This document shows, piece after piece, positions 1-64,000 of a DNA stretch of 64,000 bases (position 1 is its first letter; each line of letters opens with the position of its first letter). The translations under genes were made by a program, and so were the position numbers. Source of the DNA: Arenicola marina (lineage: Eukaryota > Annelida > Polychaeta > Arenicolidae); assembly GCA_964019135.1 (NCBI GenBank), contig OZ025248.1:69632119-69696118 (forward strand), written 5' to 3'. The notes below the pieces were generated by a model. The model made no database searches. It saw only the letters and a list, made by a program, of their open reading frames with translations, and was not told where the DNA came from.

Positions 1-1
1 C

Positions 2-3000
2 AACCCTGTGATGCGGGTTATTGCTTTGTTGTCGCCGGCAGTGAAGCGGCTGGGCAGTAAGGGAGAGGCTGATGTGGGTGGAGAGGGTGTTAGTCCGATG
101 GTCACCGACAACAATAACGAAACCTTAGCGACAAGAGCCAAGCCCCGAACTGCTCTACCAGCCCCCTCGCACATCTCCATGGCGCTCCCCAAAGTCAAGG
201 TATGGTTTGCCTACGACCTGCTTGTTAGTGACTTCCTGTTTTTTCTCGGTACGTGTATGTATATACCTTGGGACTAGTTAGCGTGTGACGTATCAACACG
301 TTAAGTTAATCACATCATGGTCGCCTGCTTTGTGCTTCATTGTGGAGGTCACTGAGCTGCACATCAACAGATCCTGGTTGAGTGTTCCATTATGCTCAGC
401 GTCTCAACCCGGAGAGTGTTGTATACATAGTGCAGGTAATAAGCTCCTGATGTTCCTCAAACCAGATGAATTTGTGTTGGTACAAAGGTAGCTTGAAGCA
501 CCAATTCATCTTTTCATTCTAATATGATTGCCATTCCACGATTATAGTGGGGCCGGCGCGACAGCTCATTGGGCTAGAGCGCTCGCATTGAGTGCTCTGG
601 TCACCTGAGAGCCTAACAGCACGTGGTTCCGTGGTTCGAGCCCTGTTATGGTCATGTCTGTGTGGTCGCAGGATAAAGATCCCATGTCTTTCTTCGTAAA
701 GAGTAGGGGGTTACCCCCGGGGACATGGCTCCACTCTCCCTTCCTTCTCCCATTGACGCGATATGACCAAAAGTGGTTGAAGCGTCCTGAATAACCAACC
801 AACCACGATTATAGTAAGGCCAGTCATTGAACTGCAAGCCAATATCACTATGTTGACATTTACATCTATATATCTTTCTGTTTTTTAGGGTTTAAACAAC
901 CTGGGAAATACTTGTTTCTTCAATGCTGTCCTGCAGGTATGTATTATTTTCTTTTAGTGGTAGAAGCTGGTGAGGGTCGTTTGTTAGCGCGAGCCCGTGT
1001 CATTGTAGATGATCTACTACCTTGCCACTAACTTTCATCCATATTATGGAGGATAACGTAGAAGGTCTACGTTGGTGATGATAATATGTTGCGTTATTAG
1101 ACCACCTCTTTCGAAATAAAATATGAGTTGCCAACGCAATATGGCCAACAACGTAATATTGAAACTATAATTACACATTGACAATTCACATATAACATGG
1201 AACATAACATAGTAATTATTGCCTTCAGTATACCATTATTTGCGCTGTGTCTGCGGTCTAGGGATAGCGGACTAAATGTTACTTGTGGCTCTCATTGCCT
1301 GCAGAACATTGGCCAGACGTACGCTCTGGAGAGCGTCCTGAAGGAGAAGGCGGCCAAGGGGACGCCCGTGACGCTCTATGGCAGGGCCTCCTCCAGCGAC
1401 AACGACTCGGACGACGCCAGCCCCCGCGACCAGCCCAAGAAACACGTCACCGACTGCAAGAAAGCCGAACCGGTGAGTCCATGGTGTGGTGTCTGTGGAG
1501 TGTAGATATAATAAGCAATATTGTTTCGTGCTAACGCTCCATTGGCAGCAGACACACTGTGTCCCAAATAGACTAAATCACAGACAATGAGATGATGTAG
1601 TCGCCATGGCAGCAGACACACAGTCCCAAATAGACTAAATCACAAACAATGAGATGATGTAGTCGCCATGGCAGCAGACACACTGTCCCAAATAGACTAA
1701 ATCACAGACAATGAGATGATGTAGTCGCCATGGCAGCAGGCACACTGTCCCAAATAGACTAAATCACAGACAATGAGATGATGTAGTCGCCATGGCAGCA
1801 GACACACTGTCCCAAATAGACTAAATCACAGACAATGAGATGATGTAGTCGCCATGGCAACAGACACACTGTCCCAAATAGACTAAATCACAGACAATGA
1901 GATGATGTTGTCGCTATGGCAGCAGACACACAGTCCCAAATAGACTAAATCACAGACAATGAGATGATGTAGTCGCCATGGCAGCAGGCACACTGTCCCA
2001 AATAGACTAAATCACAGACAATGAGATGATGTAGTCGCCATGGCAGCAGACACACTGTCCCAAATAGACTAAATCACAGACAATGAGATGATGTTGTCGC
2101 CATGGCAGCAGACACACAGTCCCAAATAGACTAAATCACAGACAATGAGATGATGTTGTCGCCATGGCAGCAGACACACAGTCCCAAATAGACTAAATCA
2201 CAGACAATGAGATGATGTAGTCGCCATGGCAACAGACACACTGTCCCAAATAGACTAAATCACAGACCATGAGATGATGTTGTCGCCATGGCAGCAGACA
2301 CACAGTCCCAAATAGACTAAATCACAGACAATGAGATGATGTAGTCGCCAAGGCAACAGACACACAGTCCCAAATAGACTAAATCACAGACAATGAGATG
2401 ATGTAGTCGCCATGGCAGCAGACACACTGTCCCAAATAGACTAAATCACAGACAATGAGATGATGTAGTCGCCATGGCGTGCGCGTGGCCGGTGCAGATA
2501 TAGAGCGCGTATTGTTCAGGGCACGTGCGCGCCATGGCACCTAGATCATGTTATGACGTGTCTTTTAGTCTATTTGCGACAGAGCGTCTACTGCGAATGG
2601 AGCGTTAACATGAAGAAATATTATTTGTTGTCCTAATGAAGGACAACCTTTCAGTCCGAAGTTTCGTGTCATTAAAACGCTCCCGTGGTGCTTGCTCCTC
2701 ACCTCAGGGATTTTCAGAGCGATCGCGATGACTTTAATAGATGTAGATTATTAGTTATTTGTTCTAAAATTGCTAAAAAAAGAAATGTTGTATGAGCGTC
2801 CGTACATTGTATTGTGTGCAGCGTCACCTGGATGTCTTCCTTGGGGAGGCTGGGTGCCTCACTCAGGCGGTCCAGAACTTCTACCTGGACATGCACAGCG
2901 CCAGTCGCAGCAGCACCATCAGTCCCAGCAGCCTCTTCGGACACGTCTGCAAAAAGTTAGTGGAAAAAAACACATTGCTTCGCAAACAATGTCATTAACG

Positions 3001-6000
3001 TTACACATACAGTAATATTTTCCGTAATCTTCCGTAACTTGAAACATTGTTAGCATAGAAATTATGTTTTGTGAGTCTTAGTGTATAAGTACACATGTAT
3101 GGTGTGCGATAAATACGAGGACATTTTTATAAGGCAAGATTCTGACATTTCTGTCGTTGTTGGCCTTCTAACATGTGATAACACACATGTGTCGTTCACA
3201 CAGTCAGACAACGTCTCATCGATGTTTCTGCAGAAGATCGTAACTGTCGTATTTGGTGGAATGTAGGTGTGAAATAGCTGTATGAGCAGCTTTAACCCAA
3301 CAGGATATGATGTGATATAGGATAAGGTTATGGCATTGTTCCTGTCACGGTGCATGTCACGATCAATGTGTTTCATCGTGTGTGTTTTTGACATTCAGGG
3401 CTCCCAGGTTTAAAGGGTTCCAGCAGCAGGACAGTCACGAGTTACTGCGCCACCTGCTGGATGGCATGAAGGGCGAGGAGGTCAAGGTAGGTTGGGGAGA
3501 GGCATATCGCTTGTTCACTAGTCGGGGAGATGTGTGGGCCAAGCTCTTTAATCCGATGCTACATCTGGTGAAGTTCCAGAAACTGATTGTCTGAGACTTT
3601 TTTGCTTGCTGTATCCCGCCATGTTCTGCAATCTTTGTTGCGGAACTTTGTTTGCCGACTTGCTCTCATGTTTAAGTTTGAATTTCCACGTCATAAACTT
3701 GACATCCAATAAGTGAACGACATTGGCTGGATCACAAAACAACTCCCACACAGCCACTGCGAACCAGAGTGACATTGCTCTGTTGGTTAGTAATCGCCTC
3801 ATGGCGTTTCTTGAACGACGCCGATGTGTTGATGCGCTGTGCGGTGTTATATTGCTGGCTTCCAGAGGTCACAAGCGGGCATCCTGAAGGCTTTAAATCT
3901 GTGCGAGAACGTCACCGCCAAGAAGGTAGACGAGGAAACCAAGGCCAGGCTAAAAGGTGAGACTTGACGAAAGCGTTGGCCAGAGAATGGTAAAAACCAT
4001 ATGAAAATTGGTCTGTTTTAAATTACTGGAAGATTAGGAGAAGCGAATACCTCAATAAAGATCCTCATGACTAATTCAAAGTACCTGTAGTACTGTTTAT
4101 GTTTTCCGTGATATGATTGGATGAGCGTGCCTCATGACAGTGGCTCTAGACCAATCAGCGTGGCCGTTTCATGATTCACCCCTCGTCTTGTTTCAGAGTA
4201 CGGCCGCCAGGTGAAGCACACGTTTGTAGACAGCGTCTTCGGCGGCCTGTTCCTGAGTACAGTATTATGTGAAGAATGCAAGACGGTGAGTGTCGGTCCT
4301 GTAATGTTGCCTACTGTGTGACTGTTGTCCGATGTCTTTAGGAGGTGAGCGGGGAGGGGGAGGCACTGGCGTGGCCTAGTGGTTAGCGCACTCGGCTTTG
4401 TCGAGAGACATCTGCCATGTGGGCCGGCCTGTGGGCGTTAAAGATAGAAGATAAACAACCTAATTGGCTAAAGTGTCCTTCTCAAGGTAACCAGCGAATT
4501 CCGAGTTCTGACCAGTTCTTTACCCTTCAGTCTGGCTTTAAAGACTCCTTGCGGGTCTTTGATATGCGCCACAGGCCCGTAAAAATGATAACTTGGGGAT
4601 TGTGCAACGCTTGAATATTCAAATATGACGTCATGTACTGGATGCAAGAAAAAAATGATGGGTGGGAGATTTTGTCCGGCGATTGTTGTTGCCACACTAA
4701 GGGAAATAGGTAAGCGAGAACACATTTTCCATATGGCCATCGTTCTTGATCTAGTTTTACATTCTGTAACTCCAACCCAGTAAAAAACCAGAGTGCTTAA
4801 AATTGGGAGCATTTTCTGTCGAAATGAAAAGAATTAACCGTTTGGTTTTCCCATTTGCTGAAATATATATATTTCCAGATCTTTCAAGTAGTATCAACGC
4901 TCTCATGTGGCCTTTAATGGGTAACAACTTAATGGCTGGTTGATATTCCACTACACAGCTGAAATCCTAGTTTGCTTCTGGAAAACAACATTATGTGACA
5001 TTATGTACAGTGCAAGTGGCAGATTTAGTTTTGCTTTATTGAACCCACTATTGATAAAACCTTTTATTTTGTCTATTTCAGCCTTCGCAGATATTCGAAC
5101 CTTTCCTTGATATTTCATTGCCAATAATGGAGGAAAAGGTAGGTTAATATGCTTGCATACCCCTCCTAAGAAATACGGAACAATGGAAATTGACAATCAC
5201 AATAATCGAAATCGACAATCACTTGAACACTTGGATTGATGTTGTTCTTAAATCATTAAAAAACAATAAATTGATACATTTATTTAGTGATTAAAAACTT
5301 AGTTAGACCTATGACAAATTATCTTTTCCTGACTATTTGCTCTAATACTACATTGGGGGATTACAGAGTAATTTAAGTTTCATTTGAGTCTCATTTAATG
5401 CAGATTAATTGTATGTTGTGATTCCTATTTCTTGTTCAGACGGTTCGCCCTAATAGTACGTGGGGTGGTAGGAAAAAGGACTTCGGTGCCGGATTAGCTA
5501 ATCACTTGGATCCGGTGGCTGTTTCCGGGGGCTCAGCGGATGCGACCTCTGACCTCCACCCCTCCACATCCACGTCACTACCCTCGGCGAAAGGCGGCGG
5601 CAGCAGCAAACACCAAAGTAAAAAAATGAAACAACAGCTGCGCCGGGACAGCAAGGTGGGTGGACGTTATTCATGCCTTGGATCCCATGCTTTGTGTTGA
5701 CGTTATTCATGCCTTGGATCCCATGCTTTGTGTTGACGTTATTCATGCCTTGGATCCCATGCTTTGTGTTGACGTTATTCATGCTTTGGATCCCATGCTT
5801 TGTGTTGACGTTATTCATGCCTTGGATCCCATGCTTTGTGTTGACGTTATTCATGCCTTGGATCCCATGCTTTGTGTTGACGTTATTCATGCCTTGGATC
5901 CCATGCTTTGTGTTGACGTTATTCGTGCCTTGGATCCCATGCTTTGTGTTGACGTTATTCATGCCTTGGATCCCTTGCTTTGTGTTGACGTTATTCATGC

Positions 6001-9000
6001 CTTGGATCCCATGCTTTGTGTTGACGTTATTCATGCCTTGGATCCCATGCTTTGTGTTGACGTTATTCATGCCTTGGATCCCATGCTTTGTGTGGACGTT
6101 ATTCATGCCTTGGATCCCATGCTTTGTGTTGACGTTATTCGTGCCTTGGATCCCATGCTTTGTGTTGACGTTATTCGTGCCTTGGATCCCATGCTTTGTG
6201 TTGACGTTATTCGTGCCTTGGATCCCATGCTTTGTGTGGACGTTATTCATGCCTTGGATCCCATGCTTTGTGTGGACGTTATTCGTGCCTTGGATCCCAT
6301 GCTTTGTGTGGACGTTATTCATGCCTTGGATCCCATGCTTTGTGTGGACGTTATTCATACCTCCCATGCTTTGTGTGGACGTTATTCATGCCTTGGATCC
6401 CATGCTTTGTGTGGACGTTATTCATGCCTTGGATCCCATGCTTTGTGTGGACGTTATTCATACCTCCCATGCTTTGTGTGGACGTTATTCATGCCTTGGA
6501 TCCCATGCTTTGTGTGGACGTTATTCATACCTCCCATGCTTTGTGTGGACGTTATTCATGCCTTGGATCCCATGCTTTGTGTTGACGTTATTCGTGCCTT
6601 GGATCCCATGCTTTGTGTGGACGTTATTCATGCCTTGGATCCCATGCTTTGTGTGGACGTTATTCATACCTCCCATGCTTTGTGTGGACGTTATTCATGC
6701 CTTGGATCCCATGCTTTGTGTGGACGTTATTCATGCCTTGGATCCCATGCTTTGTGTGGACGTTATTCATGCCTTGGATCCCATGCTTTGTGTTGACGTT
6801 ATTCATGCCTTGGATCCCATGCTTTGTGTGGACGTTATTCGTGCCTTGGATCCCATGCTTTGTGTGGACGTTATTCATGCCTTGGATCCCATGCTTTGTG
6901 TGGACGTTATTCATGCCTTGGATCCCATGCTTTGTGTGGACGTTATTCATGCCTTGGATCCCATGCTTTGTGTTGACGTTATTCATGCCTTGGATCCCAT
7001 GCTTTGTGTTGACGTTATTCATGCCTTGGATCCCATGCTTTGTGTGGACGTTATTCATGCCTTGGATCCCATGCTTTGTGTTGACGTTATTCATGCCTTG
7101 GATCCCATGCTTTGTGTTGACGTTATTCATGCCTTGGATCCCATGCTTTGTGTGGACGTTATTCGTGCCTTGGATCCCATGCTTTGTGTGGACGTTATTC
7201 GTGCCTTGGATCCCATGCTTTGTGTTGACGTTATTCATGCCTTGGATCCCATGCTTTGTGTGGACGTTATTCATGCCTTGGATCCCATGCTTTGTGTTGA
7301 CGTTATTCATACCTTGGATCCCATGCTTTGTGTTGACGTTATTCATGCCTTGGATCCCATGCTTTGTGTGGACGTTATTCGTGCCTTGGATCCCATGCTT
7401 TGTGTTGACGTTATTCATGCCTTGGATCCCATGCTTTGTGTGGACGTTATTCATGCCTTGGTTCCCATGCTTTGTGTGGACGTTATTCATACCTTGGATC
7501 CCATGCTTTGTGTGGACGTTATTCATGCCTTGGATCCCATGCTTTGTGTGGACGTTATTCATGCCTTGGATCCCATGCTTTGTGTGGACGTTATTCATGC
7601 CTTGGATCCCATGCTTTGTGTTGACGTTATTCATGCCTTGGATCCCATGCTTTGTGTGGACGTTATTCATGCCTTGGATCCCATGCTTTGTGTGGACGTT
7701 ATTCATGCCTTGGATCCCATGCTTTGTGTGGACGTTATTCATGCCTTGGATCCCATGCTTTGTGTGGACGTTATTCATGCCTTGGATCCCATGCTTTGTG
7801 TGGACGTTATTCATGCCTTGGATCCCATGCTTTGTGTTGACGTTATTCGTGCCTTGGATCCCATGCTTTGTGTGGACGTTATTCATGCCTTGGATCCCAT
7901 GCTTTGTGTGGACGTTATTCATGCCTTGGATCCCATGCTTTTTGTTGACGTTATTCATGCCTTGGATCCCATGCTTTGTGTTGACGTTATTCATGCCTTG
8001 GATCCCATGCTTTGTGTTGACGTTATTCATGCCTTGGATCCCATGCTTTGTGTTGACGTTATTCATGCCTTGGATCCCATGCTTTGTGTTGACGTTATTC
8101 ATGCCTTGGATCCCATGCTTTGTGTTGACGTTATTCATGCCTTGGATCCCATGCTTTGTGTGGACGTTATTCATGCCTTGGATCCCATGCTTTGTGTTGA
8201 CGTTATTCATGCCTTGGATCCCATGCTTTGTGTGGACGTTATTCATGCCTTGGATCCCATGCTTTGTGTTGACGTTATTCATGCCTTGGATCCCATGCTT
8301 TGTGTTGACGTTATTCATGCCTTGGATCCCATGCTTTGTGTGGACGTTATTCATGCCTTGGATCCCATGCTTTGTGTGGACGTTATTCATGCCTTGGATC
8401 CCATGCTTTGTGTGGACGTTATTCATGCCTTGGATCCCATGCTTTGTGTGGACGTTATTCATGCCTTGGATCCCATGCTTTGTGTGGACGTTATTCATGC
8501 CTTGGATCCCATGCTTTGTGTTGACGTTATTCATGCCTTGGATCCCATGCTTTGTGTGGACGTTATTCATGCCTTGGATCCCATGCTTTGTGTGGACGTT
8601 ATTCATGCCTTGGATCCCATGCTTTGTGTGGACGTTATTCATGCCTTGGATCCCATGCTAGAGCATATCTATGGGTTAACGTACTGGGTCTCACATCACG
8701 GCACGATAGAGCCTCGAGTAATATTACAAGGATCCGGCGAGCTGCATTAGAGAACCCTACCACTCGACCAACGCCTTGTTCTGTATTTAAAAATAATACA
8801 ATTTGCCTAAAACACGAATTTATTGTTCTTCGTGACAGAAGAAAGGCAAGAAGTCCGACTCATCACAGGACAAGAATGGGGAGACTGGCGCTGGGAAGGG
8901 GGGGGAAGCCGCTCCGACCATGGCTGACACCCAGACTGTGCCACCCACAGATGTTGCCATGGCCACCACTGGTGCTGCTGACTCTGGTACTCCGCCGAAT

Positions 9001-12000
9001 GCCAACTCGCAGAGCCAAAGTGACTGTGATATGTCAGGTGAGTGGAGTCACGTGTTAAATATGCCTGCTACGTTATTTTGGGATCGGGACAAGAATTTAG
9101 CGTAACGAGTTGCTCCACGTGGAATTCCAACAAGGGATGATGGTAACTTATTTTTAACGGTAAGTAGCGCGCTATATTTGCCGAAAAGTGAACCTGGAGC
9201 CAAACTCTGTATGGATAAGCCGTGTCTGATCTGTTCAACGTATATGCCGATCACAACACACTGACCACCAACATCTCATGGGTCCAAGACCTGGTTCCTG
9301 CATCTGGGCATGTTTCATCCATGTTTCATCCATGTTTCCTCTATGTTTCATCCATGTTTCATCCATGTTTCTTCCATGTTTCATCCCTGTTTCATCCAAC
9401 CCTATTTGCTTGCCCCGGGAGGTTTCTCGATCCAATTAAGGCTTGTGGGCGACTTATACATACCTTGTATTTATTTGCTTTCAGACGCCGACGTCGAAGA
9501 CAACATTGAAAGCGACGTGTCGAGGAGCCGCCTTCACCTCGCCAACGGTGCTGGGGTGCGGGGCGGGGAGGGGCGGGAGGCGCACTGTCCTGAGTGGCAG
9601 CAGCCCGGTATCCCTGGTGACGGCGAGTCGGGCGCCTCGCTGAGCACGGCCAGCAGCATCACCTCCATCGAAAAGTCGGACTCTGCAGGGGCCACGGAGG
9701 AGAGTACGCTCACCGAGACCTCGGCCACTGAGGAGAAGCCCATCCCTGCCGGCGGCGGTGTCAGCGCCCCTAGCGGCGGCGGCGGTGGCGGCGGGGGGTC
9801 GCATTCCGATAGCACGTGTAAAGCCAGCAGCGCCGAGGAATCTGACCACGACCGGCGCGCGCACGCCGCTTCCGTTTCCGCTTCCGCCGTCGGGGCTGAC
9901 GCGGAGGGAGCGGTCGCCGACCGACTGGCAAAGCGCCTGGAAGGCTTGCACCTCCCCGATGGCGGCTGCGGCGGTGGCGCCACCAACGGCGAGGAACCCT
10001 CCCCCCCGACTCCTAACAATGCCAGCCCCCATCCTCGCGTCCATAGCTCCTCCTCCTCCACCTCGTTACCGGCCAAAACTAACAACGCTCACCAAGCGAG
10101 TCGAAAACACGGCCGCTTGACCCCGCAAACCTCGACGGACAGCTACTCGCCGGAGGGTGGTGACCCCTCGGGGTGGCGGGCGGCCGCCCTGGAGGCCAAG
10201 CTCCGGGCCGTGCTGACCCTGGCGCCCCGCTACCAGCCCGTCTCTCAGGAGTGCTCCATCCAGTCCTGTCTCCACCAGTTCACGGCCGCAGAGCTCCTCA
10301 CCGGAAATAACAAGTTTGGCTGCGAGATCTGCACGCGGCACCGGCAACAGACCGCCGGCAAACCAGGTACGGTCACGTGGGGTCCCCGTGGGGTCAAGGA
10401 CGAACGATGTGGTCTGTGCATGCTAAAAATAGTGTTGATGAAAACTGAAGATTCGAGCAGCAATTTGTCTATGCTTCTAAGAGAAAACACTCCAAATTGA
10501 GTATCAGATGGAATATATTTGCATATTTGTTCTATATATATTTTTTATATGTAACATGAGCTGAGACTTTATAAAATAAAATAACCTACTTATAACCTAC
10601 CTATTAGATAGACTTTTGACTTGGTTTTATATTAACGTAGTATTAAATGGAGATTTTGGCTGAATTTTATTAATAAAGTTCATGACAAATAACGGTCTTA
10701 CTCGGGACAAGTGTGTGAACTATGCCTGGTGCCGTTGTTTCCAGACAAGAAGGAGACGCTGTACACGAATGCCAGCAAACAGGTGCTGCTCTTCCAGCCT
10801 CCCGCCGTTCTCACCCTGCACCTGAAGCGATTCCAACAGGTAAGCTCACCGTCTACCTCCCCCCGGGACCTCCCACGTCCACCTCTCACCGGGACCTCCC
10901 ACGTCCACCTCTCACCGGAACCTCCCACGTCCACCTCTCACCGGAACCTCCCACGTCCACCTCTCACCGGGACCTCCCACGTCCACCTCTCACCGGGACC
11001 TCCCACGTCCACCTCCCCCCGGGACCTCCCACGTCCACCTCTCACCGGAACCTCCCACGTCCACCTCTCACCGGGACCTCCCACGTCCACCTCTCACCGG
11101 GACCTCCCACGTCCACCTCTCACCGGGACCTCCCACGTCCACCTCTCACTGGGACCTCCCACGTCCACCTCTCACCGGGACCTCCCACGTCCACCTCTCC
11201 CCGGGACCTCCCACGTCCACCTCTCACCCGGACCTCCCACGTCCACCTCTCACCGAGACCTCCCACGTCCACCTCTCACCGGGACCTCCCACGTCCACCT
11301 CCCCCCGGGACCTCCCACGTCCACCTCTCACCGGGACCTCCCACGTCCACCTCCCACGTCCACCTCTCACCCGGACCTCCCACGTCCACCTCCCCCCGGG
11401 ACCTCCCACGTCCACCTCTCACCGGGACCTCCCACGTCCACCTCCCACGTCCACCTCTCACCGAGACCTCCCACGTCCACCTCCCCCCGGGACCTCCCAC
11501 GTCCACCTCCCGCCGGGACCTCCCACGTCCACCTCCCACGTCCACCTCTCACGGGGACCTCCCACGTCCACCTCTCACCGAGACCTCCTACGTCCACCTC
11601 CCCCCGGGACCTCCCACGTCCACCTCCCCCCGGGACCTCCCACGTCCACCTCTCCCCTGGACCTCCCACGTCCACCTCTCACCGGGACCTCCCACGTCCA
11701 CCTCCCCCCGGGACCTCCCACGTCCACCTCCCCCCGGGACCTCCCACGTCTACCTCTCACCGAGACCTCCCACGTCCACCTCCCCCCGGGACCTCCCACG
11801 TCCACCTCTCACCGGGACCTCCCACGTCCACCTCTCACCGAGACCTCCCACGTCCACCTCTCACCGAGACCTCCCACGTCCACCTCCCCCCGGGACCTCC
11901 CACGTCCACCTCTCACCGGGACCTCCCACGTCCACCTCTCACCGAGACCTCCCACGTCCACCTCGCCCCGGGACCTCCCACGTCCACCTCTCACCGGGAC

Positions 12001-15000
12001 CTCCCACGTCCACCTCGCCCCGGGACCTCCCACGTCCACCTCTCACCGAGACCTCCCACGTCCACCTCCCCCCGGGACCTCCCACGTCCACCTCTCACCG
12101 GGACCTCCCACGTCCACCTCTCACCGAGACCTCCCACGTCCACCTCTCCCCGGGACCTCCCACGTCCACCTCTCCCCGGGACCTCCCACGTCCACCTCCC
12201 CCCGGGACCTCCCACGTCCACCTCTCAGCGGAACCTCCCACGTCCACCTCGCCCCGGGACCTCCCACGTCCACCTCTCACCGGGACCTCCCACGTCCACC
12301 TCCCACGTCCACCTCTCACCGAGACCTCCCACGTCCACCTCCCCCCGGGACCTCCCACGTCCACCTCTCACCGGGACCTCCCACGTCCACCTCGCCCCGG
12401 GACCTCCCACGTCCACCTCTCACCGGGACCTCCCACGTCCACCTCGCCCCGGGACCTCCCACGTCCACCTCTCACCGAGACCTCCCACGTCCACCTCCCC
12501 CCGGGACCTCCCACGTCCACCTCCCCCCGGGACCTCCCACGTCCACCTCTCCCCGGGACCTCCCACGTCCACCTCCCCCCGGGACCTCCCACGTCCACCT
12601 CTCACCGGGACCTCCCACGTCCACCTCCCCCCGGGACCTCCCACGTCCACCTCGCCCCGGGACCTCCCACGTCCACCTCTCACCGAGACCTCCCACGTCC
12701 ACTTTCCCCCGGGACCTCCCACGTCCACCTCCCCCCGGGACCTCCCACGTCCACCTCTCACCGGGACCTCCCACGTCCACCTCGCCCCGGGACCTCCCAC
12801 GTCCACCTCTCACCGGGACCTCCCACGTCCACCTCGCCCCGGGACCTCCCACGTCCACCTCTCACCGAGACCTCCCACGTCCACCTCCCCCCGGGACCTC
12901 CCACATCCACCTCTCACCGGGACCTCCCACGTCCACCTCTCACCGGGACCTCCCACGTCCACCTCCCCCCGGGACCTCCCACGTCCACCTCTCACCGGGA
13001 CCTCCCACGTCCACCTCTCACCGGGACCTCCCACGTCCACCTCCCCCCGGGACCTCACACGTCCACCTCTCACCCGGACCTCCCACGTCCACCTCCCCCC
13101 GGGACCTCCCACGTCCACCTCTCACCGGGACCTCCCACGTCCACCTCTCACTGGGACCTCCCACGTCCACCTCTCACCGGGACCTCCCACGTCCACCTCT
13201 CACCGGGACCTCCCACGTCCACCTCTCACTGGGACCTCCCACGTCCACCTCTCACCGGGACCTCCCACGTCCACCTCTCCCCGGGACCTCCCACGTCCAC
13301 CTCTCACCCGGACCTCCCACGTCCACCTCTCACCGAGACCTCCCACGTCCACCTCTCACCGGGACCTCCCACGTCCACCTCCCCCCGGGACCTCCCACGT
13401 CCACCTCTCACCGGGACCTCCCACGTCCACCTCCCACGTCCACCTCTCACCCGGACCTCCCACGTCCACCTCCCCCCGGGACCTCCCACGTCCACCTCTC
13501 ACCGGGACCTCCCACGTCCACCTCCCACGTCCACCTCTCACCGAGACCTCCCACGTCCACCTCCCCCCGGGACCTCCCACGTCCACCTCCCGCCGGGACC
13601 TCCCACGTCCACCTCCCACGTCCACCTCTCACGGGGACCTCCCACGTCCACCTCTCACCGAGACCTCCTACGTCCACCTCCCCCCGGGACCTCCCACGTC
13701 CACCTCCCCCCGGGACCTCCCACGTCCACCTCTCCCCTGGACCTCCCACGTCCACCTCTCACCGGGACCTCCCACGTCCACCTCCCCCCGGGACCTCCCA
13801 CGTCCACCTCCCCCCGGGACCTCCCACGTCTACCTCTCACCGAGACCTCCCACGTCCACCTCTCACCGGGACCTCCCACGTCCACCTCCCCCCGGGACCT
13901 CCCACGTCCACCTCCCCCCGGGACCTCCCACGTCTACCTCTCACCGAGACCTCCCACGTCCACCTCCCCCCGGGACCTCCCACGTCCACCTCTCACCGGG
14001 ACCTCCCACGTCCACCTCTCACCGAGACCTCCCACGTCCACCTCTCACCGAGACCTCCCACGTCCACCTCCCCCCGGGACCTCCCACGTCCACCTCTCAC
14101 CGGGACCTCCCACGTCCACCTCTCACCGAGACCTCCCACGTCCACCTCGCCCCGGGACCTCCCACGTCCACCTCTCACCGGGACCTCCCACGTCCACCTC
14201 GCCCCGGGACCTCCCACGTCCACCTCTCACCGAGACCTCCCACGTCCACCTCCCCCCGGGACCTCCCACGTCCACCTCTCACCGGGACCTCCCACGTCCA
14301 CCTCTCACCGAGACCTCCCACGTCCACCTCTCCCCGGGACCTCCCACGTCCACCTCTCCCCGGGACCTCCCACGTCCACCTCCCCCCGGGACCTCCCACG
14401 TCCACCTCTCAGCGGAACCTCCCACGTCCACCTCGCCCCGGGACCTCCCACGTCCACCTCTCACCGGGACCTCCCACGTCCACCTCCCACGTCCACCTCT
14501 CACCGAGACCTCCCACGTCCACCTCCCCCCGGGACCTCCCACGTCCACCTCTCACCGGGACCTCCCACGTCCACCTCGCCCCGGGACCTCCCACGTCCAC
14601 CTCTCACCGGGACCTCCCACGTCCACCTCGCCCCGGGACCTCCCACGTCCACCTCTCACCGAGACCTCCCACGTCCACCTCCCCCCGGGACCTCCCACGT
14701 CCACCTCCCCCCGGGACCTCCCACGTCCACCTCTCCCCGGGACCTCCCACGTCCACCTCCCCCCGGGACCTCCCACGTCCACCTCTCACCGGGACCTCCC
14801 ACGTCCACCTCCCCCCGGGACCTCCCACGTCCACCTCGCCCCGGGACCTCCCACGTCCACCTCTCACCGAGACCTCCCACGTCCACTTTCCCCCGGGACC
14901 TCCCACGTCCACCTCCCCCCGGGACCTCCCACGTCCACCTCTCACCGGGACCTCCCACGTCCACCTCGCCCCGGGACCTCCCACGTCCACCTCTCACCGG

Positions 15001-18000
15001 GACCTCCCACGTCCACCTCGCCCCGGGACCTCCCACGTCCACCTCTCACCGAGACCTCCCACGTCCACCTCCCCCCGGGACCTCCCACATCCACCTCTCA
15101 CCGGGACCTCCCACGTCCACCTCTCACCGGGACCTCCCACGTCCACCTCCCCCCGGGACCTCCCACGTCCACCTCTCACCGGGACCTCCCACGTCCACCT
15201 CTCACCGGGACCTCCCACGTCCACCTCCCCCCGGGACCTCACACGTCCACCTCTCACCCGGACCTCCCACGTCCACCTCCCCCCGGGACCTCCCACGTCC
15301 ACCTCTCACCGGGACCTCCCACGTCCACCTCTCACTGGGACCTCCCACGTCCACCTCTCACCGGGACCTCCCACGTCCACCTCTCACCGGGACCTCCCAC
15401 GTCCACCTCTCACTGGGACCTCCCACGTCCACCTCTCACCGGGACCTCCCACGTCCACCTCTCCCCGGGACCTCCCACGTCCACCTCTCACCCGGACCTC
15501 CCACGTCCACCTCTCACCGAGACCTCCCACGTCCACCTCTCACCGGGACCTCCCACGTCCACCTCCCCCCGGGACCTCCCACGTCCACCTCTCACCGGGA
15601 CCTCCCACGTCCACCTCCCACGTCCACCTCTCACCCGGACCTCCCACGTCCACCTCCCCCCGGGACCTCCCACGTCCACCTCTCACCGGGACCTCCCACG
15701 TCCACCTCCCACGTCCACCTCTCACCGAGACCTCCCACGTCCACCTCCCCCCGGGACCTCCCACGTCCACCTCCCGCCGGGACCTCCCACGTCCACCTCC
15801 CACGTCCACCTCTCACGGGGACCTCCCACGTCCACCTCTCACCGAGACCTCCTACGTCCACCTCCCCCCGGGACCTCCCACGTCCACCTCCCCCCGGGAC
15901 CTCCCACGTCCACCTCTCCCCTGGACCTCCCACGTCCACCTCTCACCGGGACCTCCCACGTCCACCTCCCCCCGGGACCTCCCACGTCCACCTCCCCCCG
16001 GGACCTCCCACGTCTACCTCTCACCGAGACCTCCCACGTCCACCTCCCCCCGGGACCTCCCACGTCCACCTCTCACCGGGACCTCCCACGTCCACCTCTC
16101 ACCGAGACCTCCCACGTCCACCTCTCACCGAGACCTCCCACGTCCACCTCCCCCCGGGACCTCCCACGTCCACCTCTCACCGGGACCTCCCACGTCCACC
16201 TCTCACCGAGACCTCCCACGTCCACCTCGCCCCGGGACCTCCCACGTCCACCTCTCACCGGGACCTCCCACGTCCACCTCGCCCCGGGACCTCCCACGTC
16301 CACCTCTCACCGAGACCTCCCACGTCCACCTCCCCCCGGGACCTCCCACGTCCACCTCTCACCGGGACCTCCTACGTCCACCTCTCACCGAGACCTCCCA
16401 CGTCCACCTCTCCCCGGGACCTCCCACGTCCACCTCCCCCCGGGACCTCCCACGTCCACCTCTCCCCGGGACCTCCCACGTCCACCTCCCCCCGGGACCT
16501 CCCACGTCCACCTCTCACCGGAACCTCCCACGTCCACCTCGCCCCGGGACCTCCCACGTCCACCTCTCACCGGGACCTCCCACGTCCACCTCCCACGTCC
16601 ACCTCTCACCGAGACCTCCCACGTCCACCTCCCCCCGGGACCTCCCACGTCCACCTCTCACCGGGACCTCCCACGTCCACCTCGCCCCGGGACCTCCCAC
16701 GTCCACCTCTCACCGGGACCTCCCACGTCCACCTCGCCCCGGGACCTCCCACGTCCACCTCTCACCGAGACCTCCCACGTCCACCTCCCCCCGGGACCTC
16801 CCACGTCCACCTCCCCCCGGGACCTCCCACGTCCACCTCTCCCCGGGACCTCCCACGTCCACCTCCCCCCGGGACCTCCCACGTCCACCTCTCACCGGGA
16901 CCTCCCACGTCCACCTCCCCCCGGGACCTCCCACGTCCACCTCCCCCCGGGACCTCCCACGTCCACCTCTCACCGAGACCTCCCACGTCCACTTTCCCCC
17001 GGGACCTCCCACGTCCACCTCCCCCCGGGACCTCCCACGTCCACCTCTCACCGGGACCTCCCACGTCCACCTCGCCCCGGGACCTCCCACGTCCACCTCT
17101 CACCGGGACCTCCCACGTCCACCTCGCCCCGGGACCTCCCACGTCCACCTCTCACCGAGACCTCCCACGTCCACCTCCCCCCGGGACCTCCCACATCCAC
17201 CTCTCACCGGGACCTCCCACGTCCACCTCTCACCGGGACCTCCCACGTCCACCTCCCCCCGGGACCTCCCACGTCCACCTCTCACCGGGACCTCCCACGT
17301 CCACCTCTCACCGGGACCTCCCACGTCCACCTCCCCCCGGGACCTCACACGTCCACCTCTCACCCGGACCTCCCACGTCCACCTCCCCCCGGGACCTCCC
17401 ACGTCCACCTCTCACCGGGACCTCCCACGTCCACCTCCCACGTCCACCTCTCACGGGGACCTCCCACGTCCACCTCCCACGTTCACCTCTCACCGAGACC
17501 TCCCACGTCCACCTCCCCCCGGGACCTCCCACGTCCACCTCCCCCCGGGACCTCCCACGTCCACCTCCCACGTCCACCTCTCACGGGGACCTCCCACGTC
17601 CACCTCCCACGTCCACCTCTCACCGAGACCTCCCACGTCCACCTCCCCCCGGGACCTCCCACGTCCACCTCTCCCCGGGACCTCCCACGTCCACCTCTCA
17701 CCGGGACCTCCCACGTCCACCTCCCCCCGGGACCTCCCACGTCCACCTCCCCCCGGGACCTCCCACGTCCACCTCTCCCCGGGACCTCCCACGTCCACCT
17801 CCCCCCGGGACCTCCCACGTCCACCTCCCCCCGGGACCTCCTACGTCCACCTCTCCCCGGGACCTCCCACGTCCACCTCCCCCCGGGACCTCCCACGTCC
17901 ACCTCTCCCCGGGACCTCCCACGTCCACCTCTCCCCGGGACCTCCCACGTCCACCTCCCCCCGGGACCTCCCACGTCCACCTCTCCCCGGGACCTCCCAC

Positions 18001-20473
18001 GTCCACCTCCCACCGGGACCTCCCACGTCCACCTCTCCCCGGGACCTCCCACGTCCACCTCCCCCCGGGACCTCCCACGTCCACCTCTCCCCGGGACCTC
18101 CCACGTCCACCTCCCCCCGGGACCTCCCACGTCCACCTCTCACCGGGACCTCCCACGTCCACCTCCCCCCGGGACCTCCCACGTCCACCTCTCACCGGGA
18201 CCTCCCACGTCCACCTCTCACCGGGACCTCCCACGTCCACCTCTCCCCGGGACCTCCCACGTCCACCTCCCCCCGGGACCTCCCACGTCCACCTCTCACC
18301 GGGACCTCCCACGTCCACCTCCCCCCGGGACCTCCCACGTCCACCTCTCACCGGGACCTCCCACGTCCACCTCTCACCGGGACCTCCCACGTCCACCTCT
18401 CCCCGGGACCTCCCACGTCCACCTCCCTCCGGGACCTTCCACGTCCACCTCTCCCCGGGACCTCCCACGTCCACCTCTCACCGGGACCTCCCACGTCCAC
18501 CTCTCACCGGGACCTCCCACGTCCACCTCGCCCCGGGACCTCCCACGTCCACCTCCTCCCGTGACCTCCCACGTCCACCTCCCCCCGAGACCTCCCACGT
18601 CCACCTCTCACCGAGACCTCCCACGTCCACCTCTCACCGGGACCTCCCACGTCCACCTCTCACCGAGACCTCCTACGTCCACCTCCCCCCGGGACCTCCC
18701 ACGTCCACCTCTCACCGGGACCTCCCACGTCCACCTCTCACCGAGACCTCCCACGTCCACCTCTCACCGGGACCTCCCACGTCCACCTCTCACCGAGACC
18801 TCCCACGTCCACCTCTCACCGGGACCTCCCACGTCCACCTCTCACCGGGACCTCCCACATCCACCTCTCACCGGGACCTCCCACGTCCACCTCTCACCGA
18901 GACCTCCCACGTCCACCTCTCACCGAGACCTCCCACATCCACCTCTCACCGAGACCTCCCACGTCCACCTCTCACCGGGACCTCCCACGTCCACCTCCCA
19001 CCGGGACCTCCCACGTCCACCTCCCACGTCCACCTCCCACCTCCACCGCTCGCTGACCATGCGTGATATGCGTCTTGGGAATATGAGATGACGTCATAAT
19101 GTCCCCAGTCGCCTGTTGTCGTGATTTGCCACCATTCATTTGGCTAATGTCGTGGTATTGTCACGTAATATACTCGTGTCCTTCAGGTCGGCTTCAGTCT
19201 GAGGAAGGTCAACAGACACGTGGAGTTTCCAATGGTGCTAGACATTGCGCCCTACTGCAGCGCCCTCTGCCAGGTAGGCTGATCAATCTCTACCTCTCGT
19301 TCAACGGCGCCAGGGGACGGTAACCTGTTCACGGCCTCTCACGTACTTTAATACAATGGTATCCTTCCTGTTATCTCGGAAAAAGAGTTGCAGAATTTCA
19401 AGTTTTTCATTTTGGTTGTGGATATGTGACGTGTTTGCTATGGTATAATGGCTGTCCAGATAGGATGCCCCCCATGACCTAGAATAACGCCAGGTTTGGA
19501 TACGGCAAGTAACCATTCATTCCGTACACAATTAGGTGGTGAGTGTTGTCTTTGATGTTATCTCGCCATATTGTGTGGCCTGCACGCCGTACATCGTTAG
19601 TGCCATTGCCAAGTGTGACTCATGTCGGGTGTCCTACACTCTAGGGCATCAAGCGGGACGACAGGCGGGTGTTGTACTCACTGTACGGCGTGGTGGAGCA
19701 CAGCGGCCGCCTCACAGGGGGCCACTACACGGCCTATGTCAAGGTCAGACCCAAGCCCAACCGCGACCGGGACTACTTCTTACAGCGGCAGGACCTCACC
19801 ACCGCCAGCGTGGACAAGGTCAGTGCGCCCCTCTTAACTGCTCAACCTGAACAGTCGTCTCTAACGCTTTGCAATTTGTCGAATCGCTCGAAATGTGACA
19901 GCCGGGTGAAAGGTTGGATGTCACGTACCTTGAGACGTCATCTTGTGGAAACCTTCGTTTTATAATTACTGGAGTCGTATTTTCTGTATTCAGAAGTGGC
20001 GCATTTATATGCTGGCATGATTGTATACTTCTATCCTATACTTCTTATATACAGTTATTTGTCATGATGGTAACATTTCACGCAATCCATTAAAGCAACT
20101 TGGTCCAAACTCTCGTTCAAACCGTCCCTAAGACGCGAGTCACGTGGTCTTTCCTCAGGTGTTGGTCGCCTTGAATCAGCTCAACGGGGGTAAGAACTCC
20201 GGCCTGGTGGGCCCCTCCCCCCTGGGGGGTCCACCGGCCTCCCCGCCCGCCGCCCACTACCCCCCAGCCGCCACCGCCACCCACATCTACAGCAATGGCG
20301 GCAGCGACCCGGCAGATGGCAGCACTGTCGACCCCGAGGAAAGCCCCCTGTCACCAGAGCCCCCTAGCGGCAAGTGGTATTATATCAGCGACAGTCGAGT
20401 GTCCGAAGTGAAGAATGAGTCGAATGTCTTGCGCTGTCAAGCTTATATTCTGTTCTACGAACGATTCTGTTGA
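2..20473 (+). CDS. USP16: USP16/USP45-type ubiquitin carboxyl-terminal hydrolase (5' end off window)
   Basis: Cysteine deubiquitinase of the USP family; vertebrate USP16 acts on histone H2A and USP45 on DNA-repair substrates. Exons read from sequence with GT-AG borders and consistent phases: 2(or earlier)-199, 889-936, 1305-1472, 2822-2955, 3399-3486, 3866-3956, 4197-4285, 5082-5138, 5440-5655, 8839-9037, 9485-10366, 10745-10839, 19187-19273, 19645-19818, 20159-20473 (stop). The Cys box [16 protein letters not shown] is at 889-936, with the catalytic Cys codon at 913-915. [20 protein letters not shown] follows at about 3410. CxxC-type zinc ligands appear as LCEEC (about 4270) and CEIC (about 10322). 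[10 protein letters not shown] is at about 10810, the His box [17 protein letters not shown] at about 19690, and the C-terminus [12 protein letters not shown]...[10 protein letters not shown] gives the third catalytic residue. The N-terminal zf-UBP domain is not in the window. Exon 9485-10366 encodes a long Ser/Gly/acidic insert between the two halves of the catalytic domain, where human USP16 also has an insert. Amphioxus probably has one pro-orthologue of vertebrate USP16 and USP45, so the symbol is approximate. Confidence 0.93.
549..802 (+). mobile_element. tRNA-derived SINE, copy 1, with 13-bp target-site duplication
   Basis: The head has tRNA-like Pol III boxes (A-box-like cagctcattgggctagagcg near 561, B-box ggttcgagccc near 633). 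A unique body follows, and the tail is a short (aacc)n run. The 13-bp direct repeat ccacgattatagt flanks it at 536-548 and 803-815, showing target-primed insertion. It lies in the first visible intron of the USP gene. Two related copies are at about 34390-34632 (reverse) and 59940-60195. Confidence 0.85.
1532..2607. mobile_element. MITE-like element with terminal inverted repeats enclosing a tandem array
   Basis: The left end starts taacgctccattggcagcag (1532). The right end (about 2560-2607) reads in reverse complement as taacgctccattcgcagtag, and the match continues into ...aaatagactaaa. The terminal inverted repeats are therefore about 45-50 bp and imperfect, and the left one runs directly into the tandem units. 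No coding capacity is seen, so this is a non-autonomous DNA element. I could not define a convincing target-site duplication. It lies in the USP intron 1473-2821. Confidence 0.7.
1544..2476 (+). repeat. Minisatellite, 62-bp unit, about 15 copies
   Basis: Near-identical 62-bp units contain gacaatgagatgatgtagtc and cccaaatagactaaatcac. The spacing was checked by the recurrence of cactgtccca at 1681 and 1743. Variation is limited to a few sites (tag/ttg, cagcaga/caacaga, cactg/cacag). The first unit includes the inner part of the left TIR of the surrounding MITE, so the array looks like an expansion of internal MITE sequence. The first unit starts 71 nt after the 5' splice site. Confidence 0.93.
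4363..4470 (+). mobile_element. Possible truncated tRNA-derived SINE head
   Basis: The stretch tggcctagtggttagcgcac resembles a tRNA A box and is followed by tgtgggcgttaaagataga. No clear B box, tail or target-site duplication is visible. It lies in the USP intron 4286-5081. It could be chance similarity or a worn SINE fragment of a family different from the three full copies. Confidence 0.35.
5658..8659 (+). repeat. Minisatellite, 36-bp unit, about 83 copies, starting at a 5' splice site
   Basis: Tandem 36-bp units, each with gccttggatcccatgctttg and gacgttattc, fill almost all of the USP intron 5656-8838. The array starts about 3 nt after the exon end at 5655: the donor gtgggtggacgttattc already reads as a unit, compared with internal gtgtggacgttattc. 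Units differ mainly at t/g in gttgacg versus gtggacg and a/g in attcatg versus attcgtg. Four units, near 6358, 6461, 6528 and 6667, share the same 5-bp-shorter form (attcatacctccc), so that variant spread by duplication. The unit length is a multiple of three, so long uninterrupted frames exist on both strands; these are not genes. Confidence 0.97.
9310..9397 (+). repeat. Short tandem repeat, 11-bp unit, 8 copies
   Basis: Eight units of atgtttcatcc with few substitutions, in the USP intron 9038-9484. It begins 272 nt after the donor, so it does not belong with the splice-site-anchored arrays. Confidence 0.9.
10843..19047 (+). repeat. Minisatellite, 26-bp unit, about 315 copies, starting at a 5' splice site
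   Basis: An 8.2-kb array of 26-bp units built from acctctcaccgggacctccc plus acgtcc. Variants include ctccccccggg, ctcgccccggg, ctcaccgag and shortened 12-bp insertions. It begins directly after the donor of exon 10745-10839 (donor gtaagctcaccgtctacctc) and ends 139 nt before the next exon. A higher-order repeat of about 2.1 kb is present: the same variant order recurs near 11224, 13304 and 15488, and near 12810, 14994 and 17100. Because 26 is not a multiple of three, every frame gives the same 26-residue Pro/Ser/Thr-rich peptide and stops are rare. Confidence 0.97.
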
Positions 20474-21801
20474 TTAGAGATGAACGCTTAGGTTGTTGTT
20501 ACTAACGTGTGATACGAGGAGAAAATGTGTTCCATTAGTACTAAAAGAGTGATTTGTTATACCTTTAGATCCCTTGGCAGTGTGAGAATTGTGTGGTGAT
20601 ATTTGACCTGCAATTTGATACGTCACTCAATGAAATGAACAAATCGGTAATGCGAGAGAGAATAGGTGATTTCGATATTACTTCCACTCCTTGGATTATG
20701 CATAGTTACAACTGGTCTCCCTGATGGTAAACGACTTTCTTGGGAGTGAGAACTAGAACGGTTTGCGCGCACCCCTGGAGGGTGGCTGCGGGTAGCGACT
20801 CGGTAGTCTGGTCTGTGTCTGTCAAATTCGAATGAGGCATTATTGTATATATACGAAGAAATGTAAATGATTTTATTCGACATGGACAACGACGCTTTCC
20901 AGTGCGAGTTGTGGTTATGGCGAAGATGTGAGCGTATACGTACCAAAGATTTATTACTGAAGCGTTGTAATATTTGTCTTGTCAGCATCGCTGATGGTCT
21001 TCGAGGAATGTAATCGGTTTGCGAGCTTTGCCTTGAATTGTATTATTGGAACTATGCTGCAATTTGATCCCTTTCTCGATTTAGCCCAGTGTTCGATTTT
21101 CCATATTTTAGATGTATCCTAATTCTAAGCAATATTTGCATTGTTTTTGCGGGCGCAACATGTTTCTTATCTGTATATCCTAGAGGAAATACTTCTAGTA
21201 TTTAATGCTTAATTCGTAATTTGAAACCCAATATGTATTAGATTTTTATAATATTTGTCTTGGCTTCTATCATCAGGTCTAGCTTAAACAAGTTGGGTTG
21301 TTTTCCCGTTAATGACATATGTTATAACAAACATGTTATATTATACCATTCTGTTTGCATTCATCGGGACAGTCCTTACACTAAATATCCCAGAGATATT
21401 TCTTATCTTAATAATTCTTCATGCCCATGTTGGGTAGTTGTTCTCGACTATTATGAGAAAGTCACGTTAAGCGTGATGACGTTTGTTACCATGCCATCGT
21501 CTTCATCAGCTTTACATCTAGGTTTGATCGAGGTCACATCTAGTTCTAGATCACATACGTCCAAACGGTCGTACCGATTTGGTATAAATTTCTCTGATTT
21601 TTTTTGTTCTTGGAGATGCCTTTGAAATGTCGAGAAATAAATTGTTCATGTCCGAAGTAAATTGAGTTTGTTGTCATTGAAATGACGTGATCTTCAGGGC
21701 AATTGGATAAGCAAAACCCAAGATGGCCGCTTCTGAACAATTTGTTTGGAGTGGGGTAAAAGTTGATTTCGTACTTTTGGAGTGCTAAGTAGCAGTTTAT
21801 A
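20474..21801. other. USP 3' flank and intergenic DNA; no gene seen
   Basis: AT-rich sequence following the USP stop codon. It probably includes the 3' UTR. The nearest AATAAA I noted downstream is at 21636-21641, which is a weak candidate because it would imply a UTR of about 1.2 kb. No coding exon is supported on either strand. Confidence 0.5.
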
Positions 21802-22684
21802 TACAGCTTGTCGGGCAGTAACGGATCACAGGCAGTAGCGGATCACTTCGCTGTTCATGTTGAATCGTTTCTATTAAAAGCCACTAAATGTAATAAATTT
21901 GAACTTATTTCAAAGATAATTACCCACTGACTTGAAATAAGTCTAAAAACGCGTGGTTCTACCAATGTTTACATTCATTTTTACCTCAAATGCACTTCCG
22001 GTAGCGAGCTCTTTGCTCCGCGAGTTCTAGTGCGAAACAGCAACTTTCATTTCAACAGGCCATTCTTGCCAAAGTGAATACATCTGTACACAACTGAGGT
22101 AATTTTTTCATAGCTGTGTATACCATGAACCTTCAGAAAAATAATCAGATCCCTCCATAAAGCCGAATTGCTGTTGTCATCCAAATTGCGTTAGCTGCTT
22201 TCTCGGCAGTAGCGGATCAGTGACGCACGTCTTTGCCGCCAAGCTTTACCGGCAAGCTTGACCGCCAGGTGGCATGGCATGAATCATTGGTCCCATATTA
22301 GTAGCGGTACGGCTCCGAAAATATCAAAATAAGCTATGAATTACTTTACCAAACTATAAACTATGTGCCATATTAAATCGTCGACAACCTGATTTCGTAT
22401 TTTTGAGACAGTCAATGCATTATGGTACCTGTTTACTGTCAAAACAGGCCGGAAGATGGCGTGATCCTCTACTGCCTAAAGTGATCCGTTACTGCCTAAT
22501 ACAGTATCCTACAACATGGACCATTTTTAGACAGGTTGTTACCGGAGAATGATCCAGTTTGCTACACATGAAAAGAGTCTGCATTTCTGAAAGGAATGAG
22601 CCTAACATGAAGCACCAGCTCATCAGAAAACATTCTCAATCAAGCCTTAGACAAAAGTGATCCGCTACTGCCTGACAAGCTGTA
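21802..22684. mobile_element. Non-autonomous TIR DNA element, 883 bp
   Basis: The left end tacagcttgtcgggcagtaa (21802) pairs with the right end tactgcctgacaagctgta (to 22684), giving terminal inverted repeats of about 28 bp. The motif gcagtarcggatcac also recurs inside in both orientations: near 21816, 21831 and 22206, and in reverse near 22465, 22482 and 22656. The sub-terminal sequence is therefore repeated. No transposase coding is seen. Flanks do not show a convincing target-site duplication. Confidence 0.75.
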
Positions 22685-22803
22685 CACATACAACCTATAT
22701 ACAATGAACAAGTTGCATTTGACAAAATCAAATGTTTCTGCAACTTATTTGTGCTCCACGCGAGAGGTATGCCAATCAAACTAAAATTCATATTTACCCC
22801 ATT

Positions 22804-25800
22804 TTCGTTCTGTGAACCCCCACCCCGCCTTCGTTCTGCTGCCCCCCCCCCACCTTTGTTATGTGGAACCCCCGCCTTCGTTCTGTGGACCCCCTTCCTC
22901 CGCCTTTGTTCTGTGGGACCCCCGCCTTCGTCCTGTGGACCTCCCCCGCCTTCGTCCTGTTGACCTCCCCCGCCTTTGCCCTGTTGACCTCCCCCGCCTT
23001 CGTCCTGTGGACCTCCCCCGCCTTCGTCCTGTGGACCTCCCCCGCATTCGCCCTGTGGACCTCCCCCGCCTTCGCCCTGTGGACCTCCCCCGCCTTCGTC
23101 CTGTGGACCTCCCCCGCCTTCGCCCTGCGGACCTCCCCCGCCTTCGCCCAGTGGACCTCCCCCGCCTTCGTCCTGTTGACCTCCCCCGCCTTCGCCCAGT
23201 GGACCTCCCCCGCCTTCGTCCTGTGGAACTCTCCCGCCTTCGTCCTGTGGACCTCTCCCGCCTTCGCCCAGTGGACCTCTCCCGCCTTCGTCCTGTGGAC
23301 CTCCCCCGCCTTCGCCCAGTGGACCTCCCCCGCCTTCGCCCTGTGGACCTCCCCCGCCTTCGTCCTGTGGACCTCCCCCGCCTTCGCCCAGTGGACCTCC
23401 CCCGCCTTCGTCCTGTGGACCTACCCCCGCCTTCGCTCAGTGGACCGCCCCCGCCTTCGTCCTGTGGACCTCCCCCCGCCTTCGTCCTGCGGACCTCCCC
23501 CTGCCTTCGTCCTGTGCACCTCCTCCCGCCTTCGTCCTGTGGACCTCCCCCGCCTTCGTCCTGTGGACCTCCCCCGCCTTCGTCCTGTGGACCTCCCCCG
23601 CCTTCGCCCAGTGGACCTCCCCCCGCCTTCGTCCTGTGGACCTCCCCCGCCTTCGCCCAGTGGACCTCCCCCCGCCTTCGTCCTGTGGACCTCCTCCGCC
23701 TTCGCCCAGTGGACCTCCCCCCGCCTTCGTCCTGCGGACCTCCCCCCGCCTTCGTCCTGTGGACCTCCCCCGCCTTCGCCCAGTGGACCTCCCCCCGCCT
23801 TCGTCCTGTGGACCTCCCCAGCCTTCGCCCAGTGGACTTCCCCCGCCTTCGTCCTGTGGACCTCCCCCGCCTTCGTCCTGTGGACCTCCCCCGCCTTCGC
23901 CCAGTGGACCTCCTCCCGCCTTCGTCCTGTGGACCTCCCCCGCCTTCGTCCAGTGGACCTCCCCCCGCCTTCGTCCTGTGGACCTCCCCCGCCTTCGCCC
24001 CGTTGACCTCGCCCGCCTTTGTCCTGTGGACCTTTCCCTCATCCGTCCTTTGGACCTTTCCCTCATCCGTCCTTTGGACCTCCCCACCTTCGTCCTGTTG
24101 ACCTCTGCCTTCGCCCTGTAAACCTCCCCCGCCTTTGTTCTGTGGGCCTCTCCCGCCTTCGTCCTGTGGACCTCCCCCGCCTTCGTCCTGTGGACCTCCC
24201 CCGCCTTCGCCCAGTGGACCTCCCCCGCCTTCGCCCTGTGGACCTCCCCCGCCTTCGTCCAGTGGACCTCCCCCGCCTTCCCCCGTGGACCTCGCCCGCC
24301 TTTGTCCTGTGGACCTTTCCCTCATCCGTCCTTGGAACCTTTCCCTCATCCGTCCTTTGGAACTCCCCACCTTCGTCCTGTTGACCTCCGCCTTCGCCCT
24401 GTAAACCTCTCCCGCCTTCGCCCTGTGGACCTCCCCCGCCTTCGCCCAGTGGACCTCCCCCGCCTTCGTCCTGTGGACCTCCCCCGCCTCACCCTGCGGA
24501 CCTCCCCCGCCTTCGTCCTGCGGACCTCCCCCCACCTTCGTCCTGTGAACCTGCCCCGCCTTCGCCCTGTGGACCTCCTTCCGCCTTCGCCCAGTGGACC
24601 TCCTCCCGCCTTCGTCCTGTGGACCTCCCCCGCCTTCGCCCAGTGGACCTCCCCCCGCCTTCGTCCTGTGGACCTCTCCCGCCTTCGTCCTGGTGACCTC
24701 CCCCGCCTTCGCCCTGTGGACCTCCTCCCGCCTTCGCCCAGTGGACCTCCTCCCGCCTTTGTCCTGTGGACCTCCTCCGCCTTCGTCCTGTGGACCTCCT
24801 CTGCCTTCGACCTGTGGACCTCCCCCGCCTTCGACCTGTGGACCTCCCCCGCCTTCGCCCCGTGGACCTCGCCCGCCTTCGTCCTGTGGACCTTTCCCTC
24901 ATCCGTCCTTGGAACCTTTCCCTCATCCGTCCTTTGGAACTCCCCACCTTCGTCCTGTTGACCTCCGCCTTCGCCCTGTAAACCTCTCCCGCCTTCGCCC
25001 TGTGGACCTCCCCCGCCTTCGCCCAGTGGACCTCCCCCGCCTTCGTCCTGTGGACCTCCCCCGCCTCACCCTGCGGACCTCCCCCGCCTTCGTCCTGCGG
25101 ACCTCCCCCCACCTTCGTCCTGTGAACCTCCCCCGCCTTCGCCCTGTGGACCTCCTTCCGCCTTCGCCCAGTGGACCTCCTCCCGCCTTCGTCCTGTGGA
25201 CCTCCCCCGCCTTCGCCCAGTGGACCTCCCCCCGCCTTCGTCCTGTGGACCTCTCCCGCCTTCGTCCTGGTGACCTCCCCCGCCTTCGCCCTGTGGACCT
25301 CCTCCCGCTTTCGCCCAGTGGACCTCCTCCCGCCTTTGTCCTGTGGACCTCCTCCGCCTTCGTCCTGTGGACCTCCTCTGCCTTCGACCTGTGGACCTCC
25401 CCCGCCTTCGACCTGTGGACCTCCCCCGCCTTCGCCCCGTGGACCTCGCCCGCCTTCGTCCTGTGGACCTTTCCCTCATCCGTCCTTTGGACCTCCCCAC
25501 CTTCGTCCTGTTGACCTCTCCCTTCGCCCTGTAAACCTCCCCCGCCTTTGTTCTGTGGACCTCTCCCGCCTTCGTCCTGTGGACCTCCCCAGCCTTTGTC
25601 CTGTGGACCTTTCCCTCATCCGTCCTTTGGACCTTTCCCTCATCCGTCCTTTGGACCTCCCCACCTTCGTCCTGTTGACCTCCGCCTTCGCCCTGTAAAC
25701 CTCCCCCGCCTTCGTCCTCTGGACCTCCCCCGCCTTCGTCCTGTGGACCTCCCCCGCCTTCGCCCAGTGGACCTCCCCCGCCTTCGTCCTGTGGACCTCC

Positions 25801-27490
25801 CCCGCCTTCGTCCTGTGGACCTCCCCCGCCTTCGCCCCGTGGACCTCGCCCGCCTTCGTCCTGTGGACCTTTCCCTCATCCGTCCTTGGGACCTTTCCTT
25901 CATCCGTCCTTTGGAACTCCCCACCTTCGTCCTGTTGACCTCCGCCTTCGCCCTGTAAACCTCTCCCGCCTTCGCCCTGTGGACCTCCCCCGCCTTCGCC
26001 CTGCGGACCTCCCCCGCCTTCGTCCTGTGCACCTCCTCCCGCCTTCGCCCTGTAAACCTCCCCCGCCTTTGTTCGGTGGACCTCTCCCGCCTTCGTCCTG
26101 TGGACCTCCCCCGCCTTCGTCCTGTTGACCTCCCCCGCGTTCGCCCTGCGGACCTCCTCCGCCTTCGTCCTGTGGACCTCCCCCGCCTTCGACCTGTGGA
26201 CCTCCCCCGCCTTCGCCCCGTGGACCTCGCCCGCCTTCGTCCTGTGGACCTTTCCCTCATCCGTCCTTTGGACCTCCCCACCTTTGTCCTGTTGACCTCT
26301 GCCTTCGCCCTGTAAACCTCCCCCGCCTTTGTTCTGTGGACCTCTCCCGCCTTCGTCCTGTGGACCTCCCCCGCCTTCGTCCTGTGGACCTCCCCCGCCT
26401 TCGTCCTGTGGACCTCCCCCGCCTTCGACCTGTGGACCTCCCCCACCTTCGCCCCGTGGACCTCGCCCGCCTTTGTCCTGTGGACCTTTCCCTCATCCGT
26501 CCTTTGGAACTCCCCACCTTCGTCCTGTGGACCTTTCCTTCATCCGTCCTTTGGACCTTTCCCTCATCCGTCCTTTGGAAATCCCCACCTTCGCCCTGTA
26601 AACCTCCCCCGCCTTTGTTCTGTGGACCTCTCCCGCCTTCGTCCTGTGGACCTCCTCCGCCTTCGTCCTGTGGACCTCTTCTGCCTTCGACCTGTGGACC
26701 TCCCCCGCCTTCGCCCAGTGGACCTCCTCCCGCCTTCGTCCTGTGGACCTCCCCCGCCTTTGCCCAGTGGACCTCCCCCCGCCTTCGTCCTGTGGACCTC
26801 TCCCGCCTTCGTCCTGGTGACCTCCCCCGCCTTCGCCCTGTGGACCTCCTCCCGCCTTCGCCCAGTGGACCTCCTCCCGCCTTCGTCCTGTGGACCTCCT
26901 CCGCCTTCGTCCTGTGGACTTCCTCTGCCTTCGACCTATGGACCTCCCCCGCCTTTGTCCTGTGGACCTTTCCCTCATCCGTCCTTTGGACCTTTCCCCC
27001 ATCCGTCCTTTGGACCTCCCCACCTTCGTCCTGTTGACCTCCGCCTTCGCCCTGTAAACCTCCCCCGCCTTTGTTCTGTGGACCTCTCCCGCCTTCGTCC
27101 TGGTGACCTCCCCCGCCCTCGCCCTGTGGACCTCCTTCCGCCTTCGCCCAGTGGACCTCCTCCCGCCTTCGTCCTGTGGACCTCCTCCGCCTTCGTCCTG
27201 TGGACCTCCTCTGCCTTCGACCTGTGGACCTCCCCCGCCTTCGCCCCGTGGACCTCCCCCGCCTTCGTCCTGTGTACCTTTCCCTCATCCGTCCTTTGGA
27301 CCTCCCCACCTTCGTCCTGTTGACCTCCGCCTTCGTCCTGTGGACCTCCCTCGTCTTCGCCCTGTGGACCTCCCCCGCCTTCGTCCTGTGGACCTCCCCG
27401 CCTTCGTCATGTGGACCTCCCCCGCCTTCGTCCTGTGGACCTCCCCCGCCTTCGCCCTGCGGACCTCCCCCGTCTCTTTCGTTCTGTGGG
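22804..27490 (+). repeat. Minisatellite, 24-bp C-rich unit, about 190 copies, with higher-order repeats
   Basis: The basic unit is cttcgtcctgtggacctccc plus ccgc (24 bp). Interspersed variants read ctttccctcatccgtccttt and gacctccgccttcgccctgtaaacc. The latter mark larger blocks: the sequence following cttggaacctttccctcatc at 24331 recurs almost unchanged at 24908, about 577 bp apart (24 units). Strands are strongly asymmetric: the minus strand has a G5 run every 24 bp. It lies between USP and the cyclase gene, not in a known intron. Long frames on both strands follow from the unit length and are not supported as genes. Confidence 0.95.
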
Positions 27491-27627
27491 ATTGTCCGAT
27501 CTGTTCCAAATCATTGCTGTCTGGTACCGGGAAGGTAATGGGGAGACTTGTATTACAGACTTGTATTTACCACCGTTGCTCAGAATATAGTCTCACCGCT
27601 TTGATAATATCATGGCCATGCGGGTCA

Positions 27628-27810
27628 TTTAATTAGGTATGGCTACGGCGTAGAGAGCCTCACGCAAACTGCTACCGCCTGTGACAGCTTGACCGACGTC
27701 TTGGGCTGTCATTATGTGGTCATTAGGCACTGGCCGCCTCGTTTAATTAGCGAGACCGTTGATAGCGCCACAGCTGCTTGGCGCGTGTCGTCCTGGTAAC
27801 AGTTTAATTA
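27628..27810. promoter_or_regulatory. Three TTTAATTA homeodomain-type motifs upstream of the cyclase gene
   Basis: TTTAATTAG at 27628-27636 and 27742-27750 and TTTAATTA at 27803-27810 fall in the 437 bp upstream of the cyclase start codon, in sequence that is otherwise not AT-rich. TAATTA is the core recognised by many homeodomain proteins. Function is inferred only from clustering. Confidence 0.3.
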
Positions 27811-27971
27811 CCCCCAAGCCGCTCGTTGCCTGGTGACTGATTTCAAGCTGTTTGAACAGTGCCGAGCCGCTGCGAGACGGGCTCTGACCTTAAGCGACTA
27901 TACCTCTAGAAGCTCCTCCTGCGAGCCAAACCGCGCATACGAGAGAGGTTTCTATTTAATAACTGCGCATA

Positions 27972-27979
27972 TTTATAAG
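27972..27979 (+). promoter_or_regulatory. TATA-like box for the cyclase gene
   Basis: The stretch tttataag lies 86 bp before the ATG at 28065, a plausible distance for a short 5' UTR. There is no independent evidence for a transcription start. Confidence 0.3.
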
Positions 27980-28064
27980 CGTATAGTCCTACCACTCTTA
28001 ACCAGAACATTTTTACCAGTTTGTTAACTTCTATCATCGTGTTGCCACAAATATAAATTTAGCG

Positions 28065-31000
28065 ATGATTTGGAGGATGGCAGAGCGATTCAGGAGCCTA
28101 ATTACCTTTCTGGCGCTGGCCTCTGTTTTGCGGATTACCAACGGCGACGATGCTGCGACTACATTAAAGGCGTTCTCTAGCGTTTCTTCCGATGTCGATG
28201 AATCGAACTACGCCAACCCACCGACGGAGAGCACCCTGAACGCTCTTCAGTCCTCGGCACTACCAAACACGCCCTCTCACCGCTGCCCTGGGCCATACAA
28301 CCCGGCGTACCCATGGCAACAGGACCTCGAGGACTGCTCGTGTTACTACGTGTGTGACGTCAGTGGCGGCGCCGTGAGGATGTGCTGCCCTGGGGGTCTA
28401 TGGTGGGACGTGGCCTCCAGAACCTGTCTCTACGTCAGTCACTTCAGCGAGGTGAGCAAGGAGAAGTGCCGCTCCCTTGCCAAAGGTAAGAACTGTTTTA
28501 ACTGATAAATCAGTAAAATTTATGCTTCACCGACTGTTTATCTCGTTCATTAGCTGTTGATCAGTTAAATGCCCTGACAACAATTACTGCAAATTCATCA
28601 ATAAGTGAGACAATCATTGTTGTCTGCGCGTCGCTTACGAAATATACAAAATAGATATATATAAGTGGAAATCATTTCACTGCGAAGTATATAGTCATCC
28701 ATAAAGTCACTTTGAAGTCATAGTAAGGTTACTCAATTTCACCTTACCGCTGGACTAAGTATATGTATATTTTCCCTCCCCGTTTCTGCCCCCGATGTAT
28801 GTGTCTGTTCGCTTCATGGCAGGAGTTGGAACAACACCTCAGCTGAAAGAGATTTTCGTGGGTCGCTGCTGGGAGTACCAGCGCTATATATCGCCAGGAT
28901 CATTTCCAGATGGGTAAAATATATAGGACCGTGTGCGAATGCTGATTCCCCGGTTTAATTTCTCTATATAGACATGCATGAAATCAAAAATCAAAACAGC
29001 TGAAGTTATCATATTTTTCTATGGTACTTAAGCTTCTTTATATGTTTTAACAAATATAATTATTGTTGCAGATACATAGACTGTGAACAGTTGTTCGACT
29101 CGTTTGCTGAGGTGTTCATAAACCAACCAGCTTGTGATTATGTTAAGGCAGATGACTACAGCGAACTTGTACTACAAGCTACGACACATCTACCAGCCAA
29201 CAAAGTAATGTCGATATTTAATGTGTATTAAGGTTAAAGTTTTCGTCTTGATTCAATAAAATCCGACATTATCCATACTCGGCTGCAAAATTGTTTTACG
29301 GAAATCTGTATTGACCTTTCAGAGAGCCACGTGCATTAACCACTTCCTCGTTTTGTTAATCATGTCTATGTTAGCGCGAACTATTGTTGAATAAAGGTCA
29401 TATAACTCATGCTTAGCTATACGACAATCCTAGGAAGGCAGAGCCTACTTCAATTCTTTGCGATGCTGATAAATGTCACTTCATACTTGCCGTTGGAAAG
29501 GCTGAACGCTTTCCTAAAGGGTCATACATCGCTTTCAACGTATACCATCATGGGACAGGCCTGAAAATTGCGGCTATTAAGGATACCTTGCGATCGAGTG
29601 ATATATTGTTATATGTCTATAGTGGTTAGACCGTATTGTTTATTGTGTCTTTATTACCTTTTTTACATTCTTCCAAAGCAAATATTCTGGTCAGGCGTTT
29701 ATTCCCTCGCCCAAGAATACAGCAGTCACGGAAAGAGAGGGTTCACCCTTGAGAGCACGCTGATTGGTTACACTCTGAATGACGTCACATGGTGTGGCCA
29801 ATCAGAGGCTCCCGGTATTAATTTTGATGGTTGTCCAGCGTTTGCCTCTTGCAATGACCATGTTATGGCTTCATTCTGGGCCAAGGCGTTGGAGTCGGTA
29901 AGTCACAGGCAAAGCATACGCGGGGAAATTACGACCTTATTGTAGATAAAGACTACATTATCACCTTTAATAAAACTGCTTTATTCGCACTCACACAGCG
30001 CACAAAACGTGCGAATCCAGAGGGGTCATCGAGCGGATATACTTGTAAAATGGCATGTCTGGGCCATCTTTGGCCATTTTAACTCATAAATAGATAAATC
30101 ATGCCCCCTCTCCTCTCTGACACCTCCGCTTCACAAGACTTGGGGTCGTGGCCCCTGGGCGTTTCATAAATTCTGTGTCCACTCCTACTATACTCTTCTT
30201 AATTACATTAATAATAATTGTGTAATGTGGTAAGGTTAAGATGTATGGTTGACAAGTCTTTACTATCTCTACTCGTGTTTACAGTTTGCTCTGCAAGCAG
30301 AAGGGGTTGTAACTGTGATTCTGAACGGGTCTAGGACAGACGGCCCGGTTTTCAAGAACAATAGGTAAGCGTGATATAACGATATACATATATATAACCA
30401 CCGCTTATACTGTGAGCCAGAAATTTTAATTCATGCAATATTTGCGTGGTGCTGAAAATTACGTTATATGCGACATCTCAGCTAAAAGTGCGACAATGTC
30501 GCCGGATCGCGCTCTGGCTTCAATACTGGCTACATAGATATATATAGATAGCGTTTAATTAAGCTGAAACATCTCCGGCATTATTAACCACTGCGACACG
30601 GGAATCGTTACAATTACGACGGTATACGTTATGGTGGGACAAACTAATACTGATAAAATAAATGCCATTTGGCGATCGGTAATTGCACATATAAGCATTT
30701 CTATAATTGATCAGATAACAATCTCCACTCATGTTGTCATGTTCGTCGTCGCCTTGCAGTTTCCTTGCAGAACACGAGCTGCCCAATCTCAGACCTGATC
30801 ACGTGACGACTGTCCGGGTCTGGGTAGTGCATGGTCTGGGTCACTTTGACGGGTGAGTATAGCAACGCCCCACAACCAACTAGACCGGTACCCACATTTT
30901 ACTGCACGCCGGTAACATAATATTTGACTTGGAGGTGCCGTTCAGTCCATAAACGTGAACCCTTCCTTTCCAAAACTGGGTCTGTCTAAATCAAATTAAA

Positions 31001-32049
31001 TCCTGAGAGGTCAGTAACGTTTAGGACCCTGAAATAAGATACCATTTTCTGCAAGAAATGTCTTATGGGAAAGTACCTTGGGTTTCTTGAAGTAGTATTC
31101 TGGGCTAAACGAAATAGAACGAAAAAAGCTACCATGGGGTGCAGCAGATATGTATTTATGATGCTTGAGGGACGACGAAGTGACGAACTTCAAATATACA
31201 TTAGACGCAACATTAATATGCTGGTCTTAGATATTGACTTCCAGCTTTATGTATACTTCTATGCAAACAATAAATGATCAAGATTGCCCACTGGAAATCT
31301 GTTGACACACGTGGTTAATTAAAACAATAGACATTTGCTTTTTGTAAAAATAAACTTCATAAGCGACATTAAAAATAAGTCATATAGCTTCCTCTATAGA
31401 TGGAGGTTCGCGCCGACCATAAAATGAACAACAGTCATGGGTTCGCCCTGACATCTGCCATCCAATCCCATGTGAATATCCCTGGAACTTCCCTGGCCCG
31501 CATAAAGGCATAAACGACCAAAATTTAGAATTTCTACTGGACGTTTTCTTTCGCTGACATGTGGTATACATGGATTATTTATTTTCAGGAACGCATGTGT
31601 ATCAGACGCCAGTCTTGCTGATATGAAGACCATTGTGGAGCAGAGTGGCATCCACTTCCAATGCGAAGACGACCCGATGTAAGCTCATAGCAGTAAAGAA
31701 TCCTAGTTTCTGCCTCAGGCATAGGTCTCAATTCGGTCTATTTGTTATAATCATTGTTATAAGGCGCAAATCAATGGACTTAGATATGTTTAAAGGTTTA
31801 ATATAGAGGTTTTATGCCGATCGCGAATATAATCAAACTTTCAGTTGTGGTAGCACAGTAGTATATTTGGACTAATAAACCGCTGTTTTTTTCTAGAATC
31901 AACTATAAAATAGATGATAGTTTTGGTATGGCCACTTATAACGTTCATGAAAACATATATTCCATTGCAGACCTCTGCTTCATCTGTTGTGTCTGGATAC
32001 CCCCTACCATCCCCAGTGTGGCCTCAAGTACCCCAAGTACGCGGAGTAA
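28065..32049 (+). CDS. Secreted ADP-ribosyl cyclase (CD38/BST1 family) with N-terminal chitin-binding domain
   Basis: Exons: 28065-28485, 28823-28913, 29072-29204, 29679-29897, 30285-30364, 30760-30852, 31589-31678, 31971-32049 (stop TAA). All have GT-AG borders and matching phases, giving 401 aa. Residues about 5-27 form a signal peptide (FRSLITFLALASVLRI), or less likely a type II anchor. Residues 74-135 match the peritrophin-A/CBM14 cysteine pattern (C74, C91, C97, C107/108, C121, C135; CYYVC and CCPGGLWWD). Residues about 150-395 are an ADP-ribosyl cyclase domain: GRCWEYQ, IDCEQLFDSF, IFWSG (W219), FTLESTLIGY (E240), VTWCG, SFWAKA (W282), VILNGSR, AEHELPNLRPDHV (E321). By family knowledge W219, E240, W282 and E321 correspond to CD38 W125, E146, W189 and catalytic E226, so enzyme activity (NAD to cyclic ADP-ribose or ADP-ribose) is expected. 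CD38 D155 aligns with N249, with an Asp next to it. No C-terminal membrane segment or GPI tail is visible, so a secreted product is inferred. Confidence 0.92.
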
Positions 32050-32476
32050 TACACAATATCATTCCACGTAGTTAACCAAACACTAATTGTAAGTTTGGTT
32101 TATAAAAACGACGAAAAATGAGCAGCATCAAATAAACTTGGAACACGAGAAGCGACTGATATGTCGTGTAGATAGAGTTATAGGATATATGCCGTCATGT
32201 CATTGACTTCAGCGAGACTAGGTCAATCGGTTATAGTTTATAGATTGTACACCCCGACTGCTATATAACATATTAACATGCCAAGCAGTTACTACTCCAT
32301 ATTCAATTTAAAGAACTACGACGTCTGTACGAATTACTTGCAGGATAAAGGAATATTTCGCAGCCGACTTAATCAATTATCAGATTTCTATTTGTGCTAC
32401 CGCGACTTAGAACTGAGCTGACGCTGTACAATATTCTAGATAATCATAATATTAACTTTATTGTATCGTATGTATC

Positions 32477-32482
32477 AATAAA
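32477..32482 (+). terminator. Candidate polyadenylation signal of the cyclase gene
   Basis: An AATAAA lies 428 bp after the stop codon in AT-rich DNA, before the convergent PSMD13 gene. It was identified by motif only. Confidence 0.45.
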
Positions 32483-33371
32483 AGAATATATAATAATATC
32501 AGTCACTTGTTTGTGTGACTTGGGTGTTTTCCACTAGTTTACAACAGCGGAGCTTGGGTCTTCTGCACCTAATACCCAAACCATTCGATTACGGTATCAT
32601 ACCAAGAAGCTTTTCTTTAATCTCATCAATTAACTTCTTTTCTGACCAGTTTCCTGAATACGTCCATCACGCTAAGAGAGTTGAATGAAATCAGATGGGA
32701 TAGCTGCGGCTGCTCCAGAGAGGGCGGAGTTTCCTATCCGCTGGATTGCAGATGTCCTTAATGCAAAATGTACGCCATCTTAAGTGCAGGACCGCTTTAT
32801 TTTACTACTTATCCAAAGCGACCCCCTCACCCTCCTCAAAATCCGCGCCCGACTGGTACTGTAGCATTACAAGCAATGAACTAGGCGCTTCAATCAACAA
32901 AACACACAAAGTGTAGGTACTTGTATAATTCTATATTAACATCCATTCAATAGCACGTGTACAAAGTGTATTCAGTTGAAAAACAGGATCCATCCACACC
33001 CATCACGTGACCTTCGCGCCCGCTGTGTACCAAGGCCGATGTAACAGCTCCACCTAGCGACAGCCATACCGTCCCCGCGGGAGACACGGTGCAGCAATCT
33101 TTCCACCTTGAAACCTACCCTTGTCGCGTCATATTAACTTATTAAACAGTCGGTTTGCCTCCCAAAATAGAGATACACAGCTTAGTAAGTGTAGCCAGTA
33201 GCCAGGTGGTAGACGGCGACAATCGCTGTACCACGTGACATTGACAGCGCGTCCATCGGTCCTGGGGGCACGCGGCATGGCGAGAAGGAAACGCCAAGGC
33301 GACTTAATGTTCACAGAGACCCGGTTGCTGCTGATGCTGCTGCTGCAGCGGGTGGGGTAGGGAGGAGCAGG
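32483..33371. other. Spacer between two convergent genes; no gene seen
   Basis: The cyclase gene (+) and PSMD13 (-) end tail to tail here. The segment probably contains the PSMD13 3' UTR; a TTTATT at 32796-32801 would be its AATAAA on the minus strand. No coding exon or recognisable repeat is seen. Confidence 0.45.
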
Positions 33372-36300
33372 CTATGTGAGGATGTCCTGAGCTCGGACCT
33401 GGACCAGAGACTCCATGTCCTTAACCTCTGTGCACCATCCCTCCAGCTTCTGCTGCATAACGCCGATCTGCGGGGACAAAAGATTATATACGATAATAGT
33501 ACATGTACCGATATACACGTAACGCTTAACCCGCCCTTCATACATAGCATTACACACTAATTCAGTTCAGATAACGTTTTCAAGAGGGTATTTCTTGCAC
33601 AAGCAAAAAATGCTAAAATGTGTATATGTACCAATCACAGAATTAAGCCTTATTATATATATATCATTATGTGTTATTGCGGTAAAATGCCATGTAAGAC
33701 AACAGAACACAAGATTGTGGTAACGGATGCTTGGATTGAGCAGTTGAAGAGAGACGGTTACACTTTTAAACACGGACTGACTTTTAAGCCAGTTACCGCT
33801 GTCTACTCGTCATATAATATTGTATACTACATATAAAACCATCACGGTAAAAGATGAGAAATGGTCCACGCGGTTGGGAGTACATCAGGCTGTACACCGC
33901 GGTGGCATGAAACACCGTGTTGGTCTAGCTTTATGTACATGACGGCTAAACATGAAAGGTTATATCACAATACTTGCAAGGCCAGAGTCAAAAGATCCAG
34001 ACACGAACTATTATTTTCGAACAAACTTCTGACCCCACGTGAAGTGAAGCACGTGTCTCACCTGTTCCCTGTCCAGTACTCGTGGCTGGACCCATGTCAT
34101 GTGCACCTTCTTCTCCACCTGGTCAATGGAACCCTTCACCAGGCCGAGAGACAGGGCCTTCATCACCAGTAGCTCCACCTAGCGAACAGGCGAGACACTG
34201 ATGCAATAAGTCCCCGAACGAATAGCAACGCGGCGCCGACCACGAAGCGCTCATTATCATTACTGCCTTTCAGTCCTTGCAATAAACACATAAATATTAA
34301 CGTGCTTCAGGCGCATAAATAGTGCTTATATCAAACAATCAATACGACTAATTAAATAAGATACATTTTTTTGTTTACGATTGATTGCATATTCAGGACG
34401 CTTTAACCACTGTTGGTCATATAGCGTCCGTGGGAGAAGGAAGAGAGAGTGGAGCCATGTCCCCGGGGGTAACCCCCTACTCTTTGCGAACGACATGGGA
34501 TCCTTATTCTGCGACCACACAAACATGGCCACAGCGGGGCTCGAACCAACGATCCACGTGCCGTTGGGCTCTCATGTGGCCAGAATGCTCAACGCGAGTG
34601 CTCTAACCCACTGAGATATCGGGACGGCCCCGTTGTTGTTCATGAAGCTGAGAACCAACGATGACGGGGTCACAATGAGGCGGCAATACTGAACTGGATT
34701 CTATGAACTTTGCAGGTATCGGCAACGGACTGTTAATATTCCGGGAGAACCTCATTGTTCACCACGTATCACGTGTAGTTAGGCACCCTCACGTCCGTAC
34801 ATACCTCATTGACCGGCAGGTGCGCCTCCTTCGAGATTTCGTCAAAGCTTAGTTGTCGCTTGGTTGCTGGTCTCTTGAAGGTCATCTGCAAGGCCACATG
34901 TTGTGTTGAACTTGAACTTACAGCGATAGCTTGTTTTATTTTTTATTTAAATATCATCCCTGAAAGGGATGCCAGTGAGCAGGGTTACCTCTAACAAATG
35001 CATATATACACACCGACCTGACGTTAAGGCAGTGACGGACATTTGACGAATATGATAATTGCAACAAGTCCTTACCTCCATGAGACAAAGAAGAGAAATT
35101 TTCTGCCGCATCAACAGTTCATGCTGTTTTAAGTCCGGCTACAAGTAAAAGGGTTAAAGAAAGGCTTGAAGATGAGAACAGCAACAACCCCTAAAATGTA
35201 CAAACTTCATTCATTACGTCATTTATTAAATGAATGGGTAGATCGGGGTTAATTAAAGCCATTGCTTACATACAAAATACAATAGGCTGCAATGCATGGT
35301 GAAAGTGAGGATTTAGATCGCTTCACTATACTGTGACAGTTTACAGCCATCATAACGTCATGGTGCGGCGGGCCTGGACTCTATATCTTCACTATACTGT
35401 GACAGTTTACAGCCACCATAACGTCATGGTGCGGCGGGCCTGGACTCGATATCTTCACTATACTGTGGCAGTTTACAGCCACCATAACGTCATGGTGCGG
35501 CAGGCCTGGACTCTATATCTTCACTATACTGTGACAGTTTACAGCCACCATAACGTCATGGTGCGGCAGGCCTGGACTCTATATCTTCACTATACTGTGA
35601 CAGTTTACAGCCATCATAACGTCATGGTGCGGCAGGCCTGGACTCTATATCTTCACTATACTGTGACAGTTTACAGCCACCATAACGTCATGGTGCGGCA
35701 GGCCTGGACTCTATATCTTCACTATACTGTGACAGTTTACAGCCACCATAACGTCATGGTGCGGCGGGCCTGGACTCTATATCTTCACTATACTGTGACA
35801 GTTTACAGCCACCATAACGTCATGGTGCGGCAGGCCTGGACTCTATATCTTCACTATACTGTGACAGTTTACAGCCACCATAACGTCATGGTGCGGCGGG
35901 CCTGGACTCTATATCTTCACTATACTGTGACAGTTTACAGCCACCATAACGTCATGGTGCGGCGGGCCTGGACTCTATATCTTCACTATACTGTGACAGT
36001 TTACAGCCACCATAACGTCATGGTGCGGCAGGCCTGGACTCTATATCTTCACTATACTGTGACAGTTTACAGCCACCATAACGTCATGGTGCGGCGGGCC
36101 TGGACTCTATATCTTCACTATACTGTGACAGTTTACAGCCACCATAACGTCATGGTGCGGCAGGCCTGGACTCTATATCTTCACTATACTGTGACAGTTT
36201 ACAGCCACCATAACGTCATGGTGCGGCGGGCCTGGACTCTATATCTTCACTATACTGTGACAGTTTACAGCCACCATAACGTCATGGTGCGGCAGGCCTG

Positions 36301-39300
36301 GACTCTATATCTTCACTATACTGTGACAGTTTACAGCCACCATAACGTCATGGTGCGGCGGGCCTGGACTCTATATCTTCACTATACTGTGACAGTTTAC
36401 AGCCACCATAACGTCATGGTGCGGCGGGCCTGGACTCTATATCTTCACTATACTGTGACAGTTTACAGCCACCATAACGTCATGGTGCGGCGGGCCTGGA
36501 CTCTATATCTTCACTATACTGTGACAGTTTACAGCCACCATAACGTCATGGTGCGGCAGGCCTGGACTCTATATCTTCACTATACTGTGACAGTTTACAG
36601 CCACCATAACGTCATGGTGCGGCAGGCCTGGACTCTATATCTTCACTATACTGTGACAGTTTACAGCCACCATAACGTCATGGTGCGGCAGGCCTGGACT
36701 CTATATCTTCACTATACTGTGACAGTTTACAGCCACCATAACGTCATGGTGCGGCAGGCCTGGACTCTATATCTTCACTATACTGTGACAGTTTACAGCC
36801 ACCATAACGTCATGGTGCGGCGGGCCTGGACTCTATATCTTCACTATACTGTGACAGTTTACAGCCACCATAACGTCATGGTGCGGCAGGCCTGGACTCT
36901 ATATCTTCACTATACTGTGACAGTTTACAGCCACCATAACGTCATGGTGCGGCAGGCCTGGACTCTATATCTTCACTATACTGTGACAGTTTACAGCCAC
37001 CATAACGTCATGGTGCGGCAGGCCTGGACTCTATATCTTCACTATACTGTGACAGTTTACAGCCACCATAACGTCATGGTGCGGCAGGCCTGGACTCTAT
37101 ATCTTCACTATACTGTGACAGTTTACAGCCACCATAACGTCATGGTGCGGCAGGCCTGGACTCTATATCTTCACTATACTGTGACAGTTTACAGCCACCA
37201 TAACGTCATGGTGCGGCAGGCCTGGACTCTATATCTTCACTATACTGTGGCAGTTTACAGCCACCATAACGTCATGGTGCGGCAGGCCTGGACTCTATAT
37301 CTTCACTATACTGTGGCAGTTTACAGCCACCATAACGTCATGGTGCGGCAGGCCTGGACTCTATATCTTCACTATACTGTGACAGTTTACAGCCACCATA
37401 ACGTCATGGTGCGGCAGGCCTGGACTCTATATCTTCACTATACTGTGGCAGTTTACAGCCACCATAACGTCATGGTGCGGCAGGCCTGGACTCTATATCT
37501 TCACTATACTGTGGCAGTTTACAGCCACCATAACGTCATGGTGCGGCAGGCCTGGACTCGATATCTTCACTATACTGTGACAGTTTACAGCCACCATAAC
37601 GTCATGGTGCGGCGGGCCTGGACTCTATATCTTCACTATACTGTGACAGTTTACAGCCACCATAACGTCATGGTGCGGCAGGCCTGGACTCTATATCTTC
37701 ACTATACTGTGACAGTTTACAGCCACCATAACGTCATGGTGCGGCGGGCCTGGACTCTATATCTTCACTATACTGTGACAGTTTACAGCCACCATAACGT
37801 CATGGTGCGGCGGGCCTGGACTCGATATCTTCACTATACTGTGGCAGTTTACAGCCACCATAACGTCATGGTGCGGCGGGCCTGGACTCGATATCTTCAC
37901 TATACTGTGGCAGTTTACAGCCACCATAACGTCATGGTGCGGCAGGCCTGGACTCGATATCTTCACTATACTGTGGCAGTTTACAGCCACCATAACGTCA
38001 TGGTGCGGCGGGCCTGGACTCTATATCTTCACTATACTGTGGCAGTTTACAGCCACCATAACGTCATGGTGCGGCAGGCCTGGACTCGATAGCTTCACTA
38101 TACTGTGACAGTTTACAGCCACCATAACGTCATGGTGCGGCAGGCCTGGACTCTATATCTTCACTATACTGTGACAGTTTACAGCCACCATAACGTCATG
38201 GTGCGGCAGGCCTGGACTCGATATCTTCACTATACTGTGACAGTTTACAGCCACCATAACGTCATGGTGCGGCGGGCCTGGACTCTATATCTTCACTATA
38301 CTGTGACAGTTTACAGCCACCATAACGTCATGGTGCGGCGGGCCTGGACTCGATATCTTCACTATACTGTGGCAGTTTACAGCCACCATAACGTCATGGT
38401 GCGGCGGGCCTGGACTCTATATCTTCACTATACTGTGACAGTTTACAGCCACCATAACGTCATGGTGCGGCGGGCCTGGACTCGATATCTTCACTATACT
38501 GTGGCAGTTTACAGCCACCATAACGTCATGGTGCGGCGGGCCTGGACTCTATATCTTCACTATACTGTGACAGTTTACAGCCACCATAACGTCATGGTGC
38601 GGCGGGCCTGGACTCGATATCTTCACTATACTGTGGCAGTTTACAGCCACCATAACGTCATGGTGCGGCGGGCCTGGACTCTATATCTTCACTATACTGT
38701 GACAGTTTACAGCCACCATAACGTCATGGTGCGGCGGGCCTGGACTCGATATCTTCACTATACTGTGGCAGTTTACAGCCACCATAACGTCATGGTGCGG
38801 CGGGCCTGGACTCTATATCTTCACTATACTGTGGCAGTTTACAGCCACCATAACTTCATGGTGCGGCGGGCCTGGACTCGATATCTTCACTATACTGTGG
38901 CAGTTTACAGCCACCATAACGTCATGGTGCGGCGGGCCTGGACTCTATATCTTCACTATACTGTGACAGTTTACAGCCACCATAACGTCATGGTGCGGCA
39001 GGCCTGGACTCTATATCTTCACTATACTGTGGCAGTTTACAGCCACCATAACATCATGGTGCGGCAGGCCTGGACTCGATATCTTCACTATACTGTGGCA
39101 GTTTACAGCCACCATAACGTCATGGTGCGGCGGGCCTGGACTCTATATCTTCACTATACTGTGGCAGTTTACAGCCACCATAACGTCATGGTGCGGCAGG
39201 CCTGGACTCTATATCTTCACTATACTGTGGCAGTTTACAGCCACCATAACGTCATGGTGCGGCAGGCCTGGACTCTATATCTTCACTATACTGTGGCAGT

Positions 39301-42300
39301 TTAAAGCCACCATAACGTCATGGTGCGGCAGGCCTGGACTCGATAGCTTCACTATACTGTGGCAGTTTACAGCCACCATAACGTCATGGTGCGGCAGGCC
39401 TGGACTCTATATCTTCACTATACTGTGACAGTTTACAGCCACCATAACGTCATGGTGCGGCAGGCCTGGACTCGATAGCTTCACTATACTGTGGCAGTTT
39501 ACAGCCACCATAACGTCATGGTGCGGCAGGCCTGGACTCTATATCTTCACTATACTGTGACAGTTTACAGCCACCATAACGTCATGGTGCGGCAGGCCTG
39601 GACTCTATATCTTCACTATACTGTGACAGTTTACAGCCACCATAACGTCATGGTGCGGCGGGCCTGGACTCTATATCTTCACTATACTGTGACAGTTTAC
39701 AGCCACCATAACGTCATGGTGCGGCAGGCCTGGACTCTATATCTTCACTATACTGTGGCAGTTTACAGCCACCATAACGTCATGGTGCGGCAGGCCTGGA
39801 CTCTATATCTTCACTATATTGTGACAGTTTACAGCCACCATAACGTCATGGTGCGGCGGGCCTGGACTCTATATACGTACCTGAGTTGACCACTTGGACT
39901 TCAGTTCTTCAAACTTGCCGATGTTGCCGCTGTTGAAGGCATAGAGTAGGTCGACCAGCCACTGTTTTTCAGTCTCCCACAGTTTATTGAGAATTGGATG
40001 TGCCAGCTGAGTACAGAAAAGCTTCATGTAAGGCTCACAACATAATAATAGATCATTATGTAACACTGACAAGCGCTTTGCTTCTAAAGTCAACATTAAT
40101 GTGTGCAACAGTAATTGTGAGCAACTCACATATTACGCAGTTCTTTGGTGTCTGCGCATAATATGTCATAGACGATTCCTACATACGGTTTAAATAGATT
40201 GTGTTGACTGCCGAGACATCTAGACAGTAAAGGGACGAACCAGTTCTCCAAAGTTGTAGACCCCTTTGCCAAGTAGAGCCGCCAAGCCGAGGTTAAAGGC
40301 CCTATCCAGCTGCTCACCACCTAGAGAAGTAACATTGAATCATCTCTCAAGCTTGGTTAACGCGTCAAGTTTCCTTAGAGATAAAATACATCTACACCAT
40401 ATAACTTCTACCCACTATAGTACTGTTGAATTGGCGCCAACCATGTGACCACATTGACTTTGGCGCCAACCATGTGTCCACATTGACTTTGACGCCAACC
40501 ATGTGACCACATCGACTTTGACGCCAACCATGTGACCACATGAACTTTGACGCCAACCATGTGACCACATTGACTTTGACGCCAACCATGTGACCACATT
40601 GACTTTGACGCCAACCATGTGACCACATTTACTTTGACGCCAACCATGTGGCCACATTGACTTTGACGCCAACCATGTGACCACATTGACTTTGACGCCA
40701 ACCATGTGACCACATTGACTTTGACGCCAACCATGTGACCACATGAACTTTGACGCCAACCATGTGTCCACATTGACTTTGACGCCAACCATGTGACCAC
40801 ATTGACTTTGACGCCAACCATGTGTCCACATTGACTTTGACGCCAACCATGTGACCACATCGACTTTGACGCCAACCATGTGACCACATGAACTTTGACG
40901 CCAACCATGTGACCACATTGACTTTGACGCCAACCATGTGACCACATTGACTTTGACGCCAACCATGTGACCACATTTACTTTGACGCCAACCATGTGGC
41001 CACATTGACTTTGACGCCAACCATGTGACCACATTGACTTTGACGCCAACCATGTGACCACATTTACTTTGACGCCAACCATGTGACCACATTGACTTTG
41101 ACGCCAACCATGTGACCACATTGACTTTGACGCCAACCATGTGGCCACATTGACTTTGACGCCAACCATGTGGCCACATTGACTTTGACGCCAACCATGT
41201 GTCCACATTGACTTTGACGCCAACCATGTGACCACATTGACTTTGACGCCAACCATGTGACCACATTGACTTTGACGCCAACCATGTGACCACATCGACT
41301 TTGACGCCAACCATGTGACCACATGAACTTTGACGCCAACCATGTGACCACATTGACTTTGACGCCAACCAAGTGACCACATCGACTTTGACGCCAACCA
41401 TGTGACCACATTTACTTTGACGCCAACCATGTGACCACATCGACTTTGACGCCAACCATGTGGCCACATCGACTTTGACGCCAACTATGTGACCACATCG
41501 ACTTTGACGCCAACCATGTGGCCACATCGACTTTGACGCCAACCATGTGACCACATCGACTTTGACGCCAACCATGTGGCCTCATCGACTTTGACGCCAA
41601 CCATGTGACCACATCAACTTTGACGCCAACCATGTGACCACATTGACTTTGACGCCAACCATGTGACCACATCGACTTTGACGCCAACCATGTGGCCACA
41701 TCGACTTTGACGCCAACCATGTGGCCACATTGACTTTGACGCCAACCATGTGACCACATCGACTTTGACGCCAACCATGTGGCCACATCGATTTTGACGC
41801 CAACTATGTGACCACATCGACTTTGACGCCAACCATGTGACCACATTGACTTTGACGCCAACCATGTGACCACATCGACTTTGACGCCAACCATGTGTCC
41901 ACATTGACTTTGACGCCAACCATGTGGCCACATCGACTTTGACGCCAACCATGTGTCCACATTGACTTTGACGCCAACCATGTGACCACATTGACTTTGA
42001 CGCCAACCATGTGACCACATTGACTTTGACGCCAACCATGTGACCACATTGACTTTGACGCCAACCATGTGTCCACATTGACTTTGACGCCAACCATGTG
42101 TCCACATTGACTTTGACGCCAACCATGTGACCACATTGACTTTGACGCCAACCATGTGACCACATCGACTTTGACGCCAACCATGTGTCCACATTGACTT
42201 TGACGCCAACCATGTGGCCACATTGACTTTGACGCCAACCATGTGTCCACATTGACTTTGACGCCAACCATGTGACCACATCGACTTTGACGCCAACCAC

Positions 42301-45293
42301 GTGTCCACATTGACTTTGACGCCAACCATGTGTCCACATTGACTTTGACGCCAATCATGTGTCCACATTGATTTAGACGCCAATCACGTGACCTAACGTT
42401 TTGTGGACACTCACTGGGAATGTCGTCGAGTGTGGTACAGCCGAGGTATCGGAGGGCTTCCCTGTAGTACTCGGCGTGGTTGCCCATCAGTTTGTGGTAA
42501 CTGCTCGAGAGCTCGTAGAACCGACCGTGAACTGGCGTCACTCCGTCCAAGTTATCTAGGATAGTCTGTGCTTCACCCACGATCTCCTGCAAAAACCAGA
42601 TCAAATAATTAGTAAACATAAGTAATAATAAAGTAAATACATAATCCTAGCTCGACGACTTTTATTTAGTTCTTAAAAATCACTATGGGTATATATATAT
42701 ATCAGGGTATAATTAAGAACATCAAACTATTGACATATTAACATCGTCATAAAGTGAACCGACGTTTTAGGCTGCGTGTTTGTACATGAGGATAAGAAAC
42801 AAATCCAGGTGGAGTTGCATAGAATGATCGACATTCGACACCGGTTTGTGGTTCTAAACGTGTCACAAACTCCGAGCTTCAGAAGGTTACCTCTAATTTT
42901 AAAAAGGTTTTACTGATTGCATATTGACCTTCGTGGCGTCCATTTCTCGTTCCTTGAGCTGGATGTTTCCCTTGATGATCAGCGCCAAAACAGCTGCCTC
43001 CTCGCAAGCCTTCACCTGTGTGCAACATGACCGACCATGATATATTCCAGCTGTACAGTAAACCAATCATGGCTTACAACTCCCAACTTTGTCACTAAGA
43101 AAACGCTCGTTTTTTATCCTGTTATGAATGTCAAAGATTTATCATCTGCTAAGCATATTTAGTTATTGAAGGACTACAAAATCCAAACTATAAGAAATGC
43201 TGGTATGCGTAAGCTAGGATAGTACATGTATAGGATGTTTGATCAGAAATTCTGAAAGCCTTCAGTGAAATCACCTTTTCTTTGATGCTATCCAAGAAAT
43301 CCAATGCATCTTTGATCTCTGCAAAAATATTGAAATATTTTATTCAGTTCAACATCAGCCGAAAAGAACCAGCTTGTACTGGTAACACACGATAAACGCC
43401 AAATATTCATAAGAAATTACATCAATTGCTATGCAGTTTTTCTTGTGCACTTAGCAGTAGTTATTTGTTAGATAGGATACCTTACCTTTAAATTGTCGTA
43501 CCACAAACACACACATTTCTACCAATGCCAATGGATTTATTCTGAAAATGAATAAAAGGAAGAGATAATTATATTTTCTGCATTCGATCAAAGCTATTGG
43601 CTACACACAATGAATGTCAGTAGCATAACTTTTAATAACAGTCCCATATAAACAAATTCTAAGTATATAGCTGTATCTATTACAACAGTATAGTATAGTA
43701 TTGAGGCAATATACTCGAGGCAGTAAAATATACTGTGAACATGCTACTTATTTACAAGTTCCTGCTGAATTGTTTTGCCCAAACAATGTTGTAAAAGTAA
43801 CCTCTCCCGAGAAGTAAAACATATGCCTACCTGTGTTCAAAATCAGATATAAAGTTATTATACAGCTGAAAGGCACAAAAATAGCATGATTAGAACTATC
43901 ATCATCATTTTATAAACTAGAATATTTTATGCAATACATGAATCTGGTAATACTAATTGAAACCTTGAAACGTTTATAAGATACTGTAATATACTTAAAT
44001 TTCGTCTGAGTGACATTCTCATATATACAAACGCATTCGAAACCTACTATCAGTATTTAATGTCTTTTGTTGCAAAAATCACAATAAAAAGAGAGCACAA
44101 ATGAAACTTGCTAGTTTCAGCTTACCTTAATCAGGCCATCCCCTTGGGAAAATGATGGATGCTTCACAAACTCCAACAGTCTCAAGGTCAGCTGGTGCCA
44201 TAGTCTACAAAAACATATTCAAAATCTATCTTTACAATATGCTGATATGATTCTGCCAATTTTCATCCCAGAATGAAATATTTATTTACAATGTACAAGT
44301 AAGTGATATCGCCATATACTGGTAACTGATATTTTTATAATAAAAAATGAAATAAAGTATGCAAATAATTTCTGATAATACTTTAGCATATATCCTTTGT
44401 GAAAATGTATTTACCCATATTATAATATTAATATTGCAACCAGGTCATTAACAAATGTTGAGAATGTGCAAACACCTTGCTAGTGGGTGTTTATTAAAAT
44501 CTACGAGCGGCGAGCAATACTTAGTGGTCTTGCAGAGAACAAAACAAAGCAGTTAAACTTAAATAACTAGGAATTAGAGTAAGTGTTTTGCATCAAAATC
44601 TCCAGCAACTTGTAAAGTGGACCCTGCACTATGTTCGGGATAAAATATGACGACCTACAATGTGGCTGTTAATCTGGACATATAATAACATTAAATCCCA
44701 CCACAGGCACAAGCCATCTGAAGTGGCTAGGCTTGCTTGTAGTTCTATCTCCGAAACCTAGTAGCTCCCCCCCCTGAGTCAGCAGAGCGTGCAGAGCCAC
44801 TAGGTTTCGGAGATGGAACTACAGGACTACACTATCGCCACTTTAGCTCGAGTTTATCAATGACAATGACAATGAAATGACAGATTTGAAATGTGTCAAA
44901 TCAGAAAAATGAAATCAGACCTATATAATTTCGAATTTTGGCGGTAATGATTCAGTGTCACGATCGTTGCCGTCACACTCAGTCTCACAACAGTTTGTTC
45001 ATGGCTAGATGACAGAAGCCGAGGCGAAAAGGACCGTGTGAGAATTAGGCCGAATTCGCGGCGAAGAAAGAAAAGAGTCATGACTGGTGGGCGATAATAC
45101 ATTGATAATAGAAGATTTGATGAGTCACTATGCATCTAATACCATAAATATAGTATAGAAAGCTCTGTAAGAGTTCACAATCAGATCCTTACTTCTTATT
45201 GTATAATTCCTCAAATGTTTCGAATTCTTGAGCCACATCTCCAGTGGTCTTTTTCTGTTGTTCTCCCAGGTAACTTGGTACATCTTTCGCCAT
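33372..45293 (-). CDS. PSMD13: 26S proteasome non-ATPase regulatory subunit 13 (Rpn9)
   Basis: Lid subunit of the 19S regulatory particle, a PCI-domain scaffold. Thirteen coding exons in gene order: 45293-45193, 44204-44126, 43865-43831, 43541-43486, 43318-43275, 43015-42929, 42586-42415, 40320-40241, 40006-39881, 35138-35076, 34885-34805, 34178-34062, 33467-33372. Phases agree throughout and give 378 aa; human PSMD13 has 376. The start MAKDVPSYL matches human MKDVPGFL. Colinear conserved segments include [120 protein letters not shown] and the C-terminus [11 protein letters not shown]...AQDILT. The PCI/winged-helix region lies at about residues 175-345. Introns after exon 7 (42414-40321) and exon 9 (39880-35139) hold large minisatellites. 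A further in-frame ATG lies upstream of 45293, but family alignment favours 45293. Confidence 0.97.
34390..34632 (-). mobile_element. tRNA-derived SINE, copy 2 (reverse)
   Basis: Reverse complement of the same family as 549-802 and 59940-60195. The head is at the right end (A-box-like atatctcagtgggttagagc, B box ggttcgagccc in reverse), with the shared body containing the ccccgggggtaacccc segment. Tail and target-site duplication are degraded. It lies in the PSMD13 intron between exons 12 and 11. Confidence 0.8.
35327..39874 (-). repeat. Minisatellite, 66-bp unit, about 69 copies, starting at a 5' splice site
   Basis: Tandem 66-bp units contain gtttacagccaccataacgt, catggtgcggcgggcctgga and ctctatatcttcactatact on the + strand. 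They fill most of PSMD13 intron 9 (39880-35139). In gene orientation exon 9 ends ...tcaactcag, the donor is gtacgt, and the seventh intron base starts atatagagtccaggcc, which is unit sequence. Variable sites are few: cggcggg/cggcagg, gtgacag/gtggcag, actctat/actcgat. The unit length is divisible by three, so very long open frames run through it; these are repeat artefacts. Confidence 0.97.
40436..42390 (-). repeat. Minisatellite, 29-bp unit, about 67 copies, near a 5' splice site
   Basis: Tandem 29-bp units (+ strand gactttgacgccaaccatgt plus gaccacatt) in PSMD13 intron 7 (42414-40321). In gene orientation the first recognisable unit starts about 27 nt after the donor of exon 7 (a|gtgagt). 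The first two units are the most diverged (ggcgtctaaatc, cacatgattgg). Variation is mainly gtgacc/gtgtcc/gtggcc and attga/atcga/atgaa. Confidence 0.97.
44740..44821. repeat. Inverted repeat (hairpin) in PSMD13 intron 1
   Basis: The left arm tagttctatctccgaaacct (44740-44760) is the near-perfect reverse complement of taggtttcggagatggaact (44801-44821). There is one mismatch and a 40-bp spacer containing a C-run. It is probably the end pair of a small foldback element, and outer flanking sequence (gaagtggct / gccacttta) extends the pairing imperfectly. Confidence 0.75.
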
Positions 45294-45578
45294 GACTGCA
45301 GATTCGTGTTTACGGCTTTCGCTAGATGGCGCCACTATGTACACGCCCTCATAATAGGTGGCGCTGACATCGTTATCGGAGATAATTTGCACTTTTATAC
45401 GGGGGGTGGAGCATAAGGGGAACGTGCCCCCCCCCCCCCCCCCCCCCTGGTGCTTAAAAGTAGGCGTAAAAAAAGCACGTGCCCCTTTCTTTCAAGAAGG
45501 GAGCATAATCACTATTCTTTCTGCACAACCACATCAACACCCCCACCCTCTCCCCCCGGTCGCAAGTTTCTCACTGGA

Positions 45579-45931
45579 TCGGCGCTTACCAGGCCTGTCT
45601 CTAACTTATCACGGGGTGCCGTTAGAGCCAGGCAGCATTTGCTGTCTTTGCGGTGTTGCAGCGCATATTGGCGCGGCTGGCGCTGATCGAATAAATTTGG
45701 CCAGAAAAAGCCCTGACATGGCAAGTTGAGCTAATAAATCAAAATGTGTTTCTTTCCGCCAGGTCAGTAAATTGCATAAGGTTTCTGAAAAGATGCATAT
45801 TTAGTTGGATAGTTAAAAAATGTGCGCCCTATACGTCAAAATATGCGCTGCAACACTGCACAGACAGCAAATGCTGCCTGGCTCTAACGGCACACATGTG
45901 GCTTAGAGACAGGCCTGGTAAGATCGGCGCC
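45579..45931. repeat. Foldback element with arms of about 90 bp
   Basis: The left arm 45579-45670 (tcggcgcttaccaggcctgt ... gttgcagcgcatat) is the reverse complement of 45841-45931 (atatgcgctgcaac ... aggcctggtaagatcggcgc), with small indels. The spacer is about 170 bp. It lies 286 bp upstream of the PSMD13 start codon on the gene's 5' side, just beyond a C21 tract. No coding capacity is seen. Confidence 0.8.
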
Positions 45932-45965
45932 TGCATAGTACATATGTACCTCAATCAATGGTGCC

Positions 45966-46334
45966 CCCCCCCCCCCACCCCCCACCACACGGTCTGAGCC
46001 ATCTAGGAGCAAATGTACAGCTTCACAGTGTGCCTCGATTGGCGTGTCTATTGACGGGGGCTATGAGTATATGAGATGGGGTGTCGCCCCCCCCCCCCCC
46101 TAAGGCAGTAACTCTTCGGTTTCAGATACGATAGAAGATGGGGTGTCGCCCTTATTATTGTCAATCAATCACTCCTTTAACCCCGATCGAGTGACGTACC
46201 GCGCCCCGTCTCCTTCAGAAACGCCATGCAGGGTTGTGTGACCCATAACCAGGATGATTGAAAAACCTAAAACTGTATATTTCATTCTTCCAATGTATGA
46301 CGTTTTGGTAAGTATGACGTTTTGGGTTCTAAAA
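45966..46334 (-). mobile_element. MITE family copy 3 (reverse, one end lost)
   Basis: The reverse complement matches the elements at 53313-53792 and 54302-54793: ...gacgttttgggttcta at 46334 is the outer terminus, and the internal ggagacggggcg, gattgattgac and cagaccgtgtg blocks appear in reverse order. The other terminus is replaced by a C-rich tract. The internal poly-C tract near 46087 corresponds to the poly-G tract of the other copies. Confidence 0.75.
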
Positions 46335-46924
46335 CACGTGCGGCACCATTTAAGAATTTAAGAGAGTTCGACGCCGTCATATATGGTCTATCATTTGATT
46401 ATGCGCATCTGTTACCCTCAAAATGACGGTATGAATACAGCTACGTGTCGAATATAAAAGTGTTTCGTATCACCCCCGCCCCCCACAAGAGGAACGAACA
46501 ATGTAGAATTTATCATTAGATAAAATATAAATCGTCTGGTATGTGACCGTGGTACACATAATATGAAAGGGGGAAGGGGTAGGGGGTAATTAAGGTATAT
46601 CTTAGGGTCTGAACAGGAAGAGGGGCACGTGCCCCATGTGCCCCCACCCCTGGCCAGGGGGCACATATATATCTTAGGGTCTGAAAGGGGGGGGGGGGTG
46701 GACACGCCCATGGGTATGCTCTCCGAAGGCCGCGGGATGGAGGCTATCTATAGCTACTGCGGGCGGGGGTCAATATTTCGATCATCGTATGAATTGGGGG
46801 TGAGGGCGATGGGAGGGGTAGTTCTGCACCAAATACGAAATTTAGCTGCGCGCTCAACAGGCAGCTAGGGGAGAGGGTCATGACAACCTGAATTCTCAAC
46901 CATAGGGCCCCAGAGGGGCTTTTT

Positions 46925-47075
46925 CGACACGGCGACACGCCGATTTTTAAAATCGACAACGCGACATTGGGGTTGTCTTAGAATCGACATGCGACACTAG
47001 CGACACGCGACATAGACCTTTTCTTAAAATCGACACGCGACATGGACCTTTTCTTAAAATCGACACGCGACATGG
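46925..47075 (+). repeat. Short tandem repeat, about 30-bp unit, 4-5 degenerate copies
   Basis: Repeated cttaaaatcgacacgcgaca with tggaccttt linkers; the last two units are nearly identical and the earlier ones diverged. Intergenic. Confidence 0.75.
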
Positions 47076-47474
47076 CTACCCCCCCTCAGGGGCCCTAACC
47101 ATCCTTGTTGGATGTGCCCATGGTTTTCTAGCTCCTTTATGTATACGAAAATATATATGCTTTTTGGCTACATGCTATACCGAGAGCCTTTCTAGTCCTC
47201 GGCCACTCGCACCTCACATCTAGGGGGAAGGGGGGGGGGACTACATATATAGTTAGGTATATACATATGTGAGGCACAATTATTGACTTCTTTTTACGCT
47301 TTCTTTCTCTATCCCCTGAGCAGAAATCTGCAATTTGTCAGTCTCGATGCTGAGACTAAAGTTTGTTTCAAAATTGCAGCTAGCTCTTGACTATATATTC
47401 CAGTTTATATCGAAAGTGTGCGAATAATTTACCAAATATACTTTGCCATGACTGTCAATGTCTATTTTGGATGC

Positions 47475-47720
47475 CGTTTTCGTCAAAGGGGGGCAACTCC
47501 CCTCCCCCCCCCCCCAATCCAGACAACACCCCCAGGATAACTCCTCCCCTCCACCGGCAACGCCCCTCGGACAATTCCCCCCGATCGGTTCCCTGCCAGA
47601 CAATTCTTCCCGGGCAACTCCCCCCCCAAGGACAATGCTTCCCCAGACAATTCGCCCCGGAAAATATCCCCCCCCCCTAGACAATCGAGGGCTCCTCGAC
47701 CCTGGACAACTCCCATCCCC
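47475..47720 (+). repeat. Degenerate C-rich array (caattcccc core)
   Basis: Irregularly spaced acaattccccc/acaacaccccc/gcaactccccc cores, about 14-20 bp apart, very C-rich on the + strand. An array with the same core in the opposite orientation lies at 48140-48395. Open frames here come from composition. Confidence 0.65.
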
Positions 47721-48139
47721 AGCAGACAGGCCTAAGTATCTAAAGAACCCAGACCGGCACAGGATTATTATTTAGTCAGATATCTTAACTCGCACGTCGG
47801 CTTTGAATCGTCGTTTTTAGGTACTCGAGAACTCCGGGAGCCTGAAAAAAAATTCGCAAGCGATTCGGCCCTATGTTTAAAGTAAGACAATTTGTGTGGC
47901 TGCGAAATCATAGGCGTGCACTCCCCCCCCCCCCCCCACTTATTGTGGGCTTGTTGAAACAGCGCTTCTTAGTGTATATGAAAATATGTTATGAAACCTA
48001 CACATCTACAATACAACACATCTACAATACAAGAAATCTACAATACAACACATCTACAATACAAGCTAACATGTGTTACAGAACAGTCAGCGCCACGCTC
48101 CTCCTCGCACACGTTATTGGTTGTCTGAAGTGGAGGTTT

Positions 48140-48395
48140 GCCCGGCGCAGATTGTGTGGGGAGAGGGGTTCTCCGTTTGGGGGGATGTGGGCGTACGGGA
48201 AATTGTCTCGAGGGGGGAGGGAGTGTCCGGGGGGGGGGGAAGTGTCCACGGGGGAATTGGCGCGGGAGAGTTGTCAGAGAGGGAATTGTCTGGGGGGTAA
48301 CAGATCTGAAGGGAATTGTCTGGGGTGGGGGGGGGGGTTGTCCGGGAAAAATTGTCGGGGGGGGGACTGACCGGGGGTGAATTGTCCGGGGGGCG
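48140..48395 (-). repeat. Degenerate G-rich array, inverted relative to 47475-47720
   Basis: ggggaattgtc cores recur (near 48195, 48250, 48280, 48310, 48375), the reverse complement of the C-rich array 420 bp to the left. The DNA between holds a small aca-tctacaat tandem repeat (about 48000-48065) and otherwise looks unique. Confidence 0.65.
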
Positions 48396-50576
48396 TTATC
48401 CTAGATACATATAGTGGCTGACGTTAATGCTGCCGCCATATAATCAGGGATTAAACGGATCAGACATGGTATTCCGCCCCTGCTAGACGTCCACGTACCA
48501 ACGAGTTTGCTACGAACAGTTAAGTGGATCAGCCATAGTGCCTGGGCCTCCGCTACCCGGGGCAAGCATCTTAAGCTCCGGCTCCGCATGAAAAAAAACA
48601 GGCAGAACTCGTACGCATGATAGAACACTTCATGTTCCAATACAGCGAGTTCCTTGCGACAATGTCACATAAGAAATGCCACGGTACAAAACTACAACAG
48701 ATTAGATTATTGCGCTTACCGTATACTTGCGTATGTTATGTGGATAATTAGAAGGAGGTTAGGCGAGCGTGACGGATTATACGGCCAACTAGCTGCGTTA
48801 TTTTCTCTGCCTCGGGGCTCCCTGCAGATTGTTGTTGGCAAACGACTCCTTTACGTCTATGGTCATAGCGACATGAGGTGCATACCGTGGCAAAACGGAG
48901 AAGAGCTCAACGGTTGGGATATTGGATTCTAATATTCTGATATTACGCCTTTGCTATGTCAGACATTAAATTGGTGTTTCAAACCTACAACTACGTGATT
49001 GAGGAAGGCAATAATCACTTCCAAATGAATAATAACTATTAATAGGATTTATTGGCGTTCGATAGAATGGAGGGAATGACTGGTGTCCTCCGACTTGTTA
49101 TCAAATGTAAGTATTTTGCAACAATTATCTGACTTGTACATCCTTTCGAAAGATATGTTTGACTGAGCTGCGTATTTAAATCTTTCTTCGATTCGGAAGT
49201 TGAGATTCATCATGAGCAGCACCAGTGACGCAATTTCAAGTTTTGTTGTGTTGTACCAAGTTCGCGAATATTCGTAAAATATATATTGATTATATGCATT
49301 GGAACCCGCCAACATTTGATCTTTTTCGGACTCTAATGTGTCATAAATAATGAAACAACCCTGAGGAATTTGGCAATGTGTATATATCTTATTGAGATTA
49401 GTCTCTGTTCCACAACCTAAATGTATATTCTTCTAAATACTGCCCACTTATGCAAACTGTTTGTATGATAATATGTTTATGTTTATCATTTTGGCCTTAA
49501 GGCTTTTAAGACCAAATAAACCACAACCACACAACCAATGACGCAACAAAACTGTAACAGTTGTGACATTCAGAGATCGAACACATTTTGTGTAGATGTT
49601 CTCCTTCTTAAGGTCGATAGCGGTGGGGGGTCAAAAAAAATTCGTCGACAGATTTTTTAAATTTTTTCTCTAGATAAGTATCATGTATGGATCTAGCTGA
49701 AAATGTAATAAAAAATAAATGTCACTTCACTAAAAAAAAAGTTCGGGGCATTTTTGTCCAATTGGCTTTAACATGGCGGTCAATGGGAAAATCCTATAAA
49801 TGTGTTTTTTTCTCGATGTTTTGAAATCCCCTATAAAAACTGGTCGACAGACTTCCCCAAAAAACTGCCTGCTGAAGCCTAGCGTCACGGTGAATACAAA
49901 AAAAAAACAAAAAACGATATGTTACTGAACTAACTTTTGTTCTATACGCTCTATTGTAACCAAAATAGGCTATAAAATAGGCCAAAAATGACGAATTGTC
50001 ACAATTGTGCCTTTCGGCGCATATATGCAATCACTAAATCTCTTGGTATTTGCTTGTAATACATCAAATTCATGCAAATTTGGTGGAGGAAATATTATTT
50101 GATGTGACATAGATTGACATTGGTTGCCATTTAACCCTGAAAATGCAAAAGAGAAAATTCGAATTTAGTTCTGAAAAAATCCGCCAGGCGCCACCCGCTC
50201 TCGCCCTTAAATTCTTGTTTCTCATTGGATTCTTGCCAAGTGTCAACCAGTGTGTTGCGCATATATGTACTGGTGGGCCGCATACCATCACTTTAAGGGC
50301 CCAAATGTTTGGAGTTTATGCGGGGATTTAGGGTTTGACGATAATTTTATCTCATTTTATCTTATAACGCTTATCTTTTCCTATATTTAATTTTGTGTTT
50401 TATTCCAGGTGACAAATATTTGCTTGACGGAATGCAGCCCTCGCTGTGCAGGACCAATTATACGTAAACAGGCATATGGTGCAGTGCCAACTACCGTCGA
50501 CGCCAGGAGTTACAAGCGCGTAAACTCCGCTATATAATAATAAAAACCAATGTCATAGGTATATACTTACTTTAAG
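48396..50576. other. Intergenic DNA with a possible 5' UTR splice acceptor
   Basis: No coding exon is supported. Near 50393-50409 the sequence tgttttattccag is a good splice acceptor 168 bp before the ATG of the next gene, so a non-coding 5' exon may lie upstream. The segment 49600-50330 is A/T-rich with many short homopolymers. Confidence 0.4.
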
Positions 50577-51500
50577 ATGCCTCAAGTCAAAGGTTCGGCC
50601 AACTGGTTGGCCAACACGAAACAAGTCGTAGGTCAAAGGCGGGTCGCCATCGACAACAGCGACGCTCACATCGAGAATGATCGCATAGAGGACGACATGG
50701 CGAAGCGTCTGGACGGGCTCCACCTAGCGGCGCACCGCTCCATGGCGGATCGCGACCACGAATTGCGTATTGCTCAGCAGGAAGTCCATAAGTACAGCCG
50801 CCTAAGATCCATCATCAAAGAGAAACTCCTCGACAAAGTCCTCCAAGCCAGGAGAAAGGAACTGAAGGAACAACGCACCCAAACTCCGGCGAAACACACG
50901 GAAGCGCCGCAGTTCGGTAATAACTTCTTACTGATCAAAAACAAAGGGCAGCGAGCTAGCAGTGCCACGCACCAAAGACCGCAGACTAGGCTGTCTACGG
51001 CGACAAACGGTTTCAGCCACATCCAGATAGAAAAGGAGGATGACGTGCGCTACAACAATCCGAGGGTGGCTAGTACCCCTCCCGCTGTGGTAGAGGGCAA
51101 GCGGCCGCCACGACGCAGGCGACCGAGAACCTCCTACAACGAAGCGCGATCTCGCCGCCAGATACGCCAAGCGTTGGAGCAGGAATTCTCGAAAGCGGGT
51201 CAGGCGAACGCTGCGTCACGTGCGCAGACTAGCTTGGGCTTCGCGCCTAATCACAACGGCAACGGAAGTAGCCCTAGAGAGGACAAAGCGAACAACGTGC
51301 AGTCCTTCGCCAACATAGATGATCTGTTCGATGGTGACAGGTACCAGGCCCATTCAGAAGTGATGCGGTGCAGACAGATACGCGAAGCTGAGCAGGCCAA
51401 GTTATTACAAAGCAAAATAAAACGGTTTTACGCAACGCTAGACGGATTTCAGCGCGAAAACAACCATTTGGCAAAGCCAAAAAGCGTTATTCGGTTTTAG
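50577..51500 (+). CDS. Unrecognised basic, charged protein (single coding exon, 307 aa)
   Basis: A complete ATG-to-TAG frame with balanced codon use and no internal repeats. I do not recognise the family. Residues about 30-100 are rich in Asp, Glu, Arg, Lys and Leu with helix-forming spacing (DDMAKRLDGLHLA, LRIAQQEVHKYSRLRSIIKE, KLLDKVLQARRKELKEQR), suggesting a coiled coil. The middle is low complexity, with a strongly basic stretch GKRPPRRRRPRTSYNEARSR at about 180-200 that could be a nuclear signal. The C-terminus (about 255-300) has a second helical region (EVMRCRQIREAEQAKLLQSK). No signal peptide or membrane segment is visible. A splice acceptor upstream (about 50409) suggests a spliced 5' UTR. 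An AATAAA lies near 51776. A cytoskeletal, ciliary or nuclear role would be guesswork. Confidence 0.75.
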   Translation: MPQVKGSANWLANTKQVVGQRRVAIDNSDAHIENDRIEDDMAKRLDGLHLAAHRSMADRDHELRIAQQEVHKYSRLRSIIKEKLLDKVLQARRKELKEQRTQTPAKHTEAPQFGNNFLLIKNKGQRASSATHQRPQTRLSTATNGFSHIQIEKEDDVRYNNPRVASTPPAVVEGKRPPRRRRPRTSYNEARSRRQIRQALEQEFSKAGQANAASRAQTSLGFAPNHNGNGSSPREDKANNVQSFANIDDLFDGDRYQAHSEVMRCRQIREAEQAKLLQSKIKRFYATLDGFQRENNHLAKPKSVIRF

Positions 51501-52448
51501 TCGCATGAATTTGAATCGCGTGCCACTAAATAAGGAAGCCTTCTGAGTCAGGAGTACTTTGGGATCCATTTATAATTTCGCACATTGATATTTTTTTTTT
51601 TTTTTTGGTGCACTATATATTAACGTTATGCATTTTAGAGTGCTAAATTTAAGTGCTTCGGTTTTGTAGTTTACTTCAGTGCGTTTATATTGACACCCAT
51701 TTTTTTACTGTCGTTTTTAAGTCACAAGAAAATTGCTTGCACCGCAATGTTGTGGAAAGACGAATGCAGTGAATAAAGGAAGCTCTTAAATCGTTATTTT
51801 CCGAAGTGGCGGCCCATTTAACAGTTTATGAAGAATAATTGAACCGTATTTGTCGCACAATTGATGCACATCTATGATATGTACTTCTGTTTCATATGTG
51901 ATTGTTAAAGCTGCTCATACAGCAATTTACACTTGCAGCATGATTTTCAAGATCGTTCAGAGAAATGTCCTGCACACATTGTTTCATTGTGTGAATGCTA
52001 ACTTTGTACGACATCTCTGTGCTATCATATGTTAAAAGCTAAAGAAAATGTTCGAATTTTGGTGACATAGTACACTAGAAAGCCACACTTTTCCACATGA
52101 GATGCACCATTTTGGTAAAAAAAAGGGCCTTATCACCACCCCCTAAATACACACTATAAAAACCATTTGCAAAAGTTGCTGGATGAGTAACTTTAATGTT
52201 CCATTTCGGGATAGTATACATCATTTTCCGTTTTAATTCTTTAACTGAATAAATAAAACTGCGTCTTCGTCTTGATTTGCTGAAAGTTAAACCGCTAGCC
52301 ATGCCGAGTCAATCTGTTTTAATTCTAAATATTAAATAGAACTGCGTCTTTGCATTGATTTGGAGAAAGTGAAGAATGCCGGGTACAGGTCAACAACCAG
52401 GAATATCCACATAGCGAAAAAATTAAACAAATCGCAAACTCCAGAGCA

Positions 52449-52670
52449 ATGTCGTCGAACGCAGCACAGAATGGTCCTGAAATGAAATATGAAATACTGA
52501 TATATGAAATGATATACCCGGCAATGACTAAAAACAAAATTTTCCAAATTTTGCTAAATAGGCCGGCCGAAACTGATGAAACGTTTATGACACTGATGGA
52601 TTATTTTCTAAATAACCACAATGAGAAATGCGATTATCATATTGATGATATGTCGGTGAAAGACAATTAG
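52449..52670 (+). CDS. Doubtful small ORF (73 aa)
   Basis: An acidic, Met-rich frame from an ATG to TAG. Nothing recognisable. It lies in AT-rich DNA next to a small imperfect tandem duplication (two copies of aactgcgtctt...ttgattt... about 90 bp apart, 52257-52370). Expression is not supported. Confidence 0.15.
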   Translation: MSSNAAQNGPEMKYEILIYEMIYPAMTKNKIFQILLNRPAETDETFMTLMDYFLNNHNEKCDYHIDDMSVKDN

Positions 52671-52724
52671 ATCGAAGGAAATTGAGTTTAGATAAAATAA
52701 GACCATCGCAGTAGGAATGGGGTG

Positions 52725-52994
52725 TTATAGCAAGCTTTGATCTTCTGTATTATCTGATTGAGCATTGTCTGCATGAGTGCGACTGCTCTGGATTACCACC
52801 TGGAATACCGCGCCACCAACATGTAGACTCACATAATCTTCAGAAGTTACTATCATAGGTAAATATCGTTTGTCTGTTAGCGATAACCAATTCAAATATA
52901 TAAACTCACTTCCGGGAAAGAAATATGCATGAAGGTGGTACATGCCGCCTGCAGCGTATAAATGATTATTGAAACGCACGTGAGGGTACTCCAT
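52725..52994 (-). CDS. Doubtful ORF or exon (89 aa), beta-sandwich-like composition
   Basis: The frame has alternating hydrophobic/aromatic segments (NNHLYAAGGMYHLHAYFF, YLPMIVTSEDYVSLHVGG, AVFQVVIQSS) loosely like the GxYxFxxxF strands of C1q/TNF-like domains. The resemblance is weak and length is only about 90 aa. There is an in-frame stop just before the ATG. It could be a relic or an exon of an unseen gene. Confidence 0.25.
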   Translation of the reverse strand: MEYPHVRFNNHLYAAGGMYHLHAYFFPGSEFIYLNWLSLTDKRYLPMIVTSEDYVSLHVGGAVFQVVIQSSRTHADNAQSDNTEDQSLL

Positions 52995-53312
52995 CGGTCA
53001 AATACAGTCGAATGCATAGATAGTACTGTAATTAATAGCGTACGATGTGCTGTATAGAAAAACGGTACATAAGCTTTCTAAAGCCCGTATTGTCCATATT
53101 ATCGGCGAACATAACTCAGTTGGTTGTTATCAACATTAGAGGGGTGTGGGGGGTGGGGGTCATTTATAGGGCACCCCAACATGGAGCCACCCGCCCCCTT
53201 GCACATTCCGAAGGCCGCGGTTCTTCCACCCCAATCCCAATCTCCACCACCCAGCCCACAAGCCCCTCCCAATTTAAAAAGATCCTGGATCCGCCTATGC
53301 AACATATACGGC

Positions 53313-53792
53313 TGTTAGAACCCGAAAAGTCATAGTGACGAAAACGTCAGCCCTTGGTAGAATGAAATACACAGTTTTAAGTTTGACTTCAACCATCCCG
53401 GTTATCGCCCACACAATCCTGCGTGGCGTTTATTAAGGAGACGGAGCAGGGCCACATGAAGTTAAAGAAGTGATTGATTAACAATTAGTGACTTCTTGGA
53501 GGCCGAATTCGGGAATAATACCCAGGAGAATGAGGAAATCTAAGGGTTCTAGGCGTAGAAGGTTCATGAATAGACCCGGGAGGGTGGGGGGGGGGCGATA
53601 CCCCATATTCCATCGTTTATAGTTAAAGCACTTATATACATGTATATCTGAAACTTAAGAGTTATACTGCCTCATATATTCATAGCCCCCATCAATAGAT
53701 CGAGGCACAGTGTGAAACTGTATATTTGCTCCCAGATGGCGCAGGCCGTGTGGTATGACGTTTTCGTCACTATAATGTTTTGGGTCCTAACA
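53313..53792 (+). mobile_element. MITE family copy 1, TIRs and 6-bp target-site duplication
   Basis: Left terminus tgttagaacccgaaaagtca and right terminus ...ttttgggtcctaaca are inverted repeats; a second inverted block gtgacgaaaacgtca / tgacgttttcgtcac extends pairing to about 38 bp. The 6-bp tacggc flanks both ends (53307-53312 and 53793-53798). The interior has a poly-G tract near 53588. No coding capacity. Confidence 0.85.
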
Positions 53793-54301
53793 TACGGCAA
53801 CGTCATCAACAGACGCAACAAAAAATCTTTCCTTGGTCACTTTTTTAAAAACTGAAATATATGTCAGAAGGAATATATTTTAACATGACGAGACAATATA
53901 TACTGTAAATCTTGAAAATTGTGTTGGAGCTGTGGATCTTATACGCCTACCTGGAACGTATGATATTTGGTAATGTCATGCACGCATACATGTATATTGT
54001 TTCTATAGCTCACACGTCATACAACTCCTACGATCGAACCAGCAAGGCCGAGTATAGAGGTGTTTCTGACCGCGTTACTTATCATTTTATGCACTGGGAG
54101 AATACTGTGAACCAATATCGTAATGCTGTATAATTATCGGTATTGTGCAGAAATACTTAAGGGGTTAATTTGCTCCGAATATTTCTCTAAAAAGCGTTTT
54201 AATATCCGTTGCTGCTGTTAATTTGCGACAGATACATGGCCAGAAGATCAGCAATAGACACATTGCTTGCTATTCCTCGCCTCAAACCGTCGACGAACAA
54301 C

Positions 54302-54793
54302 TGTTAGAACCCAAAACGTCATAGTGACCAAAACGTCATACCTTGGTTGAATGAAATATACAGTTTAAATTTTAATTTCAACCATCCCGGTTATCGCTCA
54401 CACAACCCTGCGTGGCGTTTCTGAAGGAGACAGGGCGGGGCCACTCGGGGCTAAAGGATTGATTGATTGACTATTAGAGACCTCTTGGAGGCCGAAATTT
54501 GCGAATTAAGGCGCCGGAAAGAAAGGAAATTTAAGGTTTCTTGGAATAGAAGGTTTCAGGGGATGGTCCCGGAGGGAGGGGTGGGGAGGGGGGGGGGGGG
54601 CGATACCCATATTCCATCGTTTATGAAAGCACTTAAATATATCTGAAACTGAAGAGTTACTGCCTCATATATTCAGAGCCCCCGTCAACAGACACTGTGA
54701 TCGAGGCACAGTGTGAAACTGTACATTTGCTCCTAGATGGCTCAGACCGTGTGATCTGACGTTTTCGTCACTATGACGTTTTGGGCCCTAACA
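54302..54793 (+). mobile_element. MITE family copy 2
   Basis: Same termini (tgttagaacccaaaacgtca at left; tgacgttttgggccctaaca at right) and same interior order as 53313-53792: ttcaaccatcccggttatcg, cctgcgtggcgtttct, gattgattgac and a poly-G tract. It lies 510 bp from copy 1 in the same orientation. No exact target-site duplication is seen. Confidence 0.85.
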
Positions 54794-56543
54794 GACGACA
54801 GCAGCTAGACGACACCCAACCACATGCGTGCGATGATGCAGTAAACCTACGTTTAGATACAGAGGATTACCTTTAAGACTTAGACAAACGGGAGGACCCC
54901 AACGCTGCCTCTTTGTACCATAACAAGGACGTGAAGCGACATCTACCGGCGTCAGAGAAATGCAAATACTGTCAACGCTGTCCTCAAACATTAGTCACGA
55001 ATGAAGTCGTCAGGCATTCTATAACATTAAACACCCGTTTCTCGCTTCATTAAATATCTCGCGGAGGCGTTTTCTGTGCAGCGATTTCAATGGTAACAAA
55101 ATAAAACGGTTCATATGTATTGCATCCATGCAACCGGTCATCCAAAGCCTTACCGAAGTCCGAAACACCGCTTCCCTTGCGATCTCAAGTTATACCTACA
55201 TCCATAAACATATCCGTAAATTAAATGATACAGATCATTGGAAAATTAATTGGAAAAGTCATGTAAGAACGACTATCGAAAGGTTTTATAAGCGATTTGT
55301 TGATTGGCAGAACACAAAGCAAACTTTAATTGCTGCATTTTTTAAGACAAAAAAATATCATACAGCAAATGACTAAGTTACCTTTCAGTTCATAATAAAA
55401 ACAGGACCATCGGAAGGGAATGGCTGAGATGGGATGGGATGGGACGGCCAGTGTGGGAGGGGTGCTAAGCGTACAATCAACAGTTTAGTCAGAAGAGGGC
55501 TGAGGCGGACGCGTCACGCTTGACATACGTCCGGTCACCAAGTGCCAGTCACCAGACGGTCGTGACAAAGGAGACGCCACCCGCAGCGGGCAATAGAGAA
55601 GGCCCCAGCACCGCCTGCAGCGCCCAGTTAGTTGGTATCAAACACTCTGAGAGACAAAGAAGTACTTCAAGAAGCGCATCGGACAAGTAGGAGGAGACGC
55701 CATCCTAGACGCTGCTAAAAGGGAGTGGAGTACATTGAACGGTGATTTATTTAACGCATCGGATTTTTTAATTGGGTAGGTTTCATTCTTTAGTGTCATT
55801 TACAGTAACTGTGAATCAGTGTTCCTTTACTCAAAAGTTAATTGTATTTAATACAGGAAAAGATTTCTTGTTCTCAATAAAACAATGGCGTTATACTATA
55901 TATATGTCATGTCATAAATTGCATGGTTTGCAAAGATTACTTTCCTAATGTTCACAGTTAAGTAAAGTAAATTAAATAGTTTCAAAACAGCGTACGGAAT
56001 GAAATTTTAGTTTCTAAGGTAACAGAGTAACCATATTTCAGTGATTATTTTGCGATATGTAGGCCGATTATGGTTTAATCAAAATACTGAAAAATAATAC
56101 TACAAACTGAAAATAAATAATTTGGGCGCGTACTCAGGTAGAATTCTTCTAGATTCACAAACTAACAATATGAACAACTATAACGCTTGATACCTTAAAA
56201 TTCTAATGCAAAATTCTACTAAGGTATAAAGTATACATACGCTCTACTTTGTTGTGTTGTGTGTTTTAAGAATAACATATGTGTCCAAGGTGTCGCATCA
56301 CTGACTTTATACTATATGGAATAAAAAGAAACACCTTTAGATTAACCGCTGCTTTTAAGATTGGTTTAAAATTATTTCAATTATACAACGTTGGGTGTAT
56401 CCGGTATTTACAATATGAAAATATGAAATTAGAAGCAAAACTGATAGCCTTTATATTTTTTAACGCATGACAATTTGATGAATCCTTCTGCAAAAATAAC
56501 TTATTCACATCTCTTAACTTCCAGGAGTTACCCGCATTACGTC
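54794..56543. other. Intergenic DNA upstream of the LRR gene
   Basis: No coding exon is supported. A GC-rich patch with gatgggatgggatgggac is near 55430 and an AT-rich stretch fills 55750-56470. The stretch ttaacttccag before gagttacccg (about 56524) is a possible splice acceptor for a 5' UTR exon 20 nt upstream of the chosen start. Confidence 0.4.
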
Positions 56544-58880
56544 ATGGATAATACAATGCCATCGCCGATTCGTTGCACGTTACTTGGACTATTATTGGCC
56601 ATTATGCCACTGACGTCACGCGCTTGTATAACGTCCACTTCTCCCGACTTGGACTGCCAGTGTGACCCTCTCACCCAGACCCCTTCCTTGGGTGAAGTCA
56701 TCTGCCAGGTCCAGGGCACCTTATCTCAGGTGCCTCCACTCACCCAGGAGGACCCCAACCTGGTGTTCTCCCTGACCTTCACTGGGGGCGGTATCTCCAC
56801 CATCCAAGCCGACGCTTTGGCAGATCTCAGGATCACTGAATTGACGTTCGACGCGACCCAGATCGACCGCATCGAACCACGTGCCTTCGCCTCGGTTGGA
56901 AATCTCATGAACTCGCTCACCTTCGGACAGAATGGCATCCAGGACATTTCGGCCGATGTGTTTGACGGACTCAGTAACCTAGTGGTACTGAACATATCCG
57001 GCAATCCCATATCACAGATGCGAGAGAACATGTTTGGCAACCTGGTCCAACTGGGTGTCCTGTACCTCGATGATAACTCATTCGACAGCATCCCCGCACG
57101 AGCCTTCTCCGGGCTGCAAAACCTACGCTCCTTATCTTTCAAGGCCAACGGACTCCAATCAATCGACAGAGATACCTTCGATGGATTAGTAAATCTCGGG
57201 ACCCTAATTTTGGATAAGAATCAGCTGAGCAGCCTGCCGTCCGGACTCTTTGATCCAACACCTAATCTCGTCCAAGTGTCAATCTCGGAGAACCAGCTGG
57301 AGACACTTCCCGATAGGCTCTTCCAAGACGGATCCCTCTTGGTCAACCTGGGGCTCAGTCAAAACGCGCTGACGGAGTTGGGGGCCAATTTGTTCAGCGG
57401 TTTGAGCGCGCTCAAGGCTTTGTATTTGCAGTACAACGGCATAGCGATGATCCACCCGGACGCCTTTAGTGAACTGACAGCGCTGGAGAACGTTTACCTC
57501 CTAGGGAACCCCTTCGGGCGCGTCGACGAGCAACTCTTTCGCAATTGTCGGAACTTGAAGAACTTCTTGGCGGTGGATTGTTCCATCACGAATGTCGATG
57601 CCGGGGCCTTCCGCGGCAGCCCTCTGCTCCAGTCGATACAGATGGGCTACAACAAGCTGAGAGGCCTACCGCCCGGCGTCTTCGCGGGCCTTACCGAAGT
57701 CATCTCCATCGTGCTGCAGTACAACGAAATCGACGTGGACGAGACATCCGCAAACATGTTTGAGGATCAGACCAACATGAAGTTCCTCTACATGGATAAC
57801 AACAAAATGACGAGTATCCCACGTGACTTTCTAGCTGGCGCCAGTAACATCGAGCAAATATTCCTCCAGTCCAACCAGATCGAGAACGTTGATGCCGAGG
57901 CCTTTCGCGACCTGGAGAAAACGCAGACGCTGATCATCTCCGGGAATGCCATCGGCGAAGTGCCGCAGTCGCTTTTCGACAACATGGGGATGCTACGTCA
58001 CCTGGACCTCAGCGGGAACGGCATCCAGCAGTTGGCACCAGGAACATTCGACAACTTACCCTTTCTGGAGACCTTGAAGCTGGAGAGTAACGATCTCAGG
58101 GAGCTGCAGAGGGGCACCTTCGGCGGTCTTGCCAACATGAACAGCTTGCACCTCAAGTACAACAAAATCCGCAGCCTTGATACCAGATTATTTGCCGGTT
58201 TGAAGAACCTTCGAAATCTCGATCTGAGCAACAATGCCTTGACCAGCGTGCCTTGGTCCGTATTTCAGGACAGCGACTACCCCGCCATGAGCACCATTGA
58301 CTTCTCCAGGAACAACATATCAACGATCGAGGACGGGGCCCTGGAGTCCATTCAGGGAGCTTTCCTGGCTAACTTCTCCCACAATGCCTTGACAGCCATC
58401 ACGCAACACGTCTTGGGTCACCCGGAAGTGACCAAAGTGTACGACTTCTCCCATAACCAGGTGGCGTGCATCTCGACGGCCATGAAGAACCTCGTCGACG
58501 ACAACAAGATCCGGCTGCTGCTGAGCGACAACCCGTTCCAGTGTAACTGTGGGGTCGCCTGGCTGCGGGACTCCTACGGTCAGTGCGCCGGGTCCGCCAA
58601 CCCAGCGTCCGACTGCTTCATAGGAGAGGCGCCGCTGTGCGAAAACATCCCGGGCACCTCGGTCTTCCAGTTTCAACCCTCCGGTGATTGCGGCGCCGCC
58701 TCGGACGAAGAGTTGTTTTGTGGGCGCGATCCTGCCGCAGAAACCACGCGGTCACCGACCCCAACCCCCACTTCCCGCGGTCAACCGAGACCGACAACCA
58801 CTGACGGCGGGGCTGGTATCAACGCCTCATTCGCGCTGCTGTCCATGCTGGCAGTGGCGGCCATTGCCCTGATATTGTGA
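56544..58880 (+). CDS. Single-exon extracellular LRR protein with LRRCT and GPI-type tail
   Basis: 778 aa from the ATG at 56544. An upstream in-frame ATG at 56478 would put 22 extra residues before the signal peptide, and 56556 is also possible. The signal peptide is PIRCTLLGLLLAIMPLTSRA. A Cys-containing N-cap follows (CQCDPL...VICQVQG), then about 23 leucine-rich repeats of the typical 24-residue class (for example LRHLDLSGNGIQQLAPGTF and LRNLDLSNNALTSVPWSVF). An LRRCT cap follows (NPFQCNCGVAWLRD plus three more Cys), then a Thr/Pro/Ser stalk (TTRSPTPTPTSRG) and a C-terminal hydrophobic stretch ending at the stop (ASFALLSMLAVAAIALIL), typical of a GPI-anchor signal. There is no cytoplasmic domain, so it is likely a cell-surface binding protein. 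Amphioxus has large families of such LRR proteins, some compared with lamprey VLRs by architecture. Ligand unknown. Confidence 0.9.
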   Translation: MDNTMPSPIRCTLLGLLLAIMPLTSRACITSTSPDLDCQCDPLTQTPSLGEVICQVQGTLSQVPPLTQEDPNLVFSLTFTGGGISTIQADALADLRITELTFDATQIDRIEPRAFASVGNLMNSLTFGQNGIQDISADVFDGLSNLVVLNISGNPISQMRENMFGNLVQLGVLYLDDNSFDSIPARAFSGLQNLRSLSFKANGLQSIDRDTFDGLVNLGTLILDKNQLSSLPSGLFDPTPNLVQVSISENQLETLPDRLFQDGSLLVNLGLSQNALTELGANLFSGLSALKALYLQYNGIAMIHPDAFSELTALENVYLLGNPFGRVDEQLFRNCRNLKNFLAVDCSITNVDAGAFRGSPLLQSIQMGYNKLRGLPPGVFAGLTEVISIVLQYNEIDVDETSANMFEDQTNMKFLYMDNNKMTSIPRDFLAGASNIEQIFLQSNQIENVDAEAFRDLEKTQTLIISGNAIGEVPQSLFDNMGMLRHLDLSGNGIQQLAPGTFDNLPFLETLKLESNDLRELQRGTFGGLANMNSLHLKYNKIRSLDTRLFAGLKNLRNLDLSNNALTSVPWSVFQDSDYPAMSTIDFSRNNISTIEDGALESIQGAFLANFSHNALTAITQHVLGHPEVTKVYDFSHNQVACISTAMKNLVDDNKIRLLLSDNPFQCNCGVAWLRDSYGQCAGSANPASDCFIGEAPLCENIPGTSVFQFQPSGDCGAASDEELFCGRDPAAETTRSPTPTPTSRGQPRPTTTDGGAGINASFALLSMLAVAAIALIL

Positions 58881-59939
58881 AAACATGTTTTGGTCGCCCG
58901 ATGATCGGTTATTGTTAATCAGATAGAATGTGTTGTTCGGGTTTTAATTAATGAAATATAAGTGACGTACACTAATCAATCAGGTGCATGCAGAAAATGT
59001 TTATATCCACCGTACCATATGTAAAGGGTGGCTCAAACTATAGTGACACCGAAACATCATTGTGTAACAACCGTTGTATAATAATGGTTAATTTTAACGA
59101 CAAGACAATAGTAATTGAAATATCTTTATGTAAGTCAAATATGTACATTTTTTAACCGCTTAAATGTGACATATTGGCACATATGCATGATGCAATTCGA
59201 TATGCATTTTATAAGGCTAATATACTACATAACTGTATTGTTTCAACGGAGGGAGTGGGTCGTTGCGTACTGGAATGTATAGGTTTTGTATTTCTGTTTG
59301 TCCTACACCTGGTAATGTATATATAAAATCGTGTTCGAACTTATGAACGCAGGACCTGTAACTAAAATATATGGAACGATAAACATTATATATTTGAAAA
59401 GATAAGAATAAATAACCTTTGTGAAGTAATTTTTTAAGTATTATTTCAAGAAATTATCATTGTTGCAACAATACATCATGGAGTTTATGAAGATGAGATC
59501 TTGATTGGTTATTGTAACCGACCTGTATTTTTAGCGAAACAAAAGCCATATATGTACTGTTTATGTTAATAAAATACCAACTTTCAACACCATTTCAGAT
59601 ATTCCTCTCTTTTTTTAAAACTCTAAAACTACTCCGTATCACATGTCCTTATCTCGCGAGGTTCTATAGCCAGATTTGTTCCATATGGTGACACAGACAA
59701 TCCAAACATACATAGAAAAGTATCTGGCTGTTGCAGCCCTCAGTTGGAGAGTGGCAAATTGAATTCTAGCCCACTACCGCAGTCGTTTATCCGTCCTAAT
59801 CTATTCTCCACGTGGTAGGCGGGTCGCTCGCCATGCGGAGAGCTCTCCCCTGTATCTATCATAATTGCACATCCGTCTGGTGGGGCCACATGGCCGATAA
59901 AAGTACCGAATATGCCAGTACCTTCATATTAAGCAATAG
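58881..59939. other. LRR gene 3' flank; no gene seen
   Basis: AT-rich DNA with AATAAA motifs near 59408 and 59567 that could end the LRR transcript. No coding exon or repeat is recognised. Confidence 0.45.
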
Positions 59940-60195
59940 GGGCCCGCGCGATAGCTCAGTGGGCTAGAGCGCTCGCATTGAGTGTTCTGACCGCCTGAGA
60001 GCCTAACGGCACGTGGATCGGTGGTTCGAGCCCCGCTGTGGCCAGGGCTGTGTGATCGCAGTATAAAGATCCCATTTCTTTGTTCGTAAAGAGTACCCCC
60101 GGAGACGTGGCTTCACTCTCCCTTCCTTCTCCCGTTGACGCGATATGACCAAGAGTGGTTAAAGCGTTCTGAATAACCAACCAACCAATCATACG
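59940..60195 (+). mobile_element. tRNA-derived SINE, copy 3, with 9-bp target-site duplication
   Basis: gcgcgatagctcagtgggct (A box) and ggttcgagccc (B box) start the head; the body matches 549-802 and the tail is (aacc)n. aagcaatag flanks it at 59931-59939 and 60196-60204. This copy has the best-preserved tRNA-like head of the three. Confidence 0.87.
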
Positions 60196-60204
60196 AAGCA
60201 ATAG

Positions 60205-61399
60205 AACGCGGAAAGCTGGTTATTTTTAACAGCAAATTGCCTGTTTTCTTGTTATTTATGGTTCTCTCTTAGTACCCTATCTCGACTGGTGTGGTTTTAC
60301 ATGGTCCGTCAAATAAGAGGAGTCTGAAAGGGATAAACGGCGACACGAGACATTACAGTTGCAGAAAAATCGACAATGGATACTGCGTATCTTATAAATG
60401 GACACTGGATACGAGAGCCCCCCCCCCCCCTAGAACCCAATGAGAATCACGGAATACAAAACTAGAAAGTAACATGAAACTGTAACTTTTATTTCCATAG
60501 TATCATGGCTCTGTTCATATCACTGTACATCTGTACACACGCACACCCCGTTGCATCTTGCCTACATACATACGAACACATATCGGACTTTTGAATGAAA
60601 TTTAAAATGAACGGCAATGAAGATGACCAATACACATTATGATATCATGACTCATGACAGCAACTCATGATTCATGAGTTGCTGTCTACTCTACCTCCCT
60701 TCCTTTGTTTATTAACGAGGCAGTTGAACGAACTAGTAAAAACAAAGCAACTAACACTAAAATAAGAACTACAGCCGTAAAGAGGCTACAAGGCTTTCGC
60801 CAGTTAACCTTGAATACACGAGAGCTGAGAGGAGGCGGTTAAATGCAATTCAAGACGGCTGCAGCCCAGTGAGTACCGTACACGGAGTGATTCACTAGTA
60901 ACTTCGCCTACTGTCCCCAGACACACAACCATCTGAACAATTTCATTTGCAGAGTGCTGGGCGAAAAGATTTGGTTAGCTGTTTGAGAAAGGACACTTTA
61001 CAACTAAGGTCACATGCAGTCTACGGTAATGATTAAGGTAGACAGGCTTCCCAGGTAACGAGATGAATACCTTTATAGATACGTCAGCGGTCCACATCCA
61101 TCCAGGTCCTTAAGCAGCTACCAATAGCTCATTATCCTACAGTGGGACTCGATAGTTAGGTAACCATCACCAAAATAACAGTGCTGCAATAAAATATATC
61201 ACCTTTGATGGGTCACTGCCTCATTACGTTAAACAAAACACTGAACTGATAGTTTTACTTTTGTGCTTCATCAGACGTTTACCAGTAGCAACAGTAGCTT
61301 TCTAGGCAACAGTTGTTAAATTTAAAGTTGGTGCATCAGGCCACGTTTATGCACATAAAGACCACGCTGGGCTTAGAAACCACCGGATATCTGGTTGAT
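60205..61399. other. Intergenic DNA; no gene seen
   Basis: No supported exon on either strand. It includes a short C-run near 60420 and a local inverted/direct repeat atcatgactcatgacagcaactcatgattcatgagttgctg near 60645-60690. Confidence 0.4.
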
Positions 61400-61469
61400 G
61401 TCAGGCGTGCGAGGGTGAGGACCCATGACCTGTCGTACACAGCTTGACGACTGAGCTACGGTGGCCCCC
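61400..61469 (-). mobile_element. Possible tRNA-like SINE head (reverse)
   Basis: The reverse complement reads gggggccaccgtagctcagtcgtcaagc, with an A-box-like tagctcagtcg and a weaker B-box-like ggtcatgggtcc about 30 nt on. The following body is unrelated to the other SINE family. No target-site duplication was found. Confidence 0.4.
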
Positions 61470-61620
61470 GTGGGGCGATTATTGGGCCATCTGATATCGC
61501 AGTGAGGTCACACAATACTGCTCTTTACACCTTAACCATTGAGTCACCTGTGTCTTGGAGAGTGACACGGCGCTCCTAAGGTAGGGTCATCAAGTCATCA
61601 AGCGGGCCCGTAGGTCAAAA

Positions 61621-61684
61621 CCACAGGCGCTCAGATTTGTTGACCCCTTGGGGTTTGTTTGTCAACAAATCTGAGCGTCTGTGG
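61621..61684. repeat. Inverted repeat with 24-bp arms
   Basis: ccacaggcgctcagatttgt plus tgac (61621-61644) pairs with gtcaacaaatctgagcgtct plus gtgg (61661-61684) with one mismatch and a 16-bp loop. The DNA or RNA would form a strong hairpin. It may be the remains of a foldback element. Confidence 0.8.
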
Positions 61685-61824
61685 TCAAAACGGTCGGCAC
61701 CAAATATTTCGCTAAGCTCGCTGCTAATGTCCTATTTGAAGGTGAAATATTCGGCCCCGTCCGTTTGGAACTTACGAGCCCTAACATACACAGGTCAACA
61801 GACTTAAAATTCATGCACCAAACG

Positions 61825-61850
61825 AAAAAAAAAAAAAAAAAAAAAAAAAA
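61825..61850 (+). repeat. A26 tract
   Basis: A run of 26 adenines after about 180 bp of unremarkable sequence. It may be the 3' end of a retroposed copy or a simple expansion; no target-site duplication was identified. Confidence 0.6.
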
Positions 61851-62289
61851 CAGTAATAAAATTCACAGTACAAATAAATGGGGTCCAGACTTTCGTTCTC
61901 TTTATCGCAGGTCGCCGCAAGAAAGAACCATAATTATTCTTGCATCACGTTGCATCACTGACGTTGTGTAGTAACGCCCTAGAATACACTAAAGCGAGCT
62001 TCGCAATGCCAGTCTTGTTCTGAATAAACGGGCAGTCAGTCTCCAGCGTTCGTCAGTCCAGTGAAACAATGTTGGGGATATCGAATCACATTGAAAACAC
62101 GTGTTACTTAAGGGTCTGATGTCCTCCCAAATAGACCAGAATCGTCAGAGAACAATCCCACCAGTTGCCCAAGCCAAGCGTGCCTGGGCGTCAATGGCGC
62201 CGGTCTACACGTCAACAGCTACGTCATACGTCCATACGCATACGGCACTCCCTACCATTGTAATGTATATACGTGTATATTTGGCACTT

Positions 62290-63667
62290 TCATTCCCGCT
62301 CCCGATCTGAATCATCGGCCTCGTCCATCAGCGTCTTGATGACAACGTTGTTGGGGAGCTGCTGCTGCTGCTGGTGGTGGTGGACGATGTGATGCTGCTG
62401 CTGCTGCTGCTGCTGGTGGTGTTGCTGCGTGGCCGGCGTGGGCCAGGACAGGGTGACGGTGCCCGTGGCCTTGTCCTCGGAGGCCTGCAGCACCGTAGTG
62501 ACGTCCTGCATCTCTGCCCGGGCCTGGGCCAGCGCCTGCTGCACCGCGATGTCCTTCTGCGTCCGCTCCTCCATCAGCGCCCGGGACAGCTGCACCTGGG
62601 CCTCGATTCGCAGCGAGTTCAGCGCCTGCAAGCAAATCAAATAACATGTGATGTTTCGGGAGTTCTTTACGACACCATCTTCCAGTAGACGCCACATTAA
62701 CCCAGGTTACTGTCCGGGACAATGAAACTGGGCTGGATGAAAGACTTTCGGGGCACATAAAGGGGAAACCAAGACCAGCCATGAATGATTTCTTATTGAA
62801 ACTATGAAGCCAACGGAGTTCATCCCCAGAAGAACAAATTTGTATTAATCTGATAACAAATAATCATCAATTGAACGCACATAGGTAACGCTGATGATGA
62901 CGTCACGGAAGCTTAATCCGATATCTTCCGCTTCGTCCGCCCGCTGTTGCAGCCCGTCACCAGGCCTCAAGTATTCGACCCGTCAGTTCAGAAACAACTC
63001 ACCGGCCGTCAATCGTATTAGCTGCCAGGGTTTTAGTATATATATATATTTATGTTATCACAATTTAGCGGCTGGATCACGTGTAACGTGATAAAACGGT
63101 CTTCGTGGAGCTACCATTTTAGTAGTACGCCTAAATTTCACAAGTGAAACAGTGCAACCGGTGACTTACCCGGCTCGGCACTTATTCTACACCCACACAC
63201 CATCCTCAACCCAACGCAACCCAGTCATTAAGATTTCTAACGTAGGTTTGGATGGTTAGTCAGTCGACACTCTAAAACTCGTCACACAGTGTGGTCAATG
63301 ACCTCGATATTAAACAGTCAACGGCTGCAAAATACATTATTTGATCAGGGACGTCCCCTTTTCCTTTTCAGAGTTCGTTAAAAAGAGCACGTTTGCACGT
63401 TCCACAGGTCAATTCATCATAAAACTAGAAATCTCTCCTTATCTGCCGACCTGTATTTACATCCCTATAAGTAATATGACACCACATAATAAAATAATAA
63501 TGTGCAGGAGTTTCTTAACTGTTCTGAATACTCACCTCAATCTTTTCTTTTTCATAATGATCCTTGATAGAGCGAATGAAGTTTTCTCTTCCAGACTGAC
63601 TCTGTTGCTTGGCTTGCTCCACCAAGTTCTTAAGCTGTTGCGCTTGTAAAAGTAGGTTGTTGGCCAT
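62290..63667 (-). CDS. Coiled-coil protein with Gln/His-rich C-terminus (last two exons; rest off window)
   Basis: Two exons in gene order: 63667-63536 (44 codons, acceptor ctgcag, donor gtgagt) and 62625-62290 (111 codons then TGA), both phase 0. The first visible exon opens with MANNLLLQAQQLKNLVEQAK; the ATG follows directly on a splice acceptor, so it is probably internal. Together they give a continuous helix-rich stretch (RENFIRSIKDHYEKEKIE joined to ALNSLRIEAQVQLSRALMEE, then KDIAVQQALAQARAEMQ) typical of a parallel coiled coil. After TVTLSWPTP comes a tract of Gln and His (QQHHQQQQQQQHH, HHHQQQQQ) from CAG/CAC repeats, and an acidic end MDEADDSDRERE. I do not recognise the family. Upstream exons lie beyond 64000 or in the last 330 bp, where I see none. 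Confidence 0.75.
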
Positions 63668-64000
63668 CTGCAGACACCACGAAGATATAGATGAATTGGT
63701 TTCACCTAAGGCCGTCACGGGATCGTGTCGTGCCTGATCGGGTGGTTATTGCATATAGGACTCAGCAACCCGTCCGGAGAGCCAGATTATATGTAGTGAT
63801 CCTGACGTTGCTAAATATATGATGCCGAAAAAACACTTATGGGTTCTACAACGAAGCAGTCAAATATCTGGACAGATAGAAATATCAATCGAAGCGGTAC
63901 AATAAAATCTAATTTAACCATAAGAAAAATTGCAGAGGCAACATGCTGAAATGCACGAGCACACACGTCCGTTGATCATAATGAGTACTGTGTCCGTCAG

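What the first reader, a model, noticed from the sequence alone, without database searches (positions are those of the whole stretch)
5656..42414. Four unrelated minisatellites start at intron 5' splice sites in two genes on opposite strands
Arrays with different units (36, 26, 66 and 29 bp) begin about 3, 3, 6 and 27 nt after the donors of USP exon 5440-5655, USP exon 10745-10839, PSMD13 exon 9 (39881) and PSMD13 exon 7 (42415). Each lies at the upstream end of its intron in transcription orientation, and none abuts a 3' splice site. Chance placement of four arrays this close to donors is very unlikely. The 36-bp array even has its first unit in register with the intron GT. This suggests a mechanism tied to the 5' splice site, such as R-loop or transcription-linked slippage, template switching, or repair of donor-proximal nicks. 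I recall that intronic minisatellites near exon-intron borders were described at amphioxus Adh; that memory should be verified.
Basis: partly seen in the sequence, partly recalled or inferred. Interest (0 to 1): 0.9.

Follow-up and report, generated by a model that had tools for sequence, protein, structure and literature searches.

The report
Intron minisatellites lying beside splice donors
Two animal housekeeping genes carry kilobase-long tandem repeats at the upstream end of otherwise very short introns; the placement is real but only mildly unlikely, and is probably what remains possible once splicing signals near the downstream end are off limits.

Summary
The four arrays and their donors are real: PSMD13 (13 coding exons) and the 3' part of a USP16-like gene splice in frame across them. 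Unique bases between exon and array are 4, 10, 6 and 21. The set was selective. It left out a fifth large intronic array (62-bp unit, 70 nt from its donor), a large array in no gene model (24-bp unit) and a small array near a 3' splice site. With introns collapsed, 4 of 5 large intronic arrays lie within 25 nt of a donor: P about 0.001 under a uniform null, 0.004 if the last 50 nt are barred, 0.04 if the last 100 nt are barred. Four of the five introns have only 131-188 nt of non-array sequence, so avoiding the 3' end nearly forces an array to the 5' end. Little points to a donor-driven mechanism: no array runs significantly into an exon, four of five arrays hold no donor-grade site (the 29-bp array holds weak ones), sense-strand GC skew has no consistent sign, and in the 36- and 66-bp arrays the most uniform units lie away from the donor. 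The 62-bp array grew in one arm of a palindromic, MITE-like element. Lancelet "mirages" are the closest precedent, but their border duplication is not seen here. Species unproven.

The parts
5656..8838 (+). USP16-like intron holding the 36-bp array; 183 nt of non-array sequence
   Evidence: in-frame gene model and GT-AG borders
5660..8659 (+). 36-bp minisatellite, 84 units, 4 nt after the exon, 179 nt before the acceptor
   Evidence: TRF, edges, units
10840..19186 (+). USP16-like intron holding the 26-bp array; 149 nt of non-array sequence
   Evidence: splits the conserved LKRFQQ / VGFSLRKVN stretch aligned to USP16
10850..19047 (+). 26-bp C-rich minisatellite, about 320 units, with an exact 2203-bp internal repeat at lag 2184
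35139..39880 (-). PSMD13 intron after the ninth coding exon, holding the 66-bp array; 188 nt of non-array sequence
35321..39874 (-). 66-bp minisatellite, 69 whole units, 6 nt after the exon in transcription direction
40321..42414 (-). PSMD13 intron after the seventh coding exon, holding the 29-bp array; 131 nt of non-array sequence
40431..42393 (-). 29-bp minisatellite, 68 units, 21 nt after the exon in transcription direction
1543..2478 (+). 62-bp minisatellite in USP16-like intron 1473-2821, 70 nt from the donor (not in the finding)
1510..2629 (+). palindromic, MITE-like element whose left arm holds the 62-bp array; its right arm, 2541-2629, is single copy; outer ends approximate
   Evidence: 1510-1600 pairs with 2541-2629 at 75% over 91 nt, E 1e-14; alignment; hairpin z -7.4 with about one unit kept
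22823..27489 (.). 24-bp minisatellite between the USP16-like gene and the ADP-ribosyl cyclase-like gene; in no gene model, though an unseen 5' UTR intron is not excluded
9309..9398 (+). 11-bp x 8 array in USP16-like intron 9038-9484, nearer the acceptor: a counterexample
178..20473 (+). USP16-like gene, 3' part: 15 exons as modelled, 14 introns; base 178 is where I cut the first exon, not a proven exon start
33372..45293 (-). PSMD13 gene, complete coding part: 13 coding exons, 12 introns

Best explanation
These are ordinary intronic minisatellites of independent origin, grown by repeated tandem duplication (slippage or unequal exchange) of a 26-66 bp stretch inside short introns. They sit at the upstream end mainly because splicing bars them from the rest. 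Four of the five introns have only 131-188 nt of non-array sequence, and an array must keep out of the donor hexamer and out of the branch point, polypyrimidine tract and their surroundings near the acceptor. What remains is the first few dozen bases. The sizes, borders and short remainders are shown. The splicing constraint and the growth mechanism are inferred.
For: 5 of 5 large intronic arrays leave at least 110 nt (110-343) before the acceptor, and none enters the first 4 intron bases. Non-array remainders (131, 149, 183, 188, 413 nt) are shorter than the 29 other introns (median 371; Mann-Whitney one-sided P 0.007; 0.028 if one unit is added back). With the first 4 and last 100 nt barred, 4 of 5 within 25 nt of a donor has P 0.040. 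The units share no common sequence beyond a marginal 6-mer (P 0.06), and four of five intronic arrays hold no donor-grade site. The 62-bp array has its own origin in a palindromic element. The 24-bp array lies in no gene model, so such arrays seem to grow without a coding-exon donor nearby.
Against: A 100-nt barred zone is generous. With 50 nt the donor excess stays at P 0.0036 (count) or 0.0002 (rank product), and even with 100 nt the rank product gives 0.003 (the 4-nt lower bound was set from the data, which favours the rank product), so some 5' preference may be real. In lancelet PGBD5 the first of the tandem repeats also abuts a 5' splice site (PMC3902484). The constraint alone does not say why unusually short introns carry the arrays, nor why 5 of 6 large arrays are intronic when introns make up 33% of the non-array bases (P 0.017).
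Confidence: 0.52

Rival explanations
1. A mutational process is tied to the 5' splice site: tandem duplications are seeded just inside the U1-binding hexamer and the arrays then grow downstream.
For: 4 of 5 large intronic arrays start 4-21 nt inside the intron, P 0.0014 under a uniform null. Mean divergence from the consensus is lowest in the donor-distal third in the 36-, 26-, 66- and 29-bp arrays (rho -0.31, -0.01, -0.39, -0.19); the trend is clear only in the 36- and 66-bp arrays. Lancelet PGBD5 repeats abut 5' splice sites. The 29-bp array holds weak donor-like sites (105 of 307 GT sites above the weakest real donor).
Against: No donor-grade site in four of five arrays, no significant extension into exons or donors, GC skew without consistent sign. 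None of 15 smaller tandem repeats in introns lies within 25 nt of a donor, though 14 of them are near chance level. The 62-bp array has another origin, and its units are slightly more divergent in the distal third (1.40 against 1.33 per unit).
Confidence: 0.22
2. Chance plus selection of the pattern by the reader: five arrays, four of them happening to lie near donors in very short introns.
Against: All five large intronic arrays lie in the first 17% of the collapsed intron; published lancelet cases also place tandem repeats at splice sites.
Confidence: 0.2
3. Classic 'mirages': tandem duplications of the exon-intron border itself.
For: Same kind of place, and similar unit sizes (Adh3 mirages 10-72 bp according to PMC3087553). 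The 29-bp array holds weak donor-like sites.
Against: No significant extension into exons in 5 of 5 (26-bp array: best extension 18 nt, 8 of them exonic, shuffle P 0.30; 36-bp array: 3 nt, P 0.10); no GT site as good as the weakest real donor in four of five arrays.
Confidence: 0.06

Closest known systems
Amphioxus 'mirages' (Adh3, globin BflGb6/BflGb9; Canestro 2002 as cited in PMC3087553, passages read)
   Same: minisatellite-like tandem repeats (10-72 bp units at Adh3, about 150-160 bp in globins) at intron edges in protein-coding genes
   Different: mirages span the exon-intron border and many of their units repeat AG/GT splice signals; here no array extends significantly beyond the intron, four of five hold no donor-grade site, and arrays reach 8 kb; species here unproven
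Lancelet PGBD5 tandem repeats (PMC3902484, passages read)
   Same: first repeat immediately abuts a 5' splice site
   Different: 2-7 copies of 60 bp and 3-6 copies of 108 bp, overlapping exons 3 and 4; here 68 to about 320 copies confined to introns for the four arrays of the finding
Minisatellites grown inside MITE or foldback element arms (recalled from general knowledge, no call)
   Same: the 62-bp array lies in one arm of a palindromic element
   Different: no comparable inverted arms found around the 36-, 26-, 24-, 66- and 29-bp arrays within 400 nt
Earthworm metallothionein intron 1 repeats (PMC12783039, passages read)
   Same: 10-19 kb minisatellite-type region inside an intron of a functional gene
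   Different: the passages read give no link to the splice donor

Membership tests
amphioxus mirage | tandem repeat spans an exon-intron border | tested here: not met
   no significant extension of any of 5 large intronic arrays into the flanking exon; the 26-bp array's best extension reaches 8 nt into the exon but 30% of shuffles do as well
amphioxus mirage | units repeat AG/GT splice signals (many, not all) | tested here: inconclusive
   not met in four arrays (0 of 46, 261, 319 and 456 GT sites reach the weakest real donor); in the 29-bp array 105 of 307 do, none reaches the lower quartile of the 34 real donors
amphioxus mirage | found in a cephalochordate | not testable with these tools
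   no genome held for the window; a pattern from a SINE-like repeat had 0 matches in viral contigs and genome contigs
amphioxus mirage | length instability between alleles or somatic cells | not testable with these tools
   one sequence only
minisatellite (VNTR) | unit about 10-100 bp, many head-to-tail copies with variant units | tested here: met
   variable number between individuals not testable
MITE-like palindromic element (62-bp array only) | long terminal inverted repeats | tested here: met
   91-nt arms, 75%, E 1e-14
MITE-like palindromic element (62-bp array only) | target-site duplication and other genomic copies | tested here: inconclusive
   no clear duplication seen by eye (no systematic search), and no second copy in the window at E 1e-4 with arrays masked; no genome to search

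The most novel reading that the evidence does not exclude
In this lineage the germline has a donor-anchored tandem-duplication process: arrays are seeded just inside the U1-pairing hexamer, independent of sequence, and grow downstream, so that 5' splice sites act as hot spots for new minisatellites and intron growth.
Probability: 0.16. Interest if true: 0.75.

Novelty: new member of a known kind. Interest (0 to 1): 0.35.

Why it matters
Intron length grows by tandem arrays in some animals, and where such arrays can settle tells which parts of an intron are free. If the 5' bias holds genome-wide and in long introns, it would point to a mutation process linked to splicing or transcription. If it holds only in short introns, it maps the splicing no-go zone.

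Tried and rejected
R-loop origin: sense-strand GC skew of the consensus units is -0.07 (62 bp), +0.06 (36 bp; 0.00 in its second commonest variant), -0.58 (26 bp), +0.12 (66 bp) and +0.29 (29 bp); rejected as a common cause, possible for the 29-bp array alone.

Units as copies of the donor: scored against a matrix from the 34 donors of the window, first on consensus units, then on every GT of every array. Rejected for four arrays. The second scan weakened my first reading for the 29-bp array: its best site is better than 18% of real donors, not 6%.

Common sequence motif: GTGGAC or its complement occurs in 4 of 6 large arrays (unit types with 3 or more copies), shuffle P 0.06; not relied on.

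RNA structure shared by the units: z-scores from +1.6 to -3.2 over six stretches; no common signal.

Small tandem repeats as a control: 0 of 15 repeats under 500 bp in introns lie within 25 nt of a donor (one-sided Fisher P 0.998), but 14 of the 15 score under 50 and are near chance level, so the contrast with the large arrays (P 0.0001, the second with one repeat's position collapsed) is weak support only. Overlapping TRF rows were merged before the count: 74 rows to 56, of which 20 lie in introns.

Species: an exact 23-base pattern from a SINE-like repeat had 0 matches in viral contigs and in genome contigs; a literature search gave no lead. Rfam gave 0 matches at gathering score and ARAGORN 0 tRNAs. 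Cephalochordate origin stays a guess.

Gene models: borders were placed by eye at GT and AG, so '34 of 34 introns are GT-AG' is true by construction. My first borders for the ADP-ribosyl cyclase-like gene did not join in frame; the corrected ones do, from 28065 to 32049, with the same introns as used. Its protein was joined by hand before that check and lacks the last 25 residues.

Papers: ten searches done, several with capped listings (15 of 79, 15 of 22 and 20 of 78 rows shown). Passages only were read of PMC3087553, PMC3902484, PMC4039745, PMC12783039, PMC2632668, PMC3152781 and PMC2812944. The original mirage paper (Canestro 2002) is not held and was not read. No genome-wide study of array distance to donors appeared in the rows shown; that is a statement about those rows only.

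Full report
Observation. Tandem Repeats Finder lists six arrays over 500 bp in the window: units of 62 bp (1543-2478), 36 bp (5660-8659), 26 bp (10850-19047), 24 bp (22823-27489), 66 bp (35321-39874) and 29 bp (40431-42393). I built exon models by hand from the sequence and checked borders and reading frame. PSMD13 on the minus strand joins in frame into a 378-residue protein in 13 coding exons and matches a solved PSMD13 chain over residues 3-378 (E 4e-147). The plus-strand gene is the 3' part of a USP16-like deubiquitinase (15 exons as modelled, 887 residues, matched in pieces, E 2e-95). With an ADP-ribosyl cyclase-like gene (Pfam PF02267; frame) and one further gene, 34 complete introns could be set. 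Borders were chosen at GT and AG, so their GT-AG ends are not independent evidence.

Completeness. The finding names four of the five large intronic arrays. It leaves out the 62-bp array (70 nt from its donor), the 24-bp array, which lies in no gene model, and a smaller 11-bp x 8 array near an acceptor. Unique bases between exon and array are 70, 4, 10, 6 and 21 for the 62-, 36-, 26-, 66- and 29-bp arrays; to the acceptor they are 343, 179, 139, 182 and 110.

Is it more than chance? An array that fills 69-98% of its intron is bound to be close to both ends, so I collapsed each array to a point and asked where it sits in the rest of the intron. All five large arrays lie in the first 17%. By simulation, 4 of 5 within 25 nt of a donor has P 0.0014 under a uniform null, 0.0036 if the first 4 and last 50 nt are barred, and 0.040 if the first 4 and last 100 nt are barred. 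Adding the 11-bp array gives 4 of 6 and P 0.0030, 0.0064 and 0.057. The rank-product test for the five gives 0.0014, 0.0002 and 0.003; its lower bound of 4 nt was taken from the data. Results on the other side: Fisher's test for nearness to either end gives P 0.038 for the five, and over all 20 intronic tandem repeats of any size there is no donor bias (Fisher P 0.54; 4 of 20 within 25 nt, P 0.10). None of these values allows for the pattern having been chosen after it was seen.

Why the 5' end? The non-array remainders of the five introns (131, 149, 183, 188, 413 nt) are shorter than the 29 other introns (median 371 nt; P 0.007; 0.028 if one unit is added back). In an intron of 131-188 unique bases, keeping clear of the branch point, the polypyrimidine tract and their surroundings leaves only the first few dozen bases. 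All five arrays do leave at least 110 nt before the acceptor. This is the simplest account, but it is inference: no splicing data exist here. It does not explain why 5 of 6 large arrays are intronic (P 0.017 against the 33% intron share of non-array bases) or why the host introns are short.

Tests of a donor-driven mechanism. (a) Anchored wrap-around alignment finds no significant continuation of any array into its donor or exon. (b) Scored with a matrix from the 34 real donors, none of the 46, 261, 319 and 456 GT sites in the 62-, 36-, 26- and 66-bp arrays reaches the weakest real donor; in the 29-bp array 105 of 307 do, the best beating 18% of real donors and none reaching their lower quartile (consensus units). 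(c) Sense-strand GC skew is -0.07, +0.06, -0.58, +0.12 and +0.29 (62-, 36-, 26-, 66-, 29-bp), so R-loops are not a common cause. (d) Divergence from the consensus is lowest in the donor-distal third in the 36-, 26-, 66- and 29-bp arrays, clearly so only in the 36- and 66-bp arrays (rho -0.31 and -0.39), and slightly highest there in the 62-bp array. Units are not independent, so the P values printed there are only a guide. Recent growth away from the donor speaks against continuing amplification at the donor, though it would fit seeding at the donor followed by downstream growth.

A separate origin for one array. The 62-bp array lies in the left arm of a palindromic element: 1510-1600 pairs with 2541-2629 (91 nt, 75%, E 1e-14; alignment). 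With about one unit kept, the stretch folds into a long hairpin (z -7.4 against 100 mononucleotide shuffles). Only the left arm has been multiplied. No such arms were found within 400 nt of the other five large arrays.

Relation to what is known. PMC3087553 (passages read) describes amphioxus mirages as tandem repeats spanning exon-intron borders, many with AG/GT signals, unstable in length, and apparently without effect on regular splicing. PMC3902484 (passages read) reports lancelet PGBD5 repeats whose first copy immediately abuts a 5' splice site. The present arrays resemble these in place and unit size. They fail the border-spanning feature; the splice-signal feature fails in four arrays and is unclear in the 29-bp array. 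Whether the window is cephalochordate could not be tested.

Verdict. Real arrays, donors that fit, a modest 5' bias, no support for a specific donor-tied mechanism; most likely ordinary minisatellites confined by splicing in short introns, and a new example of a kind already reported in lancelets.

Noticed in passing
window 1510-2629: Palindromic MITE-like element in a USP16-like intron; a 62-bp segment of its left arm has been multiplied about 15-fold while the right arm stays single copy.
   Followed up: partly
window 10850-19047: The 26-bp array holds an exact 2203-bp repeat at lag 2184: a very recent large duplication or an assembly artefact.
   Followed up: no
window 10844-18564: The 26-bp array is free of stop codons over about 7.7 kb in all three sense frames, so retention of this intron would extend the upstream reading frame by some 2,500 codons.
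   Followed up: no
window 548-808, 34395-34640 (-), 59938-60190: Three copies of a SINE-like repeat (about 250 bp) whose 5' part looks tRNA-like by eye, 88% mean column identity.
   Followed up: partly
window 21795-22704: Terminal inverted repeats of about 52 nt (73%) with further internal copies around a stretch of about 0.9 kb: a probable non-autonomous DNA transposon just upstream of the 24-bp array.
   Followed up: no
window 53312-53799, 54301-54800, 45984-46354: Dispersed repeat family with terminal inverted repeats (80% identity between two copies, inverted partial copies at 46 kb).
   Followed up: no
window 28065-32049: Predicted protein that joins a chitin-binding Peritrophin-A domain (CBM_14, weak match just above its cut-off) to an ADP-ribosyl cyclase domain.
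   Followed up: no
window 5660-8659, 10850-19047, 22823-27489, 40431-42393: GTGGAC or its complement occurs in units of four of six otherwise unrelated arrays (shuffle P 0.06).
   Followed up: partly
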